This document shows positions 1 through 64,000 of a stretch of DNA of 64,000 nt, piece by piece. The position numbers and the translations under genes were made by a program. Within the stretch, counting starts at the first letter, position 1. The number at the start of each line of letters is the position of its first letter. Source of the DNA: Pachyseris speciosa (lineage: Eukaryota > Cnidaria > Anthozoa > Scleractinia > Pachyseridae); contig JAEMWC010000998.1 of assembly GCA_016490735.1 (NCBI GenBank), positions 90,001 to 154,000 on the forward strand, given 5' to 3'. The notes under the pieces were generated by a model. That model saw only the letters and a program-made list of their open reading frames with translations. It ran no database searches and had not been told where the DNA came from.

Positions 1-1555
1 TATCCCATAATGCGGAGCATGTCGAAAGAGAATTAGACCAGGATACATTGGCAGAACATTTGCTATTTATAAACAATGTAACATTAACATATGAGAAGGA
101 TACTTTCTTAGTAACAACTGTTTGTTAATTGGTAGCGCATTAGTGAAAGTGATGAGTTATTCACTTCGATTACTAATCTTTCGCTTAATTCGTCTAGTGG
201 TTTATCTTTCATGTTCAAGTTACAGTTGTCAATTTTTTATACGAAGATAAATGGTATAACATTTGCAATTAATCAATGATGTAAAGTGAAATTCACAAAG
301 GGATACTTTCTTAGCAACATGTACTTCTTAATTTGTCACGCATTAATATATTAAGTGATAAATTACGTATTTTGATTCCTCAACTTTCGTGTTAAGTTCC
401 TGTTACAGTTGTAAATTTTTATCACATGAAATGATTCACAAAAGATAATTTGAAATTTAACGAACTATTAATTCTTTACAAATAAAAATATTTTTATTAT
501 TCATGATGGATGACATTTTCTTCTATGCCCATAGAAGAAAAAACACTATTCACTCTGCAGTAGTTGATAAAGAACAAAAGAAGACAAAAGACTCAAAGTT
601 CACAGCCAACTATTACACACAATCACACCAATAAAAAACTACTTCAACTGAGGTATACTAGCCCTGTAACTCCAAATCCAAACAACCAAATTGGAGACTA
701 ATTGTACAAAATAGGCCATAATATATTACAAGGGATCATGAAAAACACCCTCAACCCAAAATATTCATAGTTCAAATGCTAATAACCTTGACCAATGACT
801 TTTACAATTCTTTTCCTGATACGAAATAACAGCATTTGGTTTCCAAAGTTAAAAAGTGTAATCGCGCTAACACTTTAACCTGTTGATGGTTACCAGCAAC
901 CTCAACCTAGACTCATCTGTTAACCCGCTACAACTCTCTAAACCAGCAAAAAAATTTACTCAAGTAGAAACTCAAAAAAAATAATAATGAAAGAAATGGT
1001 TGCTAGTAAAATGTTTGAAACAATGGCCCATAATATATGAGGGGCATTATCTCCCCCCAACCCAGCCCAGGAACATGTCTTAAGCCTACATAACAACTAT
1101 CTTTTCAACTTGTATACATAAGTAATAACCCTGCATTTTCAACATACCGATACAGAAACAGTTACAAGATAAACCATCATTACAAAAAAATCCTTGCGAA
1201 ACTTTTGTGCAAAACAAAACCAGAGTTTCCCCCCAACATAAAGCCCGAGTGAACGCAAATATGCGTCTAGTTTGGGAAATGAAATATATACTACAAAGGA
1301 AGACAAAACAGGGCCAACAGCGCATGCCCAAATTATGCTTCCTTTAAAGGATAAAAAATGCAGGCTACTTGAAAGCATTTTGTCTGGGACGCCGATGAAT
1401 AAACGCTCAAAGAAAGTCGAACTCTGTGTGATATAACACGAAGCATTGAAAAATAATTGAGCTTATTTGTTGTTCCTAGTAGTTAATCGTATTTGCCCGC
1501 ATTGTGACATGAAAACAATCACGGTGACCACCACTTTTTTGCTACGTTTTTAATT
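1..1555. other. AT-rich intergenic stretch, no gene recognised
   Basis: I see no open frame with family features on either strand. The short overlapping minus-strand frames near 1.1-1.4 kb have no recognisable motif or splice context. Confidence 0.5.
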
Positions 1556-1591
1556 GTTGGGTTCATATTACACCACTAAGTCTGATCATGA

Positions 1592-1783
1592 CTTAGGGTG
1601 AGTTCCTTTGGGGTGATCCGTGTTCGGATCAGTGATCCAAGATCTGTCTGGATCTGTCTGGATCATGGTGCATCAAAGGAACCGGCGAAGTGGTTCCTTT
1701 GATGCACCATGATCCAGACAGATCCAGACAGATCTTGGATCACTGATCCGAACTCGGATCACCCCAAAGGAACGCACCCTTAG
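1592..1783. repeat. Foldback (palindromic) MITE-like element
   Basis: Two arms of about 85-95 bp are near-perfect inverted copies around a centre at roughly 1678-1697 (ggaaccggcgaagtggttcc). The outer ends read cttagggtgagttcctttgg and its inverse. As a single strand the whole element folds into one hairpin. It has no coding capacity and looks like a non-autonomous foldback transposon. It sits inside a further repeat whose sides carry 'actaagtc'-type sequence that reappears inverted near 8.28-8.34 kb. Confidence 0.8.
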
Positions 1784-1965
1784 TAATCTCTTAAGTCGAC
1801 TTAGTGAAAATGACAGGTGTGACGCGCTAAGTCACAGAGGCGTGTTTTCTGTGTTAGGGTCGGCAAACTCAAACGATCTAAGCAGTTCTTAAGTCTGTTT
1901 CAAACCTGACTTTAGGCTGCCTTAAGAAACCCGATAGCCAAAAAAATTCAAAATCGTGGGGTTTT

Positions 1966-2043
1966 AAGAAATAGAAAACATGTACCGTGTTTCTATCGAT
2001 TTACAGAAACACGAGTGGAAGTTTTGGAGAGTTTTCCCAAACT

Positions 2044-2076
<33 letters not shown>

Positions 2077-2100
2077 AGAGTACATATTTTCTATTTCTTT
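1966..2100. repeat. Second foldback element
   Basis: The left arm (aagaaatagaaaacatgta then tgtttctatcga) is matched by its reverse complement on the right (tcgatagaaacaca then tattttctatttcttt). The unpaired centre is about 50 bp. It is a palindromic MITE-like repeat unrelated in sequence to the one at 1.6 kb. Confidence 0.7.
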
Positions 2101-2952
2101 CAGAAAAAACCACGACGAGAAAAAGGAAAACAACTTGTTAACTTTGATTATCAAAATGTAAATTCTCTTTGCTCGCGCCATCATTACGTCACAGCGCGCG
2201 CTAGTTCTGTGTCTCCATCGAGTTATACAAACACAATTTTTAGCCAATCAGCGCGCGTGCTCTCTTTGGACTGTTTTCTAATTAAGTAATGGTTCGTGTA
2301 AGACCTATAGTAAAGAACAATGGGCCGCGGCAATGAGAGCCGTTATTTCCCCGTGGTGCGCCAAGGTGTTAATAAGCTCCAGTGGAGTATTTTCATTGGG
2401 TGAAACGCTATCTGGCGCGAAATTCAAATGGTTTGAAGGAAATTTTCGATGTTAAGAGTGGAGTAAACCGCTGAAATTCGCATATTGTATTTATGTTTTA
2501 ATAACTATCACACATACAAAAATGATAAAAAATCGTACGTGGGGAAATGCACTTTTTGCTTGATGACAGTCTTGAGAGCGATATTTTACCTTTGTTTCGT
2601 CAAGATTTTGACAGATTATAAATTATTTACAGAAAAGTCATGTAATCTTGTGTTTATTTGCGCTCACAACCGCAACAGAAACATCACAAGTTTTCGAATG
2701 TTACATAGCATCATGAGTTTGATTTTCCTGTATCACCTATCTTTATCATGCTCAAACAAAACATTTCATCTTTCATGTCAATACAACATGGCAGCTTCAA
2801 CTCCGCGAGATTCTCAAGTTTGTGATGCGCTTCGACCACAAGGCCGTCGCAATGGACTCGGGACAATCAAGGAGACAATTCGAAAAAATATTTCTCCAAT
2901 ATCTACAATAAAAGCAAAACTTATTTTAAGAAAATCTTCATACAAGTCCTCT

Positions 2953-3535
2953 TCAAATGCTCGAAACACGGAAGGTAGCCTTGAATCCATCTTCTGTCTC
3001 CAGCTCCAGAGTACCGCTCGCCACGGAGTCAAGCGTTTTTGTAAGAAACAACAACTCATCTGAGGAAAAGTTATATCCATGTGCAACAATAGTAGTAATA
3101 TTTTCACACGTACACAGACATGCCACTGCCAAAATCGTAAACTTGCCGCAATTACCCGAAATGTCTACGTATTCCAGTCGACCCAGGATATTTTTTTCCG
3201 TGAAAAATGGAGCACTGATCAAGCAAAGAGCAATCACTGGCGCTGAGCAATCACTCCAAATCACTGGCTTTATAGATAATTTGTTGAAAATGACGATTAG
3301 TAATAGCCGTTGATGATAACCTTAAGCGTGTCAAACTCGCGAACAACTTCAGAGGCACGAAACGATACAGGTCTCCTGTTCCAGTAAGATCAATTTCCAA
3401 TAATTGTGCATTCCTGAGAAATGGTACTTGGGGAATCAATTCCCACTACTTGAAGCAGACTCTGCAGATACTAAGTGAATCTTTGGTCTCAAGAAAGCTG
3501 AAAACATGGCACAAAACCACAACGGGAACTTCCAT
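2953..3535 (-). pseudogene. F-box/leucine-rich-repeat protein pseudogene
   Basis: Reading the minus strand from ATG at 3533-3535, the first 30 or so residues have F-box spacing: a hydrophobic VVVLCHVFSFLETKDSLSIC segment, then RVCFK, a TAG stop (3446-3448), and WELI where the F-box tryptophan belongs. Downstream the frame continues with LRR-like text (LLEIDLTGTGDLYRFVPLKL, LTRLRLSSTAI), stops near 3251, and resumes one frame over with LGRLEYVDISGNCG. F-box proteins normally recruit substrates to SCF ubiquitin ligases and the LRRs bind the substrate. At least one stop and one shift make a functional copy unlikely. No introns are visible across the F-box and LRR part, which fits a processed copy, but no poly-A tail was found. 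Confidence 0.55.
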
Positions 3536-3599
3536 CTTCACGGCTTCCCGGTGAGAACAAACTGCTCATACCTTCGGTACTTTTCTCTTGCAGATTTCT

Positions 3600-5310
3600 A
3601 TCGAACTACTTTATCGCACTTCCTAATTGGTGCGGGGTTCATTGACTTATGAATAGGGGTTCTATTTATTTTTTCATTTGTAATTTCTCACATTTTTATC
3701 TCACCTTCGTAATATGTAACAAGACAACAAAGGGACGTTTGAAGCTTCTGTATTTTTTTCTGTAATAATTGTAATGACACATTATCATGGACGTTAGCAA
3801 TATTTTTAAGATTGTCCCTATTTCGTTTCTGTTCATATTGCAGATTTTTGAATGCAAGGAACCTTGTTGAAGGGAGTGCAATAATAAAACGCGTGATTGA
3901 AGTGTATTCGTAGTAGTTTGGAGTTTATCTAGCGATGTAATTGAATTGAATAATTTTTATAACAAAAGATTATAACCGAGCCAGAAATACATGACTGTTC
4001 CTTTTCAGTCTTGAATAAAACAAAGTCTCCTACAATTCACATTTTTACAAGACTATGATCACTGCACCTGAGCTTGAACCCCTTTCACTCTCCCCACTCT
4101 GAAAAAAAAAAAGTTTTCTTGCGAGCTAATGAAAAATGCAGTGCAGTTACAACCCTGCACATGATGCTATAGGGCCCTATGCTGGCATGTAAAACTATAT
4201 ACAATATTTTCCAAGAATTTGAGTGGAAGTAGAGTAAACTTCCTGAGAAGTAGGAAGCTCCAACATGGCTGAGGTAACATCACAAGTACTTTTATAAGTA
4301 GAACACATGTTTTGAATGATTATGATGTTACCTAAAATTTAGCAAAACTTAAAAATTCACTGACAGAGGTACCACATTTCCTCAAATCAGGCAATTTCCC
4401 AAAATAAGCACATTCAATAAATAGTCCCCAAAATTTAAAGTGCCTATCACCCATCCAGTGACAATAAATTGCAATAATTTAAGTCTACCAAAGACATTAT
4501 GTGAAGAAACAAATCGTATTCTGTCCTTTGCTTTTTTTGTATCAGAGGACAAAATCCCCTAAAACGGCTCATTTTCTGCCATTTTGAATTCAAAAAGGAG
4601 CAATCGAAAGACTGGGAACTAAACGACTTGTAACATCAACCCAGTATCTCATCCTCTCTCATCATCAGATTAAGCACTTGTCTCGGAGTCAAACTGACTT
4701 TCAGACATTTTCAGCCAGAATCGTGAAGACCTCAGGATTTTGTAATGAATCGCTTATAGTTTTAGTTGTTTGTTTGTCATGGAGCTACTGGGTTGACGTC
4801 ACACCCTTTCAATCCCAAGATCTGAAAGTCAATTACCCTATCTGAAGATCATACATTTCTTTGTAGGCTATTTCAGAGAATGTGGTCTAAAAGTATATTA
4901 AGACAACATCTCTTAATCATAATTTATAAATTCTCATCACCAGTCTACTACTGTATGAGGCGAATTTATACACTGATCACTCCTGGGAATCAAAGGGTTA
5001 AATGTGTCCTCTTCACTAATTCAAGACAAAGAAATTAAAAGCTACAGCTCTATGCTGTCAAACCAGGAAGAGCAAAAATACTGTATTTTGACAATCTCAT
5101 TCCATTACGATCAATAGAATTGGAGATCAGGGGTCGTTACCATTTACACGGAATACCTGGAAATTCTGGTTGGAAAATGAAATGGTACATACCATTCCAT
5201 TTGGAACTTTTCAGAAATTATAGGCCATCAGCTTAATCAACGCACTTTTTCTTTTCTTTTTGAGATTTCCAGTTGATACTAGTACATTTTGTGATTTGTC
5301 CATTTTGCAT
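3600..5310. other. Intergenic, nothing recognised
   Basis: AT-rich DNA with no supported coding frame, RNA gene or clear repeat structure on either strand. Confidence 0.4.
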
Positions 5311-5319
5311 GTTGACAAG

Positions 5320-5575
5320 CTAAGGCACTGAATATTTACACCTAGAATTTCCACGTGTAAACTTTAAATTGCCTGGTGGAATGCCTCCATGGCCAAATAA
5401 AATTGCATGAACTTTTGCTGCTGTAATCGTGTTAGATGAACATCCAAACTTCTCTTGCAAATATGCATAGGAAAAATCACTAGCAACAATAGACAGCAAT
5501 CTTCTCCGTTCATCTGGGTAGGACTGTTGTATCTTCAACTCCTCAGTATTGCTTTCCTGTCGAACAAGCAAAACA
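5320..5575 (-). CDS. Possible 3' exon of an unrecognised gene (RRRLLSIVASDFSY motif)
   Basis: A minus-strand frame follows a plausible acceptor (ttcgacag, ending near 5562) and runs about 80 residues to a stop. The centre reads RRRLLSIVASDFSY, then FGCSSNTITAAKVHAILFGH, a helix-rich segment that resembles repeated orphan proteins I have seen in anthozoan genomes. I cannot assign a function. The exon at 6193-6407 on the same strand could belong to the same gene, but its donor is phase 2 while this frame opens in phase 0, so either another exon lies between or the link is false. Confidence 0.35.
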
Positions 5576-6192
5576 ACCCGAATAAAAGGTCAATCATCCT
5601 TCAGAAAAGTAAAATAATTTTCATTGATACCAATTCCAGCTAGCCCTGCCCTGTGGGCATGTCCAACTTGTAAATAATATTTATTGGAAAAATAAAGAAC
5701 TAAAGAACTGAAAAACATGTACACAGGTAATGATGAGATTCGAAACTTGACATTTTCAGTTATCATGACAAATGCAGTGCAGATATCCAACAAAATCCTT
5801 CCACAACCATAAAAAAATTCCTTATTATCTGGGGAAACGTAAACTAAATGTGTGGCCTTCCAGTCGCAATAATCTCTTTCTAGACGCTACCGTGTAAAAT
5901 GTAATTTTAAGCTTACATGTGCAAGAAAACTGCATGTAATCCCTAAAGGAATGGCGAAAATGTCATAGATTTCAAAGTTTTAACTGAAAAAAATAAGTTC
6001 AGAGAGCGTTATCTTTACAAGCGCTCTAAAAATCCGAACGTTTGAACAAAACAGAAAGTTGAATAGCGGGAGATCACAAGATAACTCCCGGGAAATAACT
6101 CCTGAAGGTGTGACCATGAGGCAACAGAAGACATCTTTGCGATGTCTCTGGACAAAATTCTAGTACTCCAAACATAATCTAGATCGGCTTAC

Positions 6193-6407
6193 CTCCACTT
6201 GAAGTCTTTTTTCACTTGGTCCTTCATTTTCAAGTCTGCTAGCGAAAGCAACACAGATTTTCCTTTTACGATATCGTTATGCTTCTTGTCTTTGTTTATG
6301 GCGCAGAAGCTGGTATGGATTTTGTTTGCTGTCTTCAATTTTATCGTTGACCCGTGTGGATCACCGAATCCCCACTCAGAATGGAAAGGACAGCGACAAA
6401 CAGCCAC
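6193..6407 (-). CDS. Possible first exon of an unrecognised gene
   Basis: ATG at 6405-6407 opens a 71-residue frame on the minus strand that ends at a good donor (AG|gtaagc, exon end 6193) in phase 2. The product starts MAVCRCPFHSEWGFGDPHG and becomes lysine-rich toward the donor. No family is recognised. Upstream on the same strand is a YY1-like aagATGGCGG motif (6511-6520, plus orientation), of the kind often seen near start sites of broadly expressed genes. Supported only by the open frame and the donor. Confidence 0.35.
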
Positions 6408-6781
6408 GAAAGACAGAATACATCAAGGATATATAGATTTTTGAAAAAGAAGCGAAATCACCCGAAAAACTAGACATAAATTGACAACTTCTGTCGGCTA
6501 ATGACAACAATCCAAGATGGCGGAATCTTACGGAACTGGTCGTTACCATGGTTCCCCACGTACATTTGTCTTGAAATGAACAAGACATGTAGAACAATAG
6601 CTATATTCCAAATATGGAACAGAAAAACGGGGTTTTTGAATATTTTACTGCCATTTTTTCGATATTTTAGTTTTTCAACCAATCACGAAGCCGTATTTTA
6701 ATTAGTTAATTGGAAACATCCACCAGGTGAGTTCCCGCTGCGTTGCCGGTGTTTCTATAGCTTTTACGCGAACCATTACTT

Positions 6782-6889
6782 AACAATTAGATTATGAGCT
6801 CGAGATTTCTATGAGGTGATAGTTGATGAGGCCGAAGGCCGAATTGACTATCGCCTCATAGAAATCGAGAGCGAATAATCTAATTGTTT
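6782..6889. repeat. Palindromic MITE-like element
   Basis: Arms of 42 bp (aacaattagattatgagctc and onward) are repeated inverted at the right end with about six mismatches. The 24-bp centre contains ttgatgaggccgaaggccga. It is one of several unrelated palindromic repeats in the window. Confidence 0.75.
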
Positions 6890-7242
6890 TAGCAGAATTC
6901 TAACTGAAATTAACGCAGATAGCGGTTTCCAATTATTTTTCCATGCATTATTGAACTTTACCCGTAAACAAAAGTAGCAGGTATTACTCTCCTTGCCAAA
7001 TTTGCAGTTGTTTACGCGCGCACCCGCGTTTTCAATATTTTCAAGTTTTTAAAGTCAAGAAACCGTAAATGTGCTTCTTTCAGTCTTCTCAGGACTTTAA
7101 CTACCCGTTTACATCTAAACTTTCTTCCAAAACTGCGGAAAAAGTATAAAAACATCGCCTTTCGTGAACGACCGACAACTACTGTGTTCTACTAGAGTGG
7201 CTGATAGTATACGAGTAGCTCAGCCAATCAGATTGCAGGATT

Positions 7243-7342
7243 TGTAATGGTAATAGGACTGAGTGGAGTCCAATTCGGTCTGTAATAATACGAGCGACAA
7301 CAAAATCGGACGACCGCGCAGCGGGATTCCGATTTGTTTATC

Positions 7343-7373
<31 letters not shown>

Positions 7374-7550
7374 ACGAAGTCTTATTACCAATTAATCATA
7401 AAAATTACAATTTCCGAGAACAGAAAAAGAGCCAAGTTATAAAAGGGAAGGAAATTTTGCATTAAAAGACTGACAAAGGAAGCGTAAATTGTTCAATGTC
7501 GCTCTGAAATTGACTACGATCAAAATATATAGTGATTGTAACCAAGGTTG

Positions 7551-7583
<33 letters not shown>

Positions 7584-7690
7584 GATTTGTTGATTTAAAA
7601 TACTACTTTGAATGTGATTGGCTTATTGAACTGTCCGATAACAAACTGTCCAATAACAAAGTGTCCAATAACAAACTGTCCGATAACAAC
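7243..7690. repeat. Palindrome-headed interspersed repeat, copy 1
   Basis: It begins with an imperfect palindrome (ccaattcggtctgtaat and its inverse gattacagaccgaattgg around a cgaccgcgcagcggg centre). It continues with a non-palindromic body and ends in about four tandem copies of a 15-bp unit (ctgtccgataacaaa, 7628-7690). The whole unit recurs at 55853-56232, which shows it is an interspersed element. No coding capacity. Confidence 0.7.
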
Positions 7691-7699
7691 CTGGCACGT

Positions 7700-9330
7700 G
7701 AATTAGTGGAAAATAGGAGTTTTTTAAACCAATCACAATCGAGGAAATTGTAATTTTTATAATTAGCATTAGTATACTAGTGGAATTCTACTAATACCAG
7801 ATAGAGATTCCCACGTTAGGCACGAAAACCTAAAAAATCACGCGCGACACAGTTTCTTCTCACGAGCAAAATTATCTAAAGATGCATCGCCGAGAGACGA
7901 AACGTTAGAAGGCAATTACGCTACCGACTTTTCACCTTATGCAACGTAAGTTGCGTGGCTTGATCACTTTTTTATTAACCTACGTAAGAGTCATTTTCTT
8001 TTCTTATGATATTCCTCGCCAATTTCCCAACAGATCTGAGGCACGAATGCCTCATGTTTTTAATGCCGCTTCACCGATCAACCTTTGTTAATTTAATAAC
8101 CAGACAACAGCCGCAATTACAGCGATTTTACGGCTTCTCGGTCTCATTTTGATCTTAACTTCTTCGCTAAAATGGATCGTGACAACCTTACCCTATCTGT
8201 TATTTTTATCTTTAATTATGACTGCTTTGCACGGAAAAGATTTTTCTTCTAGATATGTCTGAATGCTCAAGCGGACTTAGGGTGACTTTGCTTGACTTGG
8301 GTTAAGACAGACTTAGTGCCTAGTGTGAACCCAACAAATATCTCCTCGTCCTGTAACAACAGGATAACAATTTTCATCGGAAATCTATGGCGGGTTCTTA
8401 TACTAGGGAATCACCTTAAAATTTGCACTCATAAAACAATAAATAAGACTTACGTTACAGACTGAGAAGTTTTAAGATGAAAATAGCATTAAAAGGTGAA
8501 ACAGCGCTACTTGCTACGTGAGATTCTATGATCATAATAAAGAACTCTTTCTTTGTATTATTTTGCCGGCCAAAATACATGAAATCGCCTATTTTGGTAA
8601 CCTACAATTTCAAAATTTTGCGGGGAATCATTCCCCGCACCCTCCTAGTTTCCCCCTCGGACCTCACTTTAATTTACGCCGCTTCTTATGTTTTATTGGA
8701 GACCTGTGGAAACTTCTTTTAAGAGTGGTCATAAGACATCAGGATCCAGACTAGCAAAAGACACGGCTCAAGGGACTAAACCATGGCGGCCTCATTGACC
8801 GGTCCCTTATCTCATTTAGAAACTGGTCACTTAACGCTTTTAAATTGCCACCTACTGTCATATTCCAAAGAGAAATATTTTGGGGATAACGGTCTGGGTA
8901 ATTTTAGGGATAAGGGATAACTACCTCTGACATTTTAGCGATAAGGGATGACTAATCCCTCCCCCCACCCCCTAACAGGGCCTCTCTTTTCTTCTTGACA
9001 ATAAACTTTTTCACCGACACAGATGGCGAAGGTGGACACTTGTGGCAGCCTTCAACCATCGTTTCCAAAATTGTTCGGTTTTTCCGCCCTAATTAATTTA
9101 GCCTAATTAATTCCTATTTACTTGGCTTTTTTCTTTTTTCATTTTCTTAAGACAACATTATTGCAATTAAGTGTATCTCGGTCTTGCATTATAGAAAGGG
9201 TTTATCCATTTGCAGCATACGCGTTTGCATTTGCCTGTTCAATCTTTTTTGGTTGGTTTTAAGGTTAAAAACATTGAAAAATTCCAGCAGGCAAATACGA
9301 CAGTTAAACGGATTCAGCCTTTGGGGTAAT
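7700..9330. other. Intergenic, weak repeat relics only
   Basis: No gene is supported. At 7870-7905 a short gcatcgccgagagacgaaac segment resembles the terminal motif found at ends of Penelope-like elements. At 8270-8335 a 'gacttagtgcctag...gaaccc' stretch is an inverted relative of the sequence around 1.56-1.6 kb. Confidence 0.4.
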
Positions 9331-10261
9331 TCTCCTTTAAAGAGGATATTGTTCAGCAATGTCTTGTAGAAGTCGTTTGAAGCATCCATTTGGGTGAGTA
9401 TCACCATACCATCTTCTCCACATGAATTCTTACAGGTACTCCAACAAAAAGTTAGGATTGCTATTACCCTTCATGACTTTGAATTTGGTTTTCGCCAAGC
9501 TCCAGTTACTTTCGGCGTGTCGTGTGTGGACGCCCGTGGCTGGGTTGACAAAGTGGAGAGAATGGTTGACTGTTCCGTGGTGCAAACCTAGTCTCCTCTG
9601 AAACTGCCGGTAAGCTGCCCACTCGTCGCTGTGTACTATTGATCCAACTCGAACATTGCGTTGGATTATAGGTACAAGAGTTGCAGCCGTTACGTCGCCT
9701 GACGAGCTGTAAATATGGTCTAGCTGGTGTGTACTGCGTGTCGAATAATCCTAACACCCATCTTTCTCTTCTAGCGCGGCGTCCTCTATAAAACTGATCA
9801 ATCAGGAATCAACAACAGCATTAATAAAAATAAACGTTTTATCCCAAAAGGTTCAGGTAAAAACATCTCTATGACTTTCTATCTAGGGGGCGGGGCTTTT
9901 TAACGTCATAGTTTCCAGCGGAATTGTTCACCTTTGCAGGCAGCCAAACTATGTTTTGTGCCGGGTCATTAGCATTTGCCCATTCTCTCTCGATCTCCAT
10001 CATTACTGATTGGAGCAGTTATTGTTGGAAACTCGGGATAAAGGAAACAGCGTAAATCGCAGTGGATCGGGAAATTAAGTATTAGATATTATGGAAAACA
10101 AGAAAGCACTAAGTAAATTAGCGTAAAGCGTAAAAGTATGCATATTTTTATTTTTATGAAAAAGATGTTTTTCGCGGCCATAGTTTGATTACACAAGATT
10201 TATCGAGTCGACGAAATAGTATAATCGGTTTATGTTAGGGATAATCTTGATCCTTTCTGAC

Positions 10262-10680
10262 GGAATATACTTATGGAACCATGCAAACACAGTTTGCCAC
10301 TCAGCTTTCGACACACATCTCTATTGAAAGAAAAACTTTTTGCCCCGAGTCGGAATCGAACCGACGTTCCCCAGTTACTAGTCGGGCGTGATAACCACTA
10401 CACTACCGGAGCAACCACGCTGGCAACGTGGCCACTTTAGAAAGTGAGTAGTATCGCACGTCGGCCATTCCTCGGAACATTTTTCTTTCGAGACTTTTGT
10501 GTGTTTCCTGGCTTCTAAATTCCCTGGACGGGAATTAGAAATATATATATGTAAATACCTTCGAAGCCATGAAAGCCGTAGAACAATATACTTATGGAAC
10601 CATGCAAACACAGTTTGCCACTCAGCTTTCGACACACATCTCTATTGAAAGAAAAACTTTTTGCCCCGAGTCGGAATCGA
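10262..10680 (-). repeat. Tandem tRNA-like / SINE-like repeat, 324-bp period
   Basis: A segment of about 94 bp (atacttatggaaccatgcaa to cgagtcggaatcga) occurs at 10262-10355 and again at 10586-10680, in the same orientation. On the minus strand each copy is the T-arm and 3' flank of a tRNA-like sequence; only the copy at 10341-10412 keeps the full head. The layout is a head-to-tail repeat with one truncated unit, inserted in the intron of the transposase relic. Confidence 0.65.
10341..10412 (-). tRNA. tRNA-like sequence, apparent AGT (Thr) anticodon, probably SINE head or pseudogene
   Basis: On the minus strand 72 nt fold as a cloverleaf. The acceptor stem GCTCCGG pairs with TCGGGGC (two wobbles), the D-arm is TAGTGTAGTGGTTATCAC, and the T-arm is GTCGG-TTCGATT-CCGAC. 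The anticodon loop is CTAGTAA, giving AGT. The anticodon stem has an A-C mismatch next to the loop and a G-T pair. The D-arm resembles Val or Asp tRNAs, not usual Thr tRNAs. With its place in a repeat, I favour a tRNA-derived repeat over a working tRNA gene. Confidence 0.45.
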
Positions 10681-11039
10681 CCACGGAATGGTACAGAAAA
10701 ATGTCTGAACATACCTTTGATTTGTGATTAAATTTGGACTCGTCGATTTGAACAATGACACCGGGTCCACCGAGTGTAGGAATTGGATGCAAGATTAGCG
10801 CACGCCACGCAACTTCTCGACAATTCCGGGACATTTTTACGAGCGTTTTCCTGGATGCAATCCCTTCTGAAGACATTAAAAAAAATTTTAAAAACGCACA
10901 GGGAAGCTGTCCACTCTTCCACACATGATTAAAAAGTGGCCCGCATCCTTTGACCTGTTGCGAGTGTAGAATAATTTCTAAAGCACAAAAATAGATAATG
11001 AATCAAGATTTCACTGAGAAAAAAGCAATATTTGCCTGA

Positions 11040-11125
11040 TCGAAAAAAAAAATTCGTGCAGAAGGTTTCACCTGAAAAAAAAAAATTCGTGCACAAGCAG
11101 TGAGCAAAAAAAAAATTCGTGCAAG
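11040..11125. repeat. Three copies of a poly-A plus ttcgtgca unit
   Basis: Runs of 9-11 A followed by ttcgtgca occur three times within 86 bp, separated by unrelated spacers (gaaggtttcacctg, caagcagtgagc). Function unknown. Confidence 0.7.
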
Positions 11126-12099
11126 CCGAAAATTCCCCTCTCCCCCATCACTTTTCTATTGGTCCGTCCCTTAGCAAAATAAAATATCCCATACGTACTA
11201 CTGTTGACTGTAGCCTGCGTCGCAGCCAGCCCCGTTCTATACCAGGAAAATCAAAGGGACTACGCCAGTGAAGGCCACATACCACGACAGCAATGGCGGT
11301 GTGAAAAAGTTGCTTAAAAGTGAATTCGATTTTTTGATTTCCTTATCTCGATTGTTTTGTCAAATGCTACCGTAACTCCAAATTCTAAGTCGTGTATTGC
11401 CTCTCCCTTTAGTCAAGGGAATGTAGAATCAAAAAACAGCAAAAACATTAGTGCGATGCATGGGCAATGGGCAAAGTCAAGAATTGTTTGTTTTTCATCA
11501 GTTTTATTCCAGTACCTTGTTATTCTTTATCGTCCTTATGCTTTTTCCTGCCAACTGTATTTTGTGTATTTGGCAGTATTTTACCTGGGTGCTAGGCAAC
11601 GACTGAATTTGCGGCACATGATCCGAACAAAGCGATGAGGAATTTGTAAGGTTGACCAAAACTATGGCGCGTTTTTAGGGTCAAAATTAATATAAAAAAC
11701 TTTTTTCAAGATGACTTTCGAATTGCAACTCTTGTGGAATGATAAATTGCTAATGTAGTTTCTTTTGACATTTTTGGCGAAAACTTGCTTCTTTCTGCAC
11801 GTCCATGTCGTACAGACATAAACATACGCAGGCTATTTTCCGAACATAAGAATGACTTTACACGCAAGATTATTTCCGAAATATCAAAACTCTTACCACA
11901 AAAATTCTTTATAAGGCTCTGTTTCTAATACATTAACGTAAGACACCCGCAAGCGATAAAAAATACCAGCATGGAATTACTATTGAATTACATGTCTTTC
12001 CCCAAATTTTCTGCGAATTAACTCACCACGCAAATTTTCTGCAAAAAATCAATCAGGCGTTCCAGTCTTGAAATGTCACGTGATATCAACTTTCCCATG

Positions 12100-12600
12100 A
12101 CGCCCTGAGGCCCACATGTCACACAATTTGTCACATCTGGAAACTTGGTTGGGTTGTTCTTTATCGATCGTTTCTTTCTTTCCGTCGTTCTTTATCAGGT
12201 ACAAGGGATCCAAATTTACTACGCGAGTGCGCGCAGCGCTTGTTGGAGACAGCGGACTTTATCCGTAACCAGACCGCTGCTGTAACGTCCACAACGCAGC
12301 CGAACCACAACAACAACCTCGAGCTCGACAACCGCGCAACCTCAACCAAACAGCGCAACTGTTAGGAGTGAGCACAACCGACTATTTGGCTACCGGCCGC
12401 CAGCTCCGTCACGAGCTCCTCGAAATTCTCGTGCAAATAGTCGGGGAACGCGCCGCTCGCCCTACACAAACGCAGCCGTAGGTCGTGCGAGCTCATGTGG
12501 AGCAGGTCGTTCGTATGTATGGCGACAGCCGGACAGCAAACGTCACCGTCAACCTCAGAGAGGATTGACCTGTCACTGAACGGCGTTAAAAAAAAGGGGG
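12100..12600. other. GC-rich unexplained segment inside the Penelope element
   Basis: This stretch is clearly richer in G+C than its surroundings and lies between the left inverted repeat and the end of the RT frame. On the plus strand one frame gives a helix-like reading (for example TTDYLATGRQLRHELLEILV, then VRAHVEQVVRMYGD) interrupted by stops. It may be a decayed coding segment of another element. Not recognised. Confidence 0.4.
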
Positions 12601-12601
12601 G

Positions 12602-14777
12602 TTAGATAGGCCTGCGCGACTCCCACTCGCGTGTTTTTAGCCTTGAAGCTATTTTTTTTCCTCTAACGAGTATGTCTTTCAGGGAACGCCCTCTCTTGTA
12701 GGATATAAGTGGTGGTTCCTTAAATATTTCTCTGAGCGTCGGTTGTTTCTCAATAAAATGCCATTTGCTCATGAGGATTTCTTTTAAGTTTGGCACTGAT
12801 GGGTGATATTCCGTTACAAACGGCAAGATTCGTTTGTTTTCTTTCTCTTTTTGTCGGAGTGCTTGTTTCCTGTTTTGAAACTTTACTTCTGAGAGGTTTC
12901 CTTGGATGAAGGCTTTAGGGTAACCTCTATCAACAAGGTGTGTTTTGAAATTTTCTAGTTTCTCTTCAAATATTGTTTTAGAAGAGTTTGTCCTCAGAAG
13001 TCTTAAAGCCTCTCCTTTCACAAATCCCCTCCTAACACCGGGTGGGTGACAGGATGAGAAATGTGTATATTGAAATGTCTCAGTAGGCTTGAAATGGATT
13101 CGCACATCAAGAACTGATGTTGTTTCGAATCTTGCACCTTTGTATATGGTGGTGTCCAAGAAAGTTATTTCAGTTTCTGAAACTTCAGCCGTGAATTTAA
13201 TTGTAGGGTGGTGTTTGTTTGCTTTCTCAATGAACTGTGTTATATCTCCTCTGTTTGTGTTCCAGAGGGAGAAAATGTCGTCTATGTAGCGTTTCCAAAC
13301 GAGCGGTTTAATCACGCTTTGGCTTATAATTTCTGTTTCGACTTTTGCCATGAAGATATTGGCGAAGGAAACAGCCATTTTCGTCCCCATAGCAGTTCCA
13401 TGTGTTTGGAGATAATCTCGTCCATTAAATTGGAACTAATTTTCTTGCAAAATAAGCCTTAGCGCTTCTTGAAGCTGTTGAGTAGGAATAGGAGGTTTGT
13501 TTTTATGGAATGCATCATATGCTGCGCATATTGTTCGGATTCCTTCCTCCTGTGGTATATTTGTATATAAGCTCGTTACGTCCATTGAAACAAGGATAGT
13601 CCCCTTTGGGACTTTCGTTCTCTCTATGAAGTTGATAAAATCAGTGGTGTCTTTCAGATATGACTTCTGCTGTTTTGCTATAGGCTGAAGAAGTCTGTCA
13701 ACAAATGTTGATAGTTTCTCCGGGGCTATCGCACCCTGATATTATTGGTCTCCCGACTGGTATCGGTTTGTGAATTTTTGTCAGGGTGTAGAAAACTGGA
13801 ATTCGAGGCGGGTTTGGTGCTTTACAAAACCATTTTTTAGTTGCTTCGTCCATGTGGTTTTTGTGGTAGAGTTCATTAACTAGTTGTCGGACTTTGCGGC
13901 TTGTCTCATCTACCATTGGTTTTTCAAGTGACCTGTAGTGTTCAGTGTTATCTAGTTGAATTTGACCCTCTTTGATTTTGTCTTGTGTGTTGAACACAAC
14001 AGTGGTCGTCCCTTTATCTGCTTTTTTAAGGTTGATTTCGTTGTCTTGCTTTAATGCCTTAAGTGCCCTCTGTTCGGCTGGTGGCAGATTATTTTTTGGT
14101 TTTGTGAGTTTGGTTTCCACTAATTTAACCTTAACCTCTTCTAGATAGCTCTCTAGGGCGATTGATGGTTGTATTGGTGGTTTCCATGTGGATTTAACGT
14201 GGAATGGATGTGGTTCATTTTCCTGCCCGTGAAAAATGTATCGTAGTCTCATTCTTCTTGCGAAGCTATCAAAGTCACGCAAGAGTTGCCGTTGTATTTG
14301 CTCCTCGTTAGTCACGGGTGTGGGAATAAATTTCAGCCCTTTCGCCAGAAGGTTAATCTGGTCGTTGGTGAGATCTTTATTAGAGAGGTTTTTTATGTGG
14401 TTTTTGTTTTTTTCAAGCCTCGCGTTTATATTTCTTTTGTTTTTGATTTGTTTGCGGTCTTTCCGCTTTCTGTTCGACAGTGGTTTGGTTAAAGGTTTCC
14501 ATTTGGCCCTGTCATTATCTAATGACTCAGTGAACAGGCATTTGTACTGTTTAAATTGTTTATTATCCTTGCCTTTTACAGTTGACATTAGATCGCTGAA
14601 CTCGGCCATTTTCTTTTCTAGGTTTTCTGCTATCTTGTATATATTGTTGAGCGATACAGTGTTTTCTCTAGGCGCCGAGTGTTTTCCTTTCTTGGTTTTT
14701 GAAAATGTAGTTACATCAGTGTTTGCGGTTTCGTTAGAAACTTTCGATCGTTTTCCGCGTTTGATTTCCGATCTCAA
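12602..14777 (-). pseudogene. Penelope-like reverse transcriptase, broken
   Basis: The amino half (14777 to 13698, 359 aa) includes KKADKGTTTVVFNTQDKI, YTLTKIHKP and GRPIISGCDSP, typical of Penelope RTs. A one-base shift near 13720 moves the reading to a frame with VSMDVTSLYTNIP (motif A). A TAG at 13436-13438 then interrupts it, and it continues from GTKMAVSFANIFMA through the catalytic WKRYIDDIFSLWN to FKPTETFQYTHFSSCHPPG. It ends at RLKTREWESRRPI and a stop at 12602. Penelope RTs are usually followed by a zinc-knuckle GIY-YIG endonuclease; here the frame stops before it. Retrotransposition from this copy is not expected. Confidence 0.8.
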
Positions 14778-14822
14778 CCGATCGGTTTCACGATAATGAA
14801 AACGAGTTAGAGCCTTTAGGAA

Positions 14823-15362
14823 CTATTGCTCCGCACTTTTGCGGATGCGTTTAATGTCAGTTTTGAATTCAGTGTCCGATCTTATTCGAGCTCTTGCTGT
14901 GTACTTTAAAGATTCTGAGCATGTTCCTCTCTGTGTGTGTCTTTTTAGCGCCTTTATTGCCCTCTCGGAGTTGTTAATTTTCTCTTCTGCTGACAATGTT
15001 TGGCTGTAATGGCGTTTTCTGTTCTGCTGTTCGTGCTTTGGCTCCTCCTTTATCTCGTGGTACTGCTGCTTTTCAGGTGGCCTTTGGCTGCTTTCATATT
15101 CTTCATCCGTGTCTAAGAAACTCGTTTTCATCGCCTTCAGGTTGTGAAAGTTCCATATTTTCTTCCTCTGTTTCAGAGGCATTTTCTTTGCTTGTGCACT
15201 AGCTGCTATCCTCCACAAATGACGAGCTACTTGTTGCAATCGGTACAATACGTAGTCCGCCACATCATCACTCGAATCTTGCTCTAGTCTCTTAGAGAGG
15301 TCGATGAGATGTAGACGAAGATTCACCAAAAAATCAGCAGTAGAGCTCATTTTCGATTTCAC
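14823..15362 (-). CDS. Upstream ORF of the Penelope-like element
   Basis: A 179-aa frame precedes the RT frame by 45 bp on the same strand, inside the same inverted repeats. It starts MKSKMSSTADFLVNLRLHLI and is basic and probably helical or coiled in its middle (KKMPLKQRKKIW, KRHYSQTLSAEEKI), ending RIRKSAEQ. It may be the element's first protein or the 5' part of the polyprotein separated by a stop. I recognise no domain. A shortened relative of the 3' part of its coding sequence is present in the deleted copy at 57.1-57.6 kb, which supports that it belongs to the element. Confidence 0.55.
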   Translation of the reverse strand: MKSKMSSTADFLVNLRLHLIDLSKRLEQDSSDDVADYVLYRLQQVARHLWRIAASAQAKKMPLKQRKKIWNFHNLKAMKTSFLDTDEEYESSQRPPEKQQYHEIKEEPKHEQQNRKRHYSQTLSAEEKINNSERAIKALKRHTQRGTCSESLKYTARARIRSDTEFKTDIKRIRKSAEQ

Positions 15363-16599
15363 TACGCGAACACGGCCGGTCTAGGTCGAGGGAAGCGATC
15401 CGAAGGCATCGTGGGATAGATCACGTGACATTTCAAGACTGGAACGCCTGGTTGATTTTTTGCAGAAAATTTGCAGGGTGAGTTAATTCGCAGAAAATTT
15501 GGGGAAAGACATGTAATTCAATAGTAATTCGATGCTGGTATTTTTTATCGCTTGCGGGTGTCTTACGTTGATATATTAGAAACAGAGCTTTATAAGGAAT
15601 TTTTGTGGTAAGAGTTTTGATATTTCGGAAATAATCTTGCGTGTAAAGTCATTCTTATGTTCAGAAAATAGCCTACGTATGTTTATGTCTCAAGCCAAGA
15701 ACCGTGCAGAAAGAAGTAAGTTTTCGCAGAAAATGTGAAGAAAAACTTAATTGGCAATTAACCATGTAACAAGAGTTGCAACAACTGGAAAGTAATGGTA
15801 AAGAAAAACACTTGTACGCCATGGAACGTGCAGAAAGAAGCAAGTTTTCGCAAAAAATGTCAAAAGAAACTGCATTAGCAATTAATCATTCCACAAGAGT
15901 TGCAATTCGAAAGTCATCTTGAAAAAAGTTTTTAATATTAATTTTGACCCTAAAAACGCGCCATACAAAACAGGATGAAATGCTCATAACTTATACATCT
16001 GACAATGCTGAACTACGCTTGTGAATTACTTCTATTTTCGGTTGAGTAAGACGAAACTACGTTTGGTCACCAAGTGTTAACGCTAAAACTACAGTGTCAT
16101 CAGGGACAACTTGACTGGTTTCCAACGGTAACAATATCAGCAGGCGCGCATCACTTACCATGAAAGCCCGCCAAATTTGGAAGAGACAAACGACCTCGGC
16201 CAGTACTAGTATGTTGTTCTCCGCGTTTTGCTGCTTATGATTTCAAAGGCCGACAAGTTGCCACTGGAAACGGAGCTAGTTGCCCATGACAACGACACCA
16301 TTTTAGCGTTAAAAACTGGTGATCAAACTTGGTCGCGCGTTACTCAACTGATAATCGTGGTATATAAGAACAATACCCTCCATCTGGAGCGAAAATATGC
16401 TATGATTTTTGTCCGCGGACATTATCTGTTCCGAGTAGCAAACAGTTTTCCGAGAGCGTTTTTCCAGTTTCACTCGAATCGAGAGACCAAAATGGCGGCC
16501 TGTCGAACTCAACGATCGGCATCTACGATCTCACGGAAAAATAGGGGAGTGTGAACAGTCTAAAATATTTGATGCCTGATTATAATACAGTACACGACA

Positions 16600-16897
16600 G
16601 TCGACCGATATACCACCGACAGTCGACCGATATTCCACCGACAGTCAATGATTAACGTATCGGTCGAGTGTTGGCCGACATATCGACCGATACTCGGCCG
16701 ATATCTCGGTCGACATATCGACCGATACTCGACCGATATCTCGACCGACATATCGATCGACATATCGACTGACATATCTCGGTCGATACATCGGTCGAGT
16801 GTCGGCCGATATATCGACCGATACATCGGCCGAGTATCGGTAGATATGTCGACCGACACTCGGCCGATGTATCGGTCGATATATCGGTCGAGGGGTG
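16600..16897. repeat. CpG-rich 12-bp palindromic satellite
   Basis: About 300 bp consist almost entirely of variants of a 12-bp unit such as tatcgaccgata and its reverse complement tatcggtcgata. The left half mostly reads cgaccgata and the right half tatcggtcg, so the array is itself roughly an inverted repeat. Each unit has two or three CpGs, striking in this AT-rich setting. Both strands stay open in several frames (YRSIYRP, DRYIGRVSVD), which is a side effect of the repeat, not coding. Confidence 0.8.
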
Positions 16898-17424
16898 CAC
16901 AAAATACACATGATCCCAATATTTTTGCTTAGGAGACAGCGAACTGTTAAAATATTAAAATTCGATCTGAATTTGCATATTTGTAGCGCGTTTAATGTTG
17001 TATACGCAGAATGCTCACTACAGGGTAGACTTTGGAAAAATCCTTCGTCCTATTTGCTTCGCGGCCTAAAAAAGTCGCTCCTCTAGCCTCGGCTTCTTAG
17101 CTGTGGGACTCGAGAGGTCGACTTGTGGCATGTCTAGCTATCCCGTGACATCATTAGACCTGCCGCTGATACGTAACTGAGCTCAGCGGTCTCAATAATT
17201 TTGGAGGGAAGGAAAGTGCGCGAAAAATAAGGTTTATTTTGGTCTTGGTTTCGGTAAGCAATTTTTTTACCAGCTGGTTTTACTCAGGTCATCTGCTTTG
17301 TTTGACATGCCAAAGACAAAGACAAGCAGAGAGAACACTAAGGAAGAGATTTATAGCGGAGCACCACTGGTAAGAAAAAATAGTAACCCATCTTTCGAGA
17401 AAATTTGGTTTTTTCACCTTACGT

Positions 17425-17643
17425 ACGCACCCGGAGGGGGGGGGGGGGGACTCCCTTATATGGGCTATATAGGTATGTGCGGCCCCAAAGGGTATGGTTT
17501 TTTGGCCGTTTTGGTCTGAAATAGGGTATCGAGATTTACCATCAACAAAAGCCCTTCTTTTTTATCTTTTAATTGTGTTTACGCCAACCGTGTACGTGAA
17601 ATAGGTCTGAAATGGGGTATCAAATTTTTGGTCAGGTCTGAAA
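17425..17643. repeat. Left part of an interspersed repeat interrupted by the Penelope insertion
   Basis: Starts near gtacgcacccgga and a run of G, then repeated phrases of the type 'tctgaaatagggta'. The matching right part (18765-18870) resumes with tctgaaacagggtaagg and ends with a C run, a G run and gtacgtacgt. The two parts are one older repeat split by the 17.66-18.75 kb insertion. Confidence 0.6.
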
Positions 17644-18764
17644 TAGGGTAGGGAAAAAAATAAAACACAAACAACGGAGATAAACATGGTAAACCAACGC
17701 ATTTTATATAGACTTGACGTTTCGTATGCTAGGCAACATACATTTTCAAAACATCCATTTACCGGAAGAAGATATTCACTGGCCTCTACACCAAATGGGA
17801 TTCTTTCACACCGCGCAAATACAAAATTTTAATTTTTTGAGATTAAAATCTCATTCGTACGCTCACTTATCGTTGTTATCGAATTTGCTCCACGCCTTCT
17901 TTTTGCAATCTGCTCTCAATGACCTCCGGAAACTTCTTCTACAAAATGGTTACCCTCAAGGTATAATTACCTGGAACATTAACGATGTTTTGAACAGAAA
18001 CAGAAACAAGCCCAACAGCCCTGTCTTGACAGTTCCTAAGCAAGATATAATCATCCTGTTACCTTACTTAGGTCTACAGAGCAACCAAATCGCTAAACGC
18101 CTGAGATCCTGTGTTTACAATTTCTACCCCTGCGTCAACCTTAAGACAGTTTTTCAGAACACACTCCGCATCAAGTCTTTCTTTCCTTACAAGGACCGCT
18201 TAAACCGCTCTCAGAAGTCTAAAGTCATTTATAAGGCCGGTTGCTGGGACTGCACTGATTTTTACATCGGTAAGACAAAAAGAAGACTTCATGACAGGAA
18301 AACTGAACATTTCAAGGCCCTCGCTAAAAATGACCACACATCAGCTATTGCTGATCACGTTAAAACCACTGGACACAACATCAAGTGGGATCATTTTGAC
18401 ATTTTAGCGTCGGGCAAAACCGATTATCATTGCAAAATTAAGGAAACCTTATTTATCCAAGAACTTAAGCCAGCTTTAAATGTAAACATTAGTAGTGAGA
18501 AGTTGTTGCTTTATTAATAAGGTGTACCTTTTACATATTTACTGTTAAGATAGTTTTTCTTAATCTCGGTTCCAGACCCCTGTATTAAAAGTATATAAAC
18601 AGTTTTCAAAAATTGTAACGGTCACTTTTGAAAATGTATGTTGCCTACGAAACGTCAAGTCTATATAAAATGCGTTGGTTTACCATGTTTATCTCCGCTG
18701 TTTGTGTTTTATTTTTAATCAAGCTACGAAGGCCTAACAACAAGAGTTTATAGGGTAGGGAAAA
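17644..18764 (+). mobile_element. Truncated Penelope-like insertion with inverted ends and 14-bp target duplication
   Basis: The 14-bp sequence tagggtagggaaaa occurs at 17644-17657 and again at 18751-18764, as expected for a target-site duplication. Just inside, 17661-17750 and 18626-18711 are reverse complements over about 88 bp (left: taaaacacaaacaacggaga; right: its inverse). Between them lies a plus-strand GIY-YIG coding fragment. A 5'-truncated Penelope-like element with an inverted terminal repeat explains this arrangement. Confidence 0.8.
17714..18517 (+). pseudogene. Penelope-like C-terminal fragment with GIY-YIG endonuclease
   Basis: From about 17890 the frame is clean: SALNDLRKLLLQNGYPQGII, then VPKQDIIILLPYLG, then a zinc-knuckle/GIY-YIG region AGCWDCTDFYIGKTKRRLHD followed by TEHFKAL, DHVKTTGH, KETLFIQELKPALNVN and a stop at 18515-18517. 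These match the order in Penelope endonucleases: CxxC, YIG, the Arg, the metal-binding Glu and the Asn. Upstream, the conserved 'LYTKWDSFTPRKYK' reading lies in another frame, so there are at least two shifts. The RT proper is missing. The endonuclease would nick target DNA to prime reverse transcription. Confidence 0.8.
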
Positions 18765-18917
18765 TAGCAGATTTTGGTCTGAAACAGGGTAAGGGTTTTA
18801 GGAAGGGGACCGCACATCCCCACCCAATTTTTCTGGTAGTACCCCCCCCCGGGGGGGGTGTACGTACGTACGTCCGTACCTACGTCCGCCGATTTATGTA
18901 CGCGCTGTAAAATGTCC

Positions 18918-18918
<1 letters not shown>

Positions 18919-18959
<41 letters not shown>

Positions 18960-18960
18960 C
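18919..18960. repeat. (AAT)n microsatellite
   Basis: About 13 uninterrupted taa/aat triplets followed by a YY1-like caacATGGCGG. Confidence 0.9.
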
Positions 18961-18969
18961 CAACATGGC

Positions 18970-20060
18970 GGAAATACTCCAGTTAACCACCCAGTTTACA
19001 GCATACATCGTTCATGTTATTGTCAATTGACACCTGTCAAACCAAGGTATTCGCAGACCATTATCATGTGACCATATCGCGGGCTCAAGTTTGAAGGTCA
19101 TCGAGGTTGGCTGTTTTTTATTTAAGTTTACCGCTGACTGGCTTTTGATTGGATCGCAGGCTCAAGCCAGGTATAGAACCCCCAAACCAAAACGAGGCTT
19201 AATGTTTCGCGCGCTTTCCACGGCTCGAAATTTCACATTCAGTTGCTTTCTTCATGTTGAGCAAAACCACTTCATCTTCTTTCGAATTTCTTCGCGTAAA
19301 AGGCATAAAAATCAGGAACTAGTTTAAAGATACTCCGGAAGGTGAATTTGCAAGTGCTAAAACGGAAGAGCAAGATATTTTTCTCAGGAAAAGCTTAAGA
19401 CTTGGATCCACTTGCATGGAGTTCGGATTAATCCGAGCTCCATGCAAGTGGATGAATTGTATGGTTGAAAAACAAAATGATTCAACGCATCTTGCAGCTC
19501 ACCAAGAAAAGTCACTTAACAGTTCACCGGCATTAATGGAAGGAACGAGTACTAAGCTCAAACTTAGTGGAAGAAGTTCTTCCTCTGGACAAACCGATGG
19601 CTATTTTTGGAGATTCGTGTTTTCACTCAAGCCGGATACGTATTTTCAAGAACCTCTACATCACAGGTAAATTAAAGAAATTGAAACTTAACATTTGGTT
19701 TAATCGTTGTTACAAACGTTTCCTTAAGGTAGAAACGCGTATTAGGTTTTGCTTTTCAATTTTCTCCTCCTTATTTTTATATACTGATAAGAATGACCGA
19801 TGATGGGATACTTAAGTATCTCACCCCTCCCTTCATAACTGCCAACCCCATCTCCCAAATAATCCCGGTTGAGAGAATTTGATTAAGTAGTTATCAGCAA
19901 TCCCACAGCCGGTGTCATGGGACGGAAAGAGCCTCTTCAGACGTACTTGGTGGTGCAATTAATTTCTTCCGCTCCAAAGGTAAATTTCACATCCATCCTT
20001 TTGCATTTGACTCATACATCTGCTTATCCTTTATGCACAACTACGTTTTACATTGTTAAA
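18970..20060. other. Intergenic, no gene recognised
   Basis: Short plus-strand frames are present but have no family features. At 19405-19450 the sequence cttgcatggagttcggatta is followed by its near-inverse, a small hairpin of about 20-bp arms. Confidence 0.4.
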
Positions 20061-20866
20061 GTACCGTATTTACTCGATTAAGCGCCTCGGCGTTTATTAA
20101 ATTTTACGCAACTCGGGTGGCATGCGGCACTTATTCAGGGACGCCGCATATTTGAGGGAGGCGCTTATTTAAAAATCATATTTCTGAAAAAAGGATGAGT
20201 TGATGTTAACAGTAAAACAGAAACATCTCCAAAATGTCGGTAACTATCTCGTTTTGCTGGAAAAATGGGCTTGCACCTTGAACTGGCTTTCTTTTTGTTT
20301 ACTAAATTTCATTGTCACTGCTACTGCCGTGCACGTCAGTGGCATGACGTTTGCAACCAATTCGTACCCATACCGTGTAGCACGGCAAGCTCTGTCGTGC
20401 TACACGGCAGTGGTTCGACTTCCTTTCAAACGTCATCCACTGTCGAGCCAAACTCAATTCATTGAAATTATATACGCAATGCACATACCGTTACAAAACC
20501 TACCTGAACCCACAGCACTTATCAGACGTTGAATTTAATTCAACGTCTGAAACCAAGTTAAGCTTTAGTGGAGCCAGCTTAGCACGACATTTGAAATGGG
20601 CCTTAGGTTGGCTTGTTGTGCCGGCGGCCTTAACAACGGAACAGCGCATTGCGAAAATTCTAGAGAGAAGCAAAATGGAAGACAACAGAAGTATAGCTTA
20701 TTCAAACTGAAAAACGTTGTTATCCAGGACAATACGTTTCAGAGCCTGTTTCAGACAATGTTGTGCTGTACTCATATATTTTAGTCATATTCGGAGCGTA
20801 TTCAGGGGTGGTGCTTACTAGTAGTTGCTCTCAGATGCGGCGCTTAATCGGGTGTGGCGGTAATTA
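20061..20866. repeat. Probable terminal-inverted-repeat element with nested hairpin
   Basis: The left end (accgtatttactcgattaag then cgcc) is partly mirrored at the right end (ggcgcttaatcgggtgtggc then ggtaat). Inside at about 20375-20410 is a short hairpin, tagcacggcaagctctgtcgtgcta. Related 'cggcagtagtacgacgtttgaaa' sequence appears at 21535-21605 and 21650-21680. No ORF of a transposase kind. Confidence 0.4.
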
Positions 20867-20984
20867 TCCTTATGGAAAAAGAAATGGTTTTAAATCCTCT
20901 GTTGAGGCAAAATGGCTGATTCCCCTTCATTCCCGACAAATACGAAAACTAACGAAGCCATGACATTAAATCTGATTGAAAATT

Positions 20985-21500
20985 GCGTGTATGTCCCCAC
21001 ACCTATTATCTGGGAAGCAGTCCTCGCAAGTAGCTGAAGTTTTTTGTATTGGCACGCATCCACAACTACTGTCTGTAGTAGCCAAAACTGAATTGGTATG
21101 GTCTCTTAAGACAAGGGCGAATTTACCAAAAACTGGCATAACAAATATTTCAAGAAAAAGAGTAACAAGCAACCAAGTAGTTTTTGGATACATCCCGTGC
21201 GGAAGAGGCATTCCTCACAAAGGGGGTGTGAAAACATACACCACACAAGCAACCAGGGGCGCGTACCCAGAACTACTTCTTGGGACGTGGTCCTCGCAAG
21301 TAGCCAAAATTGAGTTCCAAGCATGTCCCCATTATAGCGACCCCACAAAAAAAATTGGCAATTTCCAAATTCCAGACAAATGTATGAAGAGAGGTAGGAG
21401 TAAGCAACCAAACCACCATTATATTTTTTCGATACCTGCTAAAGAAGAGATAGTCCTCACTAGAGGGGTATGGAAACATGGACCCCACGAGTAGGCAGGG
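20985..21500. repeat. Degenerate tandem repeats, low confidence
   Basis: Phrases such as gtcctcgcaagtagc recur near 21015 and 21290, and 'catgtccccattat'-like text recurs in between, suggesting two or three diverged copies of a 280-300-bp unit. A (gt)n/(gtat)n run follows at 21505-21533. Confidence 0.35.
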
Positions 21501-22457
21501 GCGCGTATGTGTGTGTGTGTGTATGTATGTATGACACGGCAGTAGTACGACGTTTGAAACCATGTCGTGCTACCGCCGCGTAGCACGGCAAGTCTTGCAA
21601 AAGCACGACCCATGCTTAAGTCGAATTTAATTCAATTAATTGAGTTTCGACACGGCAGTAGCACGACGTTTGAAACGGGCATTAGAAAATAATCCGGTGT
21701 GCCCAATCGATGAATTTCGATGATCGTTAAAATTGATTTCCATCGATTTTAATCAAATGTCATCGATTATATCGATTGCCATTGGTGATCGTTTAATAAT
21801 GATTTTTATTATATCTCTCACTTAGTACGCGCGCTGTGATTGGTCAATTTTGCGGGCCGTATTCTACAGTATGGCCCGCTTGACTTCAAAAAGGTTTCTT
21901 TCCCGCGCGCCGGATTAACCTTAGAGATATAATAAATATCTTACTAACCGGGAAAAAACTCGGTCCGTAACTTACAGTACGGACCTCGGACTCGTTTAGT
22001 AAGAGGTATCAAATACGTCTGAGCTACACATTAGTAATTGAAAGTCTTACCTATTCTATTTTTTCCTCTTCCTAAAAAGGAGATTTGGCGTTCAATTGCT
22101 GCTTTTCCTCTAAATGTGTCGAAAATACAAAATCTTGATTGAAACCGTGCTGAAAACTCTTTTCGATATGTCTGCTCATGAAACGTGGACACCACCCACC
22201 CCCACCCCCCCCCCCCTCTAAATAGCCTTCTATATCCTACGTGAACTGACGCAGATTCGTTGAACAACTTTTCTTGAAAGTACAGACTCCTACAAATAAC
22301 AAGACGTCCGGACACTTGCCCCGTTTTTCCGCGTACAGACTAAACAGTTACTATAACAGGAGGCTCCTGACTATAACACAGAAAATTTCGCCTTGCGGCA
22401 GCCAAAGTAAATGTTGCTACCGAAACATTTGGTCACGTTCAGGTAGAACCAGGGAGG

Positions 22458-22690
22458 CAGGGATGGCGTAGTGGTGGCCTAGTTTTCGATTCCTGCGATT
22501 CCCGGACTTAGCGTCATATGTGGGTTGGGGTACTCCGGTTTTCCCCTCTCCTCAAAACCCAACATTTTCAAATTCCAGTTCGATCAGGGTTTCCGAGGGC
22601 CACAGGTTTATCAGTCATAGACTGTTAGTGTCACCCTTCTTAAACAAAGTTGATTGCTTGATTTATTTAGGGCTGTTGTAACTTTAGTGA
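22458..22690 (+). mobile_element. tRNA-derived SINE
   Basis: The head ggatggcgtagtggtggcct resembles a tRNA A-box region. A degraded B-box (tcgattcctgcgattcc) follows, then ggcgtcatatgtgggttg-like and gtactccggttttcccctct sequence. I know this arrangement from a common coral SINE family. The tail continues into a 'ttgcttgatttattta' region without a clear poly-A. Confidence 0.6.
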
Positions 22691-22770
22691 GGAGACGAAC
22701 CGAAATCTGTTTCTGTTACTTATATATCAACACACTCTGATGGAATTTTAATCACTGTTTCATGATTAAA

Positions 22771-23297
22771 GTGCCCCTAACCCCAAAATTTTTTTGGCCT
22801 AAATAAATCTACTTATCATTCGGAGTATTTCGGCGAAAGAATTATTGGATTTGGTTGAATCCTCGATTTTTTATGGTCAGCCAAAGTCTCATTCAATTTG
22901 TTGCACGGCCGAGTAAAAGGGAGTCTGGGTCCAAAGAGGTTGGTGACGTCATCCCGCGAACGATTGAAAGATAGCGTCTTAGTCAATCTCTGTTTTTGCA
23001 AGCGTTTGTTGGGGTCATCGAAGCACATATTGGAGGGTAAAAGCCTGGCAGTAGTCAAAATTGTGTTGGAATCTTGTCCTCCTCGTCCTCGGAGTCAGCG
23101 TCAGGCTATGTGTAGGGTGAATGCCAAATTAACTTCATTTCTGAAGTGGAACTAGTACTGACAGAATCGGCGAGGAGCCCGAAGGAGCCTCATAATTATG
23201 AAGACCAGGAATGGACAGCAAGATTCCTGAGATTCGTGGAAGAAGGGAAGACGAAAAAGATTAACTTCGTTTAGTATAGGTAATCACATGATTTCGA

Positions 23298-23333
<36 letters not shown>

Positions 23334-25487
23334 TCAAAGACTCAACGAAGCTAAGGTGAATCAAAACAACAGTTTTCTCAATGTTTTTACAGCGTTTTTA
23401 GCTGTAAAAACTGGCTAAACAATTACAGGCTATAGCTATAAGGCTACTTTGTTTGCTAAGTGTCTATCAAGCGCTGTAATCATTACCTTCAGGCTTTCTA
23501 GTTCGTTATCTTCGCCTTGTTTGTCCTTGTTTGCTTGTTTATTAATCTCGGCGTCACTCCAGTGTGGTGTTGAATTCAACGGACTCATAATTCCAATTAC
23601 GTCGGTAATTCCCTTCTCTGGACACCACTGTTTCCAAACAGACAGCTAAAACACAGTGCTTTTCGCAGCCTTTTCTCCTTTTTAGAGCTGTTTTGCAGCT
23701 TCTTTGCTGTTATTGTGGTCACGAAGAAAGAAAACCTGCTCAAAAAGCCAGCCATTGTTTTCGCTGGCAAAGTCGCTTGCAGCTCTTCAGACTTTGCGCC
23801 ATTCAAAGGCTGCGTTTGATTGGCTCAATTTGAGTTCCTTTGTTAATGAACCAATCAGAATCGTCTGTTGTTCACCTCTATTTTTTGCGCTGAATTACCT
23901 TTTTTCTGCATCGTGTTTCCTAAAAACTGCATTTCTCTTAGCCAATCAGAATCGAGAAATTTTTTCATGTATATTATTATAAGTGTTATCTGTCGTACCT
24001 CGTGGTTCTGTGTACGCCAGCTGGTGAGCAACAGCTTTGCTTTAAACATCTCAATCGTGAACGACCGAGTACCCGTTCATCGGCAACGGAAATCATGCAG
24101 CGGTTTGAAAACAATTGTTATTTTATATAAACGGCGCACATCCGACTTTATATCGGTATTTTTAAACGAACATCGGCAATTAATTGTGGAAGTGCCTATT
24201 CATGGGAGAATCTTTATTTATGGCATCTATTCAAAGAAGGCAAAGGTAGATTTGACAAGAGAAAAGGAAAGTGAGCGCAGTCGACGCGAATTACGTGACT
24301 TGAGGATTAGCTGAACTTCTAGTTATCCTCAGGCAGTACTGTGAACGAAGTCAAGGCAAGGTAAAATAAAATAAATATAGCTTACTGCAATTAAAATTTG
24401 AGGCTACGTATCCGTCTAAAGTTGGTTAGAAATAAGCCAACGCAACTTTGCGATGCGAGAATAATTTGCATATACCCGATGTAAACAAACTGACACAAAT
24501 TTACACGCGATTGGATATATTTTATTACATCTAGCTCCATTTGAACATGAAGTTCGAGTGGCACCATCGTCTAAATCAACTGAATTCGGTGAAATTAATC
24601 AATTTGATTTGTAAACACTGCAAGTTTTCTTAGCAGTCTACAATGTATTGATCAGTGACATGGGCTTCTGTTAGCGAATTAGTATATTTTGATTGTTGTT
24701 GGAAACCGGTTTTAATAGAGCGCTTGTGTCGAAGACTGTAGGACTCATGAAAGCCGAAACATGTAAAGGAAGTTAGATTGATGAGGTTTTCGTAAAGGTA
24801 CATATCGAGGAACAATTATTTTAGCTGCCATTACATTCGATTTCTGGACTACTTTGTGTCGCTGCGGTGAAATCCTTCGTGTATCCGATACGCAGCGTAC
24901 CGAATATCACGATACCTTGAAAACATGGTACACGCTCATGTTTGGGTTGCATCACTATAAAATAAACGAGTTTTAAAGAGGGGATCTATTCACTGAAGGG
25001 ACTCATTGGAATTTTCTGTTTTTACCGCATAAAAGGGTATAAAATGCTTGTGAGATCAGCCGATGGGAATATGTTTATTTCAGGAACAGCCGGTCTGTTT
25101 TTGGTTCATTCGTTTGAAAAACAGCAAATCTTCTCTTAGGAGAGAAATGTTACATGTGACAATACTATGAATATAAATTATCGGTTAAAATCATGTCTTA
25201 TTTGCCCTCAGAGTTAGAATTATTGAGCTTCCTTCAAAGAACTTTTTAAGCGCAACAGACTGCCGTTCCCGGGATGACGTCATGCAAGCGCTGAACCCAT
25301 TCTCGCCATAACTCGGTCGTGAAACAAAATGGCGGCGTTTTTAGTCTTAATTTCGAGACTTTACCGGGGCACAGAAAAGCGAAGATTCAACCGAATCAAA
25401 AAATTTTTTCACGGTTGTGCTTCTAATTCAGAGCCGAATCATTTAAGATGAAAACTTTTTTGGGGGGCTAGGGGCACCTTAAACAAA
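22771..25487. mobile_element. Large repeat bounded by diverged inverted ends
   Basis: Left end gtgcccctaaccccaaaatt and right end (reverse complement) gtgcccctagccccccaaaa are similar, and similarity continues inward with tggttgaatcctcgattttt on the left against its relative on the right. Both arms contain a 'gacgtcatccc' motif. The 2.7-kb interior has no recognised coding frame. This may be a non-autonomous transposon or two inverted copies of one repeat lying near each other. Confidence 0.4.
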
Positions 25488-25489
25488 AT

Positions 25490-27160
25490 AAAAAGAGGAG
25501 CGAATGTCCAGTTTATGTGGAAGCTGCGGTGAATCTACGAAGAGGCCAGGCGAAATATTCTGTGTTGTAGTTTCAGTAGTCTTGCAGTAGTAATGTACCC
25601 TCTCTGACACCCGGGCTAAGAATTCATAAATCGTTCAGTTATACAATTAATAGGACTTGTATTGTGAGTGATCAAATAAAATCCAAACCAATAATAATCG
25701 ATTAATTTTTATCGAGAATTTCCTCTAGGAAAGGAAAGGGAACAGGGAAAACGGGCGTGTGCGCAAGCTATTGAGATGTTTTGCAGATAATTTGCATATT
25801 AATTAGGCTGCAGGCGCTCCCTTTTCCGTTCATCCCGTCGCGTTCCGCGCTCTCTCCCCTCGCTTCGCGCGCGGCCGCTTTCCCCTTTCCCTTTCCCTTT
25901 CTAGCGCCTGCCGCGTAGGTTAATCCTCCCCCCCCCCTCACCCCGCGAAAGTTCCACTTTTGTCTTCAAATTACCGAAGGCTCGGCACTGTATGAGCTAC
26001 GGTTGTGAACGGACCAGTGAGTTGTCCGTCAGTTTACGCACAGAAACCGTGCTGGGAAACAAATGAGAAGAAAGAAGCTTCCGAAGAACTCCATCGACCA
26101 TGTAAACGTGAAATTTAATCTTCTGCAGATTTTTTATGAATTCGTAAAGAGTCCTCTCTGACCAACCATGGCAGTTGCAAATTCGAACGTTGGTAAGCTT
26201 GCAGGATCCTCACAAAAAGGCTAAATAGCTATTTCATTGTTTATCCGTCATCGCCTTGGGTTGAATTATCAGTTCCCCAGCAGTCTGCTCGGGGCTCGGG
26301 GTACAGCTGATCATGAATTCACAGCTTGGTCGGCGTCACGCGTCGCGAGCTCACTTATTCTGGTAATTTCAACCGAAAAAATACATTAATCTTCGTGGTT
26401 TGATTACATACGGGTACTGGTTTTTTTCGTATCTACGAGGAAGAAAGCCAACTTTGCCTGTTGCACACTGATTCAAATTGTGTATAGCTATATAACTTCT
26501 ATCATTTCGTTTTCTATAGTTTCATTTTTTTTCTTTTACTTCTTCTTTGTACCTGAATAGTGTGAATAAAAGATTGTTGTTGTTGTTGTTCTCATCAGGA
26601 AAGAAGGCGAAAGAAAGAAAGTTAATACAAATCTTTGCTTGCATGGTTGTTGTTGCAGCAGGAAATCGAATTCAAAGATATCAATGGTGCAGTTTCAATA
26701 AAATACATCACTGCAGGTTTCAGGCCGATAAGATAAGAAAAGTTCTTTATTGACTTTTTTACACACTGAAAAGTAAATATAGCTCTTGGTTGTTGCCTCA
26801 TTGCCATCTGCCGCTTAGCGTTGACGCTCAGTCGAAAGATTTGAGTTATTCGTTTTCAAAGATATTGTAAAATCATTATAGTGATATTTAAACTCTTGTT
26901 CGGGAGATAATGCGTGACAGCGTATCGACTGCATAAGTAGAACTAATATCGACGTTATTAAAACTGGAAGGTCATTACTGTTGGAATGGGTTGGACTTAG
27001 CCGTCGGAAATGAAAGGGCTGATAACACGCTTCCCTAAAAAACACACACGCTGTTTTCTGATAAAACCACTTCATAATATAGCCGTTGTTGTCATATGTA
27101 GAAACTTCATTGGCTGAGAGGCTGGTTTTCTCCCGTCACCAATAACAACTAAAGGCAATA
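25490..27160. other. Intergenic, no gene recognised
   Basis: Holds a pyrimidine-rich, CpG-rich stretch (25800-25925, ccctttccctttcccttt) and otherwise AT-rich sequence without supported genes. Confidence 0.4.
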
Positions 27161-27286
27161 AAAGGGATATATTTTTAGTCGAATTCATAATTGCATTGAG
27201 ATTGTAAACAAACACAAGGCATATCTCTTTCTTGTTTTAATATAATACAATTTTCAAAGCATCTCGGTTTCGGCACATGTTGCAAA

Positions 27287-28204
27287 ATGGACAACATCAC
27301 CTCGGAGAGAAATGAATCCAAGCTGAGGGAGTATGAACACATTGTTCTTCTGGCTAATGGATGTTTCTCGCTGGCGCTTTCAGTGTCGACTTTTACAGTA
27401 AACATAATTTTGATCGTGGCAACAGCCAGGAGTCATATTCGCTTCAACAAAATAATCAATAAACTCCAGGAAGCCTTCTTCTGGATCAACCTTGTGGCCA
27501 GCGTGGTTTTTCTTCCTTACTTTGGAATCGCCGAAATTTTATACGGATTGCAAATCACCAAGAAAGCTTTCTCATTTCCAAGCTACTTGTCTTTCACTTA
27601 TATCTTTTTTGCCCAGTCAAACATGAAACTGGCGCTTTTGATCACAGTTGAGCGGAGTTCGGCGTTTATATTTCCTCTTTTTCATCGCCGAGAAATGACA
27701 AAAACTAAAGTGATGATCACGTTGATACTGACAGACTCATTTGCGCTGTTTTGCTCCTTCTTGCAATTCACTGGGATAAATGAAACTGTGTTCTTCAGGA
27801 TTTACATCCATATCTTTATTTCAGTGCCGATTTGTGTCATATTTATTTTGGTGGTCCTTACTTTCTGGAACATTAGGAGTAGGAACAGGGTCGTGAGCGG
27901 AGAAATTCCTCAATCCACGGAACAGTTACAATTTCGCAGAAAACGAAATGCAAGAACAGCGAGAAAATACGTGGCTGTTGTTTCGCTTTTCATGGTGCCG
28001 ATGAATCTATGCATTTTACCTTGGTATATTACGAAAGTTTTCGCGCCGGAGGGCAAGAACCCCCATCATATAACAGGTGCAGAGTTTCTTTTACAACAAC
28101 TCTCTGTATCGCTGTTGTTTGTACCACATGTTGTTGGCCCAATCATCGTAGCGTTTCGCTTTGAAGAATATTTCATTGCAGTTAAACGTCTGTTACGAAG
28201 ATGA
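27287..28204 (+). CDS. Single-exon class A (rhodopsin-like) GPCR, orphan
   Basis: A 305-aa intact frame with seven hydrophobic segments at about residues 20-45, 64-88, 97-122, 138-158, 168-195, 232-255 and 268-292. The short amino end has two N-glycosylation sequons (N3-I-T, N9-E-S). After segment 3 the ionic-lock triplet reads ERS instead of DRY. Loop 3 is basic (QFRRKRNARTARKY). The helix 6 CWxP and helix 7 NPxxY motifs are not recognisable (VVGPIIVAF stands where NPxxY belongs), and the usual Cys at the top of helix 3 is not obvious. It should sit in the plasma membrane and couple to G proteins, but ligand and subfamily are unknown. An AT-rich gatatattttt lies about 115 bp upstream of the ATG. 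Such divergent intronless receptors are numerous in cnidarians. Confidence 0.8.
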   Translation: MDNITSERNESKLREYEHIVLLANGCFSLALSVSTFTVNIILIVATARSHIRFNKIINKLQEAFFWINLVASVVFLPYFGIAEILYGLQITKKAFSFPSYLSFTYIFFAQSNMKLALLITVERSSAFIFPLFHRREMTKTKVMITLILTDSFALFCSFLQFTGINETVFFRIYIHIFISVPICVIFILVVLTFWNIRSRNRVVSGEIPQSTEQLQFRRKRNARTARKYVAVVSLFMVPMNLCILPWYITKVFAPEGKNPHHITGAEFLLQQLSVSLLFVPHVVGPIIVAFRFEEYFIAVKRLLRR

Positions 28205-28915
28205 ATAAAAGTAATTTACATTTTTGAAGTAAGAAATCAGAAATTAATATATTCAAACCATTAATAATTTTGAAAAAAGTAATCACAAGTACGATCTCAT
28301 ATTTGATTTAATTTCCTGTTGTAAATCTTAAGCTATTAGGAATCAAATTCTATTTGCTCTGAGACACATTCGAGGTCTTGAGGTATTGTCAGCGAATTAT
28401 CTCTTGCTGAGACAAAAAAGCAAGCTAGCGGACAACAAGCAATACAGCGTGGAAGTAAGGTTAGCCATTTTATTAAGAATTTGACAGTATTTTTGCTTTC
28501 CAAGACTGATCTTAAATATTCCCATACAAACTCTTATAATTTTGCCATGACCGTTATTACGCAAGATGATCATCACACCGAAGGAGCTTGGGCTGCCTGT
28601 GGTACACAGAACAAGGAATTCGGCGCTGCTTTGCAGCCTTTACTAACCGGGATTAATTTCAACGTCGACGTAGGCTACTGTGGGGCTTGATCTCGGCTTT
28701 CCATTCAACTAGATTTTTGCCTTTTTATTTTGGGGATGTTGTTATATATCATATGTCATTATGTAACGTCACACTTGAATAGCTAAGCACATGACACACT
28801 AAACTCGGATCGTTTCGTAGGGTCAACCTCTCGATTTCAAGAGATCTTTTTATTGTTTTGCTTGTCTCTTGAATAAAGTTTTATGATTTGTTTTGTGATT
28901 TTTTATTATAACATG
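28205..28915. other. Intergenic downstream of the GPCR
   Basis: AT-rich with no supported feature; gaataaaag directly after the GPCR stop (28203 onward) could serve as a polyadenylation signal. Confidence 0.35.
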
Positions 28916-28939
28916 ATAGAAATGCATGAAACCCCAAAT

Positions 28940-29071
28940 GGAAACTCGGAAAAAAATCCGAGTTCCAGATGGGATTTGAACCCACGACCCTCCGCGATCT
29001 AGACGGACATAAAATATTGGCGCAAGGAAAGCCATGCGTAGTAGTTCAATACCAGTAAAAAAAAAAAAAAA
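28940..29071 (-). repeat. tRNA-Arg-like SINE remnant with adjoining poly-A
   Basis: On the minus strand the sequence ctagatcgcggagggtcgtg followed by ggttcaaatccca is a good anticodon-arm to T-arm of an Arg(TCT)-type tRNA, then ctggaactcgg and a small ccgagtttcc hairpin. The 5' half of the tRNA is missing. On the plus strand a run of about 15 A follows at 29057-29071. Confidence 0.5.
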
Positions 29072-29830
29072 TTAATCGCGGAGCTCCCCTTTTAGGCTTG
29101 GCTAATTCTATATATTAACGGTATTAGAGCAAGAGAGGGTGAGAGCTTGGTTTTCACATCGGGGAAGATTATAAGAAGCTTGGAAAAACTGTTTCGGATA
29201 CTTAATTAAAAATCATTGATACGTTTGAGCAGCGATGTTTTCCATGAGCTCGACTTGAGTGCGATTACAGCAAATTGACTTGTCTGAGTCAAAATATAGG
29301 GCATTGAAAAGAAGACAAGTTAAACAAGAATGCAAAAAAAAAAATGAAAACATAGCAAAAAGGCAAACACTAATGATTTCCTCTAAAGACAATTTTATTA
29401 TCGTGTTGCGATGCTATGATACAAAGTGAGAACAGTCTTAAAAGTCTATCTCCTAGTGCCAGAATGGATAGACATTTTTACGTTTCTTTTGAAACATAAT
29501 GATCATCCCGTGAATGGAGCTGAAATAAAAGAGTAATATAAATATCAGTTTGGTTACCAACATTCTTTAGGAGAGAGATTAGACGTAAGGAAATTGCTAC
29601 TTTACACGTTAAAAGAAACTGGGCTAGAGCTCCACATATCTTGTATACTAAGGACAAACCAGCAATGCCATGGTACTAAATAGATTGACTCTCATAATGA
29701 AGTAAAGTCTATTTTATTATTCTGTTTTTATTTTTTTTATTTTATTTACGACATTTTGAGCGATGACAAAACCAGGGAGAAGAAAGGAATAGGACACGAG
29801 GTCCTTTACAAAGCCAAAGTGTCCTGGTCA
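29072..29830. other. Intergenic, nothing recognised
   Basis: AT-rich sequence with no frame, RNA or repeat that I can support. Confidence 0.35.
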
Positions 29831-29844
29831 GCGGTGGAAAGACA

Positions 29845-29992
29845 GTATCATCACCATCACCATCACCATCACCGTCAATATCATCATCATCATCATCGTC
29901 ATCATCGTCATCGTCGTCGTCGTCGCTGTCGTCATGTTCACCTTATCATCATTATTTTCAACGTTGTCATCGTCGTCGTCGTCGTCGGTACC
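29845..29992 (-). repeat. (GAY)n tract, possible relic of a polyaspartate exon
   Basis: On the minus strand this is an imperfect GAT/GAC triplet array like those coding the acidic loops of the neighbouring CUB gene. It lies about 400 bp beyond that gene's last exon. One frame begins with seven Asp and then slips into ACG/ATG triplets. No CUB sequence flanks it, so it could be a relic of a third CUB unit or just a microsatellite. Confidence 0.5.
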
Positions 29993-30394
29993 ATTTACTT
30001 TCTTTTTCTCATCAATTTATAATTCTCTTTTTTATTATAGCTGAAGCTTTTGTAGAAATATACTCGCAAGGTGGTATTGATACTACGCCCAAACGAATTA
30101 CCCAATTGTAAATGGCTCTACGCGCCCAGTGGTAATTCAAAATCCCAAGGAGACAAAGTTTTGATTTTGGCCCAAAAATTTTACTCGGTTCACTAACAAT
30201 TATTCACCGAAGTCGAGATGAATAGAACCTGCTATTCACCTCCGAGGTAGCCAATCAGAATTCACGGAAAGCACTATTCAATTTTGTGGTATTTACTAAA
30301 TATAATTATTTGCTGGTGGACATCTAGGAATTAAAGATATAATCTTATTGAGTTCGTGCATCGCCAATAATGATTGATAACCCACCGATAACAT

Positions 30395-30411
30395 TTAGTG
30401 CTTCCCGAATA
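30395..30411 (-). CDS. Exon 8 (terminal micro-exon) of minus-strand CUB gene
   Basis: After acceptor ctcttacag, 17 nt complete codon G|TA and add FGKH then TAA, giving ...SPVFGKH. The plus-strand paralogue ends GGLFGK from a 20-nt last exon. The shared FGK ending is the main support; the 174-bp intron before it is otherwise unremarkable. A tttatt at 30031-30036 (AATAAA on the minus strand) may be the polyadenylation signal. Confidence 0.65.
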
Positions 30412-30818
30412 CTGTAAGAGCTTACCCTAACGCTTGTATGAAAGTTGTCATTTGGACTAGAGGAACTGAGCCACTGATTTGTATCTTTCTCTATGAGATA
30501 GATTAAGTTTCGATCTGAATTGTACGAGTTGAACATCGGTTTTAGAAAATACTGCGTATTATGAATGATATATGAAGCAAATTACCTGGTGACAATTGGT
30601 AGACTCCATCAAATCCCCTTCTGGTTATACGGTGATCAGATCTGAAGATTATCGTTATCATTTCGCCTGTCCCTCGGATGCAAACTCGTTTGACGTACGG
30701 CGAGCCAAAGAACTGCCTCATCGCGCGACCAGTGCGGTGACCACGAAAACCAAATATTTTTTGCCATTTGGGTTTGTCATCATCATCGCCATCATCACCG
30801 TCGTCACCATCATCACAA

Positions 30819-30850
<32 letters not shown>

Positions 30851-33043
30851 ATCGTCGCAATCATCATCATCGTCGTCTACATCGTCACGGCCATACACAC
30901 CACTCAAGCGCCGTATTGGACGCCATCCTCGGAGGAACTGAAGGTAATCGCGGCTGTGGAATATATGACATCGAAAAAAGTTTGAAAATCCAGTGTGTCA
31001 AATTAAAATTCATTGAAAACAGTTAGCATTTGAACTTCAGCGTTGTGGTTTATCGGTACTGGGAACTCTCACTCATTTATCTCAGAGTTAACCTAATCAA
31101 GTTATAATTTTGGAAGATCGTATTACATATAGAGGCGGAGAGTAAAGAAATGCAGTACAATTTTAAAATGAAAAACAAATACCTTACGACCATACATGCG
31201 TGTTCATGTAAAAAGCTAGGTAATCAGCTGAGTGTTAGAAACCATGGAAAGAGTGAATATTACCAGAAAAGTTTTCTAATATCGACATAACTCACTTATT
31301 GAATTGAGGTGGCACCTACTTTCCTCCGTTTTCACGGCCTTTCTCCAAATATAAGTGCTAACTATGTCTAACTACACTTTTACCCACTGAAAAGGCCATG
31401 GTTTTGACACAGACTCTCGATCGCGAGAAAAATATATACATTTTTTTTATTTAAACAAATTTTTTTTTCGGCATTTGCTCTAAGAGCACATAGTGCTCGT
31501 CAAGAGAGCTAACGCCCTTTACATTGTTGAATGCTCGTAAGAATTAAAAATGTTAGTGAATGCTCGAAATACAGATTGATTCTCAAACACTATTCGATCA
31601 GCTTACCAGCGTTCAGTCTCAAAAGTCGTAAAGTCCAACACAAGAGATGATCCAAGTGGCACGGTGATGGTCCACCTGCCATCAGCATTGTTTGGGTAGC
31701 TCATAGGAAACCCAGGGGATGTAAGTCTGCCTGTTGGAATCATCAGTGGTCCTCCGAAAGGAACTAAAGTGGGAAAAACACTTGGTTGTTCACTACTAAT
31801 CGCCTGTGAAGACTGATTGCGTTTTCAATAGAGCCTCGCTGCTTTTGGGGTGGCTGCGGGATGCATTTATAACCGGTTTTCATCCGAATCGACTGCCACT
31901 AACATAAAATTGTTTTGTTGCTGATTCTTTGTTTTCTTTTATTGTACCTAGAGTAATGTCAAATTAGTTTTAGGTGCCCTTTCTATTATATATAGGTATG
32001 ATAACCAGTTAATATGTTTACCCAAAGTATCCTTCGATAGCATGAAATGATTTATTTGTCTTCAAGACGTTCGTTTAAGCATGTCTAACATAAAATGAAC
32101 TTGGAAAGCAACTAAATACAAGCAGCAATTTTCATTTGGAGCAAAATAGTCTCAAAACCAAGTCAGTTCTCTTCAGTGGATTCCCGCCAGTGGGGTGTTA
32201 CGGTGTCATTCAAGTTTTTGTGATGCAAAGATGTAGAGGCAATGTTTCCATAGACGAATTTTTAAATTAAAAAATAATAATAATAATAATAATCGGAACT
32301 GAAGCACTTATTTTTACAGCCCAAGAACAGGCACTGAGAACGAATTATGTCAAGTTCAACATCGACAAGTCAGTGGATTCCCCACTTTGTAGATTGTGTG
32401 GCGAGAAGGGTGAATCAATAAACCACATTATTAGTGAATGTAGCAAACTAGCGCAGAAAGAGTACAAGAGAAGGCACAACAATATTTCCAGATTGGTGCA
32501 CTGGAAACTCTGTTGTAAGTACGATATAAACAGAAGTGAGAAATGGTATGAAAACCAACCAGAAGGGGTTGTAGAAAACGAAAGTTATAAGATCTTGTGG
32601 GACATGACCACTCAGTGTGACCATATCATCGCAGCCAGAAAACCAGACATTGTTGTCGTAGAAAAGGAAAATAATAAGGCAATCATTGTGGATATTGCGT
32701 CACCATGGGACCACAGGGTGCATGAGAAGGAAGGAGAAAAAGTTGAGAAATACCAGGATCTAAAGAGAGAAATTAAGAATTTATGGCGGGTGAGACACGT
32801 AGAAGTGGTACCGATAGTTGTTGGCGCACTTGGATGGATGGATGGCTTGCGAAGCTAGGAATTGCTATCAAGACAGGACTCCTGCAGAAAGCAACCTTGC
32901 TAGGAACAGCAAGGATTCTGAGAAAGGTTCTTGAAAATTAAACAAGAAGGAATGACGCAAAGGACCTTTGGCCATTGGCTATGGCTTGCTTCTTTGGTGT
33001 AAATGCGGCATAACATCTGCCAGAGCGTAAGCGTCATGAGAAG

Positions 33044-33088
<45 letters not shown>

Positions 33089-36000
33089 GAAAGAATTAGA
33101 GATCAGAATTTCATGATTGTCATTAATAACTTACCAGCAGGTGGCGGAGTAACCACATTGTACCTAGCAAAGAATCCCCTCCTGGTAACACTGTAATCGG
33201 ACCTGAACACAATCCTGATAATATCTCCTGTGCCTTGTATGACGATAATCCCTCCATCTTCCTCTTCGTCAAGATCATCCAGGTCATCAATCCCATCATC
33301 GTCATCATCACACTTGTCATCGTCATCGTAATAATGTTTATCATCATCGTAGTCGTCGTCATCATCTCCTCCACTCAGCCGACGAACCAGCCTTCGGCCG
33401 ACATAGATTTCCACGTAATCGTAGCTGCAAAACAAATAACAAGCAGTTTTAAATAACCCTTTAATTTAAACTTGTTTGTTTGATTATATTTCCGAACTGC
33501 ATGTGAAAATCCTCAAAAGAAGATTTCTCCATTTTGTTACAGATTGCGGAGTAGGTTAATAGAACATTCTTTGATAAGAACCAATATTAAGAGCAGCCTT
33601 CACTTCGCTCAGATAAAGTTATTTTTCTTAAGACTCGAACAAAGAATAATACTTGATGTAAGTTACAACAAAGCGTATAAGCGCCTTCAGTTACCATGTT
33701 AAACTTTCATTGATACGGTATTTTAACAATTCTCTTTTTTCATACTGCCGTAATACCGTCGCCTTTATTTGAATTATCTTAATATCATGATATAGTTATT
33801 TATCTACATGTGATATTAAGTACTCATCTTAAATTTGCACACTTACCAGTGTTCTGTGTCGAAGAAGAGAAAGTCAAGTCTAAGCTGTGATCCCTGTGGG
33901 ACGGTAATTGTCCAAACACAAAGGGCGTTGTTGGGGTAGCGAAGGGGGTAATTGGGAGATGCCAAGAACCCAGATGGCGGAGTCAGTGGACCACCACATA
34001 TCGCTGAAATAAAAAGCAAACGTGAAAATAATTAAAAATCTCTACTAGTCGTGACAATAATTTCAATTCCGTTAACTCTATTTTGTTTCTTGTTTGGAGG
34101 ATAGAGTTTACGTCAGTAACAATGTAATGATTATTTTGTTTTAACCAGTTGAAGTCGTTATTAGCTTAATTAGTTGGGGATTTGGTGTGTGAAAATCGAA
34201 GCCCTTTTTTTAAGAACGTGACTGGCAGGCAAAGAGCTTCAACGATTCGAGTTTGTGGCCACTGAATTGTTGAGCCTTGCATACAAAACAGTGCTTACCG
34301 TAAAAGCTCTTTTAAGCCCTCTCTCTCTTTTATATATACATTTTTTAAACTAGAAAACGGTAAAAAATAAGCAAGGCTGTTACACGGCGAGGAATATATA
34401 TATTTAAGCCAATATTTCGGGAGGCACAGCCTTCCTTCATGGGTGTTACATATTAGTTTACAATTTTATAGCTGGTTAGATCTATTACAGGATCCGGCTC
34501 TTCTATTTTGCAATGGTGGTCCTTGCCAAAGTATTTTCCAGTTTTTTTCATACATTTTTTAGTATACTTTTACTAGTTGCCACCAGGAGCCCTTCAGTAT
34601 GGGACTTGTACGCTTCTAGTAATGGGCTCCTGTTGCCACTGCCCTGTATCAGCTTGAGGGGAGATCAGGAGGGGGGAGGAGTGGTGGGGAGGGGTGGGGA
34701 GGGGTGGGTAGGAGTGTTGGGTATTGCGTTTTCTCACCTTGCGGAATAATTGGTGGTGGCGCTACTGTGGTGGGAGCAGCAGTTGTTGGAGGCGGAGTCG
34801 TTGTGGGCGCCGCCGTCGTGGTTGCTGCCTGTGTTGTTGCGGCGGCGGCGGTGGTTACAACAGGTTGAGTGGTTGCTGCAGGAGGTGTAGCACCAGGAGC
34901 TGCGCTGTTACAAAGGGGCGAGTTGCAACAACTCAGTGAACACGACTGTATCGCTCCACTGCGAGATGTATTTATCATCTCACATCCTTGGTTACCGCTA
35001 CAAAGAAAACTCGGGAAGCAGCCTTTTGAGTTCATCAACATGTTTCGACCAGCGTCAAAAGCTTGCAGTGTGTAGCAAGCCAAACCTGCTGTGCAGTTCT
35101 CCACAGTCTGCGATGCAGTACAGTTCTCCGGTGTTGGCCCTTCACAGAGGAAGCACTGCAAAGGAGGTGCTGGAGCTGATGCAAAAGAGATGAAATCACT
35201 TATTAATAGAGGTGAACCACATTCAAATTTTAAAATTGTCCTTATCCCGTCCTCTGCCCGGCTCTCATAATTCGCGATCTGATATCCACCAGCGGTTTTT
35301 AATTTTGTGTTATACGAATTGCAGTCGCACTTTGTTTAGAAAAAGATAAAAGTAAAGATAGCATAATCAAAATCTCTTCCCTCTCCCCATACATCACCAC
35401 CAAGGATACTGACTATCATGGCAGTTTGATTGGTTTCCTACTCATGGCATCATATCAAACGCTAAACTTTTTCCTCCTCTCATTTTCGTTTCGTTGACTA
35501 GCGTTTGTTAGAACTCATTACAAACTTGGCCCTCAGGTTGGCTAGTGGCTCATAGATGATTCTATGCATGTAAGCGCTTCTAGTGATTGTGATAAGCTTT
35601 GAAACTTTTACTTACAATGGACTTTTAACTCATTTTTTACGGGACAGCAAAAGCTTTGAAAAACTGAAAGTTTCCCAAATCTCTGACTATGGTTAAAATC
35701 AACCATTTTCAATACCAGATTATCATTCTTTTAGACTCTATCACCCAGTAAACTGGCCAAAAGTCCCAATTTTCCTTGAATATGAGCATTGATTCTGTAG
35801 CAAAACCCCAAAACGCCCTTTAACCGCAAAAAAATACGCAACTTTGTCTTCAAGTCTTTAATACAAAAATTCCACTTGAAGGTAAATGTCTACATTTTCA
35901 GCAAACTTCGACTCCAATTCTTGCAACTTGTTCCACATCTTCCTGCTCACTTCTTGAGCGCGTCGTGGATAACGCTATTTGATTTCAGTTGCTCTCACTG

Positions 36001-38846
36001 TCTGTAATTTTCGCGTATGTGACCCACTGGAATTGTGGGTATTCCTTGTGCAACGACGATATGGAAGTCCGCCAATTTCCATTTCAGATATTTTTTAGAA
36101 CCGTGTCGAGCCACCTGTTCCTGCTGACAAAATATTGCACTGATTGGATTATTTACAAGTCAAAATTCGCCAAAATTGTCGTGCCGGGTGCTGGAATCCA
36201 CTCACAAAACGGCTAAAGACACAACTTCACTCCGTGAATGGCCATCACTCGCTCGCATACTTTCGGCGGCCTACTTCGTGTGAAATTGCTTCTGACCTCC
36301 GTTTTCTTTCAAAGGATTGCCTCTACCCATCAACTCAGCTTTATGATGCCAGGTAGAGGGCTTCTGAGGTGGAAAATGGCTTGAAATACACACTTATAAA
36401 TCAAATACCCTAAGAATTCTAGCTGCAGTGTTCGTTTAGAAATAAACGACAGCTAACATGACGAGCGTGACAACAAAGATAGAGCGTTCGGTGTTGTGGA
36501 CCAGCGAAATCTCCTTGTTAACCCCTTATATGGAGTAGCCAGGTCGATTTGACCTCCAACCCTAAGGAAATTGCAAAAAAGGCTACCAAATCGCTCTTAG
36601 AAAAAGAGTTAATTGTATAATTTGGAGGTTGCTAGAAAAACAGCTATACCACTAGCGGTCCCTGGCTAATATTCAGGCCATGCTTTATATTGAAGGGGGT
36701 GTATATCTCAATTAGTATTAACGTTAATTCGTACCTTGTTCCTGGGGTTGTAAAAACGCATCTGGAAAGAAAGCCCGCGGCTGAACTGTAACAAGGCATG
36801 TCATTATCACCTGCCAAAACCGAAAAGCCTTAATTAAATTGTGGTCACTGACATTCAATAACTAGTATGAATGAAAACACAATTCAGTCTCTTAGGAATT
36901 GAAGATCACCTTGTTTGTATGAAGCCAATATTTTACCCAGTCTTAAATGACGAGAACGATTCACTTGTTAGGGGTGGCGAATGATACTAACCCGAGACTT
37001 TGCGAGCCCGAGACTTTCCTTGCAAAAGAAATCGAGACTCCGAGACGACGTTTCGAAAAATATCGAGACGGCGAGACCTGTGCGAAATCTGACAAAAATT
37101 ATGTGAGACACGTTTTTCTTGGAGAACCACTCGCCAGCCACCCCTCTTGTTACGCGTTTAGCAACTTGTTCTCGATGTCATCTTTGTTGTTGCTGTTTGA
37201 ATTGTCGTTTGTAGCTTCAATGTCACAAGCAATTTTTATTTTAAATTTAACTGTCCGGTGACCCTATGATGAAGCAATACTCTTTGAATTCAAGTTGTCA
37301 GCCCATTTGGGCTCGGGAGCCGATTAACCCTAATCCAACATTAAAAATTAACCATGGAGTTTATTTCTCTATTCAAAAACGTTGTTCAATGCTGATATTC
37401 TGCAAAAGTTAAAAACTGCAACCAAAGTTTACGCTAATTCTGGATTAAAGTTAATCGGCTTTCAAACAACTGGGCCCTGAGCTACATGACAAGCTATACT
37501 GATCACATCCAAATTTTCCCCGTTTGAAGCGATATTGAAACTCTGCGGTTTACAGCGATATAAAGATATTGCCTAAGGTTTAATTAGTTGATTGTCAGCC
37601 GAATAATTTGCAAATGAGGGGTTAGTTCAGTGAAAACATAGCTATCGCCGGATTAGATCAGCTGGTTGTATTATTCATCGTAACCAATACTCGCCCGCCC
37701 ATGGCCAATCCGTGCGTATACCCAATCCGTGCGAATACCCAATCCGTGCGTATACCCCGATTATCATGCTAATGACAAAGCCTAAATTGCAATTAGGGAT
37801 GAAGTAATTCAAATAGCATACGGTTTGATTTTTTCTCAATCAAGATGACATGCACAAATTTATGATGTGCACAATATACAAAGACTCAAGAAGCAATCCT
37901 AGATAAATTAGTACTTTAACACTGATACCTTTAACTCACTGTTGTGCGATCGCAAGAAGGACCAAATTAAGCTCAATTTCAAGTTTATTTCCGCACTATT
38001 TAGAGGATAATACAAGGAAAGAAAATACAGAATAAAAAAATAAAAAGAAAAAAATATACATGCATAGGAAAAAAGTAGGCAAGCTAGTGGAAATTGTTCT
38101 TAGAAGGCCACCACCACCTGCAAACGTGAAGACAAGTACGAGCCAAAATTGAAGGACAGATATGTTTTGAAAAATTATTTCTCCCCGTGACGACTCGAAA
38201 TTCTTGTTGGTTCTAGTTTGAGCAGGTGGGCGCTTGATTATCAAACACTCAATCATCCAAATTCCAACTGTATGCCGATTGAATCGATGCTTCTGCAGTT
38301 TGCAAGTCAAGTTCTGTACGATGAACTTAGTCTATCCCAGTACATATAGTACTAGACAGTGGCTGAAGGGGCGTTGTAGCATCTTCTAGAACATATTACT
38401 GCTGCTAATAATCTGCCATGTGAGCGCTGTCAAACTAACGAGGCAATTGTCTGATGGCTATGTGAATTTTAAGAACTACGCCATGTTAATTAAATGACTA
38501 CAGATGCGGCAAGTATAATACCCTTGTTTGTCTTTTTTCGCAATTTGATAACCAAATATGAATATAAAGTTCATATTGTTCATTCTCGTTCAACTAAATA
38601 TCATTACAAAGGTCTCGAAGTTCCCTCCCACGTTGCGTTCTCTTATCCTGAATTGATCAAAGTTAAACCAAACTTATTGCTTTTCGCACTTTTTTCAGTA
38701 GTTGTAATTGAACGACCATCAAATACATTGAGAAGCATTTACAAATTACAATAGAAAATTATATGGGGGAAAACTGGTTAAAAAAAGTATGCAAACAAGC
38801 AAATAGCTCTTTAGCTTACCGCGAAAGAGAGGAAAAACGCCTTCAT
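30395..38846 (-). CDS. Secreted LU-mucin-CUB-CUB protein with polyaspartate loops
   Basis: Eight exons join in frame (38820-38846, 36735-36810, 34738-35175, 33847-34003, 33135-33424, 31607-31763, 30586-30953, 30395-30411) to give 1,530 nt, 509 residues plus stop. Layout: signal peptide MKAFFLSFAVIMTCLVTVQ; LU domain 40-124 with about 12 Cys and the CCNSPLCN signature; Thr/Ala/Pro linker 125-180; CUB1 181-325; CUB2 330-500. Each CUB has an acidic insertion (residues 253-289, and 405-441 with a run of 13 Asp) around its fourth Cys. The Glu, Asp and Asp positions of calcium-binding CUB sites are kept (FDTE-CYDY, FRSD). CUB2 lacks the first Cys pair. CUB domains mediate extracellular protein contacts; the acidic loops suggest calcium or mineral binding. 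I infer a secreted or extracellular-matrix protein, possibly skeletal. The paralogue starts at 46987 on the other strand. The gene model is mine from splice sites and phases. Confidence 0.85.
30586..30953 (-). CDS. Exon 7 of minus-strand CUB gene (CUB2 second half with acidic loop)
   Basis: Acceptor ttccacag, donor CCAG|gtaatt, 368 nt. It encodes RDYLQFLRGWRPIRRLSGV, an acidic tract at residues 405-441 with Cys414 and Cys428 and 13 consecutive Asp, a basic aromatic stretch (KPKWQKIFGFRGHRTGR), then CIRGTGEMITIIFRSD and ITRRGFDGVYQ. Confidence 0.85.
31607..31763 (-). CDS. Exon 6 of minus-strand CUB gene (CUB2 first half)
   Basis: Acceptor cactttag, donor TG|gtaagc, again 157 nt and phases 1 to 2. 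It encodes PFGGPLMIPTGRLTSPGFP and NNADGRWTITVPLGS. The first CUB Cys is replaced by Phe (PFGG) and the second by Gly (DGRW), so the first disulfide is absent. Confidence 0.85.
32292..33088 (+). mobile_element. 3' end of a non-LTR retrotransposon with restriction-like endonuclease domain
   Basis: The plus-strand frame 32373-32858, with in-frame sequence upstream from about 32295, carries a CCHC knuckle (CRLCGEKGESINHIISEC), LAQKEYKRRHN, WYENQPEGVVEN, ILWD, then the nuclease core RKPDIVVVE, IIVDIASPWD and EKYQDLKREIK, ending VVPIVVGALG. This order is typical of restriction-like endonuclease domains at the ends of R2/NeSL-type LINEs. A frameshift near 32845 separates the last conserved part (LLGTARILRKVLEN). 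The element ends in an (aat)n tail, 33046-33088. It lies antisense in intron 5 of the CUB gene and lacks its reverse transcriptase. Confidence 0.75.
33135..33424 (-). CDS. Exon 5 of minus-strand CUB gene (CUB1 second half with acidic loop)
   Basis: Acceptor ttttgcag, donor GCTG|gtaagt, 290 nt, phases 2 to 1. After YDYVEIYVGRRLVRRLSGG comes an acidic tract, residues 253-289, with Cys271 inside it. Then VIQGTGDIIRIVFRSD and VTRRGFFARY end the fold. Confidence 0.85.
33847..34003 (-). CDS. Exon 4 of minus-strand CUB gene (CUB1 first half)
   Basis: Acceptor atttcag, donor TG|gtaagt, 157 nt, phases 1 to 2. It encodes ICGGPLTPPSGFLASPNYP, NNALCVWTITVPQGS and LDFLFFDTEH, with the first two CUB cysteines. 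The third Cys codon is split across the next junction (TG|C). Confidence 0.85.
34660..34716 (+). repeat. G-rich run next to a splice donor
   Basis: At least six runs of three or more G (ggggagatcaggagggggga, then several tggggagggg blocks) lie within 60 bp in intron 3, about 22-78 bp beyond the exon 3 donor of the minus-strand gene. On the transcript this is a C-run; on the plus strand it could form a G-quadruplex. Confidence 0.7.
34738..35175 (-). CDS. Exon 3 of minus-strand CUB gene (LU domain plus mucin-like linker)
   Basis: A symmetric phase 1-1 exon of 438 nt. It encodes PLQCFLCEG and other Cys-spaced segments up to CCNSPLCN (Ly6/uPAR three-finger pattern), then repeats such as TTAAPTTTPPPTTAAPTT, likely O-glycosylated. 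An alternative acceptor 6 nt downstream (exon start 35169) would drop two residues. This exon has no counterpart in the plus-strand paralogue. Confidence 0.8.
36735..36810 (-). CDS. Exon 2 of minus-strand CUB gene (rest of signal peptide)
   Basis: Acceptor ttttggcag at 36811-36812 and donor CAAG|gtacga. The 76 nt encode VIMTCLVTVQ followed by PRAFFPDAFLQPQEQ, completing a signal peptide with likely cleavage after the TVQ region. It leaves phase 1. The paralogous exon has 97 nt and similar text ending RRQPQ. Confidence 0.75.
36971..37144. mobile_element. hAT-like MITE, copy 1
   Basis: Ends are ggggtggcgaatg and its inverse (cgccagccacccc). The flanking 8-mers acttgtta and tcttgtta match at 7 of 8 positions, as expected of a hAT target duplication. 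The interior repeats gagactttgcgagcccgaga-type text. It lies in intron 1 of the minus-strand CUB gene. Confidence 0.65.
37700..37757. repeat. Short tandem repeat, about 17-18 bp unit, three copies
   Basis: The unit ccaatccgtgcgtatac appears three times (the middle copy with gaata) in intron 1 of the minus-strand CUB gene. Confidence 0.75.
38820..38846 (-). CDS. Exon 1 of minus-strand CUB gene (signal peptide start)
   Basis: ATG at 38844-38846 encodes MKAFFLSFA and ends at GCG|gtaagc in phase 0. The length, 27 nt, equals exon 1 of the plus-strand paralogue. The start is fixed by a TATA box 79-85 bp upstream and by the hydrophobic continuation in exon 2. Confidence 0.8.
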
Positions 38847-38924
38847 GTTGGTTGCTCTACTCTCTAGGATTTCTCCACTGTGTACTCGTCGATTTCTTTG
38901 CTGAAGGAACTACCCGTCTTTCGA

Positions 38925-38947
38925 TTTTATAGCACCAGCTGACCAAT
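38925..38947 (-). promoter_or_regulatory. TATA box with upstream ATTGG, minus-strand CUB gene
   Basis: On the minus strand ATTGG (an inverted CCAAT) is followed 11 nt later by TATAAAA, 79-85 bp before the ATG. The plus-strand paralogue has the same order and spacing, which makes chance unlikely. Confidence 0.7.
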
Positions 38948-38949
38948 GA

Positions 38950-41430
38950 AAAGCCTTTTCAATAATCTCGCAAGACTACCTTTATGTCGTTTAAATATTG
39001 TTTAGAGATCCGACAATATTAAAGAAAACATTCCACTGATAACGGTTGAACTATCTCATATTTTGTTGAAATTGTTCATTTTTACAACAATTTCCATTTA
39101 AAGTTTACTATTACATCGCCGAAGACGACGAAAGAATACTATTCTTATTATTATTTATTGAAATGAAAATAGAGCTTATCTAACGGAGTGCTTTTTGCTT
39201 AACCCGACTACATATTGCACTCCACAATTATGAGAGCCTTTCCCCAATATTGAAAGCCACACTTCTCAACAAGAAGAGAGCAAGGCTGACATTATTTTTT
39301 TCAAAATATTCTGCTTAACTTATTCTGTTTGTTTGCACTGTGTTGAACTAAAACTTAAACCATAACTTTTTGTTTAAGAAAAAATTCTAGAGATTTGCTA
39401 TATCGAACTAGGAAAATTTGCGTTCTTTAGTTTTTTTTTGCAATGTATTATAAATAAAGGGGCGCTATGCATGGGCGCTATAATATTACTACCATATCTT
39501 ACTAATGTATACAGTACTCGCTATTCAAAGAAACAAAGATTTAGAGGAAAACATATTCCCTTTTTAGCATAATGCATAAGTCTCGTGATATCGCATACTT
39601 TGCCACTGCTGATAAAATTGTAACAATCGGTTAATTAAATGTTTGTTTGCATTTCAGTTCGACCTTTTTCCAACGTACTCTGCGTGCCGGAAAGTGCAAA
39701 CAGCCTTACCAGGAGCCAGGAGTATGGAGTCATCAAGCAATTTAAATTTATCCATTATGATAAACTTATAATTTTCATTTCAGAGCCGTTCTAGTAGTCT
39801 CCACGACATAGTATCACTCTGTCTGTTTCATCACTAAAGGTCTCGAGCTTTCCCTGTTAAGATGAAATTTTTTTTCATGTTCGTAAAAAATAAAATTTCC
39901 CGAAATGATATATTTTTGTGGCACTATATTTGAGAAAGGAAATTAAACTTTTAGGCCGAAGTTTCTGCGCTATGCCGATTTCAAATATCATGCAATTATA
40001 GCCTTTGTACAAATAATGCACTTTACGAATATACATCACGACATAAATATGTAAAGTGTGTTAATGGCATTAAGAGGACGACGATTAAAGATATTATTTA
40101 CTCTTGGATCTCAAAAACAGACCGAATGGGCAGAAAAAGGTCAAAACTTTAAATCGATATTCGAGGTTATTTTAATTACAAACAGCTGCGCCGAGTTCTA
40201 GTATTTCAAATTTTTAAAGAAGTTGATCAATATGATTTGAGGTAAAGGCCAAGAAATTTCCAAAAATACAAACAAACAAAAACTTCCTCTTGATAGTTTA
40301 CCAAACCCAAGTACTGTGCAAACACTAATGTTTTCCAGAAAAGAGTTTAAATTCAAGTTATCCTATTTACTACTGAATTTGAATTACCGTTATTTTGTGT
40401 TAGCTTCTAACCAATCAAACTGGAATTCCTCAATTATTCAACCGCTACATCTATGGTGTTGCGAGCAATATCTTTATTGCCCTGACGAGACCAAAGGTTA
40501 ATTTACGATATTGACGTACGAGCATCATGGATGGTTGTGGATACTAGAATGAGTTTACTGATAGAGTGTCTTTGTGTTTACGTATTGAGTACACCGTTTC
40601 GTGCTTCGTTGGTTGGAATATCTCCCCCAATTAACAGACAGTAATCTTCAATATTACACTGGACTAATGACTTTTCTGTCTCCAAAGTTAACCGCACTTC
40701 TCCACACAAGTGGCCTTCTAACTCACGAAAAAACTAAAAGATTAAAATGCGATAAGCAAGGATGACATCGTATTGTGTAGCATTATTATTTGTCTTTAAC
40801 TTCGATGTTTACGTATGGATCCGGCAACGGTCAGTGTTGAGAATCGCAAATTTAAGACTGCGTGATAGCGAGACCAACATTTTTCAATCTTTTTTTAGGC
40901 TTGACGAGACGGCCGTTTGCGCAAAAATAGGGACTGTGGAACCCGTGAAATTTCACCCAAATTTTGCCAGACGCGACCATTCTCCCGTTTCGCCCAATCG
41001 ATGTCTACCATTTCGATTAAACATACCGAAAGCACGCGCCATCTTGTTGCTGATAATCGCTTTAGCATTGTTTCCCACCGACTAAACGACTGTTTATAAC
41101 ACACGTTAGGAGGGGAGTTCTTGACTAAACAATATTCTCAAAACCCCTTCTTTTGGCTTGAAACTGTTCCAAATTACCTTGTTTAACAAATGCGTCATGC
41201 GTGGAAAAAGGTATTACTAACTCAATGTTTCTATATTTGTTATATAGAACCGATGACTAACTAAACTCATAAATTAAAGTGAGTTGCATAAAAAGAGTTT
41301 GCCAAACGCGACTCAAAACACAGGCCAGTTGGTTTCTATACAAAATCCATTTTTGTTCAGAGGAACAAGTTATTTAAAAGATTGATAAATACAGGTTGAA
41401 GTCTTTATGATTCTGACAAGTAGCGGAGCC
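38950..41430. other. Intergenic region between the divergent CUB genes, left part
   Basis: No gene is recognised. This region and the one up to 46.87 kb would contain any shared upstream control elements of the two CUB genes. Confidence 0.4.
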
Positions 41431-41454
41431 CGTAATACAATCGAAAATTTGCTG

Positions 41455-41552
41455 ATTTAACCCACTATAATCTTCGGTTCTTCTTACGGATTTACCCACT
41501 ATAATCTTGTTACGGATTTAATCCACTATAATCTTCGGTTCTTCTTACGGTT
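41455..41552. repeat. Tandem repeat of 'cccactataatcttcggttc'
   Basis: Three copies of cactataatctt, two of them followed by cggttcttcttacgg, occur within 95 bp. The middle copy is shortened. Confidence 0.75.
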
Positions 41553-41837
41553 GTAAAAAAAAGGACAAATTCATTGCGCGTTCGCCCTTTTACGAGGCTT
41601 TGACATGAGATGAAAATTTCACTTCACAACATTTTCGAAGAAAAAGTTTTATTATTTCAAAACGGAAATTTACATGCAGTCAACTTTCGAGCTGGTAGGG
41701 AATCAGCTGCAATTGTGAATTAAACTTAGTTTATCATTTTCAAAGCTTTACAAATTTTGTGGGAAGTTGGAGCACGATAATATTCATCTTAATATTTTTA
41801 GTACCATAATAAATAGAGATTACTTCATGGTTGGTGA

Positions 41838-41950
41838 GTGCGTACGATTTTTATTCACGAGTTGTGAAGAATCGAAAACGAACGAGTGAGCGCAGCGAAC
41901 GAGTGAGTTTGCGATTCTTCACAACGAGTGAATAAAAATCGTACAAGCGA
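41838..41950. repeat. Palindromic element
   Basis: Arms read gtacgatttttattcacgag and its inverse ctcgtgaataaaaatcgtac-like right arm, each continuing into gaagaatcg/cgattcttc. The centre is gaacgagtgagcgcagcgaa. It is the third unrelated palindromic family in the window. Confidence 0.7.
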
Positions 41951-42285
41951 ACCAACCATCAGGTAATTTGTTTATTATATATGTACTGAGATATTACAAA
42001 ATAATGTTAACAACTATCAATTGCGCGGTGAAATCAACACAAAGACCACAACGAGTTGCGAATGATTTTATTCGGGCAAACTGAACGTACAAAACTTCCT
42101 ACAACATTAAAGTTATTCAATGACTCTGAAGAAAGTGGAACAAAGTCTACTTTTAAACGATTCTTTAACTTTAAATAACAATGGAAATTTTCAGCTTTAA
42201 ATATCGCCGTTCAAAACCGTAACTAAGATATAAAATTTGAAAAAGTTGACTGTTTTGTAAATCTAATTATAGTAATGCATGCATT

Positions 42286-43640
42286 CTAATCAGAGTCAGA
42301 GTCCAGTACTTTTAGCCTTTTGTACCTCTTTGGAGAAGACTTTACCTCAACTTCTTGGATTGCCAACTTCGGGGATTGATTGAGGCTGTTAATAGAAATG
42401 CTGAATTGACCTCCATGAATAACAGCGCCCGTGAAAAGCGACATCGCTTGTTGGTGATGATCTGCCGCCGAGCGACCCGCCGAGCTAGCTGAAGGATCAG
42501 TGGAGCATTCTCCAACTTGAGATGAATTAGTTTTCTCTAAGCTATGCACATTCCCGGACATCAGTTCACTTAAAGTACGAGACATTTTTACTTGCTGTTT
42601 TTCAGAAACTACAGAATAATTTGTCACACTTTGAAGATTTTTATGTCCCGACAGTTGAATAATATCTGTCGCTGGATGTCGTTGTTTGTTAAAGTTTGGA
42701 TCATTGTTTTGCGACCGCTATGGTTCTTTACATTGGGCCCCAGCCCGGCTTTTTCTGCCATTTTTTTCATTAACGAATTCAGCTTGTTCACGCCAACGGC
42801 TGACTTTTTAAACCATGGTTTAGAAGAATCTTGTTTTTTACAGTTATTTACTGCTAGATAAAATGGCGCGTTGTTGTCGTTCATTTCCGACGGTCTTTTC
42901 TCCGCGTAGAATTTGTAAACAGTGACGGGATCTCTTTCACTTCCCTGAACCGAAACCATTTTCGGTTTTATTTGCCTGACATCTCTGGGATTTTCTCCGG
43001 TTCGAGTCTTAGTTTGTCTCTCAGTATACTCTAAAAATTCCTCGCCATTTGTAGTTTGGCGTAGTTGCACATCGCCCCAACACATGTCTCTGTGTTCCTT
43101 ACAACCACGGAGACCGAAATAGACTGTGTTGTTGAACCAAACTGTATTCAGTAGAGCCTCAGGAGTTGACTTTCCTAACAATCCTTTGTCATACAGCAGT
43201 TTTATGTCGTCTTCTGTGAGGGGAACTGAAGCGTTTGGTTTATCGCCTTTGCCTTAATTTCTTCTTGAGATCTCTTTGTTTTGATTTTAATGCCGTTCGT
43301 GCTTTTTCAAACTCGACGTCTCTCATAATGCTGTAGCCGTAATTCTTCTTCTTTAAATACCGTTCAAAACTGGCCATCATAGCACGCAAGGAAGTGGGTT
43401 CGTAATCTTCGTTGTTTTCTTTCTTTCTTACTGTTATGATAAATTCGCTGATGAATGAACTCAGTTCGTGTGGGGAATTTCTTCTACAGGCCTTGACTCA
43501 TCTTTTAGCCTCAAAAACTCCTTAAGCAAAGCAACATTCTGTTCAGTTTTCTTCCTGGTGTTTTCGTTTTCTTGTCCTTCAATAAATTCCTCTACTGAAG
43601 TTATATCTGCAAACCTTGAATTGCTCGAAGAAGACGCCAT
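42286..43640 (-). pseudogene. Crypton-type / DUF3504 (KIAA1958-like) recombinase pseudogene
   Basis: From ATG at 43638-43640 the minus strand gives MASSSSNSRFADITSVEEFI then a helical region (ALLKEFLRLKDESRP). A shift leads to SFISEFIITVRKK and RAMMASFERYLKKKNYGYS, another shift near 43260 leads to KPNASVPLTEDDIKLLYDKG and the best block, LLNTVWFNNTVYFGLRGCKE to KNHSGRKTMIQTLTNND. A third shift near 42675 is followed by LSGHKN and VTNYSVVSEKQQ. The Arg (SGRKT), His (SGHKN) and Tyr (TNYS) fit a tyrosine recombinase active site. DUF3504 proteins derive from Crypton DNA transposons. The single-exon shape and three shifts mark a dead transposon copy; no clear ends were found. Confidence 0.7.
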
Positions 43641-44354
43641 GGTTTTCCTTTTGCCTAGTGACGCCGTCAGTGAAAGGCGGGAAAATCGATACGATTTTTG
43701 TCACTAGTGAAAACTTTCGTCTGCGGGTTGTGATTGGTCATACGGTATTTTTCACTAGTGAGAAAAATAGAGCAACCAATCAGATTGCGTGTACTCTGCA
43801 ACGCATCATTTTTATTTGACATATTCATTTTGCAGTAAATCTCAGTACATATATAATAAACAGGGGCACCCAACGACAAATTTCGGTAGATATTTGTTCG
43901 GTGGAGGGTAATTCGCCTTGGGGTTTTGCGTCGATGTTAGAGTGCACTCGGATTTTCGTAACTAAAACGTGGCCTAAAAGATTCGCAATTGCGAAATCAT
44001 TGTCCCTAAGGTTTTCGGAAAGGTCGTAATTGCTGTTTTTGGCAGTCTAAAACGTCAGACAGCATTTTCGGAAAGAAAATAGCTCCCTAGAAAGTTCGTG
44101 GAAAGTTCATTTTAGCTTGCTTTTTCTCAAAGGAAGATTTTGTTCCCTAATTTTTTCCGGCAATTAAGATTTCAGCTAGGGAATCCGAACCGATGAACTT
44201 CTTCTAGCTAAGAAAACATCACTTATCAAACACCATAAGGGACTTAAAAATGCCTTTCTACATGCAGCTTATGGGTGATTTGGCTCGTTGTGTGCCGTTG
44301 AATAAAAATAATACTGAGGTAGCAAAGCTTTCACAAACCTATTTCGCTATATTA

Positions 44355-44553
44355 GGGATGGCGAATGGTAAATCTGAGCGAGACTGCGAGACTAATATGT
44401 TTTATGCGAGCCCGAGACTTTCTTAGCCCTTGCAAATTGAGAAATCGAGACTCCGAGACGAAGTTGCGAAAAAGAAATCGGGACGGCGAGACCCGTGAAA
44501 ATGGACAAATATTTTACGAGACAAGTATTTTCTGAAGAACCATTCGCCACCCC
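44355..44553. mobile_element. hAT-like MITE, copy 2
   Basis: Ends gggatggcgaatggt and accattcgccacccc are inverted repeats. Flanking 8-mers ctatatta and ttacatta match at 6 of 8. The interior (gcgagcccgagactttc, gagactccgagacga) matches the copy at 36.97 kb. Confidence 0.65.
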
Positions 44554-44846
44554 TTACATTATTACATCATGTACTGTTAGAGTGATCTTAACTAGAACAA
44601 TTTTATCAAAGAATTGAGGAATATAAATGATCCTCTCAAGTTGTACTATACAAAAGACAACTTAAATGAGCAAATTATATGAGCTCATAGAATGCATGCC
44701 CAGGCTTCACTGTTTTGTCTTGATTAGCTAGAAATAAGAGGACTCTCTACACACATATAGACAAAAACTTGGGTTTGTTAAAAGTACCGGTATGATAATC
44801 GTATATTTGTTGGCTGCTAAATGAGGAATTCTAGAACGATACAGTT

Positions 44847-45199
44847 AGGCTATGTGTACACTACACCGGATAGCTCTTGTGCCGGCACGAAAACCATATC
44901 GGATAGGGCTTTTGTTCACATTAAAAAGGATGATTTCGGCACGGTTTTTGCGTCGGAGCGATGCTGGGCTGCTGCGGTCTTGAAAGTGGATCGTCACATA
45001 TCCGATAGGTTTTCGTGACACTTTCTGGAGTAGTGTGAACAAAGAATCGAACCGAAACGGAAATCAACAACGAGGAGCAAGGCGGGATTGGATTCTAGTG
45101 GAAAGATGGCGGCGGTTTTGGGCCACTGCCGTTCACACCAGGCCGGAGTATTTTTCACAACGGCATAAAATGCTATCCGGCATAGAGTAGACATAGCCT
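44847..45199. mobile_element. MITE with about 32-bp terminal inverted repeats
   Basis: The left end ggctatgtgtacactacacc then ggatagc is mirrored by gctatccggcatagagtaga then catagcc at the right end. The interior repeats 'atccgataggttttcgtg'-like text in both orientations. No transposase frame. Family not assigned. Confidence 0.65.
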
Positions 45200-46870
45200 T
45201 TGAGCGCATTCTTACAATTCATTCTGGATCTCTAAAGTGTTTGCATGATCTAAGCGCTATATTGATAAATTTATCATGAAACAGGCAATTCAGCTCTGAC
45301 TATAATATTTTAAATTGAATGTTAAAATTTTTACATGATGAGAAAAAGAATAGATTGACGAACCAAGGCGGCGCTTAAGTTTATTGGCTTTTTGATGAAA
45401 ATGATAAAAACGCAAACCTGCTTCATTATGTTACCGGGCGATAGTCCAAAGCAATCATCTTAAGTTACTGGAGACGCTTGATTATCCGCATCATTTTATC
45501 TGATCTTTCAACTGAGCATGATTTCGAATTACCTTGTAAATTGGTGCTGTTAGCCGGCAATGTTTAGCTAGTTTTCTTGCGTGATCAAGCAAAGAAAAGA
45601 ACTATTAAGAATTTTAGCCTTTACGGAAGAAAGTAGCCTGAGACGAAGACTAAAGGCATATCATAAAAGTATCTCTTTTGAATAATGTCCATCAAACCTT
45701 AAGTGTGTGGCACGTGCTAGCCACTATAAGAAAACCAAAAGCGGTGTTCGGTGACTGGAAAAAAAATTATATATATATTATATATCTGTCACAAGTTAAT
45801 ACAAGAAGGTAGTCACTTGCTATATTACATCTCAAGTACAATGCCATTCTCAAGGATTGTCTGGCAGCTCCCAAAATATCTGGAGGGAATTTTTTGCTAT
45901 TGCAATACAGAAGGGAGTACAAATTTGAGGATCGCTACTTGGGGGATATACTAGCTACAGTAATATGGATTGACTTTTTGTTTATGTGTTTATATTATCT
46001 CCACATGTAACACTTCTTCTGTTAAAGCTCTTGAAAACAAAAAACTATCTCTTTTTTTCTCTCTTTTGAACGTCACTGCTTTGTTCTCTTCTTCTACAGT
46101 GTTTAGCAAGACTAGCCGGTGCACCTCGTTATGCGATTCATGATTCATATAGGAGGACAGAATAATATAACTTAATTGAAAAAGCGGGCGAACCGTCGAT
46201 CAAACCGGGCTTCAGCAGATTTCTGTCATTAAAGATATTATAAGTAGACATGAGTAAAATGAGAATATTCAGTATTAAATTATTGAAAGCGGCATTCAGG
46301 AGCCACTAATACAAAGTCTAGTGTTCCACCTTTTGTGACTATGCCCTAAAAACAGATCTGACCTTTAGGTCTGACGGAAACTAAAAAGAAACTTGCAGAT
46401 CAAGTGGTTCATTTCGGCTCAGTGTTTATTAAGCAATAATATTTCTAAAAGGCTCAAGACCGCATTGAAATAATATGTCGTTTTTACAGATTGAATATAT
46501 TATCGGTTCCTGACGATCTGGTTTGTTTGATTGTTTGTCGATAGGGCCAGAATCACCGCGATGATATTGAATATTAGAAATACACTGCATGAATACAATT
46601 TGTTCTGTGACACACAATACTAAGTTTTTTTATAGCGAAAGCTTATGGTTATATATAGAAGTCAACAGCCTTCCCTTTAGAATTACTTTGTTTTTATGCT
46701 AGGAAATCATTAAAGGATTTCAAACTCAGTTAAAGCACTCCAAACAAAAGAAATGTTTTAAACTAACCTAACGTGATCCTTTGTTTCGTCAATATTGCGG
46801 TTTCCAAACTGACAATTAAACCTATATTTTTTTAAGTGGAAAACAACAAAAGTCTCAATCTTTCAAGCTT
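45200..46870. other. Intergenic region upstream of the plus-strand CUB gene
   Basis: AT-rich, no gene recognised; a short (at)n run near 45768-45784. Confidence 0.4.
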
Positions 46871-46877
46871 CAATCCC

Positions 46878-46900
46878 ATTGGCTAATTGTGGATATATAT
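46878..46900 (+). promoter_or_regulatory. TATA box with upstream ATTGG, plus-strand CUB gene
   Basis: ATTGG at 46878-46882 is followed 11 nt later by TATATAT (46894-46900), about 90 bp before the ATG at 46987. Order and spacing equal those of the minus-strand paralogue. Confidence 0.65.
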
Positions 46901-46986
46901 TGTAAGTTTTAAAGTTAATCTCTTAGTAAACTCTTGCAGCTCAGCCTTAGTAGCACCAAGTCCTCTGAGCAAAAAAATCAACAAAG

Positions 46987-47013
46987 ATGAAGTCACTCCT
47001 TTCCATTTTGACG
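46987..47013 (+). CDS. Exon 1 of plus-strand CUB gene (signal peptide start)
   Basis: The ATG follows aaaaatcaacaaag and encodes MKSLLSILT, ending ACG|gtaagc in phase 0. Its 27-nt length and phase equal the paralogue's first exon. Confidence 0.8.
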
Positions 47014-50000
47014 GTAAGCCAGATTTATCAACCTACACTTGCTCTTAAACTGTTATTTGGGGTTTGAAATGTAACAAGAATTGCCTTTGGGTAATGTATA
47101 ATTTAAGTAAGTAGATTTGATGTGTGGTTTTTGCAGATTTTATTTCACCACTTTTCTCACCAAGGCGCACATTTGAACTTTGCCATAATGATTGCAATTC
47201 AGTCCTACGTATAAAAGGGATTTCGTTGGCAAATAATAATAATATATAGAGGTTCTTTTCCAGCCTTTGTATAAGTATAACGTTTGGAATACTCTGCGTC
47301 CAAACAGAATTACTTAATTTAATGGATCCGACTCAACTAGGAAATACCACAGACTATAATTTCTCATACGCTCTCAACCGTTTGAAGACATGAAAATCTC
47401 AATCGCAATTAAGAACATGTTTAAACCCCAAAAACAGCCGCTTTCTACAATGTCTGTTGTTGAAATGGGATTTTGATTCGTTAAAACATAGAAATATAGA
47501 TTTTCTTTGTTAAATGGGAAATTACGGTTATAGGTCCTATTCTCTTTACCAGTTGAATTTTTTTATTGCCCATGTTACTAAACTATAAACTTACCTTTGA
47601 TCAGAACAGCTTGTCAACTTCAGTGTGATAAATATCAAACAAAGCGAAAGAAACATCAAGTACTCTCTCGTACTGCGCATGCAATTCAAAGTTTGATATC
47701 AAAACGAACGCCGTCGTTTGGGATTAATGTACGAAGTGACAGTGGCTCCGTTCGGCATGTGACGACTCACACCGACTCTTCACGAACTACTTGAATATAT
47801 TATATCACAAATTTGCACTTTTGTTTCCCACGAACGATAGTGACCTTCTCAGGACTAAAATTTACCCTTGGGCTTAAATTAAATTCACAGTACTACTACC
47901 CTTTGACTTGAATTCACAGTATTACAGGTTAACTATAAGCTCTTTCTCATGCAGTTATCTTTAAAGGGGGAATCCATATGTACATTGAACGTTGGTAGTT
48001 AAAAAGAGGAAACCCAAGCACCTCTCAGCTGCATATGGCACAATTAGTAGTGTTCATATTCGTACAAGGTGAAGAAATGAATGAAAACAGATCGAGACGT
48101 TGGAGTGTTTGTAACAACACTGTAAACATTGTGCAAATAATCGGCAAGAGAAGTAGATGAATTAACAGCAGAATTAATATTGACTTCCACACACCGGTTA
48201 AATAGTCGTTCATAGCTAATTGACCAAATGTGTAGGAAGGCAAAAGAATACATTCTAATTTCGTGTTGCCGGCTTCATAGGTTCAGGCTTAACCTCATAA
48301 CAACGAGTTTTCAGTACTTCTAGTCATGCAGTCGGAGCTTTTTAAAGTTAACTCAGAAGAGATTTTGCGTATTGTACTGCGCACATGAAGAATACAAAAC
48401 GACATTCAAATGACTTACCTTGAGTAATGTCCGCCTTCTTATGCCATGATGAGGCCGAACAAGCAATGAGGTTTCATTTCAGAATTGCTGCACCAAGACA
48501 CAATGAAAACAACTGAACTCAGATTTTTGTCTCTTGAACTATCACTAAATAGTTTGAAAAATCAAAAGGCCTATACCATGCCTTCAGTGTACTGCTTGGT
48601 TGAAATTGCATGCTTGCGAATTTCCATAATATGTCCAATAATAAGAACTGCCAAGTAAAAACCTTGTTTTCAAGAAATCTATTTGATTACCTTTACTGTC
48701 AAATGAATGGATCAGTCAATGAAGCAAAACGTAAAGCCAAATGAACTGAGAATAATATAGGGACAATTACGGGGACGTTGCCAATTGATTAATATTTAAA
48801 ATGCACTTATTGATGTTGTGCCCGCGTTTGCAGAGGACTGAGCTACTAAAATTCTACTGACATATAAAAGACCAAGCGCCTTTATGTTGGTACCGTATGA
48901 TTAATGTTACAATATGACTCATCCAAATGGAAGCCTGTACGAATTTTTTTTTCAGTTTTGCGTCTTGTTGTCTTCATTAAATTTCCTATCTCTGTCTGAA
49001 TCATTCTTTATCTTTTTGCGGTGCAGTAAGATCGTCCTTCATGGCAACCATTAATGTTCTCCGTTATCAATAACTAATATGGGCCTCTCAAGTTATAATT
49101 CTCGGAAATTCTTTAACTAACAACGTTGTGTCCATCAGGTGTTTGTCCATTTCTGTTTCGATTCGTTATGCATTTTGGGCAAAGCGCTTCTTCGCGCTAA
49201 ATACTGAACTGTTTTGTAATCATTGTGGTAATGCTTGATCTTTTAATTTCAGTTGGCAATAACCTACGCAACAGTTACTCAGTCGGTCAGACCGCCATTT
49301 CCTTTGAGCTTGTTACCTAAAAATCTGTTCTCACGAAGACAACCTCAAGGTATGAAAATGTCGAAGGAGAAAATGGTTTTCTGTGCGAGCTAACAGTATT
49401 GCCATATTGCGCCATTTTCTTACAATTTTGTTATACACGTTTTAATCATATTTTACCAACTAATAATGTTAGGAACACTAGTAAACATCAGTACATGTGA
49501 GTAAAGCCTGGTTTTCACTAGTGACGCAAGCACAAGCGCAAGCATAAGCCCAAGCTTAAGAGCGCTTTTTTCACTGTGAAAACGGGCTTAACGCAAGCAT
49601 AAGCATTAGCGCAAGCACAAGCGTAAGGATCAAAATTATTCCTTTTCTTTGTGCTTGTGCTTATGCTTGCGTTCGCTTGCGTACTAGTGTTCGTTTTCAC
49701 TTGGCATAAGCTACTTATGCTTGCGCTTATGCTTGCGCTTGTGCTTGCGTTGCTAGTGAAAACCAGGCTTAAAGTAGCCCTTTTCTTTATTGACCACTGC
49801 TTTCTAAAAATCGAAATCATATAAGGTCATATAACTGTTAACGTTATAGTAGATTACAACCATTGTGGGCACCCTTACTAGGATTGAAACTTTCGTAGAT
49901 ACTAAGCACATTGCCAAATATTGCGAATCTCCGGAAGAAATTGGCATCAAAAGGTCCATCAAAAGCTTATAAAGTACTGTATCGGCTTATAAACACAAAC

Positions 50001-52631
50001 GAAAATAAAAACTTCTCTTCATACCTGCAGCATTTGCCGAGATCACTTCCATTAGAAGAACATACAGTGAATCCACTCCGAAAAGCTGACGTCGTAATCA
50101 CAACTATAAGTCGTTCCACTTTTAATGTGATTTGGGCTAATTACTGGACCACATAATCTTCGAACAAACTTGCAGAAACGCCCAAATTAGCGATCTTTAA
50201 CCATGATTTTTCGGCTTAAAAAAAAGTAAAGCTGTGATATTCAATACATATAAACCGGAAGTTTGTGAACTGAGTTCAACAACGATATCTCGGCCCAATG
50301 TGCCTCAAATGTCTCTCGAAAGGCATCGTTCCATAGCGTTCTTCGTGGAATTTTGAACGCCATTACTCGTTTTGGCAATACCTTAAGCCAGCGGCATTTA
50401 TTTGACCATAAACCCCTCGATCTGTCCTAAAAATATGAGCCCGGAGGTCACTGCTAAAACCAGCGGTTAAGACCATCACGCGACAGCATTAATACAAGTC
50501 GCACGAAATTCGATGTCCGAAATTTCTGGCCATGGTTTACACATGTTTGCGTGTGATAGATGGGTTTTATTTAACTGAGAATGTTTACCGGCACAATATA
50601 TGAGATATCCTTTACTCAATAGGACAGGCAGCGTGTGTTACCTCGATTTAATTTTCCTTATAGAGGTTATGGCGACATGCGTACAACTACTGTGGCAAAA
50701 GAAAGTAAAATAGTCGATGCTTCTTTGATTTGTTTAGGGGCCTGTGGAGGTCCTCTGGCTGGACCATCCGGGAACATTGCATCTCCTTTTTACCCTGGTA
50801 ACTACCTTAACAACGCCTATTGTGTCTGGACAATAACTGTACCTAAAGGATCAGTGCTCAGGATTGACTTTCTCTTTTTCGAAACGGAGTCCTGGTAAGT
50901 AAGAAATTCATCTTAGACCAATAAACATATGTGGCGGGGGGGGGGGAGGGATAGTGGGGCGGTAACAAGGAAATTAGGGTGGGAATGAGGGGCGCGCTAG
51001 AGAGCTAGGTTAGGATAGGGTAGGATTGGATGGGATAACTTTATTTAGACACTGTGTTTCTATCAGGTTAATTAATTATTATAAACTAACTAACTATCTA
51101 TTTACCCAATTACAATTTTAAAACAATAAAAAACGTAAAAAAATAAAGGCTGCTTTTCTAGGAGGCCGTGTTTAAAATCATACTTAAAAATTACTATAAT
51201 TCTTACTACAAAACTTACTATAAAACTTACTTCAAACTGCGACGACTCAATGTATTCTTAAAATCTCTCAAAGACTTCGCTCGTCGTAATTCTATGGGTA
51301 AACAGTAAGCTGTTCCACAGCTGAGCTCCACTGTACGAAAAACGTATCTTTAAATAATGAACTGATGCGGGTTTTGGAAGGGCTAGTGCGTTATCAGTAT
51401 TCCTTAGATGATAAGAATTCACATTATCGCGAAAAACAAAACTTGATCTTAAATATTCATGTGCCATGTGTTGTAGGTTTTATACATCATTATATATTTC
51501 TTTTGTAATCTTTGATGACACAGTTTTCGCCATCCTAGTGCGCGGAACCGCAAATCATTCAAATTACTGTCAAAACTAGCAGACATTAAAATGCGGGCTG
51601 CCCGGTTTTGAAGTATTTGAAGTCTATCAGAAAGGCCATTGTTGCAGTTTCCCCACACCTCACTACAATAATCGAAGTGACGCTGAGCAAGGCTATTATA
51701 AACATCATTGACAATGTAAAATATCAAATGAGATTTGATGTCGTCGTATGCGCTTAATTGCACCAATGGCAGAAGCAATCTTTTTGCAGATATTTTCCAT
51801 GTGACTTTCCCAATTTGAAGTTTGATCGATGTAGACCCCAAGAGACTAAGATTTAGTTGATGCTACCTGTTCCACGGCCATGTCATTTATAGTTAGAGAC
51901 GGGCATTCTGAAAGATTCGCTAACTTCTGTCTCAGGATGCAATTACCATAAACTCGGTTCTTGTCAGGTTCAAGGTAGGCTTGTTGGCTGATAACCAAGT
52001 GTCCACTTTGTTTAGATAATAATTAATTAAGACAATCATTTACATGTTGAACGTCGGCACTAGCAAACGTCAAGCTGATATCATCAGCGTGCATTCGTGT
52101 TTGTGAAAAATGAAAGCAATTTGGTGAGTCATTGATATATAATAGAAAAAGTAGAAGTCCTAGAATGTCGATGTATTTGGCAATGGAGCGTTCTCGCCTC
52201 ACTTCTAAACAAAAAAGCCAAGTAGCGTTTCATATTTAAGGACGACATCCAACTGACCAACAACTTAACAACTTGCAGCCTTAAATGCGCCTATTGTCAT
52301 TACTGTTTATATAAGAATTACATACATCATCATCTTGCGATCAAGTATTACGATAAATACTTGTTTCCTGGGTAGAATGTATTCGTAGAGCGTTCAACTC
52401 ATTTGATTGAGGAGCATTCACTATAACTTCACAGGAGTTCAGGCTTCAGGAGTAATCATCGTTTTATTGCGACAGTGCTGTTTCGTATGGTTCAAAATTA
52501 TATGACCACACTCATCAGGCAACTTGAAGTTGAAGTTGCCTGATGAGTGTGGTCATATAATTTTGAACCATACGAAACAACTCTGTCGCAATAAAACGAT
52601 GATTACTCCTGAAGCCTGAACTCCTGTGAAG

Positions 52632-52691
<60 letters not shown>

Positions 52692-55362
52692 GACAAAAAA
52701 GACATGACTCTGAGCTTTATTTATTTCCTATTTAGTCGTGATTACGTCAAAGTTTTCGTGGGCAGACGACTTCTCTATCGCTTAGCTGGTAAAGGAGATG
52801 ACGGAGACAAAAAGTATCTGAACAAAATCGATGATGACGATGACGACGATGATGATGACTGCGATGACGATGATGGCGATGATCGCGATGACCGCGACGA
52901 CGGCGATGACGACAAACGAAGCATCCGCCAGGGCTTCTATAGAGAAAAACGTCGGCGAGGCGCTAGCGTTATATCTATCCATGGAACTGGCGAACCAGTT
53001 AAGATCGTCTTCAGATCGGATCCTTGGGTGACCAGGAGGGGCTTCTTCGCTCATTATAGTACGGGACAAGCAGGTGAGATGATCATCTCGATTACTAATA
53101 CGTTATCTGATTATTAACTGAGAGCGCCAAAGACATTTTCTGGTATTCCGGCTCCAGTATTTACAGGACTGATACCATGCTCCCTCAAATTTAGGGAATA
53201 TCTTCTTCCTTTCAAAACCGCCTTTCCTTTTCACCTTTTGCCACATCTACTACAAAAGAAACTCAAAAATTCTGCCTCTAATTATTTACAATGGTAATGG
53301 CAATGGCAATGGTAATGGATTTATATACCGCATATGTCGTATAGTTTCACGGCGGCTTATGAACGTTTTTAATACAAGATTAAACTATATCCCGTGATTT
53401 TTCCTTTACTCGATTATAGTAATCTGTGGAGCACCACTGACAGGCCCATCTGGGAATTTTTCATCCCCTGGTTTTCCCGCCAACTATCCCAACGATGCTC
53501 GGTGCAGATGGTCTCTCACTGTTCCAAGGGGTTCAACGCTGATGCTGAACTTTTTGACTTTTGAAACTGAGCGGTGGTGAGTTGTGTTTCGTCTCCTGTT
53601 GCTTGTTTTAAGTAATGTTGTTAAGCTTACAGATGTTGTTGAGGTTATAATTATCGTGAAGAATTTTTAAGGGGTTCAACGCTGATGATGAACTTTTTGA
53701 CTTTTGAAACTGAGAGGTGGTGAGTTGTGTTTCGTCTCCTGTTGCTTGTTTTAAGTAAGGTTGTTGATAGATGTTGTTGCGCTTATAGCTATCGTAGGGA
53801 CTTTTTTTTACAAAAGAAAGCTTATAAGAGGGTTATGGATTACAAGCCTTACGAGCTTGAAAACTAGAAGAACAAAGCGAAACCTAGTGGAGGAAGGGCT
53901 TGACTTTTTTTAAGGTGGCGAAGCTGATGGTCAACGATCCTCAATGAAGTCTCTACAAGGGATTTGACTAGAATAGCAGTTAAAATTCTCCAAGCTATCA
54001 TATTAATAAGTAAAAAAGGAATAATTTTGATATTTTGTATTGATAATTTTTTTGTCGCTATGAAAATATTATTTTAGATCTATATTATCCAATCACATCC
54101 TCCGATAAAGCAGACAAAGTAGCTATAAAGAATATCTAGAGAGTGTATTTAGACCTAATGTATATGTTTTTTTTACAGCCACGATTACGTTGAAATCGTT
54201 CAGGGATGGCGTGTGGTACAGCGCTTGAGTGGCGTTTACAGACGTTACGGTTGGTACAAAGGGATAGATGATGATGACGACGATGATTGTGATGACGACG
54301 ATGATGACGATGACGACGATGATGATGATGATGACGACGATGACTATCGTTACAAAAAGAAGTACCGCATGAGAGGCTTCTTTGGCTTCCCTTACGTCTA
54401 TGTTCCAGGCACGGGGGAAGAGATTGCAATCATTTTTAAATCTGACCGCATTATCACTAGACAAGGATTCAACGCTGTGTATCGTGTTTTACAAGGTAAT
54501 AGTCTTTTTTTGTGGTGAACATTTTTCTTTTTCACTTGCCAAGCGCCCTGCTCCTGGACGAATAATTAGAAAAGTAGCACGTGAAGCGTTTTTACAGCTG
54601 TGAATGTGACCAGTCTCACTCACCACTTGCAGTAATAGACGTTTTTGTATCAATCTTCTTTAGAATTTTTTTTTCTCAGAAAAATGGTTTTTCAGAAAGT
54701 GGGGACCGAAATGGAGATGGCCTACAAAGACCAATACTTGGAGAGCTACGAAAGGATTGAGATCCCCTCCTCGAGGACTCTCCTCCCATTAAAACGTTTG
54801 CTCACCTTTTCTGACTGCCAACCGGTCTGTTTTTAAGACGTGCAACGAAGGGCTACCTTTGATATTAAAACAATAAAAATCAAATTAATGAAAAGTTTTC
54901 GGTTCAAACCAGGAGGCCTTACTAAAGAAACGTTTTTATTCACTTTCCCCAGTGATCCCTCGATCTTCGTTTCCCACTCCAACTGCACTTTTATTAGCTT
55001 AAGGAATGAAAGAAAAGCCCTTATCAGAGATTTCTTTATTTGCGACTCTTCATCTCAAAGGACAGTATTGTCCTAAAGAAAATCTCAAAGCAAAGGCATT
55101 AGTTTAAAATTGGTCTCTACGAGTTCAGGAATGTGCATTTCATTTCAGACGTTGTGTGTGTATTTCCATTGTTTGTTATTAGTTACTCACAACCCTCTCA
55201 CAGAACTGAACTGTGGGCTGGGGGGGGGGGGGGGTGAGTCAAGTATAGTGTTTTTTATGGTGGTGGGGGGGGGGGCATTTCTGTACAATTTTTCTTGGGT
55301 TTAAACGTAAAATAATTGATACATGTTTCTTTTATTTTGCAGGGGGACTATTTGGAAAGTAA
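46987..55362 (+). CDS. Secreted two-CUB protein with polyaspartate loops
   Basis: Seven exons join in frame (46987-47013, 49253-49349, 50738-50894, 52736-53073, 53420-53576, 54179-54495, 55343-55362) to 1,113 nt, 370 residues plus stop. Layout: signal peptide MKSLLSILTLAITYATVTQ; a short Pro/Arg linker; CUB1 43-203 with an acidic tract at 126-153 (Cys136 inside); CUB2 207-362 with an acidic tract at 289-314 that includes 18 consecutive Asp after Cys296; C-terminal GGLFGK. All four CUB cysteines are present in both domains, with the third made at the exon junction. The calcium-site acidic residues are kept (FETE-C-RDY, FRSD). The product should be secreted and extremely acidic. It is the paralogue of the gene ending at 30395 but lacks the LU and mucin exon. 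AATAAA at 55741 is a possible polyadenylation signal. A biomineralisation role is inference from acidity and likely host. Confidence 0.85.
49253..49349 (+). CDS. Exon 2 of plus-strand CUB gene
   Basis: Acceptor tttaatttcag, donor CAAG|gtatga, 97 nt. It encodes LAITYATVTQ, completing the signal peptide, then a proline- and arginine-containing segment ending SRRQPQ. Leaves phase 1. Confidence 0.8.
49505..49769. mobile_element. PIF/Harbinger-like MITE with taa target duplication
   Basis: The ends agcctggttttcactagtga and its inverse (gctagtgaaaaccaggct) are terminal repeats of about 50 bp. The triplet taa flanks both sides (49502-49504, 49770-49772), a Harbinger-type duplication. The interior is built of repeated gcaagcataagc/gcttatgcttgc phrases that fold back. 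It lies in intron 2 of the plus-strand CUB gene. Confidence 0.7.
50738..50894 (+). CDS. Exon 3 of plus-strand CUB gene (CUB1 first half)
   Basis: Acceptor ttgtttag, donor TG|gtaagt, 157 nt, phases 1 to 2. It encodes ACGGPLAGPSGNIASPFYPG, NNAYCVWTITVPKGS and DFLFFETES. Confidence 0.85.
51250..52200 (-). mobile_element. Non-LTR retrotransposon (CR1/L2-like) RT fragment
   Basis: Minus-strand translation shows an RT catalytic region (LLFLLYINDSPNCFHFS, then MHADDISLTFASAD, the YADD-type box) followed by a long C-terminal part: HFDYCSEVWGNCNNGLSDRL, QILQNRAARILMSASFD, LGWRKLCHQRLQKK, and after breaks FVFRDNVNSYHLRNTDN and SYSGAQLWNSLLF. Several stops and shifts are present. It is a 5'-truncated dead copy lying antisense in intron 3 of the plus-strand CUB gene. 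Confidence 0.75.
52467..52522 (-). ncRNA. Hammerhead ribozyme, type I (left arm)
   Basis: On the minus strand: stem I 5' TTGC, core CTGATGA, stem II GTGTGGT paired with ACCATAC, core GAAA, a short stem III (ACAG / CTGT, loop CA), cleavage-site C, then GCAA pairing with the stem I strand. All invariant core bases are present. Type I hammerheads with a minimal stem III are known from metazoan retrozymes and Penelope-like elements. Confidence 0.75.
52536..52591 (+). ncRNA. Hammerhead ribozyme, type I (right arm)
   Basis: TTGC (52536-52539), CTGATGA (52540-52546), stem II GTGTGGT (52547-52553) with ACCATAC (52567-52573), GAAA (52574-52577), stem III ACA / TGT with loop ACTC, cleavage C at 52587, and GCAA (52588-52591) closing stem I. 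Stem III differs from the left-arm copy yet still pairs. It is in sense orientation in intron 3 of the plus-strand CUB gene. Confidence 0.75.
52632..52692. repeat. (AT)n microsatellite
   Basis: About 27 AT dinucleotides between the inverted repeat and exon 4 of the plus-strand CUB gene. Confidence 0.95.
52736..53073 (+). CDS. Exon 4 of plus-strand CUB gene (CUB1 second half with acidic loop)
   Basis: Acceptor ctatttag, donor GCAG|gtgaga, 338 nt. It starts RDYVKVFVGRRLLYRLAGK. Ten Asp precede Cys136 and 13 more acidic residues follow, then a basic stretch (RREKRRRG region), HGTGEPVKIVFRSD and VTRRGFFAHY. Confidence 0.85.
53420..53576 (+). CDS. Exon 5 of plus-strand CUB gene (CUB2 first half)
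   Basis: Acceptor gattatag, donor TG|gtgagt, 157 nt. It encodes ICGAPLTGPSGNFSSPGFP, NDARCRWSLTVPRGS and FLTFETER. Its last 51 nt and the following intron sequence are duplicated downstream (53669 onward). Confidence 0.85.
53526..53805. repeat. 143-bp tandem duplication covering an exon 3' end and its donor
   Basis: 53526-53622 (last 51 nt of exon 5, its donor and 46 nt of intron) recurs at 53669-53765 with a few changes (gatgctgaac to gatgatgaac, gagcggtg to gagaggtg). Similarity continues weakly to the ends of both units (gatgttgttg...ttatcgt / tatcgta). The second unit keeps the TG|gtgagt donor but has no acceptor of its own. Confidence 0.8.
54179..54495 (+). CDS. Exon 6 of plus-strand CUB gene (CUB2 second half with acidic loop)
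   Basis: Acceptor tttttacag, donor CAAG|gtaata, 317 nt. HDYVEIVQGWRVVQRLSGV leads to seven Asp, Cys296 and 18 Asp, then a basic aromatic stretch (YRYKKKYRMRGFFGF), VPGTGEEIAIIFKSD and ITRQGFNAVYRVL. Confidence 0.85.
55343..55362 (+). CDS. Exon 7 (terminal micro-exon) of plus-strand CUB gene
   Basis: After acceptor attttgcag, 20 nt complete G|GG and add GLFGK then TAA. It matches the FGK ending of the paralogue's 17-nt exon. Confidence 0.7.
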
Positions 55363-55852
55363 TAACCGCAAGTACAGCTAGTCAACAAAAACAATCTTTA
55401 TTGTACTCTCTTCTCTAAAACGTAGAGCAGTGGCTGCCTGGAATATCCATACGGACTAGCGGAGCCTATCAGCTAGCTTTTGTTCAAGTCAACAGCAAAG
55501 TAGACTAGAAGCAGATCGCTTGACGCGCAATTTTAGGATCAGGGACTGGGATCTCATAAAAGCGAAAGAGCAGGCCAGGGTAAACAGGAATGCGGTATAT
55601 ATTACTCACCACAGTGAAAACAAAAAGTACACAAAAGTCGTACATCAAGAAAAGGAATACTTTTAAATGGACCTGATCAACATTTAACCATTCCAAATCC
55701 CATTAATCTTTTGTTGTATGATGTAAAAACAGGTACATTTAATAAAAGCGCACTTTCCATGACAGATTAGTTATGAAAGGATGGACTGCTAAATAAACAT
55801 CACCAATTGTAAAACCCTTGGTATTACCTGACGCAGTCCACGGTAAATTAGT

Positions 55853-56232
55853 AATTGTAATGGGACTAAGTAGAGTACAATTCAGTCTGTAATTATACGA
55901 GTGATAACAAAATCGGACGACGGCTCAGCGGGAGTCCGATTTGTTTATCACGAGTATGATTACAGACCGAATTGGAGGACACGAAGTCTTATTACCAATT
56001 AATCATAAGAATTACAATTTCCGAGAAAAGAAGAAGCGCCAAGTTATGAACGGAAGGGAAATTTTGCATTAAAAGACTAACAAAGGAAGCGTAAATTGTT
56101 TAATGTCGCTCTGAAATTCATTACAATCAAAATGTACGGTGATTGAAACCAAGGTTGTGAATGAATGTGATTGGTTGATTTTAAATACTACTTTGAATGT
56201 GATTGGCTTATTGAACTGTCCGATAACAAACC
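55853..56232. repeat. Palindrome-headed interspersed repeat, copy 2
   Basis: Same order as 7243-7690: palindromic head (acaattcagtctgtaat and its inverse), then aattacaatttccgagaaaa, ggaaattttgcattaaaaga and the ctgtccgataacaaa tail, here in a single copy. Confidence 0.7.
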
Positions 56233-56239
56233 AAACTCA

Positions 56240-57135
56240 GCCAGGGGTTTTGGGAGTACGGTATCTAGGGACCGCGCCCAATTCGGGCGTATTTGGTTTT
56301 TCCTGAATTTTAGGTATTCGGTATATACAGATATGAATTACTCAGGCATATTAAGGCATGACTAGAAGCCTAACTTGCATAAAATCAAAACACAATCATA
56401 ACATTATGTAGATTTAGGAGAAAACTGACAAACTTGGCAATCAGATAGAACTTGATGCCACCAACAGATTTTTGCGTTTAAGTGCGGAACATACTGGTCA
56501 CGTTACCAGTGAATGACGGTTAACGTCTAACATCTAAAAATTAGATGGAATGTAATTAAGCAAACTATAATCCAAACTTTTTGGGTGCCATACTATTACA
56601 CTTTGAAAGTTCATCATGAATCAGCCTTGTTTGGTAGTATTTATCATTTCTAATAGCAGTTATTCTACTGTCACTTGACCTATCTCCCTTAATTGCAAGA
56701 CCGTTGTTTAATATGGACACGCAGACAAGGCTAATCCATTTCAAGCACTTGACATGCAAACGTATGCCACAAAAGAAGATATAATTCGATTTCATTTTTT
56801 CTTCCCCATTTTGCTTAGAAGATATTTCACCAAGAATATTCATTTGCATGTCACGTGATCAAAATGCTTGTCGCTTTGAAGCAAAAATCAGTTGAAGCAA
56901 AATCATTTGCCTGAGTAAATGCATATTTTTTCAGTTTTTAATGACTCTGATGCTGTAGCTCTAGAAGTGTGAGGTGATGTCAGCACCAAGTTTAAAGATT
57001 TTTCGTTAAATCTTCGCACTGTTATTGTCGCTTTCGGATCTTATGCAAATTAGGTTTCTAGTCCTGCCTTGATATGCCTGAATAAATGCATATTGTTTTC
57101 AGTTTGTAATGACTGATGCTGTAGTTCCTATATCA
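56240..57135. other. Intergenic, no gene recognised
   Basis: No supported features. A phrase of about 35 bp (tgcctgagtaaatgcatatt then tttcagtttttaatgact) recurs once with changes at 57074-57112. Confidence 0.4.
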
Positions 57136-57139
57136 GAGT

Positions 57140-57610
57140 TAAAAGAAGGTGGTTAGATATATAGGCCTGCGCGACTCCTACTCGCGTGGTTTTAGCCTTT
57201 GGATGCTAATCATGCCATAGGTTTGCTCTAAGAGTGTACGCTACCTTTTGTATGATATTAGTGACGGTTCCTTAAATATTTCTTTGAGCAATGGTTAATT
57301 TTTCTATAAAATGCCATTTGCTCTTGAGGATTCCTTTTCAGTTTGTCACTGATGGATGATATTGTATGAGTGTGTTTACAAATGGGTTTTTGAAACTTTA
57401 GTGACATCAAACGGTGTTTGCGTTTTGGTTAGAAACTTTCGGTCTCTTTCCAAGTTTGATTCGCGATATTGAAAACAGATGCGCTTAATGTCAGTCCCTT
57501 GAATGAAGTGTCCGCTCTAATACGAGCTTTTGTTGTGTTCTTCAATGATTCTGGGTAAGTTCCTCTTTCCTTTTGTCTTTTGAGTGCCTTTATTGCCTTT
57601 TTGGCCGTTG
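57140..57610 (-). mobile_element. Internally deleted relative of the 11.7-16.0 kb Penelope element
   Basis: 57150-57400 matches 12602-12885 (taggcctgcgcgactcctac..., aaatgccatttgctcttgag, ttgaaacttta). It then jumps to sequence matching 14707 onward (gtgtttgcgttttggttaga) and the 3' part of the upstream ORF (atgcgcttaatgtcag to gcctttattgcc). About 1.8 kb of RT is missing, with two further small deletions. No inverted arms are seen. Confidence 0.75.
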
Positions 57611-58059
57611 CCGATTGCTGAGAAATGATAGAGATGAGTTCTCAGTATCATTTCAAAAATTCGCACTTTTGTCTGAGGTTTTATACTTGTATACCACTAC
57701 CAGTGCTGTACGTAGTAATAATGCTAAATATTTCATTATTTTATGGCACAGAAGCCGTTCGCAATTAAAAGTACGAATCACTACCACTAATGTTATTCAT
57801 TAGTCTAAATTTGTGAAAATGAAATTTAAAGGAAATTAAAACACACATGTATTTAGTGCATTGGCTATCCCCTCATATCTCTTTCTTTTTTTTTGTGAAT
57901 TAAACGAATGCAGACCACTGAGAGTGTATCCTAGTGAGTTTCCATTGCATTTTCTGTGGTATCAAATGCAATAACTAAATTTAAATTAATAGCTATTTTA
58001 GCAAACTTTTGGATTTTTTTAGTAATCCCTGAAAACCACTTTGGTGAGTGGAGCCTCCT

Positions 58060-58090
58060 GCATAAAGATTGCTGCTGCTGCTGCTGCTGC
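58060..58090. repeat. (CTG)n microsatellite
   Basis: A run of ctg triplets; similar runs occur at 58262-58280 and 58480-58515. Confidence 0.85.
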
Positions 58091-58239
58091 TACTGTTTTT
58101 CTTCTCTGGGACGAACTCTTATGTTACGATGAATCAAAAATGAAGTTTAACATAATGTGTTGCCTGATCACATTTCTGTCTTGTCCGACCAAAGTGGTGT
58201 CTTTAGTCGGACATATGTCCTTTCAGGAAAAAAAAAATT

Positions 58240-58288
58240 CAGTTTTACTACTACTACTCCTTCTGCTGCTGCTGCTGTTGTTGTTGTA

Positions 58289-58326
<38 letters not shown>

Positions 58327-58513
58327 CTTACTTGTTAATATTTTAATTTAATTCCCTATAATTCTCTTAGGTTATGACATGGAAGAATGACGGAAGGTGT
58401 GAATGGAGATAAAACTTATGAGTTTTGAAGTGGTGTCTTTAGTCGGATAATAATTTTCAGCTTTACTACGACTACTTCTTCTGCTGCTGCTGTTGCTGCT
58501 GCTGCTGTTGCTG

Positions 58514-58547
<34 letters not shown>

Positions 58548-59050
58548 CTTACTTGTTAATGTTTTAATTTAATAGGCTCTTTCCATGACTCTGTCACGTG
58601 ACCTTGTCAATCATAAAAAAGTGGTCGTGGTGCAAAATAGATGCCAGAAATAAAAAGAGCGTGATGAAATTAGTAAGACTGCCAATTTTGAAGCCACTGA
58701 CGTTTAGGGGAGAGATTTTAGAGCGATATGAAAGCTTGAAAAATTTAAAGGAACTGTATGCTGAATGGCAAAGCTTGCCATCCAGCAGCTTTTTTCCATA
58801 CAACCTCAGTAAATTTTTTAAGCATTAAAATCGCAATAAAATTTCTCACCTAAGCATCAGTGGCTTCAAAATTGGCAGTCTTGCTAATTTCATCACGCTC
58901 TTTTCATTTCTGGCATCTATTTTGTACTACGACCAATTTTTATGATTGACAAGGTCATATGACACAGTCATGCAAAGAGCCTATTTCCTATCATTCTCTT
59001 AGGTTATGACATGGAAGAATGGCGGAAGGTGTGAAGAGAGATAAAACATG
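58240..59050. repeat. Two tandem copies of a repeat, the second split by a MITE
   Basis: Copy 1 (58240-58430) holds a ctact/ctgctg/ttatt run, cttacttgttaatattttaa, then ttctcttaggttatgacatg and gaagaatgacggaaggtgtg. Copy 2 repeats the same order from 58459 to 58573 and again from 58983 to about 59050. Between these lies the foldback element 58574-58982. Confidence 0.75.
58574..58982. mobile_element. Foldback MITE inserted in copy 2 of the tandem repeat
   Basis: The ends aggctctttccatgactctg and (inverse) aggctctttgcatgactgtg begin arms of about 115-130 bp, including gccaattttgaagccactga and its inverse. Comparison with copy 1 shows the uninterrupted site as gttaatattttaatttaatt then ccctat. 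Confidence 0.75.
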
Positions 59051-59059
59051 ATATTAGAA

Positions 59060-61295
59060 CTGAATGCATTATGTAGGTTTAATGTTAACACATAGTCTAC
59101 ATTTTTCAAAACCTAAGTTAGAGAAGGATTTTAAATGGACCCATGAAAAACATATTAACATTGATCTTGTAACTTGAATATTAAATAACTGTGATTCAGT
59201 CTGTATTAAATTCTTCTCTTTTTTAATATGGAATAAGTGCAGGCCAGACCCCAAGTAACTATGGAATGGCTTCATTGATTACTTACAAGACTAATTTGAT
59301 GCAGACATCTTTTAATAATAGTTTTTTCAGTGTTCCAACGTTTATTTGAGGTTCCTTTAAAAACAATGTTGTACGACTTGTTAATCATATCATACAACTC
59401 TTCATCACCCAATATAGAAGTGGTAGTAAATGGTAACATCAAAGACTGGCCGAGACGGGCAATTCAAAATCCGAGTCAGAAACTTGATGCCGTATTTACA
59501 TCTCACATCAGCAAATGACAATTATAATCAATGTTCCGAGACCAATCCTTAAGTGGTGCCTGATTTTGAGACAGTGAAAGATTGCAAAACCCATGATTTT
59601 CAGAGAACCATTCACCACTCCTACTTCCTGCAAATGGAATTTGCCCAGCGAGGACATATTTCTCCTAAATTAAATGCTTTTTCCATTTTGCAATTGTTTG
59701 TGTATTTAGAATATAGGAGGAATAGGAATGGGGCAGTCAAAGATGACTGTAAAATAACATCTCAAATGAAGACATTTATTGAATAAAAACAGCGTATGCT
59801 TATTTGTAAAATATATGGAATTTACGGATACTATTAAAATGCTTCCATATTTTATATGGCATCGTAGTATACCATCTTATCAGGCATATACTAGTTGCCA
59901 ACACGCTGAAGTTTTCATATGTTCATGTCAAAATGATATCTAAATTAATCACCAACGTAACTGGCCATTATGCCGAACTGTCAACTGTCAATTCAACTAC
60001 ATCCGGATAAAATTTGCAATGAACAAATGGCAAAAAACTCGTGAGCGTTGCATGGATGTGATCGACCAGGCGAGTGCAACTTGTACGTACCTGTTAGCTG
60101 AGTTTGTGTCCAATAGGTTTCTTCAGACAGGTCCAAATTCTGATAGTTAAATGTCCTGATAGTTAAATACATCGGGATTAAATCAGATCTTAATCTTGTT
60201 AGGTCAAAGTTGTTTTCATACGCGTACGAGTGGGGTATTGTGCCAAGTTAAGAATATAAAACAATCCAGCTGGAAATATCTTGGTTCACAACAAACAGAG
60301 ACCAAGACTCGACTTGACCTTGACCTTTCATCCCTTTCAAGGGATCGCTTCTCAACCCAATTTCACTACAAAATATGCCTCCTTTGGGTTGTTTTCCTCT
60401 CAATTTGCTTCGGTATTCACGAAAAGTCCAAACGTTCCACTACACAACGCTTCCTGGATCAACAGTATCTTGACATCTGTGCATCGAATCCTTGGGCAAA
60501 CAAGAGGCCATATTGCCCTTCATTCGGTCTTCCAGGAGGAAACTTTGAAAAAGAAATTCAAAATGATTTTCGGTTCTATATGTTGTATAAACTGTATTCG
60601 TTATGGGGCGGATAAAATATTGAAATCCAAATGCCATATTTACTAACAGACGTTGCGTTCGACGAAGGAGAACGCATCCCAATCGTGTCGGGTAGCGCTC
60701 GTGTCCACAGGTTTTACAATGTCCCGCGGGTATCGTCGTGATGTCATGCGATTTCAGGGTTTGGACGCCATCTTGGATTGGCTAGAACAAATCACCTCGA
60801 TCTTATGTGATAGTGTTGACTGTCATATAAGCTTCATTTGCATAAGTAAGTGAGTCCCTTGGGAATATCTTATTATTTGCGGCCTTGGCAAGCGCTGAAA
60901 AAAATCGTATCTTTGGTTGTCTTCGGCACAATTAACTGGTTCAAACGGTAAAATACTCTCTTTACAGACAAGATTTTTCATAAAAGGTTCTACAAAGCTC
61001 CGAAGACATGTAATTGATTTTTAGCGCTGAGAAACAGCTCAAGACTACGACTGATTTACTAACACAGTTGATTTGTTTCGAGCGAACTTGCCGGCCAAGA
61101 GCAAGTCATATGTTGGAATGAGTTTGCCTCAGTAAACGGGCTACCAGTTCGAGGGCGTCGTTGATTTTCTTCCGAACGGATTATCCAAGCAAGTTTTTAG
61201 AACGGATACAACTATTAACCTACACGGAGTGTCTGAAATTACTTAACAAAAATGACTAGCAAAAGGATACAAACTGACAATTCTCCTCAAAATAC
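59060..61295. other. Intergenic, no gene recognised
   Basis: Several short plus-strand frames around 60.2-60.65 kb have no family features and no splice context that I could build on. Confidence 0.35.
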
Positions 61296-61302
61296 ACAAC
61301 TA

Positions 61303-62713
61303 CAGTCAAGAGACAAATATATTCGTCACTTTCAATATGGCGGCGTTTGTTTACGTTTTTCCACGCGTTAGACTTGGCACAGTTTGCGACGCATCGAGGT
61401 TTGCAATGACCTCAATATTTAGAGAGATGGCCCTTCATTTTGATGACATTGTCTAGTCGATCAGGAATGGAGTGGTAAAGCTTCCTTATATATTCCAAAT
61501 CGATTTGATGTCACACACTCAGAATCGCAAGGAAGAGGTCATTCTTGGTCGTGATATTTGTCGTGGATTTTTGTAACTGTCTCTTGATGTAGAGCCAGAT
61601 ATTTTCTATTATATTCAAATCTGGAGACTGTGCTGGCCACTTCATTAAGGTTATTTCGTTTTCATCTTTTTCATCTGTAATTTTCTACGGCATGAGCTCT
61701 GTGAACGGGAGCATTGCCATCCATGACCAGGTAATAATTATCTTCAAAATACCAGGCTATTACTGCCCCCACATTATAATTTTCTAGGATGTCAATGTAC
61801 TTAGCGGAGTTAATGTTACCTTCTACAGCAGCCAATGTTCCAACAACGTTATAGCAAATACATCCCCAGATCATCAAACTTATCTTGCGTTCAGGGCGTG
61901 GACAGATGAGGTGCGGATTGTACTTTTCGTCGTCTTTTCGCCAAATATAAACACGGTTGTTTGCACTGAGAACAATATGACTTTCGTCGGAAAATATCAC
62001 TTATCTCCAGTACTCGTCTACTGTTTGACTTTTTCGCTTTTTACACCAGTCGACTCGCTTTTTCGCTGACCTTCGTTTATATCCTTCTGAGTGCAGAACC
62101 TTTTGCACAGTTTTCTTGCTGAAAGTTTGTGTTTTGCACTCGTTAAGCTTCGATGTAATGTCCTGTAAGTTTAGCCGTCTGTTCGCTTTAACCAGACGAA
62201 GTAAAGCGTTTCTATCTCTATTTGTGAATTTCTTTTTCCTTCCACTTCACTTGAAATTCTCCACCGAGCCAGTCCTTTTGTAGTTGCGTAGAACGCTTGT
62301 GATAGTCGTTCTTGGAATGTTCAACAGTCTTGACACTTCAGCTTTGTTTTTCACTGATTCTGACAGTGCAACAATCAATTCCTTCGTTTCTGTGGTTAGT
62401 TCAACACTTTTTCGGCCCATAGTAGTTGGCAATATATTTTTCAAACAACAACATAAAAACTTATAAACCTTTGATCAACACAACTCGACGTCTCGACGGA
62501 AAGGAAAAGCAAACTGATATCTCTTAAACAAACCGCTTGTAATTTCTCTCTGTACCAAGCTTTGCAACCGATTTTTCAATCTTTTGTTAAGTCGCTTGTT
62601 TCTTTATATTTTCTGTGTTTTTTTCCTGCCTAAAAAGACAATTGGCGCGGCCTGTCTCAGGTTTTCCCGCTCTTAGTATGCGAAAGCGGGTGAATAATTA
62701 TGTCCTTTGACTG
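61303..62713 (-). mobile_element. Tc1/mariner element with TA target duplication
   Basis: The left end cagtcaagagacaaatatat and right end (reverse complement cagtcaaaggacataattat) are inverted repeats of about 27 bp. Each is flanked by TA (61301-61302 and 62714-62715). The 1,411-bp length is normal for Tc1-like elements. It contains one minus-strand transposase frame, broken. Confidence 0.8.
61440..62444 (-). pseudogene. Tc1-like transposase, broken
   Basis: Starts with MGRKSVELTTETKELIVAL and a helix-turn-helix region (KAEVSRLLNIPRTTITSVLR). After an in-frame TGA near 62247 the frame continues KKFTNRDRNALLRLVKANRR. After a TAA near 62000 comes the first catalytic Asp (IFSDESHIVLS), then LMIWGCICY and the second Asp (LVMDGNAPVHRAHAV). 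A one-base shift near 61685 leads to KWPAQSPDLNIIENIW with the catalytic Glu. Two stops and one shift mean no active enzyme. Across the shift, about 38 residues separate the second Asp and the Glu, longer than the usual 34. Confidence 0.75.
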
Positions 62714-62715
62714 TA

Positions 62716-63420
62716 CTTTCAAGTGTCTGATGTTCAAAACATGAATCAAACGCATGCGCACTTCAATAAACCGTGATTAATACTAGTACTTGTAAAAAGC
62801 AAAAGCATGGCAGAGTTTTAGAAACATCGAATACATCACATATAAGCCAGAAAAAAGGGAAGTTCAATTGTTTGCTACAGAGTTGCATTATCCATCCAGT
62901 AGATGTGGATCTTGACTTCTCTCGTGGAACAGAGCAAGCACAAAGAACATACATTACGTACTGCATGTAAAGTGGTTGCTGTGGTCCTGGAAACGTAATT
63001 ATTATTATTTGTTATTACAAATGAAGTAGAATGATCCTGGTAACTGGGAAAGCTGGCACTGGAAGGTGGCGAATGTTGTCTGAGTTACATTAGGGCCAGT
63101 TGCGGCTTATCCAGTTAAGTGCTTTGGCAAGCAGTACGGAACGATGACAGGAACTATGCAAGGTTTGACATCCCGAAGAGCGTTGGTATAAAAGAAGGTC
63201 CTAGCGGAGTACTACATAAAAGCAACAAGCAGTAACATCAAAAGGCAGGTGCTGTCCATCATTACGGACCTCACTGCCCTGAAGGAGATACACCAATTTA
63301 TTTTATGTTCTGTAAAGCAAGAAAGCACCATCTAGGGCATGGGCGGGGGATCTATCTGATATCCGAGCCAACCCTCTCGAGAACGCTATACAAACAAAAA
63401 GATCCTATGGAAATCAACGG
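62716..63420. other. Intergenic, no gene recognised
   Basis: Short frames only. The stretch 63185-63260 (gcggagtactacataaaagc) reads like a fragment of an element but could not be assigned. Confidence 0.35.
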
Positions 63421-63421
63421 T

Positions 63422-63502
<81 letters not shown>
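63422..63502. repeat. (GA)n microsatellite
   Basis: About 40 uninterrupted GA dinucleotides directly before the SINE head. Confidence 0.95.
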
Positions 63503-63507
<5 letters not shown>

Positions 63508-63695
63508 GACCGGTTAGCTCAGTTAATGGAGCACCGGACCACCGTGCGCAACTGGTCGCAAATTCAATCCTCGGCCGGACCAATACTCAGGGACTTTAGA
63601 CAATTTAGGAGAAAGTGCTGCCTTTGTAATGTTAGACTTTTGGTTTTCTCAGATAAGGACGATAAAATTAAACCGTAGATCCCGTCTCATAGTAT
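63503..63695 (+). mobile_element. tRNA-derived SINE
   Basis: Head gccgaccggttagctcagtt (A-box) and caaattcaatcctcggccgg (decayed B-box) in tRNA order. The body reads ccaatactcagggactttag, gagaaagtgctgcctttgta, ataaggacgat and accgtagatcccgtctca. I recognise the order of these blocks from an abundant anthozoan SINE family. Confidence 0.7.
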
Positions 63696-63699
63696 TTTC

Positions 63700-64000
63700 A
63701 ATTAATCTGTGGGACGTAAAAGAGCCACTAGGAACGTAACAACACTCTGGCTGTGACAACTCCTATCTAGTGTCTGTCTTAATTCGATATTCACATTACG
63801 GTGGCACTCTTTAGTTCGTTCATTAACTGCAGACTGCACAAGCAGAAAATCCCTGACAGGGAGAGGAGAATTAAGCAAGTATCTGTAACTGTATTTTCTT
63901 CATATCATATCATTTGCGAACGTTATGCAGTCAAGGCAGTAATTATTGACATCAACAGTCTTGTCGATATCACTCAAAACGTGACACGCTTCCAGTCAAT
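63700..64000. other. Right edge, nothing recognised
   Basis: No supported frame or repeat in the last 300 bp. Confidence 0.35.

Follow-up and report, generated by a model that had tools for sequence, protein, structure and literature searches.

Two divergent coral genes with polyaspartate loops inside their CUB domains as candidate skeletal-matrix components

Introduction

CUB proteins have been reported in Acropora skeletal proteomes. As described there, the Acropora proteins (B3EX01 from A. millepora; CUB dcp 1 and 2 from A. digitifera), together with the Threonine-rich protein B3EWZ7, combine a signal peptide, a Thr-rich stretch and CUB; in the A. digitifera proteins a single CUB is the only known domain. 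B3EX01 has a pI of 5.05 and ends in a low-complexity segment (residues 392–409).

The coral acid-rich proteins (CARP/SAARP/SAP) form a second relevant group, characterized by Asp runs and low pI. CARP/SAARP status is assigned by about 30% or more Asp+Glu over more than 100 residues, or by orthology to such a protein; CARP4, CARP5 and CARP6 are described as intrinsically disordered, and SAARPs combine acidic regions with an adjoining conserved region that is not acidic. An acidic insert has also been described on the folded skeletal carbonic anhydrase STPCA2 / STPCA2-2. Studies of coral calcification have yet to explain how acidic proteins are kept in register where aragonite grows. More generally, calcium-binding CUB domains carry Glu, Asp and Asp at their ligand positions, and PCPE-1 has an NTR domain, a procollagen C-endopeptidase enhancer consisting of two CUB domains plus NTR.

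Here, we describe two genes, A and B, from the stony coral Pachyseris speciosa (contig JAEMWC010000998.1, positions 90,001–154,000); this 64,000-nucleotide stretch is referred to as the window, and coordinates are positions within it.

Results

Gene structure

An earlier note on this DNA had proposed two opposite-strand gene models with common exon phases and 157-nt CUB exons. Both models were re-derived exactly from the DNA: A lies on the minus strand (eight exons, 509 aa, genomic span 8.45 kb) and B on the plus strand (seven exons, 370 aa), arranged head to head with 8.1 kb between start codons. All introns are GT...AG. The four 157-nt first-half CUB exons are entered after one codon base and the second-half exons after two. 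The proposed paralogy is likewise supported. The Pfam CUB matches exceed chance (E 1.4e-31 and 4e-34 in a profile search of A and B); both proteins belong to PF00431, with profile scores above the cut-off and the CUB beta-sandwich.

Gene A begins with a 27-nt exon carrying the start codon and the start of a hydrophobic leader (38820–38846), followed by exon 2 (36735–36810, 76 nt) and a 438-nt exon 3 (34738–35175) that encodes a u-PAR/Ly6 domain and a Thr/Pro-rich linker. The Ly6 assignment (PF00021) has a narrow margin in Pfam, scoring 25.7 bits against a cut-off of 24.8. CUB1 is encoded by a first-half exon at 33847–34003 (157 nt) and a second-half exon at 33135–33424 (290 nt), both matched by Pfam, and CUB2 by exons at 31607–31763 (157 nt) and 30586–30953 (368 nt); the last exon (30395–30411, 17 nt) contains the stop codon TAA. 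Gene B comprises exon 1 (46987–47013, 27 nt), exon 2 (49253–49349, 97 nt), CUB1 exons at 50738–50894 (157 nt) and 52736–53073 (338 nt), CUB2 exons at 53420–53576 (157 nt) and 54179–54495 (317 nt), the first three of these four CUB exons being matched by Pfam, and a last exon with the stop codon (55343–55362, 20 nt). Judging the hydrophobic leaders by eye, we consider that both proteins are probably secreted; with assumed leader lengths, the pI is 4.24 for A and 4.68 for B. The Ly6 domain and Thr-rich linker of A, the cysteine in each Asp run and the neighboring genes were missing from the earlier note.

Acidic loops within the CUB domains

In the rebuilt translations, Asp runs lie in frame at the same site inside all four CUB domains of A and B, as the earlier note had claimed in placing polyaspartate within the domain and not in a tail. 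The loops are encoded at 33253–33366 (A CUB1, one Cys), 30776–30886 (A CUB2, two Cys), 52830–52913 (B CUB1, one Cys) and 54267–54344 (B CUB2, one Cys, arranged as 7 Asp, Cys, 18 Asp). The maximum number of acidic residues per ten is 10 in A and B versus at most 4 in control CUB domains, namely the eight best-scoring (seven distinct) of 150 scored CUB matches from the same genome, which yielded 1301 candidates in all. Three of the four window domains keep all four CUB cysteine positions, while A CUB2 lacks the first two, replaced by F and G.

Sequence comparison across the family places the loop Cys at the canonical fourth-cysteine position in 23/23 domains having the partner Cys; in the compact domains it is found in 0/3, and the partner is missing too. 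Among the 26 domains having both landmarks, 23 carry 19–33 acidic residues with an internal Cys, and three family members have no acidic loop in CUB1. These counts leave out the Ly6-only proteins P0037–P0039 and P0033, a model from Pocillopora that shares its contig with P0003 and has no second-half CUB exons. In the four B-type proteins, the loop stretches are 79–87 and 70–79 residues long. In the predicted structure of an orthologue, both CUB domains are folded and the loops are disordered. Motifs TE..D and F(R/K)SD, at positions of the Ca2+-ligand type, are present in the sequences of all four window domains; in two relatives, from Oculina and Orbicella (P0006 and P0007, CUB2), the third Asp is replaced by Asn.

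Apparently non-coding DNA contains in-frame Asp runs as well: two lie on the minus strand of the window, at about 29820–29986, and two in a flanking stretch (L021), indicating that such repeats arise here by themselves. The run at 29820–29986 was rejected as an extra exon because its surroundings contain no visible CUB sequence. Codon usage in the A and B loops is a GAT/GAC mixture at random expectation, with a longest pure run of 5; this mixture was discarded as a test of selection, as the non-coding GAY repeat is mixed as well.

Relatives and distribution

An Acropora palmata relative of B shares 72% identity over 100% of B, and P0004, of 502 aa, shares 59% over 97% of A. The longest P0004 contig, at 2,917 nt, is shorter than the genomic span of A and thus most likely represents a spliced transcript; more broadly, full-length relatives on 1.9–2.9-kb contigs point to spliced transcripts. 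All close relatives with a named source (P0001–P0003, P0006, P0007, P0013, P0014 and P0033) are from stony corals, including Desmophyllum; P0004, P0005, P0008, P0012, P0016, P0037–P0039 and P0041 fall outside this statement. Weaker matches (P0009–P0011, P0015, P0017–P0032, P0034–P0036, P0040 and P0042–P0046) were taken for ordinary CUB proteins on inspection of P0009, P0011, P0015, P0017, P0032 and P0043. The family has so far been found in stony corals, its absence from non-calcifying anthozoans coming from searches of limited sensitivity. Desmophyllum is not known to have algal symbionts, and the presence of a B-type protein there points to calcification more than symbiosis. The A/B split may be older than that of the two main coral lineages, according to a tree with moderate support and one conflict, which omits 4 of the 28 family domains because of their short length.

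Several coral relatives carry misleading automatic names (tolloid-like, nas-39-like, DMBT1-like), the protease names probably stemming from the shared CUB domain. No astacin peptidase domain (PF01400) was found in A, B or the precomputed domains of P0001–P0008, P0012–P0014 and P0016, and protease identity based on database names was rejected for want of a peptidase domain. Proteome papers may thus have misread family members as proteases or patterning factors.

Contig neighborhood

The contig bearing A and B (C998) also holds four genes resembling Ly6 plus single CUB. Like B3EX01, the single-CUB neighbors have a low-complexity C-terminus; a script scan found no Thr-rich exon in the four, which weakens the likeness to B3EX01. 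These Ly6 and single-CUB neighbors loosely resemble the CUB proteins of the Acropora skeleton. Ly6 copies were also located on contigs C97 and C29, in a search that did not list the Ly6 exons of C998 and so misses diverged copies.

Discussion

A probable skeletal-matrix function

We propose, as a reading that we hold to be fairly probable, that A and B are skeletal-matrix proteins in which a CUB scaffold presents putatively disulfide-stapled polyaspartate loops to Ca2+ or aragonite. On sequence and model grounds, the fourth-cysteine loop of each CUB domain is swollen by aspartates on both sides of the cysteine. The canonical disulfide between third and fourth cysteines would tether each acidic stretch to the body of the CUB, next to the three acidic positions through which calcium-binding CUB domains hold Ca2+, and a folded scaffold would thereby display stapled polyanionic loops. 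A and B would be products of calicoblastic cells; once secreted to the skeletal matrix, their loops could gather Ca2+ or bind growing aragonite, and the CUB pairs, with the Ly6 domain in A, could bind other matrix proteins. The skeletal role suggested in the earlier note is strengthened by the stony-coral relatives, the Ly6/single-CUB neighbors and the name of a Stylophora entry, while the skeletal location itself is something we infer. In a Stylophora skeletal proteome, a CUB domain-containing protein-like entry has the same automatic name as P0013, and the agreement of two entries with P0013 and P0014 is by automatic name only. The literature covered contains no report of the strongly acidic two-CUB form from a skeleton. 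The Asp-coding repeats in apparently non-coding DNA, the three members with no acidic loop in CUB1 and the two relatives with Asn at the third ligand position also count against the skeletal-matrix reading.

A non-mineral function, in which A and B act in matrix, mucus or settlement and their loops attach to cations or basic partners within a mucus or adhesive matrix, as happens with many CUB and Ly6 surface proteins, strikes us as unlikely. It would suit the CUB and Ly6 modules, which bind extracellular partners generally, the mucin-like, Thr-rich linker of A and the weak transcripts of a CUB skeletal protein reported from egg and early embryo stages (PMC4890752); however, the close relatives of named source are all from calcifying stony corals, and CUB proteins are reported from Acropora skeletal proteomes. 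We regard as improbable the neutral growth of GAY triplets in a tolerant CUB loop, with roleless Asp runs. Poly-Asp-capable repeats in apparently non-coding DNA and the disorder of the modeled loop, which implies tolerance of insertions, accord with such growth, but the shared site in all four window domains, the retention of the acidic residues and Cys in most family domains and the similar B-type loop lengths argue against it; mixed GAT/GAC codons with short pure runs do too, yet the non-coding repeat is also mixed.

We give very little credence to a protease-processed or protease-helper protein that, like PCPE-1 or the tolloid CUBs, would guide a metalloprotease, with the loop as a decoy or excised segment. 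Pfam detects no peptidase or NTR domain in A or B, and furin-like sites occur in just 5 of 26 acidic loops scanned, on which count a furin-cut loop was rejected. The skeletal-matrix reading can be extended, tentatively and at a strength that we would call doubtful, to a lineage-specific class of mineral control in stony corals: the fourth-cysteine loop may have evolved into a disulfide-stapled polyaspartate hoop beside the Ca2+ site, with tandem CUBs forming an ordered Ca2+-gathering array and one cluster housing probable skeletal-CUB relatives. Such an array, if real, would contrast with the disordered acidic proteins so far described from coral skeleton. Disorder has been described for several of the known acidic coral proteins; a fold holding acidic runs at fixed places offers a concrete, testable matrix unit.

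Comparison with known systems

The earlier note knew of no described family with polyaspartate built into the CUB fold, and the literature covered, which includes few subscription journals, furnished neither a counter-example nor a description of poly-Asp CUB proteins. The passages on CUB in PMC4320547, PMC8382919, PMC6824150, PMC7655939, PMC7853314, PMC12152308, PMC12662967 and PMC5951882 likewise contain none. PCPE-1, cubilin, TSG-6 and other solved CUB proteins share the CUB fold and CUB-core sequence matches with A and B, and no poly-Asp loop appears in the alignments to solved CUB structures. Having two CUB domains and, by Pfam, no NTR, A and B fall outside the procollagen C-endopeptidase enhancer definition.

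Turning to the coral proteins, B3EX01 is set beside A and B by description, no match so labeled being among the relatives found by A/B protein searches. The Thr-rich stretch of the Acropora proteins recurs in A, but A and B have short C-terminal ends in place of the low-complexity stretch of B3EX01, and two CUBs with poly-Asp loops in place of the single CUB described for A. digitifera. With the CARP/SAARP/SAP proteins they share Asp runs and low pI; Asp+Glu, at 79/488 in A and 66/350 in B over the whole mature protein, lies below the CARP/SAARP composition. In contrast to the disordered CARPs and to SAARPs, the acid sits in the loop of a folded CUB domain. STPCA2 / STPCA2-2 offers the parallel of an acidic insert on a folded protein, but is an enzyme of unrelated fold. 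By their sequences, A and B are best placed beside two known kinds, the coral CUB skeletal proteins and the coral acid-rich proteins, with the polyaspartate loop in the CUB domain as the apparently new element.

Structure of the A/B gene pair

The two paralogous CUB genes form the head-to-head pair that the earlier note had claimed, both models agreeing exactly when rebuilt from the window DNA. A lies on the minus strand (38846–30395) and encodes 509 aa in eight exons; B lies on the plus strand (46987–55362) and encodes 370 aa in seven exons, and all introns of both genes are GT–AG. Exon phases agree between A and B, exon 1 measures 27 nt in both, and the first-half CUB exons are 157 nt in 4/4 cases, as previously described; the last exons are 17 and 20 nt, respectively. 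Both proteins are predicted to be secreted, judging by eye from their hydrophobic N-terminal starts. Pfam assigned two CUB domains to each protein and, in A, a u-PAR/Ly6 domain (residues 40–126) scoring barely above the cut-off; this domain and a Thr-rich linker in A were unmentioned in the earlier description, whose CUB gene model for A was exact.

Between A and B lies a minus-strand open frame (42624–43253) with a DUF3504 domain (96 bits), which possibly derives from a Crypton-like element. Elsewhere in the window, a plus-strand open frame (27200–28204) weakly resembles the rhodopsin-type 7TM profile (23.9 bits, against a cut-off of 30.5). Minus-strand open frames at 12602–14822, one of them weakly resembling reverse transcriptase (18.5 bits, against a cut-off of 29.6), are perhaps a retroelement.

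Acidic loops and their cysteines

Poly-Asp is built into all four CUB domains of A and B, as had been proposed, with 23–31 Asp per loop, and the Asp-rich loop in each case precedes the strand bearing the GTG(E/D) motif. As controls, we took the top eight of 150 scored CUB matches from this genome, all ordinary CUBs and two of them identical; no 10-residue stretch in them contains more than 4 acidic residues, versus 10 of 10 in A/B. These controls carry the fourth Cys in the same loop, as Phe/Tyr-Cys-Gly in seven and Phe-Cys-Ser in one; thus, the Asp runs flank the canonical place of the fourth Cys.

Cysteines were surveyed in 29 domains from A, B and 13 relatives. Third-position Cys occurs in 23, and in every one of these the following stretch contains 19–33 acidic residues together with one Cys or more. 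Where this position is Arg (3/29), the following stretch comprises 28 residues, 0–2 of them acidic, and lacks Cys; the other three domains end before the comparison point, with the Cys within the acidic run nonetheless kept. The Arg-bearing exceptions, all CUB1 domains, come from Oculina, Orbicella and one of the Stylophora proteins and may represent one ancestral loss, so the match between third and loop Cys is less independent than the count implies. We infer that a disulfide between the third and fourth Cys staples the acidic loop to the CUB body. In CUB2 of A (30586–31763), the first two Cys are replaced as a pair, by Phe and Gly, and the stretch after the third position contains two extra Cys in CUB2 of A and of the relatives P0004, P0008 and P0012.

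The Cys near the loop end of A CUB2 lies five residues later than in P0012. P0017 (Branchiostoma hybrid) has a Ser/Asp-rich insert in the adjacent loop of its first CUB, so acidic inserts are tolerated in CUB loops elsewhere too. Apparently non-coding GAY-type triplet repeats, readable as poly-Asp, lie at window 29820–29986 (minus strand) and near 649 and 1715 of locus L021; possibly, such repeats were the source of the Asp runs.

Relatives and family history

Protein searches of a 5.8-billion-protein collection, in one of which scoring covered the best 8000 candidates and elsewhere all candidates, yielded named close relatives from stony corals: Acropora palmata, Desmophyllum pertusum, Pocillopora damicornis, Stylophora pistillata (two relatives, on contigs equal in reported size), Oculina patagonica and Orbicella faveolata. 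At the limited sensitivity of these searches, none of the matches listed was named as coming from a sea anemone or corallimorph. P0004 (502 aa) and P0005 (508 aa) are unbroken on contigs no longer than 2,917 and 1,871 nt, respectively, shorter than the 8,452-nt genomic span of A; they are therefore most likely spliced transcripts, which supports the A model.

A domain tree was built from 24 of the 28 family domains plus two outgroups. In it, B CUB1 joins A. palmata (99/96) and also groups with Desmophyllum and Pocillopora (88/88), while A CUB1 clusters with P0004 and P0005 (97/91). CUB1 and CUB2 domains stand apart (83/98, marked open). The tree favors an A/B split older than the parting of the two main coral lineages; this dating is tentative because P0005 CUB2 conflicts, sitting with P0014 and P0016 (100/98) away from A CUB2, and because the CUB2 domains of B type are unjoined.

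Related genes on the same contig

Local tblastn over 224 of the 314 kb of contig C998 (the window, C998:90001–154000, plus 160 kb of flank) located exons of four further genes of related design, all on the plus strand. Three near-identical sets, each pairing one Ly6 exon with the exons of a split single CUB (the latter at C998:170973, 188502 and 206411), are spaced about 18 kb apart within C998:166927–208500 (loci L024, L026–L028). Together with a diverged fourth set at 237205–241514 (Ly6 exon 237205; CUB exons 240568–241514), they apparently represent a recent expansion near A/B. Exon order suggests that the Ly6 and CUB exons of each set belong to one gene.

A script measured the first-half CUB exon of the three copies at 154 nt, versus 157 nt in A/B, and their second CUB exons differ at 1–5 of 336 bases. 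These copies have a milder acidic loop with the Cys retained (NDDECGDDDDDEN) and a C-terminal end rich in Gly/Ser/Asp; Pfam scored the joined pieces of one at 58.6 bits for CUB and 17.7 bits, below cut-off, for Ly6. The fourth neighbor, read by eye, lacks both the third and the loop Cys, as well as any long Asp run. A scan of the neighbor loci found no Thr-rich open stretch.

Ten Ly6 exons with 32–41% identity to that of A lie on contigs C97 and C29, and one further related exon on C11. The assembly (984 Mb, 2368 contigs) perhaps contains unmerged haplotypes: match scores recur on C463 and C1837, and the CUBs of L006 and L007 are identical.

Assignment and comparison with known skeletal proteins

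Tolloid proteases and PCPE were considered as identities for A and B and ruled out. With 79/488 acidic residues in A and 66/350 in B, neither qualifies by composition as a coral acid-rich protein. We file A and B as a new form of coral CUB matrix proteins; no poly-Asp CUB protein came up in the literature searched on the subject, in line with the earlier note, which knew of no such described family. The explanation we prefer is that A and B are skeletal-matrix proteins, whose CUB scaffold would offer stapled poly-Asp loops to Ca2+ or aragonite. Both the binding of Ca2+ or mineral and the skeletal location are putative, and we consider this explanation moderately probable; that no Thr-rich exon was detected in the neighbors counts very slightly against it.

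CUB proteins have been reported from coral skeletons. B3EX01 from the Acropora millepora skeleton is reported to have 409 aa, a signal peptide, 13.6% Thr, a pI of 5.05 and low-complexity stretches at 91–104, 150–229, 349–359 and 392–409 (PMC4043741); by description, its Thr content resembles A and its low-complexity end the single-CUB neighbors. Two skeletal CUB proteins of A. digitifera are described with a signal peptide, a Thr-rich sequence, one CUB and no further known domain (PMC4890752). For Stylophora skeleton, one report lists XP_022799089.1, CUB domain-containing protein-like isoform X2 (PMC7115838), and another a CUB tolloid-like protein, as well as the carbonic anhydrase STPCA2-2, described as carrying an acidic insert (PMC8086859). 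The likeness of relatives P0013 and P0014 to such Stylophora skeletal entries is one of name only.
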